Shown: one piece after another, positions 1-64,000 of the stretch | Numbering within the stretch: position 1 is the first letter of the stretch | Layout of the letters: each line of letters opens with the position of its first letter | Assembly: GCF_026210795.1 (NCBI RefSeq) | Contig: NC_089453.1 | Location: 188,501 to 252,500 of the forward strand | Direction: 5' to 3' | DNA length: 64,000 bases | From: Rhizophagus irregularis | Lineage: Eukaryota; Glomeromycota; Glomeromycetes; Glomerales; Glomeraceae | Notes under the pieces: generated by a model | The model's database searches: none | What the model saw: only the letters and a program-made list of their open reading frames with translations | Told to the model about the DNA's origin: nothing | Made by a program: the position numbers and the translations under genes

Positions 1-1405
1 GGTTATGTCAGTTGCCCTTTCTAGGCATATCGGAAGACAATATATTTGAATCTAAAGATCTAAGAATCATTTCCGAGACAAATAATTCATCAGTTAAACC
101 TATCAGACTGGAGTTTAAATAGGAATTTTTCGTGATTCTGGCAGACGGACGAATCCATAAATCCAGTCTTAATGATCGACAAAGCATACGTTATGATGTC
201 ATGATACTTAACTCTAACGAGATTTAAAATGGGACAGACGCATTTCTGAATCATCTGATTCAAAGACAGTACCAAGATTCAGTTGACGGTAAAGTGAAAC
301 TAGAACTTATACCAATCACCACGAACTTATTTTGGCAACAGAATTATGAGATTTGTATCAACATAGTTCAGAAATTTCGCCAGCTTGAGTTCGAGTTATG
401 TCGGCAAAACAAGAGGAATTGAAAAAAGAGGAAATACAGATGTCACGTTGTTAGGACATGATAGTGAGACTTAGTTGTTTAGCATTAGCAGCGAATTTTA
501 AGGATATATTGCCTGCGATGTAGGAAAATACATCTCATTTAAAGAATTAGTTGTACTTTTTTTTGGTGGCGTTAAATAAAAGCATGATCTGCATTAGCCG
601 TTAAAAGAAAGGAATGAGTAAATCCTATAGAAAAACGCTTCGAATCTAACTAGCGAAAATTTACTTTATTTCACATATAGACACTTTTAATAAGAAGCAA
701 AATATGCCTATATTTGACACGTAGTGTTTTGGGAGATCTTCTCGAGCCGCAAAATTCTAAAGTAATTATAACTTCATATATAAATTCATTAATTCAGTGG
801 ATGAAACAATTATTTGAATAAGATAATTAAAATATATATATTTAATAAGCACTTAATAAAAAGTGTAAATGTAATCAAAATTTTCGTTTCAAAAAGAAAT
901 TGGCGAATTTATATAAAATAACGAGTTAAGATTAAATATAATAAATCTCTTGCAAAAGGTGGTTCTTACAGAATATGAAAAGTAAAATAGGGTAATGAAA
1001 ATATTAAACAGTGAGTTAACACACATATATATAGTTATCATTTAGAGACAAATTTGTAAATTAATGCTCTTAAATTACAAAGTACAAATTTATACTTGAT
1101 AAGAAATTAATGATCATAATTTCTTCAAGTAATTTAATCTAAATATTTAATAATATTATTTATTTTTATACTAATAAATAACTTGAATTGGTGACATGGG
1201 ATATTATTATTATTGTGGGCAGTCATAAAACCTAAAATTTCGCTCTTTCCCGGATAAATTTCCGCGTAGGACGAATTATGCAGGGGTCAGTGGATTTTTT
1301 TTATAGATGCGCGAATATTTAAAAGGAAGTCAATTGAAAGAAAAAATTGAACGTAAGTTTCATATCGGTTACACGGCAAAATATTTGATGATATTTTATA
1401 TTTTG
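1..1405. other. Intergenic AT-rich DNA, no gene supported
   Basis: No open frame here has a recognisable domain or splice structure. The stretch is AT-rich with runs of A and T, and I see no long inverted repeat with clear ends. Confidence 0.5.
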
Positions 1406-1970
1406 CTAGAATTCGGAACCGGTTGTAAAAACATTTGCAGTAGCAACTATAGCAAGTGTTAATAATCTATCGTTACTAACGCTAGTAGTTTTAGTTTTAA
1501 TTTTCTTTTTTAAATTATTATAATAGAAATTCTTGACCATTAATGGGCTAGCTCCGGGAATTTTCTTAGCGGCATCGGACCATTTAAATTTATTTTCTTC
1601 GATAATTTTCATCTCTTCTTCGTTAAATTTCCTTTTTTTATTAACTATTATATTTGGGAGGAGAATAATAATTAACAAAATTAAATTGAATTAATTTTTC
1701 TTTTAAAAAATATACCTGAGGGGTCTAAATGGTTAATCCATCTATCCCGAATTTGTTTAGTATTTCTCTTGCCTTTGAAACCTTTTTCAATTTTAGAAAG
1801 ATTGGTAATACCGTGTTCATGTACAAGAGATTCTAATAAAAGATCTTCCTAAATAATTAAAAATTTTTAAGCTCATTTACGATAAATAATAATAAATGAA
1901 CACAGTTAAATTATTAGAGTGGGTGAATTACATCTTTTGTCCATCTTCCTTTACGAACTGCCAATGACAT
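1406..1970 (-). CDS. Two-repeat Myb/SANT DNA-binding protein, 3 exons
   Basis: Probable nuclear DNA-binding protein. I assemble three exons on the minus strand: 1970-1932, 1848-1716 and 1644-1406. They are separated by introns of 83 and 70 bp with GT..AG ends and compatible phases, giving 136 residues. The first Myb repeat spans residues ~7-57 (KGRWTKDEDLLLESLV ... IRDRWINHLDPS) and the second ~58-108 (KRKFNEEEMKIIEE ... KWSDAAKKIPG ... MVKNFYYNNL). Of the usual spaced tryptophans, W10 and the W of RDRW are present in repeat 1, where the middle one is Leu. Repeat 2 keeps one Trp, with Phe and Tyr at the other positions, as is common in R3-type repeats. The C-terminus is short and of unknown role. 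An upstream in-frame ATG at 2015 would add 15 residues; I prefer 1970 because the repeat starts right after it. The family assignment is firm; the target genes are unknown. Confidence 0.8.
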
Positions 1971-2421
1971 ATCAGAGGAGAGTATCACGGAGAAGAATGT
2001 AGAGTAGGAGACCATCATAAATAATGAGAGTACCCCAGGTATAATAACGTTGTCATTTATTTGATGACTCATTTGGATTTCGCAATAATTAAATATGTTA
2101 AAATAAGGGAGAAACGATTTTTTACTATCGACTTTTTCACAAGTAAAAATGATTTTAATAAAAGAAAAAAAATAACATTAACAGCTAAAGGATATTTAAA
2201 TTAACAAAAAAAACTAAAACTTTTATGGAATAATATATTCACCATTCACGATCGGTGTTGTTTAAAATCATAGTACCCGGTACCATCAAACCGGGTGTAT
2301 CCTATTGGAAACCAATTATGGCAATGTTAAGAAAGAATGTATTATTTATTTATATCATATGATTTTTTTTTTTTTGAAACAGAACATTGTTTTTTTCGTA
2401 CAGCATTTAGTAACCCCTGAA

Positions 2422-2814
2422 ATTATCGCCGTTTTCAAATTAGTGCGACCCCCACGTGTCACCCCTAATGAAATCGATTTCCAAAAATTTGCGAAAACCC
2501 GGAATTTTCCTGAATAACTACGTAGGAAAGGGTCAATTATTAGCGATTTCCAGAGGAAATCTTGCGAAATTCTCAGTTATAAAGGTAGTTTGCTTATAAA
2601 AAAGTGTTTACGTTACACAAAGTTTTATCACTCACTTATAAGCAAACTATTTGAATAATTGAAAATTTCCTGAGATTTCCTCCAGAAATCACTAGCAATC
2701 GGACCTTTTCTACAAAGTTATTCAGAAAAATTCCGGGTTTTCCACATTTGCGAAAACCGATTTCCTTAGGGGGTGACATGCAGGGGGTCGCACTAATTTG
2801 AAAACAGTGATAAT
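2422..2814. repeat. Long imperfect inverted repeat (foldback MITE-like)
   Basis: The left arm (about 2422-2600) and right arm (about 2640-2814) are reverse complements with scattered mismatches around a ~40-base loop. Both arms share GTTTTCAAATTAGTGCGACC and the related GTCACCCC, CCGGAATTTT(C/T)CTGAATAAC and AGTTTGCTTATAA stretches. I could not find a clear target-site duplication, so the superfamily is open. The open frames at 2305-2517 and 2636-2818 lie in the arms and are not genes. Confidence 0.75.
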
Positions 2815-3118
2815 CCATATCACTTATTCACACCAATTGTGGTAAAATTATGTCATATACCGTCACGAAATTATCTTTATTTACACAATGTTACAATTAT
2901 GATATGATAAATTTGAATGTTACATAATCTGCATTCAATCCTGGATGTCAAATTAAAATAAAAAATAAAATAAGTGGTTCTAAGTAAATAATATGAACTC
3001 TATTAACTTTAAAGAACAAATGAACTGTAATAAATATGTGATAAAAGAATTAATAAATTAGCAGTTACAATAAGTTGAAGGTGTCACAATGCAGTCGGTA
3101 AGAATTATTGATCGGAAC

Positions 3119-3338
3119 GTTAAACCGCGTTAGATTATTGTAGAAAGGTATAACACAGCTTGTCGGATTTGCCATAACGAGACGCGTCAAATAGGGATAA
3201 TTTCATATCTCTAGAATCGATGGATAACGAGCTATCATTAAAAGTTTCGATAATAGAGACACCATTTAACGTACGAATCCAACAAGCTGTGTTTCACCTT
3301 TTTATGATCACTGGATGACGAGTTAATGCGGTTTAACT
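3119..3338. repeat. Imperfect inverted repeat, about 220 bp
   Basis: The outer ends pair (GTTAAACCGCGTTAGA near 3119 with TTAATGCGGTTTAAC near 3324-3338), as do the inner blocks ACACAGCTTGT (about 3151) and ACAAGCTGTGT (about 3284). This has the form of an old palindromic MITE. No duplication of the target is obvious. Confidence 0.55.
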
Positions 3339-4510
3339 TAACTTTCTTGAAAAGGACCGACCAAATTTTTCGACGGTGTATCTGTCTATCTGAGTGGCTG
3401 CAATAAATGAATCATTTATAGAAACTATACAGAAATATCCTGACGCTAAAATTTTGTCATATCAAAAATAAAAGTCAAGATTTCTAAAAAACCTTTAATT
3501 TATGGATTTTACTAAAGTCAAAGCACGTTTTATTTTTGTGTTATTTAAATTAACCAAAATCGTGAATAGAGGATTGCGTCAGCAAATTAATAAGGAGCTT
3601 AATCCTGGCAAGAATTATGCATTTCCTAAATTAGAGAAGTACCAAACTAATAAATTAAATGACGTCATTTATTGTCTCGCATGCTAAATGTGCATGTTTA
3701 TCTAATTACACAAATTACATATTCTTTTTTTGTTTTTGTTTCACAAGCATTTTATTAGAAATTCCCAATTTTCAAATTTTGTGCTTTGGGTTATTCTTCA
3801 TGCCTTATTTACTGACGATGAAATCCCGAAATCCCGAAATCCCAGAATTTATAAATCAGTCATTCTTAAAGATTTTCAATTTTGATCTTTCTTACTCCAT
3901 ATATAGGTTGATCCCCCGAAGCCAAGTACAAGAAAATTATAAGTCGATATGTACTTTGGAGAACATTCGAGATTGATAATTAAAAATCATTGGATCTCGA
4001 TGATCGACGAGTAAGATATAACGTCATGTTACACGGTAAAAAGAATTTCCCATTTCCCATGGCTAATTAAGTACCGCCGATTTGCAAAGTTTTAAATGGT
4101 GAGACAAAAATAATTACTATTTATTAATTATCACGCGGCTTAACAATAATAGACCGAGAAAAGATTTCGCGAAATATTTCTTAATCAGCCCTGTAAAATT
4201 TGATGATCGAGAAAATCATATACGTGATTTAACTCTAATTTAAATTGGTCCGTTTTATAACATTTTCCGAAAATTAATCACGATAGTTGTTTAATTTATC
4301 CTTATTTAATTTAACCATAGAATAGAAAATCACTTAGGCTCACGTGATTAACAAACGGGTCATAATGTATTAAGTAGCACCTTTGGCAAAAATATTTTTT
4401 ATAAATCGGTAAAAAATGTTTCATGTAACTTGTGTTACATGGAATATAGCTCTTATAAGTTTAGATCTCACGTCAAAATTATCTCATCCCCTTTTCTCCT
4501 TTTCAATTAC
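3339..4510. other. Intergenic, no supported gene
   Basis: Two small overlapping open frames (3502-3687 and 3659-3976) show no domain, no convincing start and AT-driven composition. I do not call them genes. The rest is AT-rich flank leading to the kinase promoter. Confidence 0.45.
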
Positions 4511-4516
4511 GGCTAT

Positions 4517-4626
4517 TTACGTCAGATTTTCTCGTGTAACCCATACTTTTCCGCTGAATAATTAAAAAAATGTTTATTTCTTGATTCTGCAGTCTGACGT
4601 TCCTCTGAATAGGGTTTATATAAATA
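4517..4626 (+). promoter_or_regulatory. Putative kinase promoter: two ATF/CRE-like sites and a TATA box
   Basis: TTACGTCA (4517-4524) is one base from the ATF/CREB palindrome TGACGTCA. A half-site TGACGT follows at 4595-4600, and a TATA-like TATATAAATA lies at 4617-4626, about 280 bases before the chosen ATG. In fission yeast, srk1 is a stress gene under the Sty1-Atf1 pathway, which makes CRE-type sites here plausible; that link is inference. Confidence 0.45.
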
Positions 4627-4903
4627 CATCTTAGTAAAAGAGCATGTTCTGTTTTCTCTCTACTTTTATTGAGAAAATTAATTTATTTTCACGAGTATCG
4701 TGAGTATTATCTCAAACCTTTTTTCTTGTAATTTTTTTAAAATTTCCCTTTTTCTGACCAATTTATATTATAGGGTGAATTTAAGAACGTTATTGATACT
4801 TAGAAAAGTCCAAGAAGAAAAATTATTTTATTTTAAAGAAAAATACTTTTTATACACAGACTATTTTTTTTTTATTCAATTTATTGTTAGAAAAAAAAAT
4901 ACA

Positions 4904-7469
4904 ATGCCAATGATTGAACAATTGAAAAACTTTATTCGTCACGGAAAACAAGCAAACAAGCATGGCAACCCGGATAATAATAGTGGTAATAATGACCAAT
5001 ATCCAATTTCTCCCGCTCCCATAGATAATTTTCAGGCTTACCCTGAAATCAAAACAAGGGTAGATAATTCTTCTGCAATACAACAAATAGTAGCCGAGGA
5101 AAGGGAGCAGAGAAATAAAATGCCAACATATCCCGGTTTGGAACGATATCAAATATTAGAAAAAATGGGAGAGTACGTGATATCAAAATTTTTTTTCATA
5201 TTTTGATAATTAAGGATTATTTGATATCAATTGAATCAGTTAGTTAATAATTCATAAATGGATCAAATAATCAAACGAGTTATCAATTTTTACAGCGGTG
5301 CGTTCAGTAACGTCTACAAAGCTATTGATAAAATGACTCAGGAGAAAGTAGCAATCAAAGTAGTAAGGAAGAAAGAATTAAATCATTCGCAGGTACGAGC
5401 TTTATTTAATTACTTTGTAAGGTGTGGACGTTTTCATTGTTTTTTTAGTGGCAGTACCAGCCACCTAATCAAGTGAAAACGATAAGAAATTCTCGACAGC
5501 ATTGGCGCGAACGCTAAATGTTATCAAGGTGACTTTATTCAGGCTTGGGATAGTTCAACTTTGACGTATAGGCCTTTAGAAATTCCATACTGAAACTGTC
5601 AGTTTCTCATTCAATCAACTTCTCCTTATATAATTTCCATCGATTAGGAGAAGCATCTTCATCGTGACATGAAAAAGAAGCCTCGTGCAATTGAGGTTAG
5701 CTTAAATTTATTGAAAAAAAAAAATATGATGTTGATGCTCAAAATAAAAAAACAAAATATATCAAGCATATCTTCTATTCATTGGTTTTCATTGTGTATG
5801 AAAATTGTTCTTCGTATCAGTTTAATTTTCATACCTTTAATTCCTTTGAATTGTAAAAATTGCTTGATAGATTTCTAAAATTAATAAGATGAAAGGTTGT
5901 CTAAATTTGCCTTTGTTATTATTATTATTTTAGAGATCGAACATCATCAAAGAAGTTCAAATAATGCGACAATTGAAGCAACCTTCAATCGTATCCCTTT
6001 TATCGTTTTCGGAATCTCAAGATTATTACTATCTAGTCCTTGAATTAATGGAAGGCGGTGAGTTATTTCATCAAATAGTGAAACTCACTTATTTCTCAGA
6101 AAATTTGGCACGTCACGTTATCGTTCAAGTTGCCGAAGGAATAAGATACTTACATGAAGAAAAAGGAGTTGTTCATAGGTAATAATCATAAATTCGTAAA
6201 TTCTTTAAAAGCGTGTTGTCTTTTTTTTAAAAAAATAAAAAAAATTATCATAATAATTATAGGGACATTAAACCCGAAAATCTTTTATTTGAGCCCATTC
6301 CAATCGTTCCTTCAAAAAATCCACCTCCATTTCCGGGTCCAAATGATGAACCTAAAGAAGATGAAGGAGAGTTTATTCCTGGAGTAGGCGGTGGAGGCAT
6401 TGGAAAGGTTAAAATTGCTGATTTTGGCCTATCGAAGATTGTTTGGGATGAGCAGACAATGACTCCATGCGGTACAGTTGGATACACCGCGCCTGAAATC
6501 GTAAAGGATGAAAGATACAGTAAAAGTGTAGATATGTGGGCGCTTGGTTGTGTTCTATATACTATGTTATGTGGATTTCCACCTTTTTACGATGAAAGTA
6601 TTCCAGAATTGACCGAAAAGGTTGCCAGGGGTCAATATACTTTCTTGAGTCCTTGGTGGGATCCTATCTCTGATTCATGTAAGTCGTAAAAATTAATCAT
6701 TATTTGTATCACATTAATTAATATATTCTAACTTTATTTGTATAATTATTGTTTTTTTCTTTAGCTAAAGATTTGATATCAAATCTTCTAACGGTTGATC
6801 CAGAAAAACGCTTTACTATAAATCAATTTTTCGAACATCCATGGGTTAAGAATGAGGTGAGTTGAGTATCTAAATAATCAATAAATTTTATTACCAAATT
6901 TAATTAATATATTCGAAAATGAACAGCATGAAAAACCCATTCCTAATGCACCGGTTGAAAAAAAGAAGACTGTTGAAAATTATACTATGATTGATTCTCC
7001 CCTAATATATGATGAAATTTTAAATACACCCGGCGAAACTCTCAGACGTAAAGACGTACTTTCACCGGGTATATCTCTTAAAGAAGCATTTGATGTTAGT
7101 TATGCCGTTCATCGTATGGAAGAAGAGGGAGCAAGAAAAAGAAAAATTAAATTGGGTGGAAAAAGTGGACCTTTAAATCCATTCAAAGGCAAATTAAATT
7201 TAAATGCAATGGATGATGACGACGATGACGATGATGCAACAGGATCCTCATCAACAGTTCAACAAATTCCAATAGGTAAAACAGCACCAATTTCTACTGC
7301 GAATGAGCGTGTTAACAAGAAAACAGGTTCAAAATTTACCTTTATGCAACCTGCATTACCGAACAAACACAAGGAAGCATCTAGACGTGCAGGTTTTGAG
7401 TTAAATTTAGATGGCGCTACATTACTAGGCAGACGGAGAAAGGTTTCTTTAGATCCCATTGGTGTCTAA
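4904..7469 (+). CDS. srk1: Srk1/Rck2-type MAPK-activated Ser/Thr kinase, 6 exons
   Basis: Cytosolic/nuclear CAMK-group kinase that in yeasts acts downstream of the Hog1/Sty1 stress MAPK. Exons: 4904-5172, 5296-5392, 5934-6178, 6263-6678, 6765-6856, 6927-7469. All junctions are GT..AG and in phase, giving 553 residues. The kinase domain spans ~85-370: glycine loop MGDGAFSNV (split by intron 1), VAIK Lys111, helix-C Glu129, HRDIKPEN with catalytic Asp205, DFG Asp257, GTVGYTAPE at ~274-282, and DMWALGCVLYTMLCGFPPFY. A ~40-residue Pro/Gly-rich insert between HRDIKPEN and DFG, and the stretch YTFLSPWWD, are what I recall as Srk1/Rck2 hallmarks. The C-terminal tail (374-553) is basic with an eight-Asp run and is likely regulatory. 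Intron 2 is unusually long (541 bp); the others are 70-123 bp. An in-frame ATG at 4700 would add an AT-driven hydrophobic leader, so I start at 4904. All catalytic residues are present. Confidence 0.92.
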
Positions 7470-9290
7470 TTTGAATTTAGTTTTAGATTGATAATGATCT
7501 TTTGAATTTTCTTTTATAATTGATATTTCATATATGTATATGAATATTTATTACTTTTATAATACTCTGAAAATTGTAATGTACATATATATAGCTTATT
7601 TTATTGTTTTTATTAATTTTTTTTTATTAGTATGCTTTTTTTTTGTAGAAAACAAACCGTTTTAAAAAACATTAAATGATGTAATCCATATGATCGATTT
7701 TTTGGTAAAGATTCACTTATTTATTATGATATAAATAAAATTATATCATTTACAAATATTAAAGTTATTAAGTAATACCAGTAATTTTTTTATAATAAAT
7801 AATTGTTATTATAAGAAAAAATATTATCTAGTATTATTATTATATTGAATTTATATTTTATATAAAATTAAATAAATGTAAAAATTATGATAAAGTTTTA
7901 TTAATATTTTTTTTTCAAATATTTTTTTGAATATATAATATATATTTGTAAAAAAAATTTTCCTCCAATTTATAAAAATATTATATAAAATATTAAATTA
8001 TACTAAAGTATGTATTTTAAAAATTAAATAATATATTTTTTTAAAAAAATCAAATTTATATTTAATACACAGTAATATTTTATAATTATATTTCAAATTT
8101 CTAATTCCATTATATAGATTATAGTAAAAAAACAATAAAAATTCACAATTTTAGATGAAAAATATAAAAAAACAAATATATATATATATTAAAAAAGGAA
8201 CTTAGCCAAAAAAAATTATACCAGTTTTAGCATTTATTTCAGAAAATTAGACAGATAAAAAGCAGAATTTAAATGTTAAAAGAAAATTTAATATTTTAAA
8301 CCTTCAATTTGAATTGTATAATTTTTGCAAAATAAAATGCATTTATTTTTTTTTTTGTTTTAAATTTAAAATGATCATATAAAAATTACCAAATTTTAAA
8401 TATTTATAACTTTTTACGTTTTAAAAATCTAACTGATAATTTAATAGTGCTTATCTTAAAGAATAAAGTTATTACTGGTTTATTTTTTTGAAATTCTATT
8501 TTTTTAAAGTATTAAAAGATTTATAAATACTCCAATTTTATTGTTAATTGGTACTATATAATAAAGTAATAAATATTATTTTAAGTATAATTTAGATATT
8601 AATTATAATTAATATTTAAATTATTTAATACTAAAAATTTATAATTTAACTCATTAAAAAAAAAACAAATTCTACTTTATATAACAAATAATATATATTA
8701 TAATAATATGATTGAAAAATTTAATTTTTATAATAAAATAATACTTTTTTAAAATTTTACAAATTTAAATTATTTAAAAAAAAAATAACTTTATTTTAAA
8801 GTTAATAATTAAATTAATATTTAAAGTAAGTAATATAAAATTACTATAAGTATTTATTTTAATTCAAATAAATTTACTAAGAAAATAAATAATAAAAATA
8901 TAGTATATAATTTTTTTAAATGTAAATATAAATATTTTTACAATTTATAAAGGAGGTATAATATATATAATATATATTTTTATTTAATAAAAAAATTTTA
9001 TAGTATTATAGAATGTCATTTTTTTTAAAAAAAATAAATTTATAAGATTATATAATAAATACAAATTAAATTTACTTCTAATAATGATTTTTATTATTAA
9101 ATTATTTATTATTAATAAATAATATTAATATAATTATAACAGATAATACTTTTAAATTTAATTTGTATAAGATTTTAAAATTTTAAAATTATTTTATTTC
9201 CATTTAATCTTCATATTATAAATATAAGAACCTAAACTAAAAAAAATTTTAAAAACTTTTTCAGATTAAAATAATCTTATCAAAAATATA
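7470..9290. other. AT-only desert downstream of the kinase
   Basis: About 1.8 kb made almost entirely of A and T with long homopolymer runs, no recognisable gene and no clear inverted repeat. The start serves as the kinase 3' UTR and terminator region. Confidence 0.7.
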
Positions 9291-9410
9291 ATATGCAACA
9301 CCCACAACGTGACTTGCATAATTCTCCCATGTAATACATGGTAACGTGGTAGGTCATAGGTGGTGCCGAAATATTACGGAATTACCGCCACAATTGCCAC
9401 ACTACCTAAT

Positions 9411-9485
9411 GCCCGAATTGCCGAATTATTATTAGAACGAGATCACCATTACACAATTAAATTGGTGCATTACGGCAATTCGGGC
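9411..9485. repeat. Inverted repeat in a GC-richer island
   Basis: GCCCGAATTGCCG (9411-9423) is the exact reverse complement of CGGCAATTCGGGC (9473-9485). It lies within a 9300-9545 island that is much richer in G and C than the flanking desert. A nested CACCA/TGGTG pair lies in the loop. It could be a small MITE or a structured RNA; I see no duplication of the target. Confidence 0.5.
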
Positions 9486-9999
9486 GTGTGTTACTTATAT
9501 CAGGTGTACATTGCCTGATTGCATTGCCAAGATGCCAAGATTCATAGTTAAAGTATAGATAAAATTTTATTCGTTCAGAGTTTTTCTGACATATTTTATT
9601 TGGTAATTTTATTCAATAGAACCACTAAACAACGAGAAAACGAAATAAATCGCAAACTAAATATTAGTTTAACAAAATTGAAAAACAATACGATCTATTG
9701 CAAAGAAGTTTATACTTTACAGCAAAAAATTATTGTTTCACGCGTTTCTTAATACTTTTTTAAATTTTCAAAGTAATTACTATTTTATTATCGTAATTAT
9801 TTAAGAGTTTACATTATACAGTTAATACTTTATTTTAGGACGTGTGTAACATAAAAGTATAATACAAAAAAAAAAGAAAAATGTATTAAAATTTAAAAGA
9901 TCTATTAACAAATTAATATTAAAAGTAAAATATATATTAATCCAACAAATTAACAATTTTAATAGGTAATTATTTTGTGATTATAATATTCTTGTTTAA

Positions 10000-10493
10000 T
10001 TATCGTTTTAAGTTCTTTTTTGCTTGATCAAAGCGGGCATCACGGTCTTCTTTGGTTGCTATTAATAAAAGCAAATAAAAAAATTTTTTTTTTTAGAATT
10101 TATTACAATCATTAAAAAGGAGATTAAAAGGATTAAAGAATTTTGATACTTACTGCAAACGAGGGAAGTTCCAGGCTTAGTAACCAAAGGCAATGCGAAA
10201 CATGTCAAACCAGTATTACATTTTTGAATTTGATATTTATTTACAAGTTTTCCATCTTCTGTTGCTACAGTAGCACATTTAGCAAAATCTCCCTTAATAC
10301 AGGCTATTTGATCAGGTTCACATTCTGTATCCTCGGTAAATGTTTCGAATTTATCTTGTAAAGCTTGAGCATCTTTAGCATTTTGTTTACGAATATCGGC
10401 TATATCACGTTTAATAACATAAGAAGAAGAAAGGGCGGCAAAAGCCAAAATTGCAATAATAGCAGAAATTATGAGGACTCTTAATTGAGACAT
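10000..10493 (-). CDS. Small secreted CBM19-like (chitin-binding type) protein, 2 exons
   Basis: Predicted secreted protein of 132 residues. Exons are 10493-10154 and 10058-10000, joined across a 95-bp intron with donor GTAAGT and acceptor TAG; without splicing the frame runs into low-complexity sequence. Residues 1-24 are a hydrophobic signal peptide, followed by KR at 28-29, a likely Kex2-type site. A charged linker (30-55) leads to a six-cysteine domain: C58, C65, C73, C92, C98, C113. The pattern (ACIKGDFAKC, GLTCFALPLVTKPGTSLVC) matches my memory of family 19 carbohydrate-binding modules of fungal chitin-active proteins. The tail TTKEDRDARFDQAKKNLKR comes from exon 2. There is no catalytic domain, so a role in binding cell-wall chitin or acting as an apoplastic effector is inference. 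Confidence 0.78.
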
Positions 10494-10644
10494 AGTTGAT
10501 TGATCGTTTTTTAATAAGATAAAATTTATAAAATTTTTTGTTTTTTTTAAACGTTAGAAAGCAAATTGGATATTTTTTTTTCAAAAGAATAAAACTATTG
10601 AATATTCTTCTTGATAAAAAACTTGCTCTCGTAAAAATCGACCT

Positions 10645-10653
10645 CTTTTTATA
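10645..10653 (-). promoter_or_regulatory. TATA-like box of the CBM19-like gene
   Basis: TATAAAAAG on the minus strand lies about 150 bases upstream of the ATG at 10493. It is the only good TATA-type element close to this gene. Confidence 0.4.
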
Positions 10654-10699
10654 AGAAAATGATTCAATTCTTGTGCGAAGGACAAGGACTTATATCATA

Positions 10700-12410
10700 C
10701 GAGTTATCGCACATAAATGACAATATATTGTAATACGAATCTTTTTTTAGAAAAAGACTTTTATTAAATAGGTAATTATTTATATTACCTTTAAGCTGAT
10801 GCTTTTTTGTGTTTGTAAATCGAAAATTCGGACATTAACGTACAATTTTCATAACGTATGACAACTTTATCTTTAATTTGTATATATTTATAATTGGATG
10901 ATTTTTTATTATAAGTTTCTATTTTAAACAATAATTACTTCATTTACATGCAAAGGAACAAAAACATGATTTGTCCTTTGTCTTTTTTTAGAGCCGATAA
11001 TAATTGACGACTAAAAGCGAGTAAACCCAATAAGAAAACACAATCCCATGTTCTTTTATACCAAAGTAAGCATTAAAAGTTGTCAATCTTCGTTATGATT
11101 TTGATGAGAACAATCAAATAATTTTTTTAAGGGTGAATAGGAACATTTCACAAAGGGGAGGGGGCGTAGCGTACACACAATCATTGGCTTAATAGGAATT
11201 AACCAAATTAAGACAATGTCTTTTGCGTTGTATAACATCATCATTATATATATTTTATTGAATTGTACAAACTCGGAAAACTTTAACTATGGTAAAAATG
11301 CATGTTCAGCCTTATATGTAATGCATATCGTCTCTCTCCTTGAACCTTTTTTTTTTGTAATTTAATCATAAGCGGCAATAAACAAATTCTTCCTTAAAGG
11401 ATATATTTTTAGAATGGTAAATTTGATAGATTTGATTATTTATTTCTTATATTTTTAATAACGTATGATGATTTTAATTCTTAAAACAAGAAATAAATAG
11501 ATTACTTATTATATACGTAAATAATATCCAACAATATCCACACAAAATATCATTTATTATTATTCACTAGTGAAAAGAATGAAAAATATAAATAAATATG
11601 TATTATAATGTCTGTGATTTATTAATTTCTTAGTTGCATTATTATTTATTTATTTTTTAACAATTAATTCCGGAAAGAAATTTAAAAATATTTTCTTCAG
11701 TATTGTTTATTTCTTAAATCAATGAAAGTGATAGAATTATATATGATTGTGCATTCCTTCCTTATAAAATAGACAAGTATTTTTGTAACAGAACCAATTA
11801 AATTAAGTTACACATAAATATGATTGTTTATTTTGTGTTAAATTTTGTCAAATTTAAATAAAAAAAACACGGATAATTTAGAAATTAACATCTAAGGGAT
11901 AACTGATAAAAAAAAAAAAGATTTTGAATTTATGTTGTTGTTATTCTTGTACAAGTAAATTTATGCATGTAGAAAATATTGATATAACGTAAATGTACCC
12001 GCGCTTTATGTAATGACGGATAGTAATATTTGAAGTTTAATTTTACTGTTATCATTATCATCTATGGAACATGGCCAATTACGCACGAATTTTTACTCAA
12101 TGGTTTATAATTACTATACGAGCGTACAATAACCATAAAATTATGTTTAACGAAGAATTTTATTAAAAAAAAAAGGGATGAACTTTGATTAATTGAGACA
12201 TGAAAGTTATTTTTATTTTTATTTTTTTTTGCAATGTTCCAGGCTATACGATAACAATTTCTTTTCAAAATTATAATACTTGTTTTTTTGCGGTAAATAT
12301 TGTACTTTATTAAAAAGAGCAAAAATATTTTAGTAAATGAGTAATACCTTAAAGATGATAATCTTAAAATGTTTTTCGTCCCGTATAATACTTTATATTG
12401 CCAATTAAAA
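10700..12410. other. Intergenic, no supported gene
   Basis: AT-rich sequence with no domain-bearing frame. The minus-strand frame at 12062-12418 overlaps the 5' flank of the next gene fragment and has no recognisable content. Confidence 0.5.
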
Positions 12411-12695
12411 ATGATCAATCATGTGATAAATCATACGTTTTTGCCAATCTGTATAACAATCTCAACATTCACCACGAAATTATATTCCGACTAAGGTCTA
12501 TGAAGAAATAAAAGATCTTGCTTTAAAATTTCCCCAGTCGATATCTAAAGAAGACTTTATTCAAATAATCGGTCACATTAGTAGTGATGTTATTTTAACA
12601 CATCAGTTAAATAACGCCCTGGCTGTCCTTGATACAGATGAAGATAAATGTGATTATTTGATAAACTGATTACTCTAAACCTTTAAAAAAGGCTG
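12411..12695 (+). pseudogene. First copy of a repeated exon family (KVYEEIKDLAL), broken
   Basis: This is the first of three related exons in the window; the others start at 14198 and 59219. All begin ATGAtC/cgAT...GTGA and share the pattern TKVYEEIK(D/N)LAL, then a phrase of the type FIxxIGHISxDVxLTxQxNxAL. This copy is the longest in the conserved region but has an early frame break: from the ATG the frame ends after ~27 codons, and the conserved part lies in another frame. A GTAAGT donor at 12696 and TAG acceptor before 12857 link it to the kinesin-tail exon. The first-exon family itself I do not recognise. Stops at the end of the exon also suggest decay. Confidence 0.5.
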
Positions 12696-12856
12696 GTAAG
12701 TTCTCTCCCAAAAATATAAAATGTTTTAATATTTTGATAACTGTTGTTTAATTCTCTGTCATATTTGACATTAATAAATAATATTAAATCTTTGTGCTTT
12801 TCTTTCTTTCTTTCCTGCTTCTTATCGTAAATACTATTCAAAAAACATATTCTTAG

Positions 12857-13320
12857 CTCACGATTTAGCAGATTTTAAGGTGACAATAGAGTCTTTAAAG
12901 CGAGATCTTCAAAATAATTGTGAGAAAGTTTATGAATTAGAATTATCTTTAGATGAAACTCAAGAAAAATATAATAACGTATTAAGAAATTCGAACAATG
13001 AAGCACTGCAAAAATATCTTGCATTGTTAGAACAATTAATTAATGAACAAAGGATACTTGTCGAACAGAATTCCTCGTTAAAAAAAGAAATAGCCCTTAA
13101 CGAAAGAAATCTCCTTGCCAGAAATGAACGCATTCAAGCTTTGGAACCTTTATTACAAGATGCCCAGGAAAAACTCACCACTCAAAATCAAAAGTTTGAA
13201 GCTCAGTTGCAAGCGGTGAGAGAAAGATTAGGAGCAAGCACGCAGTAATAAATCAGTCGTGGAGAAATACCAGAAAAATTCTGAGGAAACTTTAAACTGA
13301 AATCAAATTTCAAACAAAGA
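12857..13320 (+). pseudogene. Kinesin-1 heavy chain tail fragment, copy 1
   Basis: An open frame from the splice acceptor at 12857 to 13248 encodes ~130 residues of coiled coil. It is very close in pattern to the distal stalk and tail of fungal conventional kinesin: LVEQNSSLKKEIALNERN, LLARNERIQALEPLLQDA, QEKLTTQNQKFEAQLQAV, RERLGASTQ. No motor domain is present anywhere in the window, so this is a detached tail. After ASTQ the frame stops and the segment matching the C-terminal IAK-type autoinhibitory region in copy 2 is missing. The following DNA (to about 13380) still resembles copy 2, including an identical block ending TACATCTAATACTTATTG. The family call is from motif memory and is confident; expression is unknown. 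Confidence 0.72.
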
Positions 13321-13460
13321 ATATCGCGTGAGATGGCTTTCATCCTTCAAATCCTAGGAGATCATTACATCTAATACTTATTGTCTATAAAAGCACCAAT
13401 TAATGCTCCTCCTCCTACTACTATACTTATCTCATTTTTGTTGTCTAACGAGGAGTAGTC

Positions 13461-13765
13461 ATTACTGAAAGAAAACTCCTTGCCCGCAATGAATGCATTC
13501 AAGCTTTAGAAGCTTTATTACAGGATGCCCAGGAAAAACTCACCACTCAAAATCAAAAGTTTGAAGCTCAGTTGTAAGCACGCAGCGAGTCAATAAGTTT
13601 AGGAAGAATATTTAAGTCACTTCATGGAGGAATACCAGTCTCTGATCGTGGTAAGGTACCAGTCAATTCTGAAGATACTTCAAACTGAAATTGCTAAATT
13701 CAAATTCAAATTTCAAGAATTAGCCCAAGTATGGAATCCTAGGAGATCATTACATCTAATACTTA
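13461..13765 (+). pseudogene. Kinesin-1 tail fragment, copy 2 (tandem duplicate)
   Basis: A second, shorter copy of the same tail. It reads ERKLLARNECIQALEALL, then QDAQEKLTTQNQKFEAQL, and a stop at 13574-13576 where copy 1 has CAA. A few bases later, in another frame, it encodes SLGRIFKSLHGGIPVSD, which aligns with the conserved fungal kinesin C-terminus around the IAK motif (usually GRIAKPLRGG). Copy 2 thus keeps an end that copy 1 has lost, while both share the downstream block at 13735-13770. A frame break plus a stop make it a pseudogene. Confidence 0.65.
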
Positions 13766-14197
13766 TTGATGTAATTTGTAGAAATTCAACTTCAATTCAA
13801 GTATTATCTTTGAGCGTGTTTTATTCAGTCTTTTGAATGAACTAATCAAAGCTATTGGCTAAATACAATTATAGAGGTGTAAAACTTATTGAGATCTTAC
13901 AATGTGGAAATAATGAGAGAAATAAACAATGATAACATATGTTAATTATGTTTAACAAAAAAAAAAAGGATTAATATTTAGTTAAACTAATTTGGATCGA
14001 CAATGATCTAATGCGTGAAATTATAATATACGAAATAACCAAAATAGTACTAATGCATAGCATAGTAAATAAATAAGACTTGTCATCATAATAAACCTCT
14101 TTTAATTCGCTATTTTTTGTAATTTTTTGGGCACACGCACCAGTCGCCAGATAATTGACGTAATTTTTTCGTCCCGTACACAATCTATAACACAAAG

Positions 14198-14386
14198 ATG
14201 ATCAATCATGTGAAAAAATCATACAAGAAAATATCAACTAAAGTCTATGAAGAGATAAAAAATCTTGCTTTAATATCTAAAGATGGTTTTATTAAATTAA
14301 TCGGTCACATAAGTGGAGATGTTAATCTAACGAATCAGATAAATGCCGCCCTGATAAAGAAGATAAGCGTGATCGTGATTACTTGA
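14198..14386 (+). pseudogene. Second copy of the KVYEEIKNLAL exon family
   Basis: Sixty-two residues from an ATG at 14198, including KKISTKVYEEIKNLA and GFIKLIGHISGDVNLTNQ. It is open through the region where copy 1 (12411) is shifted and copy 3 (59219) has a stop, so it best preserves the ancestral frame. It then runs into a stop near 14384; the homologous intron follows without a GTAAG donor. The family is not recognised. Further downstream in this duplication, conserved text near 15000-15110 could be coding on either strand (see rejected items). Confidence 0.4.
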
Positions 14387-15105
14387 AAATTTCTAGAGAA
14401 AACTGATAAATTCTCTCACGATAGTATGGCCTAATATTTTATGAGTGTTGATTAATACTTTTCCGCGCTGTTATATTTGTTGTGCTTTTCCTTCTTCCTG
14501 CTTCTCATCGTAAACACCATTCGTATATCCGTAAATCAAAGATTGAAAAGGATATAATGCAATAACAGTATTATGTCAGTCTGAATCATGTGATTTCTCT
14601 TAGCATTTTTTTCACGAATCAAGGTGTTTCGATCAATGTAAAATGCTTCACAATGTTATGAAATAGTACATCCAATATCTTGGATTTCTTGAGATTGGAG
14701 GATGAATCGTCATTATATGCAGATATGTCTCTTATTAATCAGAATCTTTCTCTTCTGACGAGCATGATGACCCTGCATAATTTATTCTGTCTCATTTTCT
14801 GAGTGAAATTCTGAAAGAAGATCCTTCCTATGTCATGAAAAAACACTATTAGTATCATGTTCCTTCACAGCAGTAAATAAATTTGATCATAATTGCAAAT
14901 TTATCAACCTTGTGTCATTTTTTACTTCACCAATGTATTGTTTGTTAGGTTATCATGGAATTTGTTTCTGAAACTGGTTCAAAGCTTACTTTCAAAGCTT
15001 TAACTGTGCAGGCGGGTGGATGCGACATTGGTCCGAAAAGCTGAATCAACATTCTTCCTGTTCCTCTTGAAGTTTGTCAATAAATTCTTTCAGTTCAGTT
15101 GTAGA

Positions 15106-15413
15106 TAGAGGTATGATCCGAGTTCTAAAAGACCATCCGGATTGAATTCGGATGCTCATTAGCACATCCAGATTCAATCTGGATCGTCAAACTAATCTTA
15201 ATTCTGGCCAAAATTGTAATTTTGGGCGGAATTGAAGTTTCAATAACGAGAGTTAGCTCTGCCTAAACTTTTAGTACTGGTCCAAACTAACTATAATGCT
15301 GGTCAGAATTAAAAATCGGATCAATCCGTCAAAAATAATCGGATACAGATATCCGATTTCAATTTGGATGAACGGATCAATCCAAATTGACCAGATTACA
15401 GATCGTAGCACTA
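15106..15413. mobile_element. hAT-type MITE, 308 bp, 8-bp target duplication
   Basis: Flanked by perfect 8-bp direct repeats GTTGTAGA (15098-15105 and 15414-15421). The ends are imperfect inverted repeats: left TAGAGGTATGATCCG, right (reverse complement) TAGTGCTACGATCTG. The TAGNG start and 8-bp duplication are hAT hallmarks. The collinear partner at about 60185 has the empty site. No coding capacity; the interior is made of CCAGATT/AATCTGG-type short repeats. Confidence 0.8.
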
Positions 15414-16140
15414 GTTGTAGAGAATAATCAGATATAATCTTGTTCAATTTGTTTATTATGTTTACATGATTGTTGATTTCTGTAGTAATGCATACATATA
15501 ATCTTAAGATCATTATGGAATGTAAATATAATTGACTTTGATTTGTGTATTTATAATTGTTCATTGTTAGTATTTCGTTTTGCTAAGATATTTTGTTACG
15601 ATAGACTTAAACATCTCAAGAAAGAATAAAAATTGAGTTTATAACAATGATTATCACCTGGCTACTAATTGGTATTTAGGATTTTTTCCGCCAGTTAAAA
15701 ACTGGTAGACCAATTAGTATATCCAGGATAAAAAAGTTATTTGCTGATCTAGTTTATTAGTATATAAATGGATCATTATCCTTTGGTGCCAGTTATAAAC
15801 AGCGAACCAATTGGTATAGGATGATATAATCTAACAATGAATATTAAATAAGTAGCCAGAAATCATATAGCTGTGTAATAATATTAAATGCAATAGTGTA
15901 ACAATCGCATGAAAAAATCTCTAAATATTTATACTTCTGTCTCAGAAAAAGTAGAAATCGAAGAGTAAATGTAGACAACAATAAGAATAGTACACAGAAT
16001 TTATTGGTCTTTAATTACCAATAGGCGAAGGAGAAAGATAGTTGGGTATGTTAATATGTTATTTATTATCACATTTATGATATATATATATATATATTAT
16101 GTAAGGGAAATTCAGAATAAACTATTATAACGTTTCTATT

Positions 16141-17996
16141 ATGAGAGATTACAACATTTTAATCATTATGGCCAAATTATACATGAAAAAAGGAGCCTGT
16201 ATGAAGGAAAAAACTCATGTGGAAGTTGAACCTAATAACAGAGTTATGCAGTTTAGTCACAAGAAGATATGTAATATGATAAAACATTCAGAAGTTTTAG
16301 ATGATGCGTGGAGAAGAATGATTGCTGAAAAAGATACTTTAATAATTATAGATAAAGTTGGAAGTGATATGTATATCTTAATCTAATACAGATGTTTAAT
16401 TATATTAAATTTAAACTTAATTATTGCTACAGTGCGGTACCTCTATAACCAACCCAATTTTATAGTCATAATGTGACATTTTCAAAAAGATGTCACATTA
16501 GCAAAAAATAATATTTTAAAATTCTAACCGATAATTTTAATAAAGCATATCAAGAGCTTTTAAACTTATCGGATTAGATTAAAAAATAATAAATTTTGCT
16601 AGTGCTACATAAGTTTGAAGTTCAGGTAATTTATTATGATAGGAAAATTTTGAGAATAAGTGATTTTTGTATAACATAAAAAAAATAATCATTTGATAGT
16701 GCTTATTCAAATAAATCATTTTAGTTTATAAACTTACCCATGCTTTGTTAAAAAAATTTTGAAAAAAAATTTTGAAAAAATTTTGGTAGTTTTTATTTAG
16801 AAAATTTCAAAGTTTACACGAAATGTTTGAACACGGGTCATGTGAAATATAATGACACCAATGTCACACCTTTTACTTTTTCTATGTAATATAATGTATT
16901 TTTAACTGCTCTGCAAATTTACTTAAGGCATCAATGGGGGTTTTGAATGCCGTTTTTGACTTATATATGAAAAACTGTCTTTGCCGATCATTTCCTAAAT
17001 TTTTTAAGAGTGATCGGCAAAATCAATTATTCATAGGTAAAGTCAAAACTGACATTCAAAAGCACCTTTGATGCCTTAGGTAAACTTGTAGAGCAGGCAA
17101 AAATCCATTTATCTACTAATTTTGAAGTTTATGCTATTAGCCAAAATGGCAATAATCACATGACCCGGGTTCAAACACCCCGTGTACAAATAGAAATTGC
17201 CTTTTATTTATTACAAATTATATTATATCTATTTCTCAAAAAGGAATCACAGGAAAACTTGCTAAAAAAAATATAAATCCTATAGAAAAGTTCCTGATAA
17301 TATACTTAATCAAATTACTTTAAATAATTATAATGAATAATAAATTATATATAAAAAATTATGCATAATTCTAATTAACATTAAGTATTGCATTATCCAA
17401 TCAAATTTATTTAAGTCATGTGATTTTGTATTATGTCAGCAAAAAAAAATGAGAAAAATTTTTTTATTTGCTTAATGTATTTATCTTTTTAAAAGTTATC
17501 TAATTTTAAAATTTTATAAAATTCTGACTATTAAATCATAAGATATAAGGGGTACCTATTATAGAGGTACCGCACTGTAGATGTATGTTCTGCTGTGAAA
17601 GGTAAATATGCGCAAAATGATATTTGCCATATAATCAGAAAGTGGTATGAGGATTTAAAGGTATATTATAATATAGGTTTACCAGATAACAAAAAAGTCA
17701 GAAACATTGGTTGGTTGCATGAACAATTGACTATAGACCGTAGAGTTGAGAGGAGAGTTGAATCCATTGTTCGACATTATGGAATGACGGTTGAAGACGT
17801 TCATGTGTTATTCTCATATAAAATAGCACGAAATAATGAGGTTTACAAGGATTCCCTAAACAGAGGTACAACTGTGCCAATACTTTCTCAGCAGTTACAG
17901 GATGCTCTTAAGCCATTGGACGAAGCTCCTAATCAGTTGCAGGATTTTCCAAGAGCTTTTGAAAGGTGTGCCAGATGGTATTATGAAAGTAACTAA
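16141..17996 (+). CDS. Lineage-specific hypothetical protein split by a transposon in its intron
   Basis: Two open segments look like one gene. Exon 1 begins at ATG 16141 (81 codons if unspliced, through RRMIAEKDTLIIIDKVG). Exon 2 starts after the TAG at 17580 and ends at 17996 (CSAVKGKYAQND, DRRVERRVESIVRHYGMT, FERCARWYYESN). A donor GTGATA within GTTGGAAGTGATATG (about 16365) with the acceptor at 17578-17580 keeps the frame (phase 1). Subtracting the 1148-bp element and one TA leaves a 66-bp intron, typical of this window. The protein is basic and helical with no domain I recognise. If the enlarged ~1.2-kb intron is still spliced, the product is ~210 residues and intact; otherwise the gene is broken. 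The ATG is a choice; upstream exons are possible. Confidence 0.55.
16430..17577. mobile_element. Non-autonomous Tc1/mariner-type element, 1148 bp
   Basis: Perfect 19-bp terminal inverted repeats CAGTGCGGTACCTCTATAA at 16430-16448 and 17559-17577, flanked by TA on both sides (16428-16429, 17578-17579), the signature of Tc1/mariner insertion. There is no open frame of note inside, so it has no transposase. Its middle (16813-17190) is a long foldback of its own: TTGAACACGGGTCATGTGA pairs with TCACATGACCCGGGTTCAA, and ACTTAAGGCATCAA pairs with TTTGATGCCTTAGGT. Confidence 0.88.
16813..17190. repeat. Foldback repeat nested in the Tc1/mariner-type element
   Basis: Arms 16813-16985 and about 17000-17190 are interrupted reverse complements (GTGATCGGCAAA pairs with TTTGCCGATCA at the centre; GAGCAGG pairs with CTGCTC outside). 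This is either a second MITE that inserted in the element or its ancestral hairpin body. Confidence 0.65.
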
Positions 17997-18018
17997 ACTT
18001 ATTTTCAAGTAATACAGA

Positions 18019-18264
18019 TTAAGGTTGCTTATCTAAACCTTTTCAAAATCCTACGATTAGTTTCGTCAAAATTTTACTATAGATTTATTATAGTTTCAGC
18101 AGAGTTTCAGCAGTTTCGGCATTTATAATAAGTTTCAGCAGTTTCGCCTTTCTCCAAAGTTTCACCAGTTTTTTAATATAACTTTAATATAGTTTCGGCA
18201 GAATTTCACTTTTCGGCGAAACGCCATCTTGCCTAAACCCCTAGGTTTCGGCAAGCAACCTTAA
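18019..18264. mobile_element. TTAA-flanked MITE, copy 1
   Basis: 246 bp including TTAA on both ends (18019-18022, 18261-18264), with inverted ends GGTTGCTT(A/G)(T/C)C(T/G)AAACC. The interior is rich in AGTTTCAGCAGTTTCGGCA-like repeats. A second copy in inverse orientation lies at 62386-62631 and has the same length and TTAA flanks. TTAA flanks suggest a piggyBac-type source; only two copies are visible. Confidence 0.75.
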
Positions 18265-19392
18265 TACAGATGGTACCTATAATTGTAGATCATCACATAT
18301 TAATGTAATATAAATAGCATGTGATTTTGTTATTTATAATCACATAAACAATTCCCATTTTATATTTTTCAGATTTTTTTTAAAAGATGTTTGTAATTTA
18401 TCGCCATGGCATCTTGTCACATGATAATATATATCACGTGACTTATATGATTTTAAATATGAGAAAACTTAGGTAGACCTAGGGAGTCCAGACCTCTTAT
18501 CTTAGACCTTGTAGCACAGCTAATCATTATCAGCCTCATTTGTTTACACCATTTTTTTTTCACACGAAATAAACACCCTTTTTCTTACCCTGCTTTTTCA
18601 TTTGGTTTTTTTCTTTTATATTATTTTTTTTTGCACAAATTATTTTTCTTTTTTTTTATAATAAATATTTTTTTATTACCATTATTTTCATAATAGTGTT
18701 TACTAGAACAATAAAAAAATCTTTTTCATCAAAAATTTTAAATCTAATAAATACAAAGTGTTCTTTCTCTAATAATTACGCTTTAACACTTGCAATAGGT
18801 AAGTTTATTCTGGTTTCTTTGAGTTTTGAATTAAATTATTACAGTATGTATTGTTTGAAACTTCTTTCAACTAAAGTTTGTGATTTCACTAACATGTACG
18901 TGCTTTTTGTAGATTTTTATGGTATAATTTAACATTCTGATTAAATTAATTGGCTTTGGTTGATATGTTGAAAAATAAAATTGTTTGAATACTCGTATTT
19001 ACAAAATTTCAATGGAAATTTGTGAAATATTTTCACTTTAATAATGGTATTTTTTTTAATACAAGGTTATTTTGTAAGGAGAGAATAAATATTAATATAA
19101 TAGATATAAACATTTCTAATATTTGGTTTGGTTTAATTTTTTGTCATAAAATATTCCAAGAGAAATGCTCATACTTTGTATCTCGTTGTGAAATATTGCT
19201 TTAATAAAAAAATTAATTTAAAAATCTTGAAAAATTTCTATAAATGTTATGTGCATATTAGCGTATAATGTATTATAAAAAAATTTATGAAAATTTCTAA
19301 GATAAAAATGTTACGCACGTATTAAGGCTGTACCAACAGAGCCATGATAGGAGGCGCATTTGAACAACAATTAAACATATAATAAATCATGT
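18265..19392. other. Intergenic, no supported gene
   Basis: AT-rich. Small frames at 18696-18932 and 19022-19204 have no domain or conserved pattern. Runs of T around 18540-18690 are low complexity. Confidence 0.45.
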
Positions 19393-19400
19393 GATACATA

Positions 19401-19630
19401 CAGTGTTGTACATGGGATATGTTCCGCCAAAATTTTAATGTCCCATCCATATCCCGTCCACGTCCCGCCCAAAAATTGTCTAAGTTTACAATTTGTCTTA
19501 TCAAGACAGCATCTAGTAGGCTATAATTTAATATCCTAATGTCCCGGACATTGCTAAAATCTTTGGACGTGTCCTGGATTGTCCCATCCCGTCCCGTCCA
19601 TGGACATGTCCTGTCCCTATGACAACACTG
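19401..19630. mobile_element. hAT MITE, 230 bp, perfect 8-bp target duplication
   Basis: The ends are CAGTGTTGTAC(A)TGGGA at left and the reverse complement CAGTGTTGTCATAGGGA at right. They are flanked by identical GATACATA at 19393-19400 and 19631-19638. A CAGTG start and 8-bp duplication are diagnostic of hAT. The interior is rich in TGTCCCATCC/GTCCCG phrases and has no coding capacity. Confidence 0.88.
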
Positions 19631-19678
19631 GATACATATTATTATTTACTGTATTTATTAATTAAATTATTGAAATAC

Positions 19679-21401
19679 AATTAACAATTCAAATCACATA
19701 TCAACAAAATTTAATCAGTCAAACCAATGAATTCCAATAATTGTACAAGCGGATATGATTGGATATAATGTCTCCACTTTATTTTTTCTATCATCAACCA
19801 TAGAGCGAAGCTATAGGCATCTTGACTGCCATTATTACGTTACCATACAACAGCAGGTGCACTATCTATACTGACTTCTGCAATAATTGTATTTCTACAT
19901 TTTATATACAGCTCAAATAAACTCAATACCCCAACATATAGCTCAAGAAAACAACTCAACCAAATAACTTCCTCATGATTTGGAACTCATCTTCTGAATT
20001 ATCAATACACGAAACATTCATGTTGAACTCAGAAAAGGTTACTGCTCATACCAACAACACTTTTAATGATCATGCAGATCATCTTACTAAAGCTAGTGCT
20101 GATATTATAGAATCTTATCGTAGTCAATTACAAATTTTTTGCTCTGACATCTTTAGGCCTCATTAAATGAAACAAATTATATATAATCGATCAAAATGTT
20201 AAACACACAAGCAAAAATATTCAACTCATTAATCAATCATTCCTCTCTACAACTCATTGAACACAACATCTTAAAAGGTCACATAGATTGGAATTTCACC
20301 ATTATAATTCTACAATGTCACCCACTAGCAAACATCTCTCTAAATTTCAAAGATCACGCATCAAAAAATAAAACAAACACTACTCGACATATTATAACAC
20401 AATTATCCCAAATTATATCCAACTTATCAATTAAGATGCAGAGGCTGTGACCATCATGCTGACTCTAATACTCACATTAGCATATATCTGAAATACAATG
20501 ATATCATATTATCCATTATGACTAAACACAAGAAACTTCTTCACAACAACATAGAAAAACATGCTATTAATCTTACATTTGACCTTGAAAGATGTCTAGA
20601 CACATTCTTACTTTTCAACATTATGTCACAAATTTTAGATCATTTTCCAACTAATTTGCCCTTTTACTTATTAATACACCTGATCTCAACTAAATTGACT
20701 TCCCTTTTGCATAATTACATAGTACACAAACAAATTTATAATCTAGTCTTTACTGAATTTATATCTCCAATATGTAAGATATTGACACTTTAATCTGAAA
20801 AGATTACGCTGATTCTGAAAACTTACCTTAGGAATAACCAAATTAAAGAAGAAATATTATTACAAATTTCACTAACGTTATACTTGTTCCAATAAAAGAT
20901 GACGTTCTGGATTTTTTGCTAATACTACTTCTTTTGGTTTGTTCAATAGGAACTAAACTATACCATTACCATCTTCTATCAGAACTCCTCAAATGGTCTT
21001 TTACAGCAACAACATCTCACGCTTAATGAAATGGCTTATATTTAACAGACATCTAGTAATTTTCTATATAGGGGAAATTGAACTATCTATAGAGATTTAT
21101 CTATTTTTCTTTTACCTTATAATATAGATTCTTTTAATGATGTTTCTTTTTCTGTAACTTTATCACTTAATTTTCCTTTTCAGTTTATTTTTTTATCATG
21201 GTTCTTTTATTTTTCTTTGGTATATTTATTTGGATAAAAGTTCATCCTGTTCGTTTCCTCTTATTTACACCAAGGTGACATTACCACTAGGGCGTTTTGA
21301 TTACTAGATTGTTTAATTATTTTAGACTTTAGTATATAGAGTCCTTGTAATTTTCCCCTGTAACTTGGTTTACTTGTGATTTAAAAATAAAAATAAATAT
21401 A
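19679..21401 (+). mobile_element. 5'-truncated LINE with RNase H, 19-bp target duplication
   Basis: Flanked by a perfect 19-bp direct repeat AATTAAATTATTGAAATAC (19660-19678 and 21402-21420), with an A-rich 3' end (TTAAAAATAAAAATAAATAT). This is a target-primed LINE insertion. Only the 3' part of ORF2 remains: SEAIGILTAII (RNase H Glu) and CTIYTD (Asp) near 19805-19880, then VTAHTNNTFNDHADHLTKAS (19975-20166). A decayed knuckle CRGC..H..THISI follows near 20435, and a long 3' UTR. Its RNase H differs clearly from that of the 31-57 kb LINEs, so it is another family. Confidence 0.85.
19805..20793 (+). pseudogene. LINE ORF2 3' end (RNase H, C-terminal knuckle), broken
   Basis: The coding remnant of the truncated LINE. 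The RNase H block is split into two frames (SEAIGIL..CTIYTD, then the frame starting at 19975). Stops follow at 20164 and near 20447, and the knuckle's last cysteine is replaced by Tyr (HISIYL). The frames 20196-20450 and 20518-20793 are the remaining C-terminal stretch. Catalytic Glu, Asp and the HxNNTxND motif are visible, but no reverse transcriptase is present. Confidence 0.7.
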
Positions 21402-23204
21402 AATTAAATTATTGAAATACCTTACTTCAGTTACTCATATAAAATTATATTATTGAAATAAATTAAACTAATAATATAAATTATGAAATAAATTAATGAA
21501 AAATTAATAAAATCTTAACTTTACGACCCTTAAAATAAACTTTATATTAAACAATTCAACAATTATTACCAAAATTTTATTCAATTACCAATTTTACGCT
21601 TCTTTGCAGCTCTTGTATAAGTTTTAATTTCATCACGTGCAAAAATATTCTTCCCTACACTTCGGCACAATGTACAGCATGAAAATAAGAATTTGTATTT
21701 CAACTTAAAGCTTTCTGAAGGTTCTACCAATTTATTATCATGTCCATACCAATAGCAAGTATTGCAATTATTAGTATTACTTTTTTGGCATGAATAATAT
21801 ACCAATTCCATTGGCATTTCATTCACAACTAATTTTTTCTCTTACAAAAATATTGTTGTATAGAATATTATCCTCTAGTACAAATGGTGATTTAAAACTG
21901 TAATCCCAATCATCTATGGCAATTTGGCATGCAATTTTATCTTCAGCTGATAATACACGCTTACTGTAAAGATATCGTATCTTTTCACATTGAAAATATT
22001 GAATAAACTCACGAACTCATGTATTTGTAAAAATGGATGATAGTACATGTTCACTATTTGCCATTGTTGTCATAAGTATTGGACGATATTGTTCTGTTGT
22101 TCCTGACTGATATGCTGTTTGAAAGTTAACATAATGATCTTTATCCACTACAATTAATGAATTTTGTTTGTCAAAAATATAAAACATAAAAAATCTTATG
22201 ACGCACTTGTAGAAGGGATAGGATCTGGCAGCCAATCAAGTGAGTCAAAAATGTTATCTGAAAGCCGAATAGATTGATAAATAGTACATGATGATTGCCT
22301 ACATTTTTTTATCTATTTATAAAATAATGAGAATTTATCCTATTATAAATGTGTTAAATTGATGTTTAAAAAACAAAACTAACTTGCCTGAAAAACATAT
22401 TAATGCTACCTGCAATGTGTTTTCATAGTAAATTGTTGTAATTGTATTTTTTTTGATAAAATATCACTTATTGTTTTTGAAATCTTTAAGGTTTAATCAA
22501 TCAATAAGTCATATGTGCCGATTTTTGGAATTAGTCTAAATTAAGATTTTTATAAAAATTTAATATTTTAGTAAGATTAACATTACACAAATCTAAATTA
22601 AATATGTGTTACATATTTACGTAACTCAGATTTAATAAAAAATAAAAAAAATTTTTTTAATCAATATTCAAAAATAACGGTAATAACCACTTCTTTTTCC
22701 CATCACTGCCCATCACTTTTCCATCATTTTTCTATTCACTTTTATTAAATATGACAAAAAAGTTTATAAGCAAATATAGCAGTTATTTTTAAGTGGTAAG
22801 TAAAAGAAAAAACTTAATATTTTATATACATAGATAAGACATATTTTTTCATAATTTTTAGCTTTAATTTATTGTTTTTTCTTTGTAAAAAATACATGCA
22901 AATAAAAAATAATTATGATGTAAAATAGTTGTAAAATGAATAATAAGATATTCTTTTTTTTCAAAATAACTAATTATATATTTGTTTTTTATCTTTTAAA
23001 ATTATTTTATTAGATTTATTCCACTAAAATCCTTAAATGGCAAATAAAATCTTTTAAATAAAGTAAAAGAATTTGGGATTCTCTTATGAAAGCATTTTTT
23101 GGTAAGAAATAAAATTTTCAGATTGGACTTTATGCAGGTGACAAAATCGTGCATTATTATTCCTGGAGATATGCTAACGTCATCATTTTACATTCATTTG
23201 AAAG

Positions 23205-23435
23205 CTGAGAATTAGCTCTATCGTAAGAATCAAAGATCAGGAAAATTGGATCACTGGATGAGGCGTAATTAACGATCAAAGTCAAATCAAATTTAAAAAT
23301 TAAAAATAAATATATTAGACGTAATTATTCACAATCCAGTGATTCAATTCATTCGATTTTAGGCTTATTAGATAGACCTCAATTTTCTCTTTCAAATGAA
23401 TATAATTTCATTCATGTAACTTGCATCTACAGGTA
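23205..23435 (+). repeat. Direct repeat unit 1 of 2 inside the pseudogene gap
   Basis: A ~220-base unit repeated in the same orientation at 23570-23775. Both contain CAAAGATCA..AAATTG(A/G)ATCAC, TAATTAA(C/T)GATCAAA, AGTGATTCAATTCA(T/C)TTC-like text and CAATTTTCTCTTTCAAATGAAT or its close variant. Each unit also has its own internal inverted repeat around GGATCACTGGAT/ATCCAGTGATTC. Confidence 0.65.
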
Positions 23436-23569
23436 TTTAATAAATTTTTTTATATCAGATTTTATCAAACTTATAAAATTTTATATTAATAATATAATTG
23501 ATGATTCCTAAACATCTACATATATTAAACGAATTATTTTAAATTTATTTTAAAGATAAAAGTTGGCAT

Positions 23570-23775
23570 CACCTTAGGGAGCAAAGATCATTCAAATTGA
23601 ATCACTACATGTGAAGTAATTAATGATCAAATTTAAATAAAATTCAATAAATATACTGAACGTGATTACTGAACAACTAGTGATTCAATTCACTTGATTT
23701 TAGATTCATTAGATAGATCTCGATTTTCTCTTTCAAATGAATGTAAATTTATTTGTATAGCTTATTTCTACAAAG
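23570..23775 (+). repeat. Direct repeat unit 2 of 2
   Basis: Partner of 23205-23435. The spacing of ~355 bases between unit starts and clear divergence suggest an old tandem duplication, or two insertions of one MITE family into the long intron-like gap. Confidence 0.65.
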
Positions 23776-26700
23776 AATTATCAATGATTTTGTCATGAGA
23801 GATATATTTGATCTTTTAAATTTTAATGATATCTTATATTAAAAAAAAATTAAAAATTATATAATTAATTGGTTTTTTTTGCATTATCTAGTATAAATTT
23901 ATTATTCTTATATAAATGATAATTTATATTTGCTTTAATAAAATTATTTTTGTGTAAAAAAATTAGATTCCAAGGATCGGCCCATATGAAATTATCTAAA
24001 AACATATTATATTCAGTTAAAATAAATATTAATATGTTAAGATATATAATTTTCTAAATTACTTACATTAAAAAATTCATCAATCATAGTTTTAGTATCT
24101 GCTGGCCCATAGCACTGAAATGGTTTATCATATAAAACTAATCTTTCTGTACATCTTTCCAATATCTGTTGTACATGTGTTATACATTTACATAAATCAT
24201 TCTACAAAGTTTCATTTGTTTTAGCAGCAGCATGAATTTTATCTAATGTATTCAATTTAGCAAATGCAGTTTCTAATTCTGAACTCATAGTATCTCTAAC
24301 TAATGCTACACCCTGTAATCCTAAATTCAATATAGACATGATTCTTTCTGCAGGATTAGTTTAGCTATGATGTAGCGCTGTACGCATAGCAATAAGTATA
24401 TCAAAATTTTCATGTAAAAAAAGACAAATAAGAGAAATTTGAACTGAACCAAATATTGTGCGATGATCTGAACTATCATCAGTGTAAAGGCATAGAATAG
24501 GGGGAATATTGTTAAAATGATGAGTAAGAATTGTGTTATAAAACTCAGTAGTATATCTGATAGCACTACTAGGTTGAAATACTTTATCTTTAAATAAAAC
24601 AAATACTTTTTCACTATAAAATGAATTTTCAATAGATTGGAAAATATTATAAAAGAATATTACAGAAGGTGTAAGTGATAACTTTGTAAAATCATGATTA
24701 TATGCAATTAAGGGAGTTTCTTGAAAAACCATAGTTTTTCTATTGCAAATTCCAGTAGAAGTATTGATACCTTTTTCAATAGAAACCTTATATTTATCAT
24801 ATTTATTATCTGCATATATAAATAAAACATGCTGTTGATACAAAATTGCAAATTCTCGTAAATACTGAAAAAGAACTGTACAGTAATGTGTATCTGGATG
24901 GTCTTTATGAAGCTGTCTTACTTAAATCATAAATTTGATATTAAAATGTCCAGTATATTATTTTGTACTTTCAGTTATTGGATTTGTTAGTTGAAACTGC
25001 AAATGTATTCATTCTTCACTTGGAATTAAAACAGTTTCAGATATAAGTTTTTCATTTAACCGTTTAAAAATTATCTCACAAAGATCATGTATAGAAATAG
25101 TAAGTAGTATATATAGAATATTTCCATGTCACCAATTATTAACTACTGGTGAATTCTTAAAATATAAAAATTAATTAATTAAATATTAATACTTTATATA
25201 TAAAATAAAGTAATTAAGAAAATAATTTACTTCATTAAAATAAACTTTCATCTCATCCCAAAAAAGTATTGAATTTTGTTCCTTTAAATCCATTATTTTG
25301 ATGTAAATCACATATAATTGACAGATCTTCCATTGTTAACATTAACATAAGTTGAAGCCATTCTTCCAGTTCTTTACAAATATCATTTGATGTTACAGCA
25401 GTATTGCCACTTAAATCATAATATAAAATGCATAAAATAGCAAGTGTAATATTCCTAATTAATGAATACTATTAGAATTATATACAATTATATGCAACTA
25501 TTAGTACATTTAATTTAGAATATTTTTTTAAGTAAAATACAAATAAAATTAACTTTTTTTAATGCATTTTTTCACATTTGTCAAGTGAAATATTGTGGTA
25601 ATTTTTCTTAAATAGTTGCTAATACATATGCTTGTTCAGTTTCTGATCATTTTTTAGGATTAATTAAAACTTTTCAAATATAATTAAGGGTGTCAAAATA
25701 ATTATCATGATAATACCAATATAAAGTAACAGGAAACTGTATCTGAAGATCTTTAATATAATAGTACTGTTGTATTGCATCTTTAGGTAAAAAGCTATCC
25801 AAATTAATTTCAGTATAATTAGTTATATTGGATAGGTGATTTTAAAGTTGTTGGTATTGTGTATAAATTTTTTGACAGGAATCTACTATGTATACCTTTA
25901 GATTATTAGCTGGATGGTATGCTAGTGTATCACTCAAATGTATTTGTTTCATAGATTTATTAATTTGTTCTAAGTTATTTGCACATTTTCGCATTAAAGA
26001 TGTAAAAATAAAGACTTCTTCAATAATATTCTCCTAAATTTCACTAGCTGCCCATGGTTATGCTGCTAATAATTCTAATGAAGAAACTAATTTTTCAAGC
26101 TTATCATGCTTAAGATTATATTTAGTATGCTTTCCAGTAAAATAATAAAGATTATAATTTTAGTCTTTTTGATATTGATCTAATTTATTAAATAATTCTT
26201 CAAGTAAAAGTGATCGTTCTGCAAATTTTGTATGATGTGAATCTATATATGTATTACAATGCCACTGTTAGACATTCAACAAAATTCTTTTTAAAAGTAT
26301 TTTGTGTTTCATTTCTCTATCCAACCATTTTACTTTGAAATAATTTAATGATATTATTATAAAGTAAATTCTTGCAAGTATCTTCTTTTTTCTGTTCTAG
26401 AAAACAAATATGTTGTGAAATATTTATAATTAAATCAAACGCATCTGGCCTTTCTTGAACTGTAGTTTCAGTTGCTTCCAAAATAAATTTAATATGTGTA
26501 AAATTAAGTTCAAATAACATAGATATATCACCCTGCAATTCTTCTTCTACATAAATCCATTTTTTTGGAAGTTTTCTTAAAAATACCTGAATACCTCCTA
26601 AATTTTTGAACTGGTTATTTGTTGCTATATTAAACATATTGTAAAACTAGCAACAGTCTGTAAACAACACCTTTACAATCTTATCTGAAATGATTGTTTT

Positions 26701-26962
26701 TGCTTTTTTAAATACGTACACAACAAAAAAACCTATTGTGCATCAGGATTTTAGATACAAAATTGAGAAAACATTATTTATATATTAATAAAAAGTCACA
26801 GCTGATTTATTGGTAAAATATGGCTAATCTAATAGTCAATTTTATTGATCTAATTGTAAATCACATGATTAATTTTAATTGATCAAATTGATAAAATATG
26901 TATTCTTTTATTTATCCAATTGGAGGGAGATTATGTAAACAAAGGTTTGGATTTAAGCGGCC

Positions 26963-27053
26963 TAAGCCTATGTTCGTTTTGTATAATATATATACTATAT
27001 AAGGAAATTATGAGTCTTTATGTACTAATATACATAAAATGAACATAGGCTTA
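26963..27053. repeat. Short foldback, 91 bp
   Basis: TAAGCCTATGTTCGTTTT (26963-26980) pairs with AAAATGAACATAGGCTTA (27036-27053) with one mismatch. It lies directly beside the next element (27065) and is probably a miniature palindromic MITE. Confidence 0.6.
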
Positions 27054-27064
27054 AAACGAAGCTA

Positions 27065-27687
27065 CAGTCAACTCCCTCTATAGTCACTCCCGTTATAGTC
27101 ACATTCTACTATATAGTCACACCAGTTGAATGTTCAAAACACTTTATTATTAAAATCTATCCTATATAGTCACAATCTATCTATAGTCACTATCACACCT
27201 ATCCTCAAAAATCTTATATTAAAAAGAACCGTTTATAATCACAGTTATATAAAGAATATATTAAATAACTTGGCATCTAATAATCGTACAAAGATGTATC
27301 ATAGCTTGTTAGAATCGTCTCACTGAGACGAATCGAATGGTGGTAAGCTTATCTCTCTGTGATCAATATTGGCAGAGTTATTACACAAAAACCATTAATA
27401 TTTTTTTAATTTTGGAAATTAATCTAGTGATTGGATTTCGACGTATTTTATACCATTAGAACCGCCTTATCAAGACGAATCGAATGGTGGTAAGATCATC
27501 TCTCTATGATTAATATTGGCGAAGTTACGATACAATAAAGTTTTAAGTATAATTCTGGCTAAAATTATGTTAATTTTTGGCCAGAATTATGATATACAAA
27601 TATAAGAAATTTTTTATATAGTCACATCTCTTTATAATCACCAAATATGGACTGTCCCAAATGTGTGACTATAAAGAGAGTTGACTG
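27065..27687. mobile_element. pogo/Tc1-type non-autonomous element, 623 bp
   Basis: The ends are CAGTCAACTCCCTCTATAGTC at left and, as reverse complement at right, CAGTCAACTCTCTTTATAGTC. They are flanked by TA on both sides (27063-27064, 27688-27689). Subterminal TATAGTCAC motifs repeat several times at both ends. The CAGT(C/T)(A/G)A start with a TA duplication fits the pogo/Tigger branch, of which a transposase relic lies at 61765-63584. No transposase inside. It contains two copies of AGACGAATCGAATGGTGGTA (about 27327 and 27473). Confidence 0.82.
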
Positions 27688-27699
27688 TACACATATCAA

Positions 27700-28728
27700 A
27701 AAGATTGCTACTGAACCAGAATTATGTAATTAGAATACAGATAAAATTTTGGCAAATTTTCAATCCAGTCTAGTTAATTCAATCTGGGTTAGATTTATAA
27801 TTCAAACCCAGATTAGACCAGACCAAATATTTCAAACATCAATCCAGACTGGAGTCACTGGACCAATCCTAATTTTCAGTCCAGATTGCTGTATTAGATT
27901 CAGATCGATTAGAGCTTTAAATGCTATAATTGTTCAGATTTTATATTAACTCATTTTTTATTTTTTCTAGTAGTTTTGTTTCTTTCTACTGCAAAGTATC
28001 CATATAAGCGATTTATATGAAAATGGAATATTCTATTTTCATATAAGTTAAGAAAATCCAAAATTCACATTATATAGATTTAGAATTCACTTACAATATA
28101 TATACAGATGATGCCTAAAATTATCTGACCACTTTTTAAAGTGAAATGATTTATATATACATCATGATGTTGGTCAAAGTAATTTATTAATATTTATTAT
28201 TGGTGCTTATTAAATATAAGGTATGTTAGTAAAATGCATTTAAATATTTACTTAAAATACTAATAAAATGCTTAAAAAATTAAATGGTTAATAAATATTA
28301 AAATTTAGTACTTATTTAATAGTATATTAAGCATTTATTGCTTACTAATAAATATAAAATTTTAATGCTTATTAAATATTGCTATTCAGTAAACATAAGG
28401 TTTCAGTTAGTCTAACATCATGATGACAGGCATGTCGAGAATTGGATATGATGGAATTTTTTAACGTTAAGATTATGTTTATTACGATATATTTAAAGAG
28501 CGTCCTTATCCTAAACCCTCTTTAAATATGATTAGTTTAATCAGTTACCGAAATCCATTGGATAAGACTTATTTTTGCATAACATTTATCATGGAAAATT
28601 TTTCACGATATACTATACACGCATAATAACTATCTTAGAAAAATTTTCAGTAAATTTTTTTATAATATATACATTTAATATCATAATATTATCAATATAA
28701 CTGATGAGTACAATTATAAATATTACAG
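27700..28728. other. Intergenic with CCAGATT-type low complexity, no gene supported
   Basis: 27760-27930 is rich in CCAGATT/CCAGACT phrases like those inside the hAT MITE at 15106 and again at 61540-61660. It ends with AGAGCTTTAAA, as does the 61640 copy (AGAGCTTTAAT), so it may be a related element. 28130-28430 is AT-rich with repeats of AATATTTATTA, TTAATGCTTATTAAA and similar. Confidence 0.4.
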
Positions 28729-28994
28729 GTTGGATATCATACCATTAGTGAATCAAGAAAACATACAAGATTAAATGGTTTTGATGCTCCGCCTTTTAAA
28801 AAACTAAAATTTCATCATTTAAAGTTTAAACTTGAACAAATTGATCAGTTTGATCATTTTTTTATGAGAAAGGATATTGTTAACATAAGTTCTTACCGGA
28901 ATCATTCCAAATCAGGCTTACCAATAATGTATTTACAGGATCATAAACAGGCATCTTGGAAAAAATTTTCTGAAGAGTATTCAAATGGGATGTG
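28729..28994 (+). pseudogene. Fragment of an expanded glomeromycotan protein family
   Basis: After a splice-like TTACAG the frame is open for ~88 codons: HTISESRKHTRLNG, LPIMYLQDHKQASWKKFS, EEYSNGM, then TGA. I recall a large Rhizophagus family with a phrase like YLQDHKQALWERFSEEYPNG, which this matches. The stop at 28992-28994 replaces an expected Lys/Arg, and recognisable text continues a little further (SHLQETY, ENDIPKTS) across more stops. The function of the family is unknown to me. Confidence 0.5.
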
Positions 28995-29800
28995 ATGTTC
29001 AACATTTATGTCACATTTGCAAGAAACTTAGACGAAAATGATATACCTAAAACTTCTACTATTCAGAATTGGATTGCCAGCTTTTTATGAAAATGGAAAG
29101 AAGTTATGGCATTACATAAATTAGAAGCAAGATAAGCTATCAGAAATACATAAAAAGTTATTATAAACCATAAAAATGCATAAAAATATCGTCTTATTTG
29201 TTTTTATTTGTCAAATAGTAATAAATAATAGTATATAACTTGAAATTACCGTTTACATATATATACGTAAAGTTTCAAATGAATATATAAAATTTTCTTT
29301 TTTTTATTCAATATTATCTTTGACATTTAAGGTGGCACAACATGATTATTTACAATTTTTTTAATTTACAGCATTTTAGCCAATTTTGTGATTTTTATAA
29401 TAACCTCCTCCCGAATTTTCATAGTAATTTGCTGACATTTTTATGCAGATCAGATCTTAATATATAAGAGTGATATAATATACTTATATCAAAAATGCTA
29501 AATGTTAAAATTATACTTTAAAAAATTTTGCATATTATTAAGAATATTATAAATTTTAATTTTTTCTCTTCTCTCATAAAATTACATATAATTATAATTG
29601 CTAAAACTAATCATAAATAATTGATCATAAAAAAACATTTTATAAAATTAAGAGGAAATCCGTATTATGTGTGACCATCGCTGTATAGCATTACATTAAA
29701 ATGTGGTAATATCATGTATTCTGAACTAGTAAATTCTTTATGATTAAAAAAAGTCAATGTATAAAGAGAATATTGCAACCAATAGTATAAGAATCTATTC

Positions 29801-30274
29801 TTAACATCCTTCTTTCAGCATTTCAAAGGCTTTACTATAATATTCACCAGCTTTTGTACCTTTGTAGGCTTCACATAATGACTTCAAAATAAGTTGGTCC
29901 TGTTGTTCCTCAGTCAAATCTTCTTGTGGCATATCAGGTAAATCATCATAGTTTTCATTATCTAAATCATATTTGATTATCCTTCTTGGTGATAATGAGA
30001 TAGCTTCTATTGCCTTAAACAATAATTCCTGCACAGTTCGCTGACGTTTAGAATGTTTATTTATAAAATCCATATATTCCTCTTCCTCCATATTTTTATT
30101 TTCAGATAATTTTGCAGTATTATCCATTGGTATAATTTCATTTTTATTGTATTTTCCTTTAATATAAGTGGTAGCTCCATCTTCTTTCTTCACATGAATA
30201 TTGATTTTGTCTTTGACTTGTACTTTAACAAAAAAAGAAAATATGTTAAAACAAGTAAAAATATAATTCATCAT
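29801..30274 (-). CDS. Small protein with signal-like leader and acidic C-terminal domain
   Basis: An open frame of 157 residues. Residues 1-18 (MMNYIFTCFNIFSFFVKV) form a hydrophobic signal-like leader. A basic stretch follows (VKDKINIHVKKEDGATTY), then from ~60 a charged helical domain (EEEEYMDFINKHSKRQ, ELLFKAIEAISLSPRRI, EEQQDQLILKSLCEAYKG). I do not recognise the family. Its first ~55 codons and its upstream DNA are triplicated (see 30321-30530 and 30591-30797); only this unit continues into the unique C-terminus. A TATATAAAAATA element lies about 25 bases upstream of each ATG. A secreted product is possible but unproven. Confidence 0.5.
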   Translation of the reverse strand: MMNYIFTCFNIFSFFVKVQVKDKINIHVKKEDGATTYIKGKYNKNEIIPMDNTAKLSENKNMEEEEYMDFINKHSKRQRTVQELLFKAIEAISLSPRRIIKYDLDNENYDDLPDMPQEDLTEEQQDQLILKSLCEAYKGTKAGEYYSKAFEMLKEGC

Positions 30275-30830
30275 GTATAATAATGAGGATATTTTTATAT
30301 AGACTGATGATATTTTATTATTAATTAAGCTGATTCACATAAACACTACCTTTAACAAGAACATCATGGTAAGATAATTTTGTGGTATTATCTATTAGTA
30401 TGATTTCATTTTTATTGTTTTCTTTGGTAGCTTTATCTTCTTTTTTCACATGAATATCGATTTTATCTTTAACTTGTGCTTTGACAAGAAAAGAAAATAT
30501 GTTAAGAATAATAAAAATATAATTCATCATGTGTAATAACGAGGATATTTTTATATAGACTAATGATATTTTGTTATTAATTAAGCTGGTTCAATAAATA
30601 CTACCTTTAACAAGAACATCACGATAAGATAATTTTGCGGTATTATCCATTGGTATGATTTCATTTTTATTGTCTTTTCCTTTAATATAAGTGGTAGCTT
30701 TACCTTTTTTCTTCACGTGAATATCGATTTTGTCTTTGATTTGTGCTTTAACAAGAAAAGAAAATATGTTAAGACAAGTAAAAATATAATTTATCATGTG
30801 TAATAACGAGGATATTTTTTTATATAAACT
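30275..30830 (-). repeat. Two extra tandem copies of the promoter plus leader exon
   Basis: Units of about 256-267 bases start at ATGs 30530 and 30797 and repeat the TATA region and leader of the downstream gene. They encode 69 residues (30530-30321) and 68 residues (30797-30591). Shared text: VKDKIDIHVKK, NKNEII(P/L)(M/I)DNT(A/T)KLS. Both extra copies then diverge into DVLVKGS(I/V)Y and stop, instead of entering the acidic domain. They may be short decoy reading frames, alternative first exons, or decayed duplicates. Confidence 0.6.
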
Positions 30831-30867
30831 GATTATATTTTGTTATTGTTTGCATAACTCGCAATAT

Positions 30868-30883
30868 CACTAGTCAAAAACCA
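30868..30883 (+). repeat. Left end of the LINE target: MITE terminal repeat
   Basis: CACTAGTCAAAAACCA. It is identical to the left terminus of the palindromic MITE at 57084-57099 and directly abuts the 3' end of LINE copy A. I read it as the proximal edge of the MITE that the LINE array split. Confidence 0.7.
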
Positions 30884-31138
30884 GGCAAATGTGGCATAGT
30901 AGCCTTTATCTTTATTAAATTTTATTCGAACTTCACAATTTACAAAAGAAAAAAAGAAAAATATAAAAATAAAACTAACTAAAAACAAAGCTATATAGTC
31001 TCCTAAGAAAAAATAAAGTAAAAATTAATCTAAAAAAGAAAAATCGTATTACACTAAATTTCCCTAGATCTTCCCCCTTAATATATTCCAACCAAAGTAG
31101 AAGCAACTATGCTAACAAAATAACGAATAGCGCGTCCA

Positions 31139-34100
31139 CTATAAAAATCGACACTCCATCCTGCAAAAGCTGTTATTAAGTAGCACCGTTAGACGACCCA
31201 TAAAACCCGAAAAGTGATTAAACCAAGGCAAACCATATTTAATCGAGTTCTTTAACCAATCAGTTCCAGAGTCACGTGAATCGTGTAGGGTCGGAGGAGG
31301 TAAAGATGAGTAAGGTTTGTACATTGACAATGGCAAATTAGATGGCTTTGAAGTAGTTTTCAACTTATAGGTAATATTCATCGCGTTTTCCCATCTACAT
31401 TTTTCATAAGAACGCGGATTCCAAATTCGTCGTCTGAATTTTTGGACAAAATTATTGTGAATAGCAGCGATAACCTTTATTGCAGAAATCCTTGGAATGG
31501 ATAAGTCGACAAATAAGTCAATAAAGAGTTTGGGTAAACAACCACGGACCAGGGCATAGGAGGATCAATTTGTAGAAGAAAAGGACCAGCATGAAAGAGA
31601 AGTGAGTTTAGCAATGAATGGAGTAGGATCGATATCAGCCAATTTTCCGGCTTCCATGATTTTGGAAATCAAATGATTTTGATAAGATTGAAGAATTTGT
31701 TGCATAGGCAGACGACGTTTTTTGCACATAAAAAGGTGCATCAGGTCTTCCATGCGGTTGATACAAGAACGGTAAGTTAATTCGTCCATGTATAAGTCTG
31801 GTCAAGTCCGTTTAAGCTTTTCCAATGTAGGCAAATCATCCAAGAAAAGTTTAAATTTAAAGGTTAGGTGTCTTGAAGCGTGCTCAGGAGTAAAAGATGC
31901 ATCATAAGAAGGCTTGAAATTTAAAGTGAACCAGGTAAGATCCCAGTCGACAATATAATCTATATTAGATGATAATAAAGAAATAAAGTGAAATCGCGTT
32001 AAGTCTAACAAATCATGCATTAACTGCGTTTGATAATATTGTTTGAGGAGGTGTCGCGGATTAGATTCACAGACAACATCATTGTCATAAGTTAAGACAA
32101 AATCATGAGCAGAGGCCAAGTCCATTCCAGAAATCAAAATACTGGATGACGCAGTATGAGCAGTATTGGCCAAGGAATCAGCAAAATCGTTTAAATAGTT
32201 GCCAGAGTGAGCTTTAACTTTGACAGGAAATACGGTCAAATTTTTGGAGAGAATGGTTCGCTCAATAATAGCCCAAAGCTCAAAGTTTGTAGTTTTGTAA
32301 TACAAATGACTATTCGAATAGATAAAGGAAGAGCAACCTCGAAGACCATCAATAGCAGTTTGCGAGTCAGTATAAATAGTGACTTCTGAGTCGCGAGGAG
32401 AAATAGTTAAAACTGCATAAATAGCAGCAGCTTCAACTCTAGAAGAAGAAGGATTGTCTCTAATAAGGCTGTGAGCATAAGTGGCAATGGAGTTAGGAAA
32501 GCCTGCATCAGGGACAATTTGCATCCAAGATCAGCCCATAGAAACTTCAGGAGTGCCTAGATTAATAAGAGACCCATCAGTGAAAAAGGTATAATGCGAA
32601 TCCGAAGAGATGACCAACGGGGAGTTAGCAAAAATAGCAGCAGCTGAGAATTCAATAGTGACAGGAGTAACAGAAACTTCAACGGTATCTGCAGAAGAGG
32701 AATCAGAAACAAAATCCAATCTACTATAATAGAGACGGACACCATCTTTTATATCAGCCCAAGTAAAGGGGGAGGTCACTTCGGAAGTATTACGTCTAAT
32801 CCGCTCATTGGTAGTAGGCAGAATAAGCGAATGTCGTAAAGAAACCGTAGGTGTACAAATGGTTAAATCAGCATTCCGTTTTTTAGAAGGAGGGAGAGGA
32901 ATATGGGCAGCGCAGCCAGGACAAGGAGAAAGTCTAATAAGATCTCCAGGCGAAGATTCACAATCAGGAGAAACCCAATGGACAATGGAACAAGTACCAC
33001 GACTTGTTTGGACCAAAAGTTGTTTGCCAAAGATGGGAGAACCAAGATCATCCAACGTGACAATCCAATTTTTTGTAGTGGGAGGAGAGGATAAACAAGG
33101 TTCCAATTCATAAAATGAAGAATCATTCGTATGCATAGTAATAAACTGATCCAGCAAACGATTATTGGAGTCAGGAATAGTGGTAGCTTGTTGAATATCT
33201 TTGTACCAATAAGGGATACGACCAGGGCCACGTTGTCCAACCAAATTGTCATAATAAGCCTTCCAGGAAATTAAATGAGTTCCTTGGGGAGTAACCAGCT
33301 GAGATAAATAAAACAGTTGTTGTTTCCGCAGAATGGAGAAATAAGCTCTAAAGGCTTTAGGCGTCATGCATTCAAATAAAGGAACGCATCCATCTAACAG
33401 AGATAAGTTCGGAAGCTTCGAAAGTTGAGTATGAAGCAAACGAAAAGGAGTAGAAGTTAAGAGAGCAATAGTGCATGCGAAATAATCTTTCTTAAAAGAA
33501 AATAGAGAAGACCATATAGACCAGTCCTTAATTAAAAGGGGAGAAATAGGAATCAAAAAATTATATTGAATTAAACACAATCTATAAATAAAAAGAGATT
33601 GAATAAATGAAGAAGAAGAATTAGCCATTAAAAATAAATTAGTAATATGACATTGTCGTTGATAAGCAAACAAATTAATCAGGCCCAAGGCTTGAGATAA
33701 AAATAGAATAGGATTGGGTAAAGAACGAGAAAAATTTGCTTTGTGCTTAACAACAGATCGTATACTTCTCGTTACTAGGTGGCAGTCAGATTCAGACAAG
33801 TGAGTAACTTGCATTCGGTATTCAAGTTTTGGTATAAGAACAGCATTATGTAAATACACGACTTGCTTGGGAGAGAGCTTTGCCGGTCGGATGGTCGCAG
33901 CAAAGGAGCAGCATTCGCGTTTGAGTTGCTTTTTGACAAAATCACGGGAACTCTTAATGTTAAACCAGACACCTAAAAAACGAAAAGAAGTTGTCATGGA
34001 AATTGGGGTAATAGTAATAGAAGGAACACTATTTAAAGAGGATAAATTCAAATTAAAAGTAATAGGAGATAAAGTGGAATTCGAAGTCAAAAGCAACGAA

Positions 34101-36765
34101 TTAGTAATTAACACATATTTGTTATGATTGGCAGAAGTGTTATTGATCTGATAAAATTCTTCAGTAATGGATAACATAAATTCCATGCCAGCTTTTGACG
34201 AGGAAATAAGAGTAGAGTCATCCATAAAAACTAAATTATTAATCTTCAAATCAGGAGAAGGAGTTGGAGAATTAATTAAAGACGGTGTAGAAAGAACATA
34301 AGGGTCCATCATTTCATTCTTCAAAACAGTAAGTAAGGGATCAATATAAATAACCCATAAAAGAGGAGAGATAACTTCGCCTTGGTCAATACCAATGCGA
34401 ACCCTATAAGCAGGCGTAGATCCATGAGCAGTGAAAACGTGATTGGTGCGTTTCATGAAAAGTGAAAGGATAAACTTAACAGCAGAAGCTGGAAGACGTA
34501 TACGCTCTAGAGAAAACGTAACATTGTCAGATCGACCGAGTCAAAAGCTTTAGAGATATCTTGGGAAAGAATCCAAAGTGGGTTTTTGTTGATATTAGCA
34601 TCATGGATGATAGATTCTAGAGTAATGATAGGGTCGCGGCAAGAACCACCAGGAAGACCAGCAAAGTTACCATCTTTTAAGACGTTATGTGAAGCCATAG
34701 TAGTAGAGAGGCGATTATAAAAAAGTTTGACAAGAGATTTCCTAATCACTTCGAGTAAAGTAATAGGACGAGTATTTTTTAATTGACATTTCCATTCGTG
34801 AGGTTTGGGAATAGGAAAAACCATTGCTTGTCGCCATAAGTCGGGGATATCAGCTTTGGAGAGGCATGCTTGAATTAATATGAGGAGCAGAGCCGAGGTA
34901 CGAGTTCCAAGATGTTTAAGCATTTCATAGGTAATCATGGAAGGACCAGAGGCTTTACCGTTAGGAGTGGAAGAGACGGTGAATAACCATTCGTCAAGAA
35001 TAGGGGGATTCATTAAAGAATCATAGATGGAGGAGGACACATCATCCATAGGTTGGTAGGCAGAAGACCATCTATCAGGTAATGTATCGATGGATACAGG
35101 AGGAGTGAACTTTATAGGTACAAAGTTTTGGAAATGGTTAACAACAGCATCATCTATGTCCTTGGGATCCTTTAACAACTGGGGCCGAGTAGGGGTGTCG
35201 ATGAAGACACGGTCCAAAGTGATACGGCGACGGGTACGAGAAAGCGCTGAATCGATAAAGGAAGAAAGGTCAGTTTCAAAATTATTATTCCTATCATCCA
35301 AATGAGTACGGATGGAGGAGTCTTGAAATTCTTTTTCTTGGAGCAAATGAAATCCCCGTAAGGATTTTGAGATATTAGATAAATCATCAAGAAGCGATTT
35401 GAAATTATCTTGTTGACATGATGAAAGAGAAAAGGGCAGAGTAAGATTGAAAGTAAAAACTTTCTTATATAATTGAAGAATGTTTTGAAGTCTAATCAAA
35501 TGAATAGACCATTTATGCTCGTGAGCAGCAGAATAAGTTGAAGGATATTTGCGCAATATACGTATTGAGTGCATAAGGCGATTTAAGAACCGATAATGTT
35601 GAGTTAAAATTTCCAGATCTTTAGGGACCTTAGGAGTATAATTGTTGCCAACGGGGGAAGAAGGTAAAGTAATGTTGGCGGCTTTAAGGATACGTGATTG
35701 AAGGTATTCGCACATTTGATTGATATGCCAGGAGGAAAAAATCGAAGGTAAGACATCACATAAAGTGTCAGCTATCTCAGTGAATTCTGTCCATTGAGAA
35801 TCAGTGACAGAATCAAATTTGAAGACGCGACGAGTCTGGCGCTTAAGTTGTCGAGCACGAGCCAGTTTGGTAGAGGCGAAGAGTAAAGACATGTCATAAT
35901 ACGTGACAACAGGGTTATGATCAGATGTGCAAATATCTTGAGCATCAAAGATGCAGGCAGTAAGGGCGAATCCTTTAAGAAGAGGACAGGACCATACATA
36001 ATCAACATGAGTAATATGGTTATTACGATGAAAGGTACCTAAAAAGTTGGAAAGATTAATAGGAGTGTAGTCTTCATATCCATGAGAAAGGAGATGAAAA
36101 AACAATCGGTGAATATGTTTTGAAGCAATTTGAGGTTGATTAAAATAAATAGGGTAATATTTATCTAGATGCATATTAAAGTCGCCACAAACAGCATGAT
36201 AAAAACCAGCTTGTTTAGTAAGGGTAAGTTGTTGAATAAGCAAATCAATAGTGTCAGAGCGCAAATCACTTTCAGCAGGGGGAGGGATATAAATAACAAA
36301 TACACGCAATTTAACATTGCCTTTAAAGTATAGATCAATGGAAAGTAAACGTGAAGAATGAAATTTAAAATCTTGTACATGTGAAGCAAGGGAATTTTCA
36401 ACGAAAAGAGAAACGCCACCAGAAGAAAGAATTTGTTTAGAAGTATCCAAATTGGAAGAGAATACAGTATAATTGGAAATACGCTTGGATAAAAACTTCA
36501 TTTGTTTAGGGTGAAGATGAGTATCAACGATACCACCAAAAGAAATATGTTTTAAAGAAAAGAAAGTTGAAATTTCTTCTAATTTAGTTTGACTATACAT
36601 TTTGAGGCCATTAACATTAAAAGAAGAAATATTAAATGAATTGGGGATAGGAGAAGTGTTACTAGAGGAAGAAAATAACGATTCATGAGAAAAAATTCCA
36701 GTAACATTATTAGGGTTGAGAGGGTTCCGTACAAAGGTATCATAATTAAAATTATTGTCTGACAT
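31139..36765 (-). pseudogene. LINE copy A ORF2: APE endonuclease, RT, RNase H, CCHC
   Basis: Starts at ATG 36765. The APE endonuclease spans residues ~45-290 with FNVNG (49-53), VDTH (80-83), YIPPP (159-163), GDFN (194-197), DYVW (255-258) and SDHNP (281-285). RT follows with ILSQDISKAFDSVDL, GIDQGEVISPLLW and the catalytic FMDD. RNase H has FFTDGS, IYTDSQTAIDGL and VKAHSGNYLNDFADSLA. A C-terminal motif C-x2-C-x8-H-x3-C follows. Breaks: a frameshift near 34505 just after AFDSVDL, TGA at 32531 (after SMG, where Trp is expected), TGA at 31802 (from CGA) and TGA at 31565 (from TGG). All three nonsense changes are C:G to T:A. It is otherwise alignable end to end with copies C and D. Confidence 0.9.
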
Positions 36766-36815
36766 TAAAACACAATGATAAAAACAGTCGGGGAGTTAAA
36801 ATTTAAAGAAGAAAG

Positions 36816-38944
36816 TTAAACAGAAGAAGCTGAATCAGCTTGTTCCAAGGAAGCACCACCAATGGAGCTAATAAATTGTTTGATATGACCAGTGAGTTGG
36901 TCCAATTTACTTTCAATGACAACTCTACTATTTTTGAGATCGTTAATTTCTTCTTGCGTGGAAAAGATAGGGGTAAAAGGAGGAGCATTTGGGGAAAGGT
37001 GAGAAGAAGGAAGCGACGTGTTAGAAACAATGGTGGAAGGAGGCGGAGGTCGCGTTAAAATACTTCTGGGGGGTAAGGGAGATTTAGCAGAAGGCTGCTG
37101 AATGTTAAGCGGAACATGGGATACATGGGCATCTTCTTGCATGAGATCCAAATCAGGCTCATTAGGTGTAGAAAGCGGATCAAGGCCAAGGGGCGATTCG
37201 ATATGAGTCATCCGTTGGTCAGCAAGTTCAAGAGCGGAAATGCGTTTGTGAAAATTAGCAACTTCGCATTGTAATTCGCGTAGGAGGTTTAAAATATTAT
37301 TAGTATCATCAGAAGATAATGCGGAATTTGGAGTTTGTCGGGGCAAGGGACGTGCTGCAGAACGAGAGGAGGAAGAAAAGGAGACCGATCGTTCTTTACT
37401 ATTATGCCGGTTACGCTGGGAGGTATTGCGATTGGGTTTGTTATGATTGTTAACATTATCACTGCGATCACGAGAAACGTTATCATCACGTCTGAAAGTA
37501 GAAGCAGATTAATCCTTGGATTTAGATCGAGATCGGAAGCATGAACGTGTATTAGCAACGTTAGAATTAGAGCGGCGAGAAGGTTGATTAACATTAAACC
37601 GCTCTTTAAGTTTAGCTACAGGGTCGCGAGTACGACTACGTCCTCTAGTTTGTTTGAGCGGACAAAAATTTGGGGCACAACCTAATTTGCCACATCTGTG
37701 ACAAAGTTTATTAGTATTATCTGGGGAGGACCAGGAAAGCATTTTGCCTTGGAAGCTAACAGTTTGTTCCATAGCAGCATTCATGGTTTCTTGGGAATTG
37801 AAAGTGATGTAGGCCCATCTTTTGGGTTTGTAAGAATTTAAGGAAAGTGGCACATTGACAGCTTTGGTGCCAAGGTTACGAGTAAGAGGAGCCAAGTTGA
37901 TATCCTTAACATTAGGGGAAGCTGAGTGAGGGTGGCAACATATTGACGACGCGCAGCCTTTTGATCCACAGTATAAAAACATGGAGTGATTCTGAGGCAG
38001 GTGGAGAAGCAGTATACAGCCCATTGGTCGGTGAATCGAGCAATTGAATCGGCGTGATCATATACAATACGGGCTTGCTGGACTTTGGCATTAGGCCTAG
38101 AGAAGAGGCGGCAAGAGGTGATATTACCAAATTTTTTAAAATAGGCCATAAGGCTGTCTTTTTTAATGAAGAAATTGATATTGGTAACTTGGATAGCCCA
38201 GAGATCTTCATTGGATCGGAGTTGGCAAGGATCATGTGCATGAAAGATCAAGTCAGGGAACTCAGGATGAGTGGAACCAACGCACAAATCGCGTGCTTCA
38301 GCGGTATAGAAGTAGATAACGAGGCGGTTGGCTTTACCAGAGCCAATCATGCGCGCTTTTCCAGTAAACAACTCGTAAGTTTCTAAAAAAAGGTTATTAA
38401 CAGCCTCAATAAGGGCTTTGTTGGTAGGGAATTTCTTAAGAGATTCAGGGGCAGCATTCGGCGCAGCCGCAGCCTGAAAATCATCTCTGGTTATGGCGAG
38501 GGTCACCACTGGATCTGGAGTTTGATCGTCATCTGGAGCACCATTGGTATCCAAATTGGGTGACGCGTTAGAGGGTTGTTGCAAGTCTTTGTTTGAAGAT
38601 GCATGTATGGACGCGTCCACATTTCTAGAAGACGCGACGTGACTGGGCGCAGTTGGCGCAGCAGATTTTTTCGGGAAGGAGGTCAAAGTATTTTCGCCAG
38701 AGATAATTTGTTGAGGAGAAGAGGAAGGTCCATCTACTCCAACGTCAGCCGTCTGGTCATCGGCAACGTAGTCTTCTTTCATAGAATTTTCAGTAATCGT
38801 ACGATTACGTTTCTGCTGGATAGTGTTTTCACCATCGGAGCTTGAATTATCAGAGTTATTGTTATTTTTTCATTCTTGATGGGAAGCTTTCCTACTGTTA
38901 GGGTTATGACTTCCACGGCCTCTCTTGGCATAGTTACCAGATAT
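36816..38944 (-). pseudogene. LINE copy A ORF1: nucleic-acid-binding protein with zinc knuckle
   Basis: Aligned to copy D it should start at 38944, but the start reads ATA instead of ATG and a TGA (from CGA) follows at 38870-38872. From 38782 the frame is open through a Pro/Ala-rich N-terminus and an RRM-like region (LWAIQVTNINFFIKKDSL, NITSCRLFSRPNAKVQQA). A 1-base deletion near 37915, shared with copy C, shifts the frame to 38024-37509. That part carries a second RRM-like stretch and the knuckle CHRCGKLGCAPNFCP (C-x2-C-x4-C-x4-C). A TAA at 37509 (CGA in C) cuts the basic Arg/Ser region. The last part (37346-36816) has a helical, probably coiled-coil segment (NILNLLRELQCEVANFHK) before the stop 50 bases ahead of ORF2. 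Confidence 0.85.
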
Positions 38945-39075
38945 AGTAGAGGGCTTTGAGTTGGGAATATATAAATATAAAATTTTTATTAGTAGCTTAT
39001 ATTATTTTTTAAAAATAATAAAAAATTATTTTCGTCAGAAATTTTCGTTTTTGAAAAATTCAGGAGAGAGTTACT

Positions 39076-39091
39076 CACTAGTCAAAAACCA
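39076..39091 (+). repeat. Target 16-mer between LINE copies A and B
   Basis: CACTAGTCAAAAACCA, the same as at 30868. It separates the 5' end of copy A from the 3' end of copy B. Confidence 0.85.
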
Positions 39092-40669
39092 GACAAACAT
39101 GGCATAGTAGCCTTTATCTTTATTAAATTTATTCGAACTTTACAATTTACAAAAATAAAAAGAAAAATATAAAAATAAAACTAACTAAAAACAAAGCTAT
39201 ATAGTCTCCTAAGAAAAAATAAAGTAAAAAATTAATCTAAAAAAAAAGAAAAATCGCATTACACTAAATTTCCCCAGATCTTCCCCGCCCCCTTGATATA
39301 TTCCAACCAAAGTAGAAGCAACTATGCTAACAAAATAACGAATAGCGCGTCCACTATAAAAATCGACACTCCATCCTGCAAAAGCTGTTATTAAGTAGCA
39401 CCGTTAGACGACCCATAAAACCCGAAAAATGATTAAACCAAGGCAAACCATATTTAATCGAGTTTTTTAACCAATCGGTTTTGAAGTCACGTGAATCGTG
39501 TAGGGTCAGAGGTGGTAAAGATGAGTAAAGTATGTACGTTGACAAAGGCAAATTAGAAGGCTTTGGAGTAGTTTTCAACTTGTAGGTAATGTTCATCGCG
39601 TTTTCCCATCGGCTTTTATCATAAGAACGCGGATTCCAAATTCGTCGTCTGAATTTTTGAACAAAATGGTTGTGAATGGCAGCGATAACCTTAATCGCAG
39701 AGTTCCTTGGAATAGATAAATCGACAAATAAGTCAATAAAAAGTTTAGGCAAACAACCACGGGCAAGGGCATAAGAGGACCAATTTGTGGAAGAAAATGA
39801 CCAGCATGAAAGAGAAGTAAGTTTAGCAATGAATGGAGTAGGGTCAATGTCAGCCATGTTTCCGGCTTCCAGAAGTTTAGAAATCAAATGATTTTGATAA
39901 GATTGAAGAATTTGTTGCATAGGTAGACGACGATTTTTGCACATAAAGAGGTGCATCAAGTCTTCCATGCGGTCGATACAAGAACGGCAAGTTAATTCGT
40001 CCATGTATAAATCTGGTCGAGTCCGTTTCAGCTTTTCCAAAGTAGGCAAATCATCCAAGAAAAGTTTAAATTTAAAGGTTAAGTGTCTTGATGCGTGGTC
40101 AGGAGTAAAAGATGCATCATGAGAGGGCTTGAAATTTAAAGTAAACCAAGTAAGTTCCCAGTCAACAATATAATCTATATTAGATGACAATAAAGAAGTA
40201 AAGTGAAATCGCGTTAAATTTAACAAATTACGCATTAACTGCATTTGATAATATAGTTTGAGAAGGTGTCGCGAATTAGATTCGCAGACAACATCGTTAT
40301 CATAGACTAAGACAAAATCATGGGCAGAGGCCAGGTCTATTCCGGAGATCAGAATACTAGATGACGCGGTATGGGCAGTATTGGCCAAGGAGTCAGCAAA
40401 ATCGTTTAAATAATTGCCAGAGTGAGCTTTAACTTTAATGGGAAAAACTGTCAGATTTTTGGAAAGGATGGTTCGCTCAATAAGCGCCCAAAGCTCAAAA
40501 TTTGTAGTTTTGTAGTACAGACGACTGTTTGAGTAGACAAAAGAAGAACAACTTCGAAGGTCATCAATGGCAGTTTGCGAGTCAGTATAAATAGTAACTT
40601 CTGAGTCGCGTGGAGAAATAGTTAAAACTGCATAAATAGCAGCAGCCTCAGCTCAAGAAGAAGAGGGAT
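39092..40669 (-). mobile_element. LINE copy B, 5'-truncated
   Basis: 1578 bp: the 3' UTR plus the last quarter of ORF2. The 5' break falls inside RNase H at 40669 (...GAGGGAT), directly followed by the target 15-mer and copy C. Its 3' end starts GACAAACATGGC where the others have GGCAAACGTGGC. A 5' truncation on a normal 3' end is typical of aborted reverse transcription and argues for an independent insertion rather than an assembly error. Confidence 0.88.
39354..40669 (-). pseudogene. LINE copy B ORF2 fragment: RNase H end and CCHC motif
   Basis: The frame is open from 40652 to 39354 (~430 codons). It contains the RNase H Asp (IYTDSQTAID), VKAHSGNYLNDFADSLA, and the C-terminal C-x2-C-x8-H-x3-C motif (CRSCIDRMEDLMHLFMC). 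A TGA (CGA in copy C) sits at 40653-40655, next to the truncation. No start codon, endonuclease or RT, so it cannot act alone. Confidence 0.85.
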
Positions 40670-40684
40670 ACTAGTCAAAAACCA
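40670..40684 (+). repeat. Target 15-mer between LINE copies B and C
   Basis: ACTAGTCAAAAACCA, joining the truncated 5' end of B directly to the 3' end of C. Confidence 0.85.
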
Positions 40685-40855
40685 GGCAAACGTGGCATAG
40701 TAGCCTTTATCTTTATTAAATTTATTCGAACTTTGACAATTTACAAAAATAAAAAGAAAGATATAAAAATAAAACTAACTAAAAACAAAGCTATATAGTC
40801 TCCTAAGAAAAAATAAAGTAAAAAATTAATCTAAAAAAAGAAAAATCGCATTACA

Positions 40856-43800
40856 CTAAATTTCCCCAGATCTTCCCCCTTGATATATTCCAACCAAAGT
40901 AGAAGCAACTATGCTAACAAAATAACGAATAGCGCGCCCACTATAAAAATCGACACTCCATCCTGCAAAAGCTGTTATTGTAAGCACCGTTAGACGACCC
41001 ATAAAACCCGAAAAGTGATTAAACCAAGGCAAACCATATTTCATCGAGTTCTTCAACCAATCGGTTCCGGAGTCACGTGAATCGTGTAGGGTCGGAGGTG
41101 GTAAAGATGAGTAAGGTATGTACGTCGACAATGGCAGATTGGATGGCTTTAGAGTAGTTTTCAACTTATAGGTAATGTTCATCGTGTTTTCCCATTTACT
41201 TTTCTCATAAGAACGCGGATTCCAGATTCGTCTTCTGAATTTCTGGACAAAATTGTTATGAATAGCAGCGATAACTTTAATCGCAGAAGTTCGTGGAATG
41301 GATAAATCAACAAATAAGTCGATGAAGAGTTTGGGTAAGCAACCACGGATAAGGCGAAGGAGGACCAATTTGTAGAAGAAAAGGACCAGCATGAAAGAGA
41401 AGTAAGTTTAGCTATAAATGGAGTAGGATCAGTATCAACCAAATTACTCGCTTCCAGAAGTTTGGAAATCAAATGATTTTGATAAGATTGGAGAATTTGC
41501 TGCATAGGCAGACGTCGTCTTTTGCACATAAAAAGGTGCATCAGGTCTTCTATGCGGTCGATACAAGAACGGCAAGTTAATTCGTCTATGTATAAGTCTG
41601 GTCGGGTCCATTTAAGCTTTTCCAGTGTAGGCAAATCATCCAAGAAAAGTTTGAATTTAAAAGTTAGGTGTCTTGAAGCGTGCTCAGGAGTAAAGGATGC
41701 ATCATGAGAGGGCTTAAAATTTAAAGTGAACCAAGTAAGTTCCCAGTCAACAATATAATCTATATTAGTTGATAATAAAGAAATAAAGTGAAATCGCGTT
41801 AAGTTTAACAAATCGCGCATTAACTGCGTTTGATAATATTGTTTTAGAAGGTGTCGCGGATTAAATTCACAAACAACATCATTGTCATAAATTAAGACAA
41901 AATCATGGGCAGAGGCCAGGTCCATTCCAGAGATCAAAATACTGGATGACGCGGTATGAGCAGTATTGGCCAAGGAGTCAGCAAAATCATTTAAGTAATT
42001 GCCAGAATGAGCTTTAACTTTGACGGGAAGGACAGTCAAATTTTTTGAGAGGATGGTTCGCTCGATAATAGCCCAAAGTTCAAAATTTGTAGTTTTATAG
42101 TACAAACGACTATTTGAGTAGATAGAGGAAAAACAACTTTGAAGACCATCAATGGCAGTTTGCGAGTCAGTATAAATAGTAACTTCAGAGTCGCGTGGAG
42201 AAATAGTTAAAACTGCATAAATAGCAGCAGCCCCAGCTCGAGAAGAAGAGGGATTATCTCGTATGAGGCCGTGAGCATAAGTGGCGATAGAGTTAGGAAA
42301 ACCTGCATCAGGGACTATTTGCATCCAAGACCAGCCCATAGAGACATCGGGAGTGCCTAAATTAATAAGAGACCCATCAGTGAAAAAGATATAGCGCGAA
42401 TCCGAGGAAATGACCAGCGGGGAATTTGCAAAGACAGCAGCAGCCGAGGATTCAATAGTGACAGGAGTATCAGGGGCTATAGCGGTATCTGCAGAAGAAG
42501 AATTGAAATCAAAATCCAATCTACTATAATAAAGACGGACACCATCTTCTATATCAGCCCAGGTAAAAGGTGAAGTCACTTCAGAGGTAGTACGTCTAAT
42601 TCGTTCATTGGTAGTGGGCAAAATAAGCGAATGTTGTTGTTAAAGACCGTGGCGTACAAAGGGTTAAATCAGCATTCCATTTTTTGGAAGGAGGCAAAGG
42701 AGTATGAGCAGCGCAACCAGGGCAAGGAGAAAGTCTAATAAGATCACCAGGCGAAAATTCACAATCAGGAGAAATCCAATGAACAATAGAACAAGTACCA
42801 CGACTTGCTTGGACTAAAAGTTGTTTGCCAAAAATGGGAGAACCATAATCGTCCAACGTGACAATCCAATTTTTTGTAGTAGGAGGAGAAGATAAACAAG
42901 GAGTCAAATCATAAAAAGAAGAGTCAATCGTAGGCGTAAAATTAAACTGATCCATCAAACGATTATTGGAGTCAGGAATAGTGGTAGCATGTTGAATATC
43001 TTTGTACCAATAAGGGATACGGCCAGGGCCACGTCGTCCAACCAAATTGTCATAGTAAGCCTTCCAGGAAATTAAATGAGTTCCTTGGGGAGTAACAAGC
43101 TGAGATAAATAAAACAGTTGTCGTTTACGCAGGATGGGAAAATAGGCTTTAAAGGCTTTAGGCGTCATGCATTCAAATAAAGGAACGCGTCCATCTATCA
43201 AGGACAAATTTGGAAGCTTTGATAATTGAGTGTGAAGCAACCGAAAAGGAGTAGAAGACAATAGAGCAATAGTGCATGCGATATAATCTTTCTTGAAAGA
43301 AAATAGAGAAGACCATATAGACCAATCTTTAATTAAAAGGGGAGAAATAGGAATCAAAAAATTATATTGAATTAAACACAATCTATAAATAAAAAGAGAT
43401 TGAATAAAAACAGAAGAAGAATTAGCCATTAAAAATAAATTAGTAATATGACATTGTCGTTGATGAGCAAACAAATTAATCAAGCCCAAGGCATGAGACA
43501 AAAATAAAATGGAATTAGGTAAAGAACGAGAAAAGTTTGCTTTATGCTTTACAACAGATCGTATACTTCTCGTTATTAGGTGACAATCAGATTCAGATAA
43601 ATGAGTAACTTGCATCCGGTATTCAAGTTTCGGTATAAGGACGGCATTATGTAAATACACAACTTGTTTGGAAGAGAGCTTTGCAGGGCGAATAGTCGCT
43701 GCGAATAAGCAGCATTCACGTTTGAGTTGCTTTTTGACAAAATCCCGGGAATTTTTAATGTTGAACCAAACACCTAAAAAACGAAAAGAAGTTGTCATGG

Positions 43801-46568
43801 AAATTGGGGTAATAATAATGGAAGGAACACTATTTAAAGAGGATAAATCCAAATTAAAAGTAATAGGGGATATAACAGAATTCGAAGTCAAGGGCAACGA
43901 ATTAGTAATTAACACATATTTGTTATGATTGGCGGAAGTGTTATTGATCTGATAAAATTCTTCAGTAATGGATAACATAAATTCCATGCCAGCTTTTGAC
44001 GAGAAAATAAGAGTAGAGTCATCCATAAATACTAAATTATTAATCTTCAAATCAAGAAAAGGACTTGGAGAATCAATTAAAGACGGTGTAGAAAGAACAT
44101 AAGGGTCCATCATCTCATTCTTCAGAATAGTAAGTAAGGGATCAATATAAATGATCCATAAGAGAGGAGAAATAACTTCTCCTTGGTCAATGCCAATGCG
44201 AACCCTATAGGCAGGCGTAGATCCATGAGCAGTGAAAACGCGATTAGTGCGTTTCATAAAAAGTGAAAGGATGAATTTAACAGCAGAGGCTGGAAGACGT
44301 ATACGTTCTAAAGCGAAACGTAACATCGTTAGATCAACTGAATCAAAAGCTTTAGAAATGTCTTGGGAAAGAATCCAAAGTGGGTTTTTGTTGACATCAG
44401 CATCATGGATAATAGATTCTAGAGTAATAATAGGGTCACGGCAAGAACCTCCAGGAAGACCAGCGAAGTTACCACCTTTAAGGACATGATGTGAAGCCAT
44501 AATGGTAGAAAGGCGATTATAAAAAAGTTTGACAAGAGATTTCCTAATCACTTCAAGTAGGGTAATAGGGCGAGTATTTTTTAATTGACACTTCCATTCG
44601 TGAGGTTTGGGGATGGGAAAAACCATTGCTTGTCGCCATAAGTCAGGAATATCAGCTTTGGAAAGGCATGCTTGAATCAAAATGAGGAGTAAAGCCGAGG
44701 TACGAGATCCGAGATGTTTGAGCATTTCATAGGTAATCATGGAAGGACCAGAGGCTTTACCGTTAGGAGTAGAAGAAACGGTGGATAACCATTCATCAAG
44801 GGTAGGGGGATTCATTAAAGAATCATAGATGGAGGAGGGACACATCATCCATAGGTTGATAGGCAGAAGACCATCTATCAGGTAGTGTATCAATAGATAC
44901 AGGAGGAGTGGACTTTATAGGTACAAAGTTTTGGAAATGGTTAACAACAGCGTCATCTATGTCCTTAGGAGCAGTTAACAACTGAGGTTGAGAAGGATGG
45001 TCGATGAAGACACGGTCCAAAGTGATACGGCGACGAGTGCGAGAAAGCGCTGAATCAATAAAGGAGGAAAGGTCAGTTTCAAAATTATTATTCCTATCGT
45101 CCAAGTGAGCACGGATGGAGGAGTCTTGGAATTCTTTTTCTTGAAGTAAATGAAATCCCCGTAAGGATTTTGAAATATTGGATAAATCATCAAGAAGTGA
45201 CTTGAAATTATCTTGTCGACATGATGAAAGAGAAAAGGGCAGAGTAAGATTGAAAGTAAGAACTTTCTTATATAATTGAAGAATGTTTTGAAGTCGATGC
45301 AAATGTATAGACCACTTATGTTCATGAGCAACAGAATAAGTTAAAGGATATTTGCGCAATAGACGTATCGAATGCATTAGGCGATTTAAAAACCGATAAT
45401 TTTGAGTTAAAATTTCCAGATCTTTAGGAACCTTAGGAGTATAATTATTGCCAACAGTAGAAGAAGGTAAAGTAGCGTTGGCGGATTTAAGGATTCGCGA
45501 ATGAAGATATTCGCACATCTGATTGATATGCCAGGAGGAAAAGGTTGATGGTGAAACATCACATAAGGCATCAGCTTTGTCAGCAAATTCCGTCCATTGA
45601 GTATCAGTTACAGAATCAAATTTGAAAACGCGACGGGTTTGGCGCTTAAGTTGACGAGCGCGAGCCAATTTGGTAGAGGCAAAAAGTAAAGACATATCAT
45701 AATATGTGATGACAGGGTTGTGATCAGATGTGCAGATGTCTTGAGCATTAAAAATACAAGCAGTAAGAGCAAATCCTTTGAGAAGAGGGCAGGACCATAC
45801 ATAATCAACACAAGTAATGTGGTCATTGCGTTGAAAGGTACCTAAAGAGTCGGAAAGATTAATGGGTGTAAAATCTTCATAACCATGAGAAAGGAGATGA
45901 AAAAGTAATCGGTGTATATGTTTTGAAGCAATTTGAGGTTGATTAAAATAAATAGGATAATATTTATCTAAATGCATATTAAAATCGCCACAAACAGCAT
46001 GATAAAAACCAGCTTGTTTAGTAAGGATAAGTTGTTGAATAAGCAAATCAATAGTGTCAGTGCGCATAACACTTTCAGCAGGGGGAGGGATATAAATAAC
46101 AAATATACGCAATTTAACATTGCCTTTGAAATATAAATCAACAGAAAGCAGTCATGAAGAATGGGATTTAAAGTCTTGTACATGTGATGCAAGAGAATTT
46201 TCTATAAATAGGGAAACACCACCAGAAGAAAGAATTTGTATAGAAGTATCCAAATTCGAAGAAAACACAGTATAATTAGAAAGTCGTTTGGATAAAAACT
46301 TCATTTGTTTAGGGTGGATATGAGTATCAACAATACCACCAAAGGAAATATGTTTTAGAGAAAAGAAGGTAGAAATCTCTTCTAATTTAGTCTGACCATG
46401 CATTTTAAGGCCATTGACATTAAAAGAGGAAATATTAAATGAATTGGGGATAGGAGAAGTGTTACTAGGAGAAGAAAATAATGATTCATGTGAAAAAAGT
46501 TTAGTAACATTATCGGGGTTGGGAGGGTTTCGTACAAAGGTGTCATAATTAAAATTATTGTCCGACAT
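40856..46568 (-). pseudogene. LINE copy C ORF2: APE, RT, RNase H, CCHC
   Basis: Same domain order as copy A. The APE block is cut by TGA at 46152-46154 (Arg codon in A and D). A 1-base insertion near 44837 shifts the frame before RT. RT is intact in 44893-42605 (ILSQDISKAFDSVDLTMLRF, GIDQGEVISPLLW, FMDDSTLIFSS). A shift near 42640 precedes RNase H (42621-41179), and another near 41350 precedes the C-terminus. Unlike A, B and D, which read LLNNSFCRMECRFL and stop, copy C has TTGTAAG instead of TTAAGTAG near 40980 and continues for ~35 residues (TITAFAGWSVDFYSGRA ... IYQGGRSGEI). The ancestral C-terminus is therefore uncertain. Confidence 0.88.
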
Positions 46569-46618
46569 TAAAACACAATGATAAAAACAGTCGGGGAGAT
46601 AAGATTTGAAGAAGAAAA

Positions 46619-48735
46619 TTAAATAGAAGAAGCTGAATCAGCTTGTTCTAGGGGAGCACCACCAATGGAGCTAATGAATTGTTTGATATGACCAGTAAGT
46701 TGGTCCAATTTACTTTCAATAACGACTCTACTATTTTTGAGATCATTAATTTCTTCTTGCGTGGAGGAGATAGGGGTAAAAGGAGGAGCATTTGGAGAAA
46801 GGTGAGAAGAAGGAAGTGATGTGTCAGGAATAATAGTGAATGTAGGCGAAGGTTGCGTTAAAATGCTTTTGGGGGGCAGTGAAGATTTAGCGGAAGACTG
46901 AATATTAAGCGGAACATGAGTTACAGGGGCATCTTCTTGCATGAGGTCCGGTTCAGGTTCATTGGGCACAGGAAGTGGATCGAGGCCAAGGTGTGATTCA
47001 ATACGAGTCATCCGTTGGTCAGCAAGTTCAAGAGTGGAGATGCGTTTGTGAAAGTTGGCAACTTCACATTGTAATTCTCGCAAAAGGTTTAAAATGTTAT
47101 TAGCATCATCAGGAGATAATGCAGAGTTAGGAGTTTGTCGGGGTAAGGGACGTGCTGTAGAACGAGAGGAGGAAGAAAAGGAGACCGATCGTTCTTTGCT
47201 ATTATGGCGGGCACGTTGAGAGGTATTGGGAGGGGGTTTGTTATGATTATTAGCATTATTAGTGCGGTCGTGGGAAACGTTATTGGCTCGTCCAGAATTG
47301 GAAACAGATCGATCTTTAGATTTGGAGCGAGATCGAGAGCGAGAACGTGCATTGGCAGTATTAGAATTGGAGCGATGAGGTTGATTAACATTAAATCGTT
47401 CTTTGAGTTTTGCAACGGGGTCGCGAGTGCGACTTCTACCTCTGGTTTGTTTGAGTGGGCAAAAATTTGGAGCACAACCTAATTTGCCACATCTGTGACA
47501 AAGTTTGTTAGTATTATCTGGGGAGGACCAGAAAAGCACTTTGCCTTGGAAGCTGACAGTCTGTTCCATAGCAGCATCCATAGTTTCTTGGGAATTGAAG
47601 GTGACATAAGCCCATCTTTTGGGCTTGTAAGAGTTTAGAGAAAGCGGCACATTGACAGCTTTAGCGCCAAGGCTACGAGTAAGGGGAGCCAAATTGATAT
47701 CCTTAACATTGGGGGAAGTTGGGTGAGGGTGGCAACGTATTGACGGCGCGCAGCCTTTTGATCCACAGTATAAGAACATGGAGTAATTCTGAGGCAGGTG
47801 GAGAAACAGTACACAGCCCATTGGTCGGTAAAACGAGCAATAGAATCGGCGTGATCATAAACAATGCGGGCTTGCTGAACTTTGGCATTAGGCCTGGAGA
47901 AAAGGCGGCAAGAGGTGATATTACCAAATTTCTTAAAATAAGCCATGAGGTTGTCTTTTTTAATGAAGAAAGGGATATCGGTAACTTGGATAGCCCAGAG
48001 ATCTTCATTGGATCGGAGTTGGCGAGGGTCATGTGCATGAAAGATTAAGTCAGGGAACTCAGGATGGGTGGAACCAACGCACAAATCGCGTGCTTCAGCT
48101 GTATGGAAGTGGATAACGAGGCGTTTGGCTTCACCAGAGCCAGTCATACGTGCTTTTCCAGTAAACGACTCGTAAGTTTCTAAAAAAGGTTATTAACAGC
48201 CTCAATAAGGGCTTTGTTGGTAGGGAATTTCTTAAGAGATTCAGGGGCGGCATTCGGTGCAGCCGCAGCCTGAAAATCTTCTCTGGTTATGGCGAGGGTC
48301 ACCACTGGATCTGGAGTATGATCGTCATCTGGAGCGCCATTGGTATCCAAATTGGGCGACGCGTTAGGGGGTTGTTGCAAGTCTTTGTTTAAAGGTGCAT
48401 GCATGGACGCGTCCACATTTCCAGAAGACGCGACGTGACTGGGCGCAGTTGGCGCAGCAGATTTTTTCGGGGAGGAGGTCAAAGTATTTTCGCCAGAGAT
48501 ATTTTGTTGAGGAGAAGAGGAAAAACCATCTACTCCAACGTCAGCCGTCTGGTCATCGGCAACGTAGTCTTCTTCCATAGAATTTTCGGTAATCGTGCGA
48601 TTACGTTTCTGCTGGACAGTGTTTTCACCATCGGAGCTTGAGTTATCAGAGTTATTATTTTTTCGTTCTTGACGGGAAGCTTTCCTACTGTTAGGGTTAT
48701 GACTTCCAGCCTCTCTTGGCATAGTTACCAGACAT
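46619..48735 (-). pseudogene. LINE copy C ORF1: RRM-like regions and zinc knuckle
   Basis: The ATG is at 48735, but a 2-base deletion near 48712 (AGCC for ACGGCC) breaks the frame after KRG. Further breaks: a 1-base deletion at about 48182 (LF then stop), and the 1-base deletion near 47710 that it shares with copy A. From 47821 to 46619 the C-terminal half is fully open (400 codons): RRM-like KRWAYVTFNSQETMDAAM, knuckle CHRCGKLGCAPNFCP, an Arg/Ser-rich stretch (RSRSRSRSKSKDRSVS), a Pro-rich linker, and a helical end (DLKNSRVVIESKLDQLTG). The product would bind the LINE RNA; that is a family inference. Confidence 0.85.
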
Positions 48736-48864
48736 AGTAGAGGGCTTTGAGTTGGGAATATATAAAATATAAAATTTTATTAGTAGCTTGTATTATTATT
48801 TTAAAAATAATAAAAATTATTTTTCGTCGAAAATTATCGTTTTTGAAAAATTCAGGAGAGAGTT

Positions 48865-48879
48865 ACTAGTCAAAAACCA
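48865..48879 (+). repeat. Target 15-mer between LINE copies C and D
   Basis: ACTAGTCAAAAACCA exactly between the intact 5' end of C and the intact 3' end of D. Confidence 0.85.
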
Positions 48880-49137
48880 GGCAAACGTGGCATAGTAGCC
48901 TTTATCTTTATTAAATTTATTCGAACTTTACAATTTACAAAAAAAAATAAAAAGAAAATATAAAAATAAAACTAACTAAAAACAAAGCTATATAGTCTCC
49001 TAAGAAAAAATAAAGTAAAAAATTAATCTAAAAAAGAAAAATCGCATTACACTAAATTTCCCCAGATCTTCCCCCCTTGATATATTCCAACCAAAGTAGA
49101 AGCAACTATGCTAACAAAATAACGAATAGCGCGCCCA

Positions 49138-52100
49138 CTATAGAAATCGACACTCCATCCTGCAAAAGCTGTTATTAAGTAGCACCGTTAGACGACCCAT
49201 AAAACCCGAAAAGTGATTAAACCAAGGCAAACCATATTTCATCGAGTTCTTCAACCAATCGGTTCCGGAGTCACGTGAATCGTGTAGGGTCGGAGGTGGT
49301 AAAGATGAGTAAGGTATGTACGTTGACAATGGCAAATTAGAAGGCTTCGGAGTAGTTTTCAACTTATAAGTAATATTCATCGCGTTTTCCCATCTACTTT
49401 TCTCATAAGAACGCGGATTCCAAATTCGTTTTCTGAATTTTTGGACAAATTATTATGAATAGCAGCGATAACCTTAATCGCAGAGATTCTTGGAATAGAC
49501 AAATCGACTAAAATGTCAATAAAAAGTGTAGGTAAACAACCACGGACAAGGGCGTAAGAGGACCAATTTGTAGAAGAAAAGGACCAGCATGAAAGAGAAG
49601 TGAGTTTAGCAATAAAGGGAGTAGGATCAATATCAGCCAATTTTCCAGCTTCTTGCATTTTAGAAATCAAATGATTTTGATAAGATTGGAGAATTTGTTG
49701 CATAGGTAGACGACGTTTTTTGCACATAAAAAGGTGCATCAGGTCTTCCATACGATCGATACAAGAACGGCAAGTTAATTCGTCCATGTATAAGTCTGGT
49801 CGAGTCCGCTTAAGCTTTTCCAATGTGGGTAAGTCGTCCAAGAAAAGTTTGAATTTAAAGGTTAAGTGTCTTGAAGCATGCTCAAGAGTAAAAGATGCAT
49901 CATGAGAAGGCTTGAAATTCAAGGTAAACCAAGTAAGTTCCCAGTCGACAATATATTCTATATTAGATAATAATAAAGAAATAAAGTGAAATCGCGTTAA
50001 ATTTAACAAATTACGCATTAACTGCGTTTGATAATACTGTTTAAGAAGGTGTCGTGGATTAGATTCACAAACGGCGTCATTGTCGTAAGTCAAGACGAAA
50101 TCATGGGCAGAGGCAAGGTCCATTCCAGAAATCAAAATACTGGATGAGGCGGTATGGGCAGTATTGGCCAGGGAGTCAGCAAAATCGTTCAAATAATTGC
50201 CAGAATGAGCTTTAACTTTAACAGGAAGAACTGTCAAATTCTTGGTAAGGATAGTTCGTTCAATAATGGCCCAAAGCTCAAAATTTGTTGTTTTGTAGTA
50301 AAGACGGCTATTTGAGTAGACATAGGAAGAGCAACTTTGAAGGCCATCAATGGCAGTTTGCGAGTCAGTATAAATAGTAACTTCTGAGTCGCGAGGAGAA
50401 ATGGTTAAAACTGCGTAAATAGCGGCAGCTTCAGCACGAGAAGAAGAAGGATTATCTCGAATGATGCCATGTGCATAAGTAGCAATGGAATTAGGAAAAC
50501 CAGCATCAGGTACAATTTGCATCCAAGACCAGCCCATAGAAACATTAGGAGTGCCTAGATTAATAAGAGACCCATCAGTGAAAAAGATATAACGTGAGTC
50601 TGAAGACACAACCAACGGCGAATTTGCAAAAACAGCAGCAGCTGAGGATTCAATAGTGATAAGAGGAGCGGAAACTTCAACAATATCGTCAGGAGGAGAG
50701 TCAAAATCAAAATCCAATCGACTGTAATAAAGACGGACACCATCTTCTATATCAGCCCAGGTAAAAGGAGAGGATACTACAGAAGTAGTACGTCTAATGC
50801 GCTCATTGATGGTGGGCAGAATAAGCGAATGTTGTAGAGAAACCGTAGGCGTACAAAGGGTTAAATCAGCATTCCGTTTTTTAGAAGGAGGCAAAGGAGT
50901 ATGAGCAGCACAACCAGGGCAAGGAGAGAGTCTAATGAGATCACCAGGCGAAGATTCACAATCAGGGAGAGCCCCAGTGAACAATAGAACAAGTACCACG
51001 ACTTGCTTGAACTAAAAGTTATTTGCCAAAGATGGGAGAACCGTAGTCGTCTAACGTGACAATCCAATTTTTCGTAGTGGTAGGAGAGGACAGGCAAGGA
51101 GTCAATTCATAAAATGAAGAGTCAATCGTAGGCGTAGTAATGAACTGGCTCAGCAAACGATTGTTGGTGTCGGGAATGGTAGTAGCTTGCTGGATATCTT
51201 TATACCAATAAGGGATACAGCCAGGGCCACGTCGTCCAACCAAATTGTCATAGTAGGCTTTCCAAGAAATTAAATGAGTCCCTTGGGGAGTAACAAGCTG
51301 AGATAGATAAAACAAATGCCGTTTTCGCAAAATAGGGAAATAGGCTTTAAACGCTTTAGGTGTCATGCATTCAAATAAGGGAACGCGTCCATCCATCAAA
51401 GTCAGGTTCGGAAGCTTCGAAAGTTGAGTATGAAGCAAACGAAAAGGAGTAGAGGATAAGAGAGCAATAGTGCATGCGATATAATCTTTCTTAAAAGAAA
51501 AAAAGAAGACCATATAGACCAATCCTTAATTAAAAGGGGAGAAATAGGAATTAAAAAATTATATTGAATCAAACTCAATCTATAAATAAAAAGAGATTGA
51601 ATAAAAGAAAAGGAAGAATTAGCCATTAAAAATAAATTAGTAATATGACATTGTCGTTGATGAGCAAATAAATTTATCAAGCCCAAGGCTTGAGATAAAA
51701 ATAAAATAGGATTTGGTAAAGAGCGAGAAAAATTTGCTTTGTGCTTTACAACAGATCGTATACTTCTCGTTATTAGGTGGCAGTCAGATTCAGACAAGTG
51801 AGTAACTTGCATCCGGTATTCAAGTTTCGGTATAAGGACAGCATTATGTAAATACACGACTTGTTTGGATGAGAGCTTTGCAGGGCGGATAGTTGCAGCG
51901 AAGGAGCAGCATTCACGTTTGAGTTGTTTCTTGACAAAATCCCGGGAGCTTTTAATGTTAAACCAAACACCTAAAAAATGAAAAGAAGTTGTCATAGAAA
52001 TTGGGGTAATGGTAATGGAAGGAACACTATTTAATGAAGATAAATCTAAATTAAAAGTAATAGGAGATAAAGTGGAATTCGAAGTCAAAGGCAACGAATT

Positions 52101-54769
52101 AGTAATTAACACATATTTGTTATGATTGGCAGAAGTGTTATTAATTTGATAGAATTCTTCTGTAATGGATAACATAAATTCCATGCCAGTCTTCGACGAG
52201 GAAATAAGAGTAGAGTCATCCATAAATACTAAATTATTAATCTTCAAATCAGAAGAAGGATTGGGAGAATCAATTAAGGATGGTGTAGAAAGAACATAAG
52301 GGTCCATCATTTCATGCTTTAAGACAGTAAGTAAGGGATCAATATAAATAACCCATAAGAGAGGAGAAATAACTTCGCCTTGGTCAATACCAATGCGAAC
52401 CCTATAAGCAGGCGTGGATCCATGAGCAGTGAAAACGCTATTAATACGTTTTGTGAAAAGGGAAAGAATAAACTTAATAGCAGAAGTTGGAAGACGTATT
52501 CGTTCTAAAGCGAAACGTAACATTGTCAAATCAACCGAGTCAAAAGCTTTAGAAATGTCTTGAGAGAGAATCCAAAGTGGGTTTTTGTTGACATCAGCAT
52601 CATGGATAATAGATTCTAGAGTAATAATAGGGTCGCGGCAAGAACCACCAGAAAGACCAGCGAAGTTACCACCTTTAAGAACATCATGTGTAGCCATAAT
52701 AGTAGAAAGGCGATTATAAAAGAGTTTGACAAGAGATTTTCTAATCACTTCAAGTAAAGTAATAGGACGAGTATTTTTCAATTGACATTTCCATTCGTAA
52801 GGTTTGGGAATGGGAAAAACCATTGCCTGTCGCCATAAGTCAGGAATATCAGCTTTGGAAAGGCAAGCTTGAATTAAAATAAGGAGTAGAGCCGAGGAAC
52901 AAGATCCAAGGTGTTTGAGCATTTCATAAGTGATCATGGAAGGACCTGAGGCTTTACCGTTAGGAGTAGAAGAAACGGTGGTTAACCATTCGTCAAGGGT
53001 AGGGGGATTCATCAAAGAATCATAGATGGAGGAGGGCACGTCATCCATAGGTTGGTAAACAGAAGACCATCTATCAGGGTAATGTATCTACAGATACAGG
53101 AGGAGTGGATTTTATAGGTACAAAGTTTTGGAAATGGTTAACAACAGCATCGTCTATATCCTTGGGAGCAGTTAATAACTGAGGGTGAGTGGGATGATCA
53201 ACAAAGACACGATCCAAAGTGATACGGCGGCGGGTGCGAGAAAGCGCTGAATCAATGAAAGAGGAAAGGTCGGTTTCAAAATTATTGTTCCTATCGTCCA
53301 AATGAGCACGAATGGAGGAATCTTGGAATTCTTTTTCTTGAAGTAAATGAAATCCCCGCAAGGATTTTGAAATATTGGATAAATCATCAAGAAGTGACTT
53401 GAAATCATCTTGTCGACATGATGAGAGAGAAGAAGAGGGCAAAATAGGAACGAAAGTAAATACTTTCTTATATAATTGCAAAATATTTTGAAGTCTGATT
53501 AAATGAATAGACCACTTATGTTCGATGAGCGGCAGAATAAGTTAAAGGATATTTGCGCAATAAACGTATTGAATGCATAAGGCGATTTAAAAACCGATAA
53601 TGTTGGGTTAAAATTTCCAGATCTTTAGGAACCTTAGGAGTATAATTATTGCCAACAGTGGAAGAAGGTAGTGTAGCGTTGGCAGCTTTAAGAATTCGTG
53701 ATTGGAGATATTCGCACATTTGATTGATATGCCAGGAGGAAAAGGTTGAAGGTGAGACGTCACATAAAGCATCAGCTTTATCAGCAAATTCCGTCCATTG
53801 AATTTCAGTTACAGAATCAAATTTGAAGACGCGACGGGTTCGGCGCTTAAGTTGTCGAGCGTGAGCCAATTTGGTAGAGGCAAAAAGTAAAGACATATCA
53901 TAGTATGTTATGACGGGGTTATGATCAGATGTGCAAACATCTTGAGCATTAAAAATGCAAGCAGTAAGAGCGAATCCTTTGAGAAGAGGGCAGGACCATA
54001 CATAATCAACTCGAGTAATGTGGTCATTGCGATGAAAGGTACCTAAAGAGTCGGAAAGATTAACAGGAGTATAGTCTTCATATCCGTGAGAGAGGAGATG
54101 AAAAAATAATCGGTGAATATGTTTTGAAGCAATTTGAGGTTAATTGAAGTAAATAGGGTAATATTTGTCTAAATGCATATTAAAATCGCCACAAACAGCA
54201 TGGTAAAAGCCAGCATGTTTAGTAAGGGTAAGTTGTTGAATAAGCAAATCAATAGTATCAGTGCGCAGAACACTTTCAGCAGGGGGAGGGATATAAATAA
54301 CAAATATACGCAATTTAATATTGCCTTTGAAATATAAATCAACAGAAAGTAACCGTGAAGAATGGGATTTAAAATCTTGGACATGTGAAGCAAGGGAATT
54401 TTCTATAAAAAGAGAAACACCACCAGAAGAGAGAATTTGTTTAGAAGTATCCAAATTAGAAGAGAACACAGTATAATTAGAAATGCGTTTGGATAAAAAC
54501 TTCATTTGTTTAGGGTGAAGATGGGTATCCACGATACCAGCAAAGGAAATATGTTTTAAGGAAAAGAAAGTAGAAATTTCTTCTAATTTAGTCTGACCAT
54601 ACATTTTAAGGCCATTAACATTAAAGGAAGAAATATTAAATGAATTGGGGATAGGGGAAGTGTTACTGGAAGAGGAAAATAACGATTCATGCGAAAAAAT
54701 TTCAGTAACATTGTCGGGGTTGGGAGGGTTTCGTACAAAGGTATCATAATTAAAATTATTGTCCGACAT
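49138..54769 (-). pseudogene. LINE copy D ORF2: APE, RT, RNase H, CCHC
   Basis: ATG at 54769. APE is open for 209 codons to TAA 54140 (CAA in A and C), then continues to 53516 with VDYVWSCPL and SDHNPV. Single-base insertions near 53522 and 53078 shift the frame. RT is whole in 53048-51402 (SQDISKAFDSVDL, QGEVISPLLW, FMDDSTLISSS). A shift near 51495 follows, then TAA at 51019 (CAA in others), a shift near 50970, RNase H in 50999-49377 (FFTDGS, IYTDSQTAIDGL, KAHSGNYLNDFADS), and a 1-base deletion near 49448. The C-terminal CCHC motif is present. At least two nonsense changes and five frameshifts make it inactive, yet catalytic residues are unaltered. Confidence 0.88.
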
Positions 54770-54819
54770 TAAAACACAATGATATAAACAGTCGGGGAGT
54801 TAAAATTTGGAGAAAGAAA

Positions 54820-56947
54820 TTAATTGGAAGAAGCTGAATCAGCTTGTTCCAGGGGAGCACCACCAAGGGAGCCAATGAATTGCTTGATATGACCAGTAAG
54901 TTGGTCCAATTTACTTTCAATAGCGACACGACTATTTTTGAGATCATTAATTTCTTCTTGTGTGGAGGAGATGGGAGTAAAAGGAGGAGCATTTGGAGAA
55001 AGGTGAGAAGAAGGAGGTGATGTGTCGGGAACAATAGTGAATGTAGGCGAAGGTCGCGTTAAAATACTTTTGGGAGGCGGCGAAGATTTAGCGGAAGACA
55101 GAATATTAAGAGGAACTTGAGTTACAGGGGCATCTTGCGCATGAGGTCCGGTTCAGGTTCATTGGGTATAGGGAGTGGATCGAAGGCCAAGGTGTGATTC
55201 AATACGAGTCATCCGTTGGTCAGCAAGTTCAAGAGCGGAGATGCGTTTGTGAAAGTTAGCAACTTCACATTGTAATTCTCGTAAAAGGTTTAGAATGTTG
55301 TTAGCATCATCAGGAGATAATGCAGAGTTAGGAGTTTGTCGGGGTAAAGGACGTGCTGTAGAACGAGAGGAGGAAGAAAAGGAGACAGATCGTTCTTTAC
55401 TATTATGGCGGGCACGTTGAGAAGTATTGGGAGGGGGTTTGTTATGATTACTATTATCATTATTAGTGCGGTCATGGGAAGCGTTATTGGCTCGTCCAGA
55501 ATTGGAAGCAGATCGATCTTTAGATTTGGAGCGAGATCGAGAGCGAGAACGTGCATTGGCAATATTAGAATTGGAGCGAGGTTGATTAATATTGAATCGT
55601 TCTTTGAGTTTTGCAACAGGGGTCGCGAGTGCGGCTTACTACCTGGTTTGTTTGAGTGGGCAAAAATTAGGAGGCACAACCTAGTTTGCCACATCTGTGA
55701 CAAAGTTTATTAGTATTATCGGGGGAGGACCAGAAAAGCACTTTGCCTTGGAAGCTAACAGTCTGTTCCATAGCAGCATCCATGGTTTCTTGGGAGTTGA
55801 AGGTGACATAGGCCCATCTTTTGGGTTTGTAGGAATTTAAAGAAAGAGGAACATTGACAGCTTTTGCACCAAGATCGCGTGTAAGAGGAGCCAAGTTGAT
55901 ATCCTTAACATTGGGAGGAAGTTGAGTGAGGGTGGCAACGTATTGACGGCGCGCAGCCTTTTGATCCACAGGTATAGAAACGTGGAGTAATTCGGAGACA
56001 GGTGGAGAAACAGTAAACAGTCCATTGGTCGGTAAAACAGCAATTGAATCGGCGTGATCATACGCAATACGGGCTTGCTGGACTTTAGCATTAGGCCTGG
56101 AGAAGAGGCGACAAGAGGTAATATTACCAAATTTTTTGAAATAGGCCATGAGGTTGTCCTTTTTGATAAAGAAAAGGGATATCGGTAACTTGGATAGCCC
56201 GGAGATCTTCATTGGATCGGAGTTGGCGAGGGTCGTTGGGCATGAAAAATCAAGTCAGGGAACTCAGGATGAGAGGAACCAATGCACAGATCGCGTGCTT
56301 CAGCAGTATGGAAGTGGATAACGAGGCGTTTAGCCTCACCAGAACCTGTCATACGAGCTTTTCCAGTAAATGACTCGTACGTTTCTAAGAAAAGGTTATT
56401 CACAGCCTCAATAAGGGCTTTATTGGTAGGGAATTTCTTGAGTGATTCAGGGGCAGCATTCGGCGCAGCCGCAGCCTGAAAATCATCTCTGGTTATGGCA
56501 AAGGTCACCACTGGATCTGGGGTTTGATCGCCATCAGGAGCACCATTAGTATCCAAATTGGGCGACGCGTTAGGGGGTTTTTGCAAGTCTTTGTTTGAAG
56601 GTGCATGTATGGACGCGTCCACATTTCCAGAAGACGCGACGTGACTGGGCGCAGTTGGCGCAGCAGATTTTTTCGGGGGGGGAGGCCAAAGTATTTTCGC
56701 CAGAGATATTTTGTTGAGGAGAAGAGGAAGGTCCATCTACTCCAACGTCAGCCGTCTGGTCATCGGCAACGTAGTCTTCTTCCATAGAATTTTCGGTAAT
56801 CGTACGATTACGTTTCTGCTGGATAGTGTTTTCGCCATCGGAGCTTGAATTATCGGAGTTGTTATTATTTTTTCGTTCTTGACGGGAAGCTTTCCTACTG
56901 TTAGGGTTATGACTTCCACGGCCTCTCTTGGCATAGTTACCAGACAT
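54820..56947 (-). pseudogene. LINE copy D ORF1: RRM-like regions and zinc knuckle
   Basis: The only copy with both the ATG (56947) and an open N-terminus (KRGRGSHNPNSRKASRQERK). An inserted G in the G run near 56685 shifts the frame. Downstream, the region between about 56033 and 55967 is out of frame between a 1-base loss and a 1-base gain. Unlike A and C it keeps LTQLPPNVKDINLAPL unshifted (frame 56212-55667). The knuckle is disturbed after CHRCGKLGC by extra bases near 55672, and the Ser/Arg and C-terminal regions are again shifted (near 55130-55190). The stop is at 54820, 50 bases before ORF2, as in the other copies. Confidence 0.85.
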
Positions 56948-57083
56948 AGTAGAGGGCTTTGAGTTGGGAATATATAAAATATAAAATTTTATTAGTAGCT
57001 TGTATTATTTTTAAAAATAATAAAAAATTATTTTCGTCGGAAATTTTCGGTTTTGAAAAATTCAGGAGAGAGTTACTACTGGT

Positions 57084-57378
57084 CACTAGTCAAAAACCAA
57101 TATATCGGGTAGCAGATATGTATCAGATATGTACCCGATATGTGTAGTATTAATGCAGAAAATCGGGTATCCGATATGTGTAAGATATGTGTAAATATAT
57201 ATATCGTCTACATATCATTTACATATCATATACATATCGGTACCCGATATGTATATGATATATATATTTACATATATCTTACACATATCGGGTACCCGAT
57301 TTTCTGCATTAATACTACACATATCGGGTACATATCTGATACATATCTGCTACCCGATATATTGGTTTTTGACCAGTG
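57084..57378. mobile_element. Near-perfect palindromic MITE, 295 bp (LINE target)
   Basis: Left arm from CACTAGTCAAAAACCAATAT; the right end, as reverse complement, is CACTGGTCAAAAACCAATAT. The arms match over more than 120 bases with only a handful of differences, so the insertion is recent. It is built from CCGATATGT/ACATATCGG phrases. TA follows the right end (57379-57380), as for Tc1/mariner-type elements. On the left its flank is the 5' end of LINE D; its original left flank is probably at 30867 (...CGCAATAT). Confidence 0.85.
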
Positions 57379-57560
57379 TAAAGCAGAGATGGTATAAATC
57401 ATCATGATAAAATAACAAGCAATAAGTACTCGTTGCATTATTCTTTTTACGAAAGTGACATTATTCACCCCTACTTGGTAAATGGATTACCTCTTAAAAG
57501 ATGTAAAAGATGTGCAAGATCAAAGGTTTATCAACTAATACGCTAAATTATATAATATAC

Positions 57561-58110
57561 CTAAATTCAATTCTTCATTTTCATCACATGTATCAGCATC
57601 GGTGTCAAAGTTCACAATGCTATCATTATAATTGATAATCAAATGATGGTTTAGCGCATCAAGAGAACAAAATCGCAAGCAAGTGCAAATTGGGCACTAA
57701 ATATAAAAAAGTTCAACACAATCATCCTTGTGTTTACAAAAAAAATAGGTAAATATTTTTTGAAATTACCTTGAATGGTCTTTATCGAATGTGTCTATGT
57801 AAATGTTCTACAAGATACAACAACAAATTATTATGATTCCTACAGTATTGGCAGAACTAGCAAGGGCAAAAGTACTCGACATTTTTTTCATACCTTCTAA
57901 TTTAATAATACTGCTTTTATGCTTATTGCAACCTTTCCACGGACATATATAAATTGGGTTTCTTAATGTTCTGTTGCATGAATTGATGTCGTGTTTATCG
58001 ATGTGATTTATAAGTTCCTCCTGGGTTTCAAATTGTTGTGGTTCTGAATGGTAATATGACCATTTACAGACAAATGGCATTAAATTAGCACTTTCAGGCA
58101 TGGTAGACAT
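57561..58110 (-). pseudogene. C2H2 zinc-finger gene, broken
   Basis: Minus strand, ATG 58110. Exon 1 runs to 57770 with zinc-finger-like blocks: FVCKW..FETQEELINHIDKH, YICPWKGCNKH, and, after a frame shift near 57885, FCQYCRNH..EHLHRHIR. A TAA follows, then RPFK. A 73-bp intron (57769-57697, donor GTAATT, acceptor TAG) joins in phase to CPICTCLRFCSLDALNHH (57696-57561), which ends in an acidic tail before another GTATAT donor. I recall similar CxW/CPWxGCN finger families as numerous in Rhizophagus. The frameshift and the stop make this copy a pseudogene. DNA-binding targets are unknown. Confidence 0.62.
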
Positions 58111-58129
58111 TGGTATTATTAATGTTTAA

Positions 58130-58953
58130 TAAAACTGATATCTGAAGGTTAAAAAAAATGATTTTATATTGCATGTCTAACATAAGGCTACACAAAATCT
58201 GATATATTGTTTAACATAACAAGATTAGACTTAATTGGGAGGGAGGGGGCAATTTAAGGGTAGAAAATGTCCAAAAAAAATCTCTGTAATACTAATTGTT
58301 AAAAAGCCACTTATTTATTTGTTTCTGGTGAATATAATATTTTTCCATTAGTTTTGAGTCAACAATAGTCATATAAAGTTTATTTTTAGAAATGCAGTAT
58401 ATCTATTATTTTTATTTTATTTATTTTTAAATATTAGTTCTTTATTTTGTATATTTTGAATAAGTTTAAAATGTAAGAATAAATAAATCATTTTAAAGAC
58501 TCCTTAGATATGGTAATATTAGATTGATTACAATAAATTACTAAAATAGAAGGAAGTTTTCATGATTATGATAAAAGTAATCAATATGGAAAATTAATAA
58601 GAATAAAAATTGAAAGTATTTTATTATATTTCGTCTTAGTTAATATATACTAATTTGCTTGTTTTTTGAGCAGAATTGATCCAATGAATAAACAGTAAAT
58701 ATAAAACAAGAATTGTTCATTAACAAGTCACGAATCATGTGAATTTTTTTCCTCATCTAATACTACAGTACTTATTATTTCTTTAATTATTATCTGCTAG
58801 GGGTAATACTTCTTATCTTTAGCTTTGTAGTTTTAATATATTGTATATACAGTATTGTATTCTATTTTCATTTATTGAATGTACTATATTATATTACATA
58901 TTTTGAATGAATTCAAGTTATGTTAATTTAGGCAAATTATATTTAACAAAAAA
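58130..58953. other. Intergenic, no supported gene
   Basis: AT-rich with no open frame of note. It may hold the promoter of the zinc-finger gene (minus strand); no TATA stands out from the general AT background. Confidence 0.45.
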
Positions 58954-58989
58954 AGAATTATGTTGAATTAACTAATTTGAGTTTTTAAC

Positions 58990-60925
58990 AGATGAATAAT
59001 GATCTAACGCGTAAAATTATAATATACGAAATAACTAAAATAGTAATGTATTATAGCAATAGTAAATAAATAAGATTTGTCATCATAATAAACTTTTAAA
59101 AAAATTATTCACATATTTGTTCATTATTTCATATTGAAATGAAGCTATTTTTGCAATTTATCATGCACATGCACCAGTCACCAGATAATTTAATTTTTTC
59201 GTCCTGTACGCACATAAAGATGACCGATTATGTGAAAAAATCATACAAGAAAATGTCAACTAAGGTCTATTAAATTCCCTCAAGTAATATCTATAGATGG
59301 CTTTACTAAATTAATCAGTTACATAAGTGGAGATATTAATCTAACGAATCAGATAAATGTCACCCTGATAAAAAAGAAAATAAACATGATCGTGATTACT
59401 TGAAAATTACTTCAGAGCTCTAGAGAAGACTGATAAATTTTCTCACAATAAAATGGTCTAATATTTTATAGGTGTTTATTAATACTTTTCTGTGCTGTCA
59501 TGTTTGTTGTGCTTTTCCTTCTTTCCTGCTTCTCATCGTAAACACCATTCATATATCCGTAAATCAAAGATTGAAAAAGGATTTAATGCATCATCCGCTC
59601 ATGTTCGTGGCTAGATAACAGTATGATATCAGTCTGAATCATGATTTCTCTTAGCATTTTTTTCACGAGTCAAGGCGTTTCGATCAATTTAAATGCTTCA
59701 CAATGTGAGGTAATAGCAAACTCTACATTATGAGATAGTATATCTGATATCATGGATTTCTTGAGATTGGAGGATGAGGATCAATTGTTATTATATGCAG
59801 ATATGTCCCTTATTAATCAGAATCTTTTTCTTCTGACGAGCATGATGACCTGCATAATTTATTCTGTCTTTTTTTCTGAGTGAAATTCCGAAAGAAAATC
59901 CTTTTTATGTCATGAAAAAAAACAGTATGAGTAACATGTCCTTTTTTACAGCAGTAAATAAATTTGATCATAATTGCAAATTTTTCAACCTTGTGTTCAT
60001 CATTTTTTACTTCATCAATGCATTATTTGTTAGGCTATTGTGGAATTTGTTCCCAAAACCGTTCAAAGCTTACTTACAAAACTTTAACTGTGTAGACGGA
60101 TATGATATTGGTCCGAAAAGCTGAGTCAAATCCACGTTCTTCTTGTTCCTCTTGAAGTTTGCCAATAAATTCATTTATTTCAGTTGTAAGGAATAATCAG
60201 ATAGAATCTTGTTCAATTTATTTATTACGTTTACATGATTGTCACGATTTCTGTAGCGATGCATGCATAAAATATAATTGACTTTGATTTGTGTATTTAA
60301 GATAGAAATAATTGTCTATTGTTAGTATTTCGTTTTACCAAGATATTTTGTTACGATAGATTTAAACATCCCAAGAAAGAATAAAAATTGAGTTTAGAAC
60401 TGGAATTATATTAAATTATATTGATTATAATATCAAAGCTAATTAAACGTGTTCATCATTGTCCTTTAAACTCTCAAGTAAATAATTAATTTGACAAATT
60501 TTACAAAGAGGCTAACTTATATATACAATAAACTGACACTTCCATGCATGTAAATATGTAATTCAAGTATACATTTTATAATGACAGATAACAATAACTA
60601 GTAATTCTCCTTAAGTACACTCTCTATAACCCACCCAACAATGAATTTCCAATGCATAATTAAATAAAGTCAAAGGTATACTGGAAAATCAGTATGATTT
60701 CACTCGAATCATATAGCTGTGTGACAATATTATATGCAATAGTGTAACAATCGCATGTGCTTTGTTAATGTGTAAAAATCTCTGAAGATAACCTAAATAT
60801 TTATACTTCTGTCTCAGAAAAAGTAGAAATTGAAGTGTAAATGTAGACAACAATAAGAATAGTACGCAGAATTTATTGATTCTTGATTACTAATAGACGA
60901 AGAATATACAACTGAGAAAGATAGA
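58990..60925 (+). repeat. Segmental duplication, copy 2 (partner 13980-16041)
   Basis: Collinear with 13980-16041 in the same orientation, 45 kb away. It contains the third KVYEEIKNLAL-type exon (from 59219; frame stopped by TAA shortly after STKVY). It lacks the hAT MITE and the 15650-15840 segment, and has its own different sequence at about 60400-60690. Confidence 0.8.
59219..59410 (+). pseudogene. Third copy of the KVYEEIKNLAL exon family, broken
   Basis: Begins ATGACCGATTATGTG and shares KKSYKKMSTKVY with the copy at 14198, but a deletion after this point creates TAA. The text corresponding to GFTKLISYISGDINLTNQ and an internal DRDYLKI block is still legible. Not recognised as any known family. 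Confidence 0.4.
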
Positions 60926-60984
60926 AAAAAATGTGAAACTTGACATTATTCGCCATTCAGTGGTCATATACGGACAAATTTATA

Positions 60985-61165
60985 TTCATTGGATTCGTCT
61001 CACTGAGACATGTTGAATGATGCTAAGATCATGTCTCAGTACCGATAGATGGCTTGCTAATTCCAATTATTGATAAATTATTTAGCGTGGATTAACTTGT
61101 GATCTAACAATGCTAAAGACATGTTCTTACCACCATTCGACATGTCTTGTCGAGATGAATCTAAT
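60985..61165. repeat. Imperfect palindrome with GAGACGAATCGAATG-type motif
   Basis: GTCTCACTGAGACATGTTGAA (about 60988) pairs imperfectly with TTCGACATGTCTTGTCGAGAT (about 61136). The same GAGACGAATCGAATGGTGGTA word occurs twice inside the MITE at 27065-27687, so this is a dispersed repeat of the genome. Confidence 0.55.
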
Positions 61166-61187
61166 GATATATGGCTCGACTTTATAC

Positions 61188-61484
61188 AGGACCCCGGATA
61201 TCTCCAAAACAGGTCATAAGTCACACTTTCGGCAGATTGGCCCATTTTTCAGGGGCTCAAAAAATCGTTTTTTGTAAATATCTCGGCATCCAGTAGTCCA
61301 ATTTTGATGAACTTTTTTTTTAAATTGTAGAGCTAAATGAGGGCTACAAAATAAAAAAAGTTCATTAAAATTGAATTACTGGATGCTGAGATATTTACAA
61401 AAAACGGTTTTTTGAGTTTCAGCAAAAAGGGGTGTTTTTGGCCAAAAGTCCATTATGACCTTTATATTAGATATCCGGGGTCCT
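61188..61484. mobile_element. Palindromic MITE, 297 bp, perfect 8-bp target duplication
   Basis: Ends AGGACCCCGGATATCT and, at right, AGATATCCGGGGTCCT, flanked by CTTTATAC at 61180-61187 and 61485-61492. The arms also pair inside (ATCTCGGCATCCAGTA with TACTGGATGCTGAGAT; AAAAAATCGTTTTTTG with CAAAAAACGGTTTTTT). An 8-bp duplication fits hAT or a Mutator-like source; the TIR does not begin with the typical hAT (C/T)AG. Confidence 0.85.
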
Positions 61485-62385
61485 CTTTATACGATCACTA
61501 GATGGACGGCTATTTGATTTTTCGCATTTTTATAAAATTTGGATTAAACTGAACCAAACTGCCAGTTTTCAGTTCAGTTCTTACAGATTTCAGCTCTAAT
61601 CTGAACCATCTATAATCTGGACCAAACTGACCTGTTCAGAGCTTTAATTACATCTAGGCAACCAAATTAGTTCATTAAAGTAAATGATGAAGGAATTCAG
61701 AAGTGAGGCCAAAAATAAAATGTATTATTATTATTATTAATTGTAATCATTTTGTATTTTTTAGCTTTATATTTGAATTTAGAACCATCTAAGATATTTT
61801 CAGATCATTATATTTCTGGCACTAAAAAATCAAAAAATTGGATTACAATTGTTTTAACCTGTAATGCTGATGGTAGTCATAAATTACTTGCATTAGTAAT
61901 ACACAAGTGATAGACTCCACGTGTTTTAAAGGGAATTAAAAAGGATGATTTATCCATTTGGTATTATTGGAACCGTACAGCTTGAATGCAAGTATCAGTA
62001 TAGCATGATTATCTTAATAAATTTAATCAATTAATGAGACGATAAAATCGCAATATTTTATTATTAGTGGATAATACATCCACATATTTAATTAATGAAA
62101 CTATACAATTATCGAATATTAAAGTGCATTTTCTTCCTCCAAATACAACTTCTCACTTGCAATCTTTAGATGCTGGTATTATTAACAGTTTTAAAGTAAG
62201 AATAAATACACCAATTATTAATATTATTTGTTATAATTTAATATCTTATTATCTAGATATTTTTTAGGCCCAGTATAAAAAACTTTTGGTCGCAAATAGG
62301 GTGGAGGCATATGATATGGCTTAAGAAAATAGTTCAGATATAACACCAATTGATATTTTTAATGCTATAACATTTGCAAGTGAGG

Positions 62386-62631
62386 TTAAGATTGCTGGAA
62401 AAACTAGGGGGTTTTGGCAAGTTAGTGAAATGCCAAATAGCGAAACTTTGCCGAAACTATATGAAAGTCTTATTAAAAAGTTGGCAAAACTCTGGAAGAA
62501 AGTGAAACCTGATGAAACTTATTATAAATGCCGAAACTGCCAAAACCTTGCCGAAACTATAATAAAACTATAGTGAAATCTTGAAGAAACTAATCGTAGA
62601 ATTTTGGAGAGGTTTAGGCAGGCAACCTTAA
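62386..62631. mobile_element. TTAA-flanked MITE, copy 2
   Basis: 246 bp including TTAA at both ends (62386-62389, 62628-62631), in inverse orientation to 18019-18264. It lies inside the transposase pseudogene between the codons for FASEV and the EIWKIV block. Recurrent GCCGAAACT phrases mirror AGTTTCGGC of copy 1. Confidence 0.78.
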
Positions 62632-62733
62632 GTGAGATATGGAAAATAGTAAAATCAAGTACAATTAAAAATTGCTGGAGAAAAACGGGTATTTTACCAA
62701 ATTTAGAAGACGATTTTGGCTAAAATACTATTA

Positions 62734-63007
62734 GGCCAAAGAAATAAAATTATTCGTTTCTCATGAAAAAAAATTGCTAAATTTGATCCGGGCGCCCAGA
62801 AAAAAATTTATTTTTCAATAAAAATTTAGCTGATTCCTAGAAGTTGATTGGTTGATTTAATAAATTTTTTGCCAGTGGAAAAAAAAATTATTTTTTTATG
62901 ATTATGATTGGTCAAAACTAAAATCATATGACTAAATAAAATAAATTTTTTTATCTTTTTTTAACATTTACATGACCCACGAAACGAATGATTTTATTTA
63001 CTTAGCC
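62734..63007. mobile_element. PIF/Harbinger-like MITE, 274 bp, TTA duplication
   Basis: Ends GGCCAAAGAAATAAAATTAT and, as reverse complement at right, GGCTAAGTAAATAAAATCAT, flanked by TTA on both sides (62731-62733, 63008-63010). Removing it with one TTA joins ...AATACTATT to AATGATGATATC and restores the transposase frame into its C-terminus, which confirms the boundaries. A three-base TTA duplication suits PIF/Harbinger. No coding capacity. Confidence 0.82.
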
Positions 63008-63586
63008 TTAATGATGATATCAATAAAATTACTTTAGAATTACAAGACATTATTAATGAATTAAATTTACAAAATCCTATTACAGCTAAGGAGTTTATTT
63101 GTATTAATGACGAGATTCCAATAGAATCATTATCAGATAAAAAAATTATAGATGCGGTAATTTCAAATCCTGAAAACAATAATACAGAAGAGGATGAATA
63201 ATCTGAAATAAATATTATTACTAATAAAGAGGCTTTGAATAGTTTAGAAAAAGTAATTCTTTATTTTAAAAATCCACCTGATGATATTACAATTAATTAC
63301 ACAGAATTGAAATCTCTTAATATTTTAAAATCAAAAATTAACAACAAAAATTCAAGATAATGTAAAGCAGTTTACATTAGATAGTTATATGAACTTATGT
63401 TAAATACTTGAAATATGTAAATACATAATTGTTAATAATAAAATTCAAAAAACTTTTGTTGAAAGAAACTTTTTTTTGTGCTAATATAAAGTTTACTATA
63501 AAGAGAACTTTCGATTTTGTAAATATTCATTATAGTAAACAAAAATGACTGAAACTAAGGGTTCACTATAACAAGCTTTGACTGTA

Positions 63587-64000
63587 TTAAGTTTCAATAT
63601 TTTATTGCATTTATTTATAGTATATTTATTATATAGTATCAGAAGTCTATACTTAATAATAAAAATGTAACACTTAAAAAACTTTCAAGTTCTTAAAAAA
63701 AATACAATTTAAAAAAAATAAACTGATAACTTTATACTTTAAGGTAAGCTCTATCAAATTACTGGTCAGATTTTTAAAAGTAAAAAGTTATAAGCATTTG
63801 AAATTGCATGATTTTCATATAATCAGCCAAATTTGAAACAAAATATATTGGATAGAACTTATGATAAATTGGATCAACTCCATGCATTATAAATTTGTAA
63901 TAATGCCAACCTGAATTATCATAATATGAATTAAATGTAATTTTTTTTAAAAAAAAATTTTTATTAATGTATGACGTTTATGAAATAGTAGTTGTAATTT
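63587..64000. other. Intergenic to window end, nothing supported
   Basis: AT-rich sequence beyond the pogo-type element's right end. No open frame or repeat structure was recognised. Confidence 0.4.

Follow-up and report, generated by a model that had tools for sequence, protein, structure and literature searches.

A site-specific LINE at the end of a CACTA-like MITE in Rhizophagus irregularis, and its sister families with other targets

What does it mean that four copies of one LINE lie head to tail in the genome of Rhizophagus irregularis, with the same 15 bases at every joint, and that these bases are also found at the end of a DNA-transposon MITE? The question was raised by a window of 64 kb (C25:188501-252500, the whole stretch of DNA that was analysed), for which a preliminary description had proposed that a LINE enters the terminal repeat of the MITE site-specifically, leaving the target on both sides of each insertion. 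We pursued it in the window and in a genome search of 146.7 Mb on 32 contigs, and the answer in which we have great confidence is that the array belongs to a site-specific non-LTR retrotransposon that enters the end of a CACTA-like MITE by what is probably target-primed insertion with a 15-bp duplication, repeated entry building head-to-tail arrays.

A search of the window found the 15-mer ACTAGTCAAAAACCA exactly at 30869, 39077, 40670, 48865 and 57085, the five junctions at which it had been described; at up to two mismatches there are seven matches in the window, against 0.24 in shuffles, the seventh (two mismatches) being at 12833. Comparison of the window with itself by self-BLAST revealed that the array is one LINE in four copies, A to D, all on the minus strand and pairwise about 89-91% identical, of which A, C and D are each about 8.2 kb and B, as had been claimed, is 5'-truncated. 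On the left the array meets CACTAGTCAAAAACCA (30868-30883, plus strand), which would be the outer terminus of the MITE that it interrupts; 30869-30883 (plus strand) within it is the target-site duplication of 15 bp on the 3' side of copy A, and both were placed from the exact 15-mer and a reading of the junction. Copy A (30884-39076, minus strand; self-BLAST and Pfam) is near full length with remnants of ORF1 and ORF2, including Pfam RVT_1 matches of 1.9e-07 and 1.4e-08 on two pieces and a weak Exo_endo_phos_2. There follow the target-site duplication of the A/B joint (39077-39091, plus strand), the truncated copy B of about 1.6 kb (39092-40669, minus strand; self-BLAST), the duplication of the B/C joint (40670-40684, plus strand), copy C (40685-48864, minus strand; self-BLAST and Pfam), which is near full length with reverse transcriptase (RVT_1, 4.7e-21) and RNase H (RNase_H, 1.9e-10) matches, the duplication of the C/D joint (48865-48879, plus strand), and copy D (48880-57074, minus strand), near full length by self-BLAST and with an RVT_1 match of 1.6e-21; the three joint duplications were placed by the exact 15-mer and by comparison of its variants. 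The 5' junctions differ much as had been noted, since C has no filler, A has TC or ACTC, and D has the target-like ACTACTGGTC at its 5' end (57075-57084, no strand assigned; read from the junction, with similar fillers present genome-wide), the last base of which, 57084, is counted in the MITE too, as its first. A 256-bp tandem repeat of 2.8 copies (30104-30847) adjoins the 3' flank of the array.

The MITE itself (57084-57378, plus strand; self-comparison), the target, is a 295-bp near-perfect palindrome with 92% identity to its own reverse complement, and the MITE-side copy of the 15-bp duplication (57085-57099, plus strand) lies within it. That the 15-mer of the last junction is the terminus of a palindromic MITE was borne out both by this palindrome and by a one-mismatch copy of ACTAGTCAAAAACCA on the minus strand at 57363-57377. 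Genome-wide, 40 MITE copies were scored from 379 candidates, and of 25 loci given to a parser 23 were parsed. In 14 of these 23 the CACT(A/G) ends were flanked by an exact duplication of 3 bp; by eye, the other nine had a LINE or SINE-like element at an end (six) or mutated ends (three), and among the 17 parsed loci with no retroelement inserted at an end the duplication was present in 14. A conserved end motif and a 3-bp duplication are given for CACTA/EnSpm elements in the accessible part of PMC8978399, and it is because the target MITE has CACT(A/G) ends and the 3-bp duplication in common with them that it is, by the sequence of its copies, CACTA-like. A Tc1/mariner reading of the MITE, with its TA duplication, was ruled out, the copies showing 3-bp duplications. 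A LINE or SINE-like insert was found at a terminus in 22 of the 40 scored copies (21 of 39 fetched, plus that of the window), a count from which matches of 17-22 bp to the SINE-like element, being the 15-mer alone, were excluded, as was locus L081 (C29:986501-986795). At that locus the nesting is reversed, the MITE lying inside LINE sequence with a TTT duplication.

Do the copies of the LINE outside the window lie at the same base? The LINE ends at its 3' side in ...GGCTACTATGCCACGTTTGCC, with no poly-A, and is followed there by TGGTTTTTGACYAGT. By eye, the 38 fetched 5' ends were preceded by a MITE end (...GATATATTGGTTTTTGACYAGT, a few being degenerate) in 23 cases, by the 3' end of another LINE in 13, by a SINE-like 3' end in one and by an ectopic sequence in one (L053), and the preceding LINE or SINE-like 3' ends include the 15-mer; a script recount gave 24, 13 and 1 for MITE, LINE and SINE-like ends, its loose MITE rule admitting the ectopic L053. 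Copies with unrelated flanks were thus rare, insertion being at one exact base of the repeated target for 37 of 38 5' ends, which follow a MITE or retroelement end, and for 35 of 37 fetched 3' ends, which carry the whole 15-mer (L012 has its start only, and L020 a different sequence), in samples that are biased towards the target since their queries contained the 15-mer; the tail census described below is unbiased.

Such regularity at the 3' end raises a second question, namely whether TGGTTTTTGACYAGT belongs simply to the 3' end of the LINE itself and has inherited its resemblance to the MITE end with the RNA. Nearly every copy of this LINE, family 1, does carry it (the same 35 of 37), and a read-through RNA could carry it too. 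The variants of the 15-mer argue otherwise. Of 31 insertions outside the window with both ends available, 29 had a 15-mer that could be called at either end (the other two being the ectopic copy and L055, with a degenerate MITE end), and the 5' and 3' variants were identical at 25 of the 29, against a permutation mean of 6.5 and with none of 20,000 permutations reaching that number, some of the pairs sharing an array and so not all being independent. Rare variants, TAGTTTTTGGCCAGT, TGGTTTTTAACTAGC and TAGTTTTTGACTAGT, are among those matched, and the four mismatched pairs comprise two T/C differences at CpG, one truncated-LINE junction and one two-base difference; in the window, the variants agree for copies A, C and D, B being outside the scoring. 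The 15-mer therefore follows the local 5' flank, and the claim that each insertion leaves the target on both sides was upheld. In the ectopic copy (C11:3569872 to 3561645), TAGATCACTTTTAAC stands, by eye, on both sides, 15 bp in length and directly after TTTGCC, and this different duplication implies that the LINE ends at GCC and that the 15-mer is target; the sister families likewise have the same tail and then other sequences. Taken together, these sequences identify the 15-mer of the junctions as a 15-bp duplication of the MITE end and make it very improbable that it is the LINE's own terminus. The same duplication accompanies a 32-bp 5'-truncated LINE at the other MITE end (L042).

If the target is the MITE end, then the array splits a MITE, as had been suggested for the window. 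The 3-bp flank at the undisturbed MITE end was compared with the one lying past the LINE or array on the opposite side; 11 of 15 loci gave a match, against 1.7 on average under permutation and with none of 20,000 permutations reaching that number, and two of the 11, L051 and L058, need a terminal G-to-A change in the MITE. The suggestion thus holds at most testable loci genome-wide, but in the window the MITE's 3-bp duplication is off by one base (TAT against TAA). The remaining failures are C6:2598544 (CTT/CCT), C10:2327946 and C12:2497477, and at the last two, LINE or truncated SINE-like sequence lies on the MITE's other side, so that the compared flank may not be the MITE's own and the tests are perhaps unfair; a sixteenth locus, L101/L160, fails by eye (CAA/TAA). 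At C1:81730-90270, LINEs occupy both ends of one MITE, one of them being only 32 bp, and the outer flanks still match. These flanks bear also on the reversed order of events, in which the MITE would insert beside LINE 3' ends or would have taken its terminus from the LINE. Association alone carries no direction, and the MITE of L081 did enter a LINE; against this, MITEs at other loci have 3-bp duplications of their own (14 of 23), at 11 of 15 loci the 3-bp duplication encloses the LINE or array in full, and the 15-mer duplication flanks the LINE and not the MITE, so that the reversed order is hardly credible.

How, then, would entry of the LINE into the MITE end produce an array? In LINE orientation the target reads GATATAT^TGGTTTTTGACYAGT^G, the end of the CACTA-like MITE. 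We infer that the bottom strand would be nicked right after GATATAT (GATATAT^TGGTTTTT) by the element's own predicted endonuclease, that target-primed reverse transcription would start at the 3' end of the LINE RNA, which reads ...TTTGCC and has no poly-A, that the top strand would be cut 15 bp further, immediately before the final base of the MITE, and that repair would give the 15-bp duplication on both sides. Since the target is thereby remade on both sides, later LINEs could enter at the same place, unit after unit in this presumed order, and head-to-tail arrays would result, with some units truncated and with fillers of (AGT)n or of repeated target pieces at the 5' joints, produced via slippage or template jumps. 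Fillers of both kinds were seen at 5' joints elsewhere in the genome, as were truncated units inside arrays, and single insertions are also present.

The head-to-tail spacing of 8.2 kb would be expected as well if unequal crossing-over, between LINE copies or between 15-mers, had been the main way in which arrays grew, and on C5 two loci with a common unusual junction, L041 and L046, do point to duplication there. The units in the window, however, are diverged by about 10%, the fillers differ, truncated units lie within arrays and single insertions exist, all of which makes crossing-over an unlikely main source of the arrays. The divergence among the window copies also argues against a duplicated assembly artefact, and misassembly of dispersed LINE copies is scarcely to be believed when dozens of loci, spread over different contigs, show these junctions, each in its local flanks and with duplications that match. 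The preferred reading remains repeated entry at a remade target. The filler common to L041 (C5:1983161) and L046 (C5:1885861), which lie on opposite strands, suggests an inverted duplication or composite movement.

The reverse transcriptase of the element is of LINE type (Pfam RVT_1 up to 1.6e-21), and its best PDB matches were 8c8j, an RNA-directed DNA polymerase, and LINE-1 ORF2 entries. As to a possible endonuclease domain upstream of it, Pfam gave Exo_endo_phos_2 (7.2e-05) and Exo_endo_phos (0.0032), both under the curated cut-offs, and the putative endonuclease region contains GDFN and SDH motifs, which we take to be endonuclease motifs; a search of the region against PDB by sequence gave no match, and an AlphaFold2 model of the endonuclease had a pLDDT of 41.9, too low for use. 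A better preserved sister copy, L158, has an RRM in an upstream ORF (Pfam), and NCBIfam on a sister ORF2 gave RNase H and RT matches only, below cut-off. In the upstream ORF of copy C (window 46619-47854, minus strand) there is a borderline PAM2 motif, at 19.9 bits for a cut-off of 20.

Is the MITE end the only target of such LINEs? The LINE tail taken alone was found at 220 places at up to one mismatch, and tail plus MITE 15-mer at 115 at up to three mismatches, the reversed-pattern control giving 0 for each. The census drew on 100 of the 220 tail places, those listed with zero mismatches on contigs C1-C12. Among the matches listed, 56 of 100 tail places coincide with the MITE 15-mer, and the remaining 44, assigned from fetched flanks or from coordinates, comprise five more at the MITE (by eye, two with two substitutions and three degenerate or partial), 26 at a second target (five of these calls being from coordinates alone), seven at a third, three at a fourth and three elsewhere (the ectopic copy, L168 and L173). 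The hundred listed places thus divide into 61, 26, 7, 3 and 3, with 97 at four targets. Specificity for the MITE terminus, as originally put forward, is therefore true of this LINE and not of its sister families, which have almost the same tail and use three other targets; as judged from tails and flanks, at least four LINE groups share nearly the same 3' tail and differ in target.

TTGAYAAGGACTGATG, the second target, lies in a dispersed repeat that contains a short tandem motif, and is also found empty (L144-L147); Rfam on four loci of this target, and ARAGORN on one of them and on two SINE-like loci, gave nothing. The family at this target (L158 at C8:271900-280120, and L118-L137) also forms 8.2-kb arrays, and in one copy an ORF of 1614 aa contains RT and RNase H. 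The third target is the terminal region of a MITE that, for its AGGACCC ends and 8-bp duplications (by eye, GTATCATG in L152 and TGAATTAT in L154), we call hAT-like; a 31-base motif of this MITE has 397 matches at up to two mismatches, empty ends are present in L152 and L154, and its LINE family was found at L121, L123, L137, L152, L154 and L162-L164. The fourth target is TATAGTAAAATATC (L171, L174, L175), the empty copies of which, L183 and L184, read GATATAT^TATAGTAAAATATC, so that the bases preceding the predicted nick are common to targets 1 and 4. One family-2 copy aligned with family 1 at 67-77% identity, in segments that together span most of the copy, and one family-3 stretch at 68-78%, in segments that span a little over half of it and none of which aligns to the initial 2.2 kb of family 1; in the endonuclease region, amino acid identity to copy A was 70% and 63% for family-2 pieces and 62% for a family-3 piece.

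The same targets are attended by a SINE-like element of about 1.25 kb, with GTACTTTCTCCCCCGTTGGGCTCTGCCC at its 5' end, CATTAATTAATAAAATTC...TTTACC at its 3' end and no ORF of more than 150 codons. One copy, at C1:264.1-265.4 kb (L029, L151), has TGGTTTTTGACCAGT on both flanks; the 5' end of the element also occurs after targets 2 and 3 (L129, L166, L177, L179) and its 3' end before targets 1, 3 and 4 (L043, L153, L171, L174). The distance from junction to 3' motif was 1231-1253 bp at the seven loci measured, and the 3' motif has 54 matches at up to two mismatches. Rfam on L151 at a loose threshold gave 12 matches, all under gathering scores and all outside the element. The SINE-like element would, on this distribution, have been moved by several LINE families.

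A broader picture, to which we would give an even chance, is of a radiating fungal LINE clade, with sisters about 70% identical and one 3' tail, that specialises in parasitising repeated and mobile DNA. The choice among at least four exact targets would have switched from sister to sister, and two or more of these targets are terminal repeats of DNA transposons unrelated to one another (CACTA-like and hAT-like); each LINE would remake its target and so be able to build arrays, with one SINE-like element riding along. In the same picture, MITE and LINE may still be mobile together as a composite transposon, since a 16-bp copy of the MITE end is left outside the LINE. Close families in one genome with different targets, two of which are DNA-transposon ends, offer a natural series (endonuclease regions 62-70% identical) for how the choice of target by a LINE is encoded and switches, a series that bears on target-primed insertion generally. 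They also suggest where some of the large LINE arrays may come from in this TE-rich genome of a symbiont, two-thirds of whose TEs are said, in the accessible part of PMC11075540, to be unclassified.

Site-specific LINEs are already known, including one with a DNA-transposon target (Tx1L), and what seems to be new here is the fungal MITE-end case; the literature searched, with subscription papers and Repbase outside its coverage, yielded no MITE-end-specific LINE and no fungal transposon-specific one. As far as the accessible parts of the sources go, most target-specific LINEs described have rDNA, snRNA genes or telomeres as their targets (PMC8869645, PMC4640811), LINE targets include other TEs, with Tx1L cited through a title on the target specificity of its endonuclease (PMC8869645), and the APE-type target-specific LINEs, among them those of R1/TRAS/SART type, which are target-specific like this LINE, fall in the Tx1 and R1 clades (PMC4640811). 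The LINEs of R. irregularis have been annotated as R1 (PMC8647823, PMC11075540), with L1-Tx1 LINEs also named (PMC11075540), and the term "target site" is absent from the main texts of both papers. Among fungi, CNL1 of Cryptococcus and MoTeR of Magnaporthe are LINEs with a target preference, as here, and CNL1 occurs in subtelomeric arrays and is described as entering copies of itself; in the part of PMC12810828 from which this is taken they are telomere-associated and R2-related, unlike the LINE of the MITE end. There is a further likeness with Tx1L, of the Tx1 clade, which like this LINE is directed to a fixed position within a DNA transposon. In Xenopus that transposon is reportedly Tx1D; the R1/TRAS/SART targets, to our knowledge, are rDNA or telomeric repeats and not transposon ends. 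Tx1L is, however, a vertebrate element, whereas the LINE described here is fungal, enters the terminal repeat of a short MITE, possesses RNase H and has sister families with different targets.
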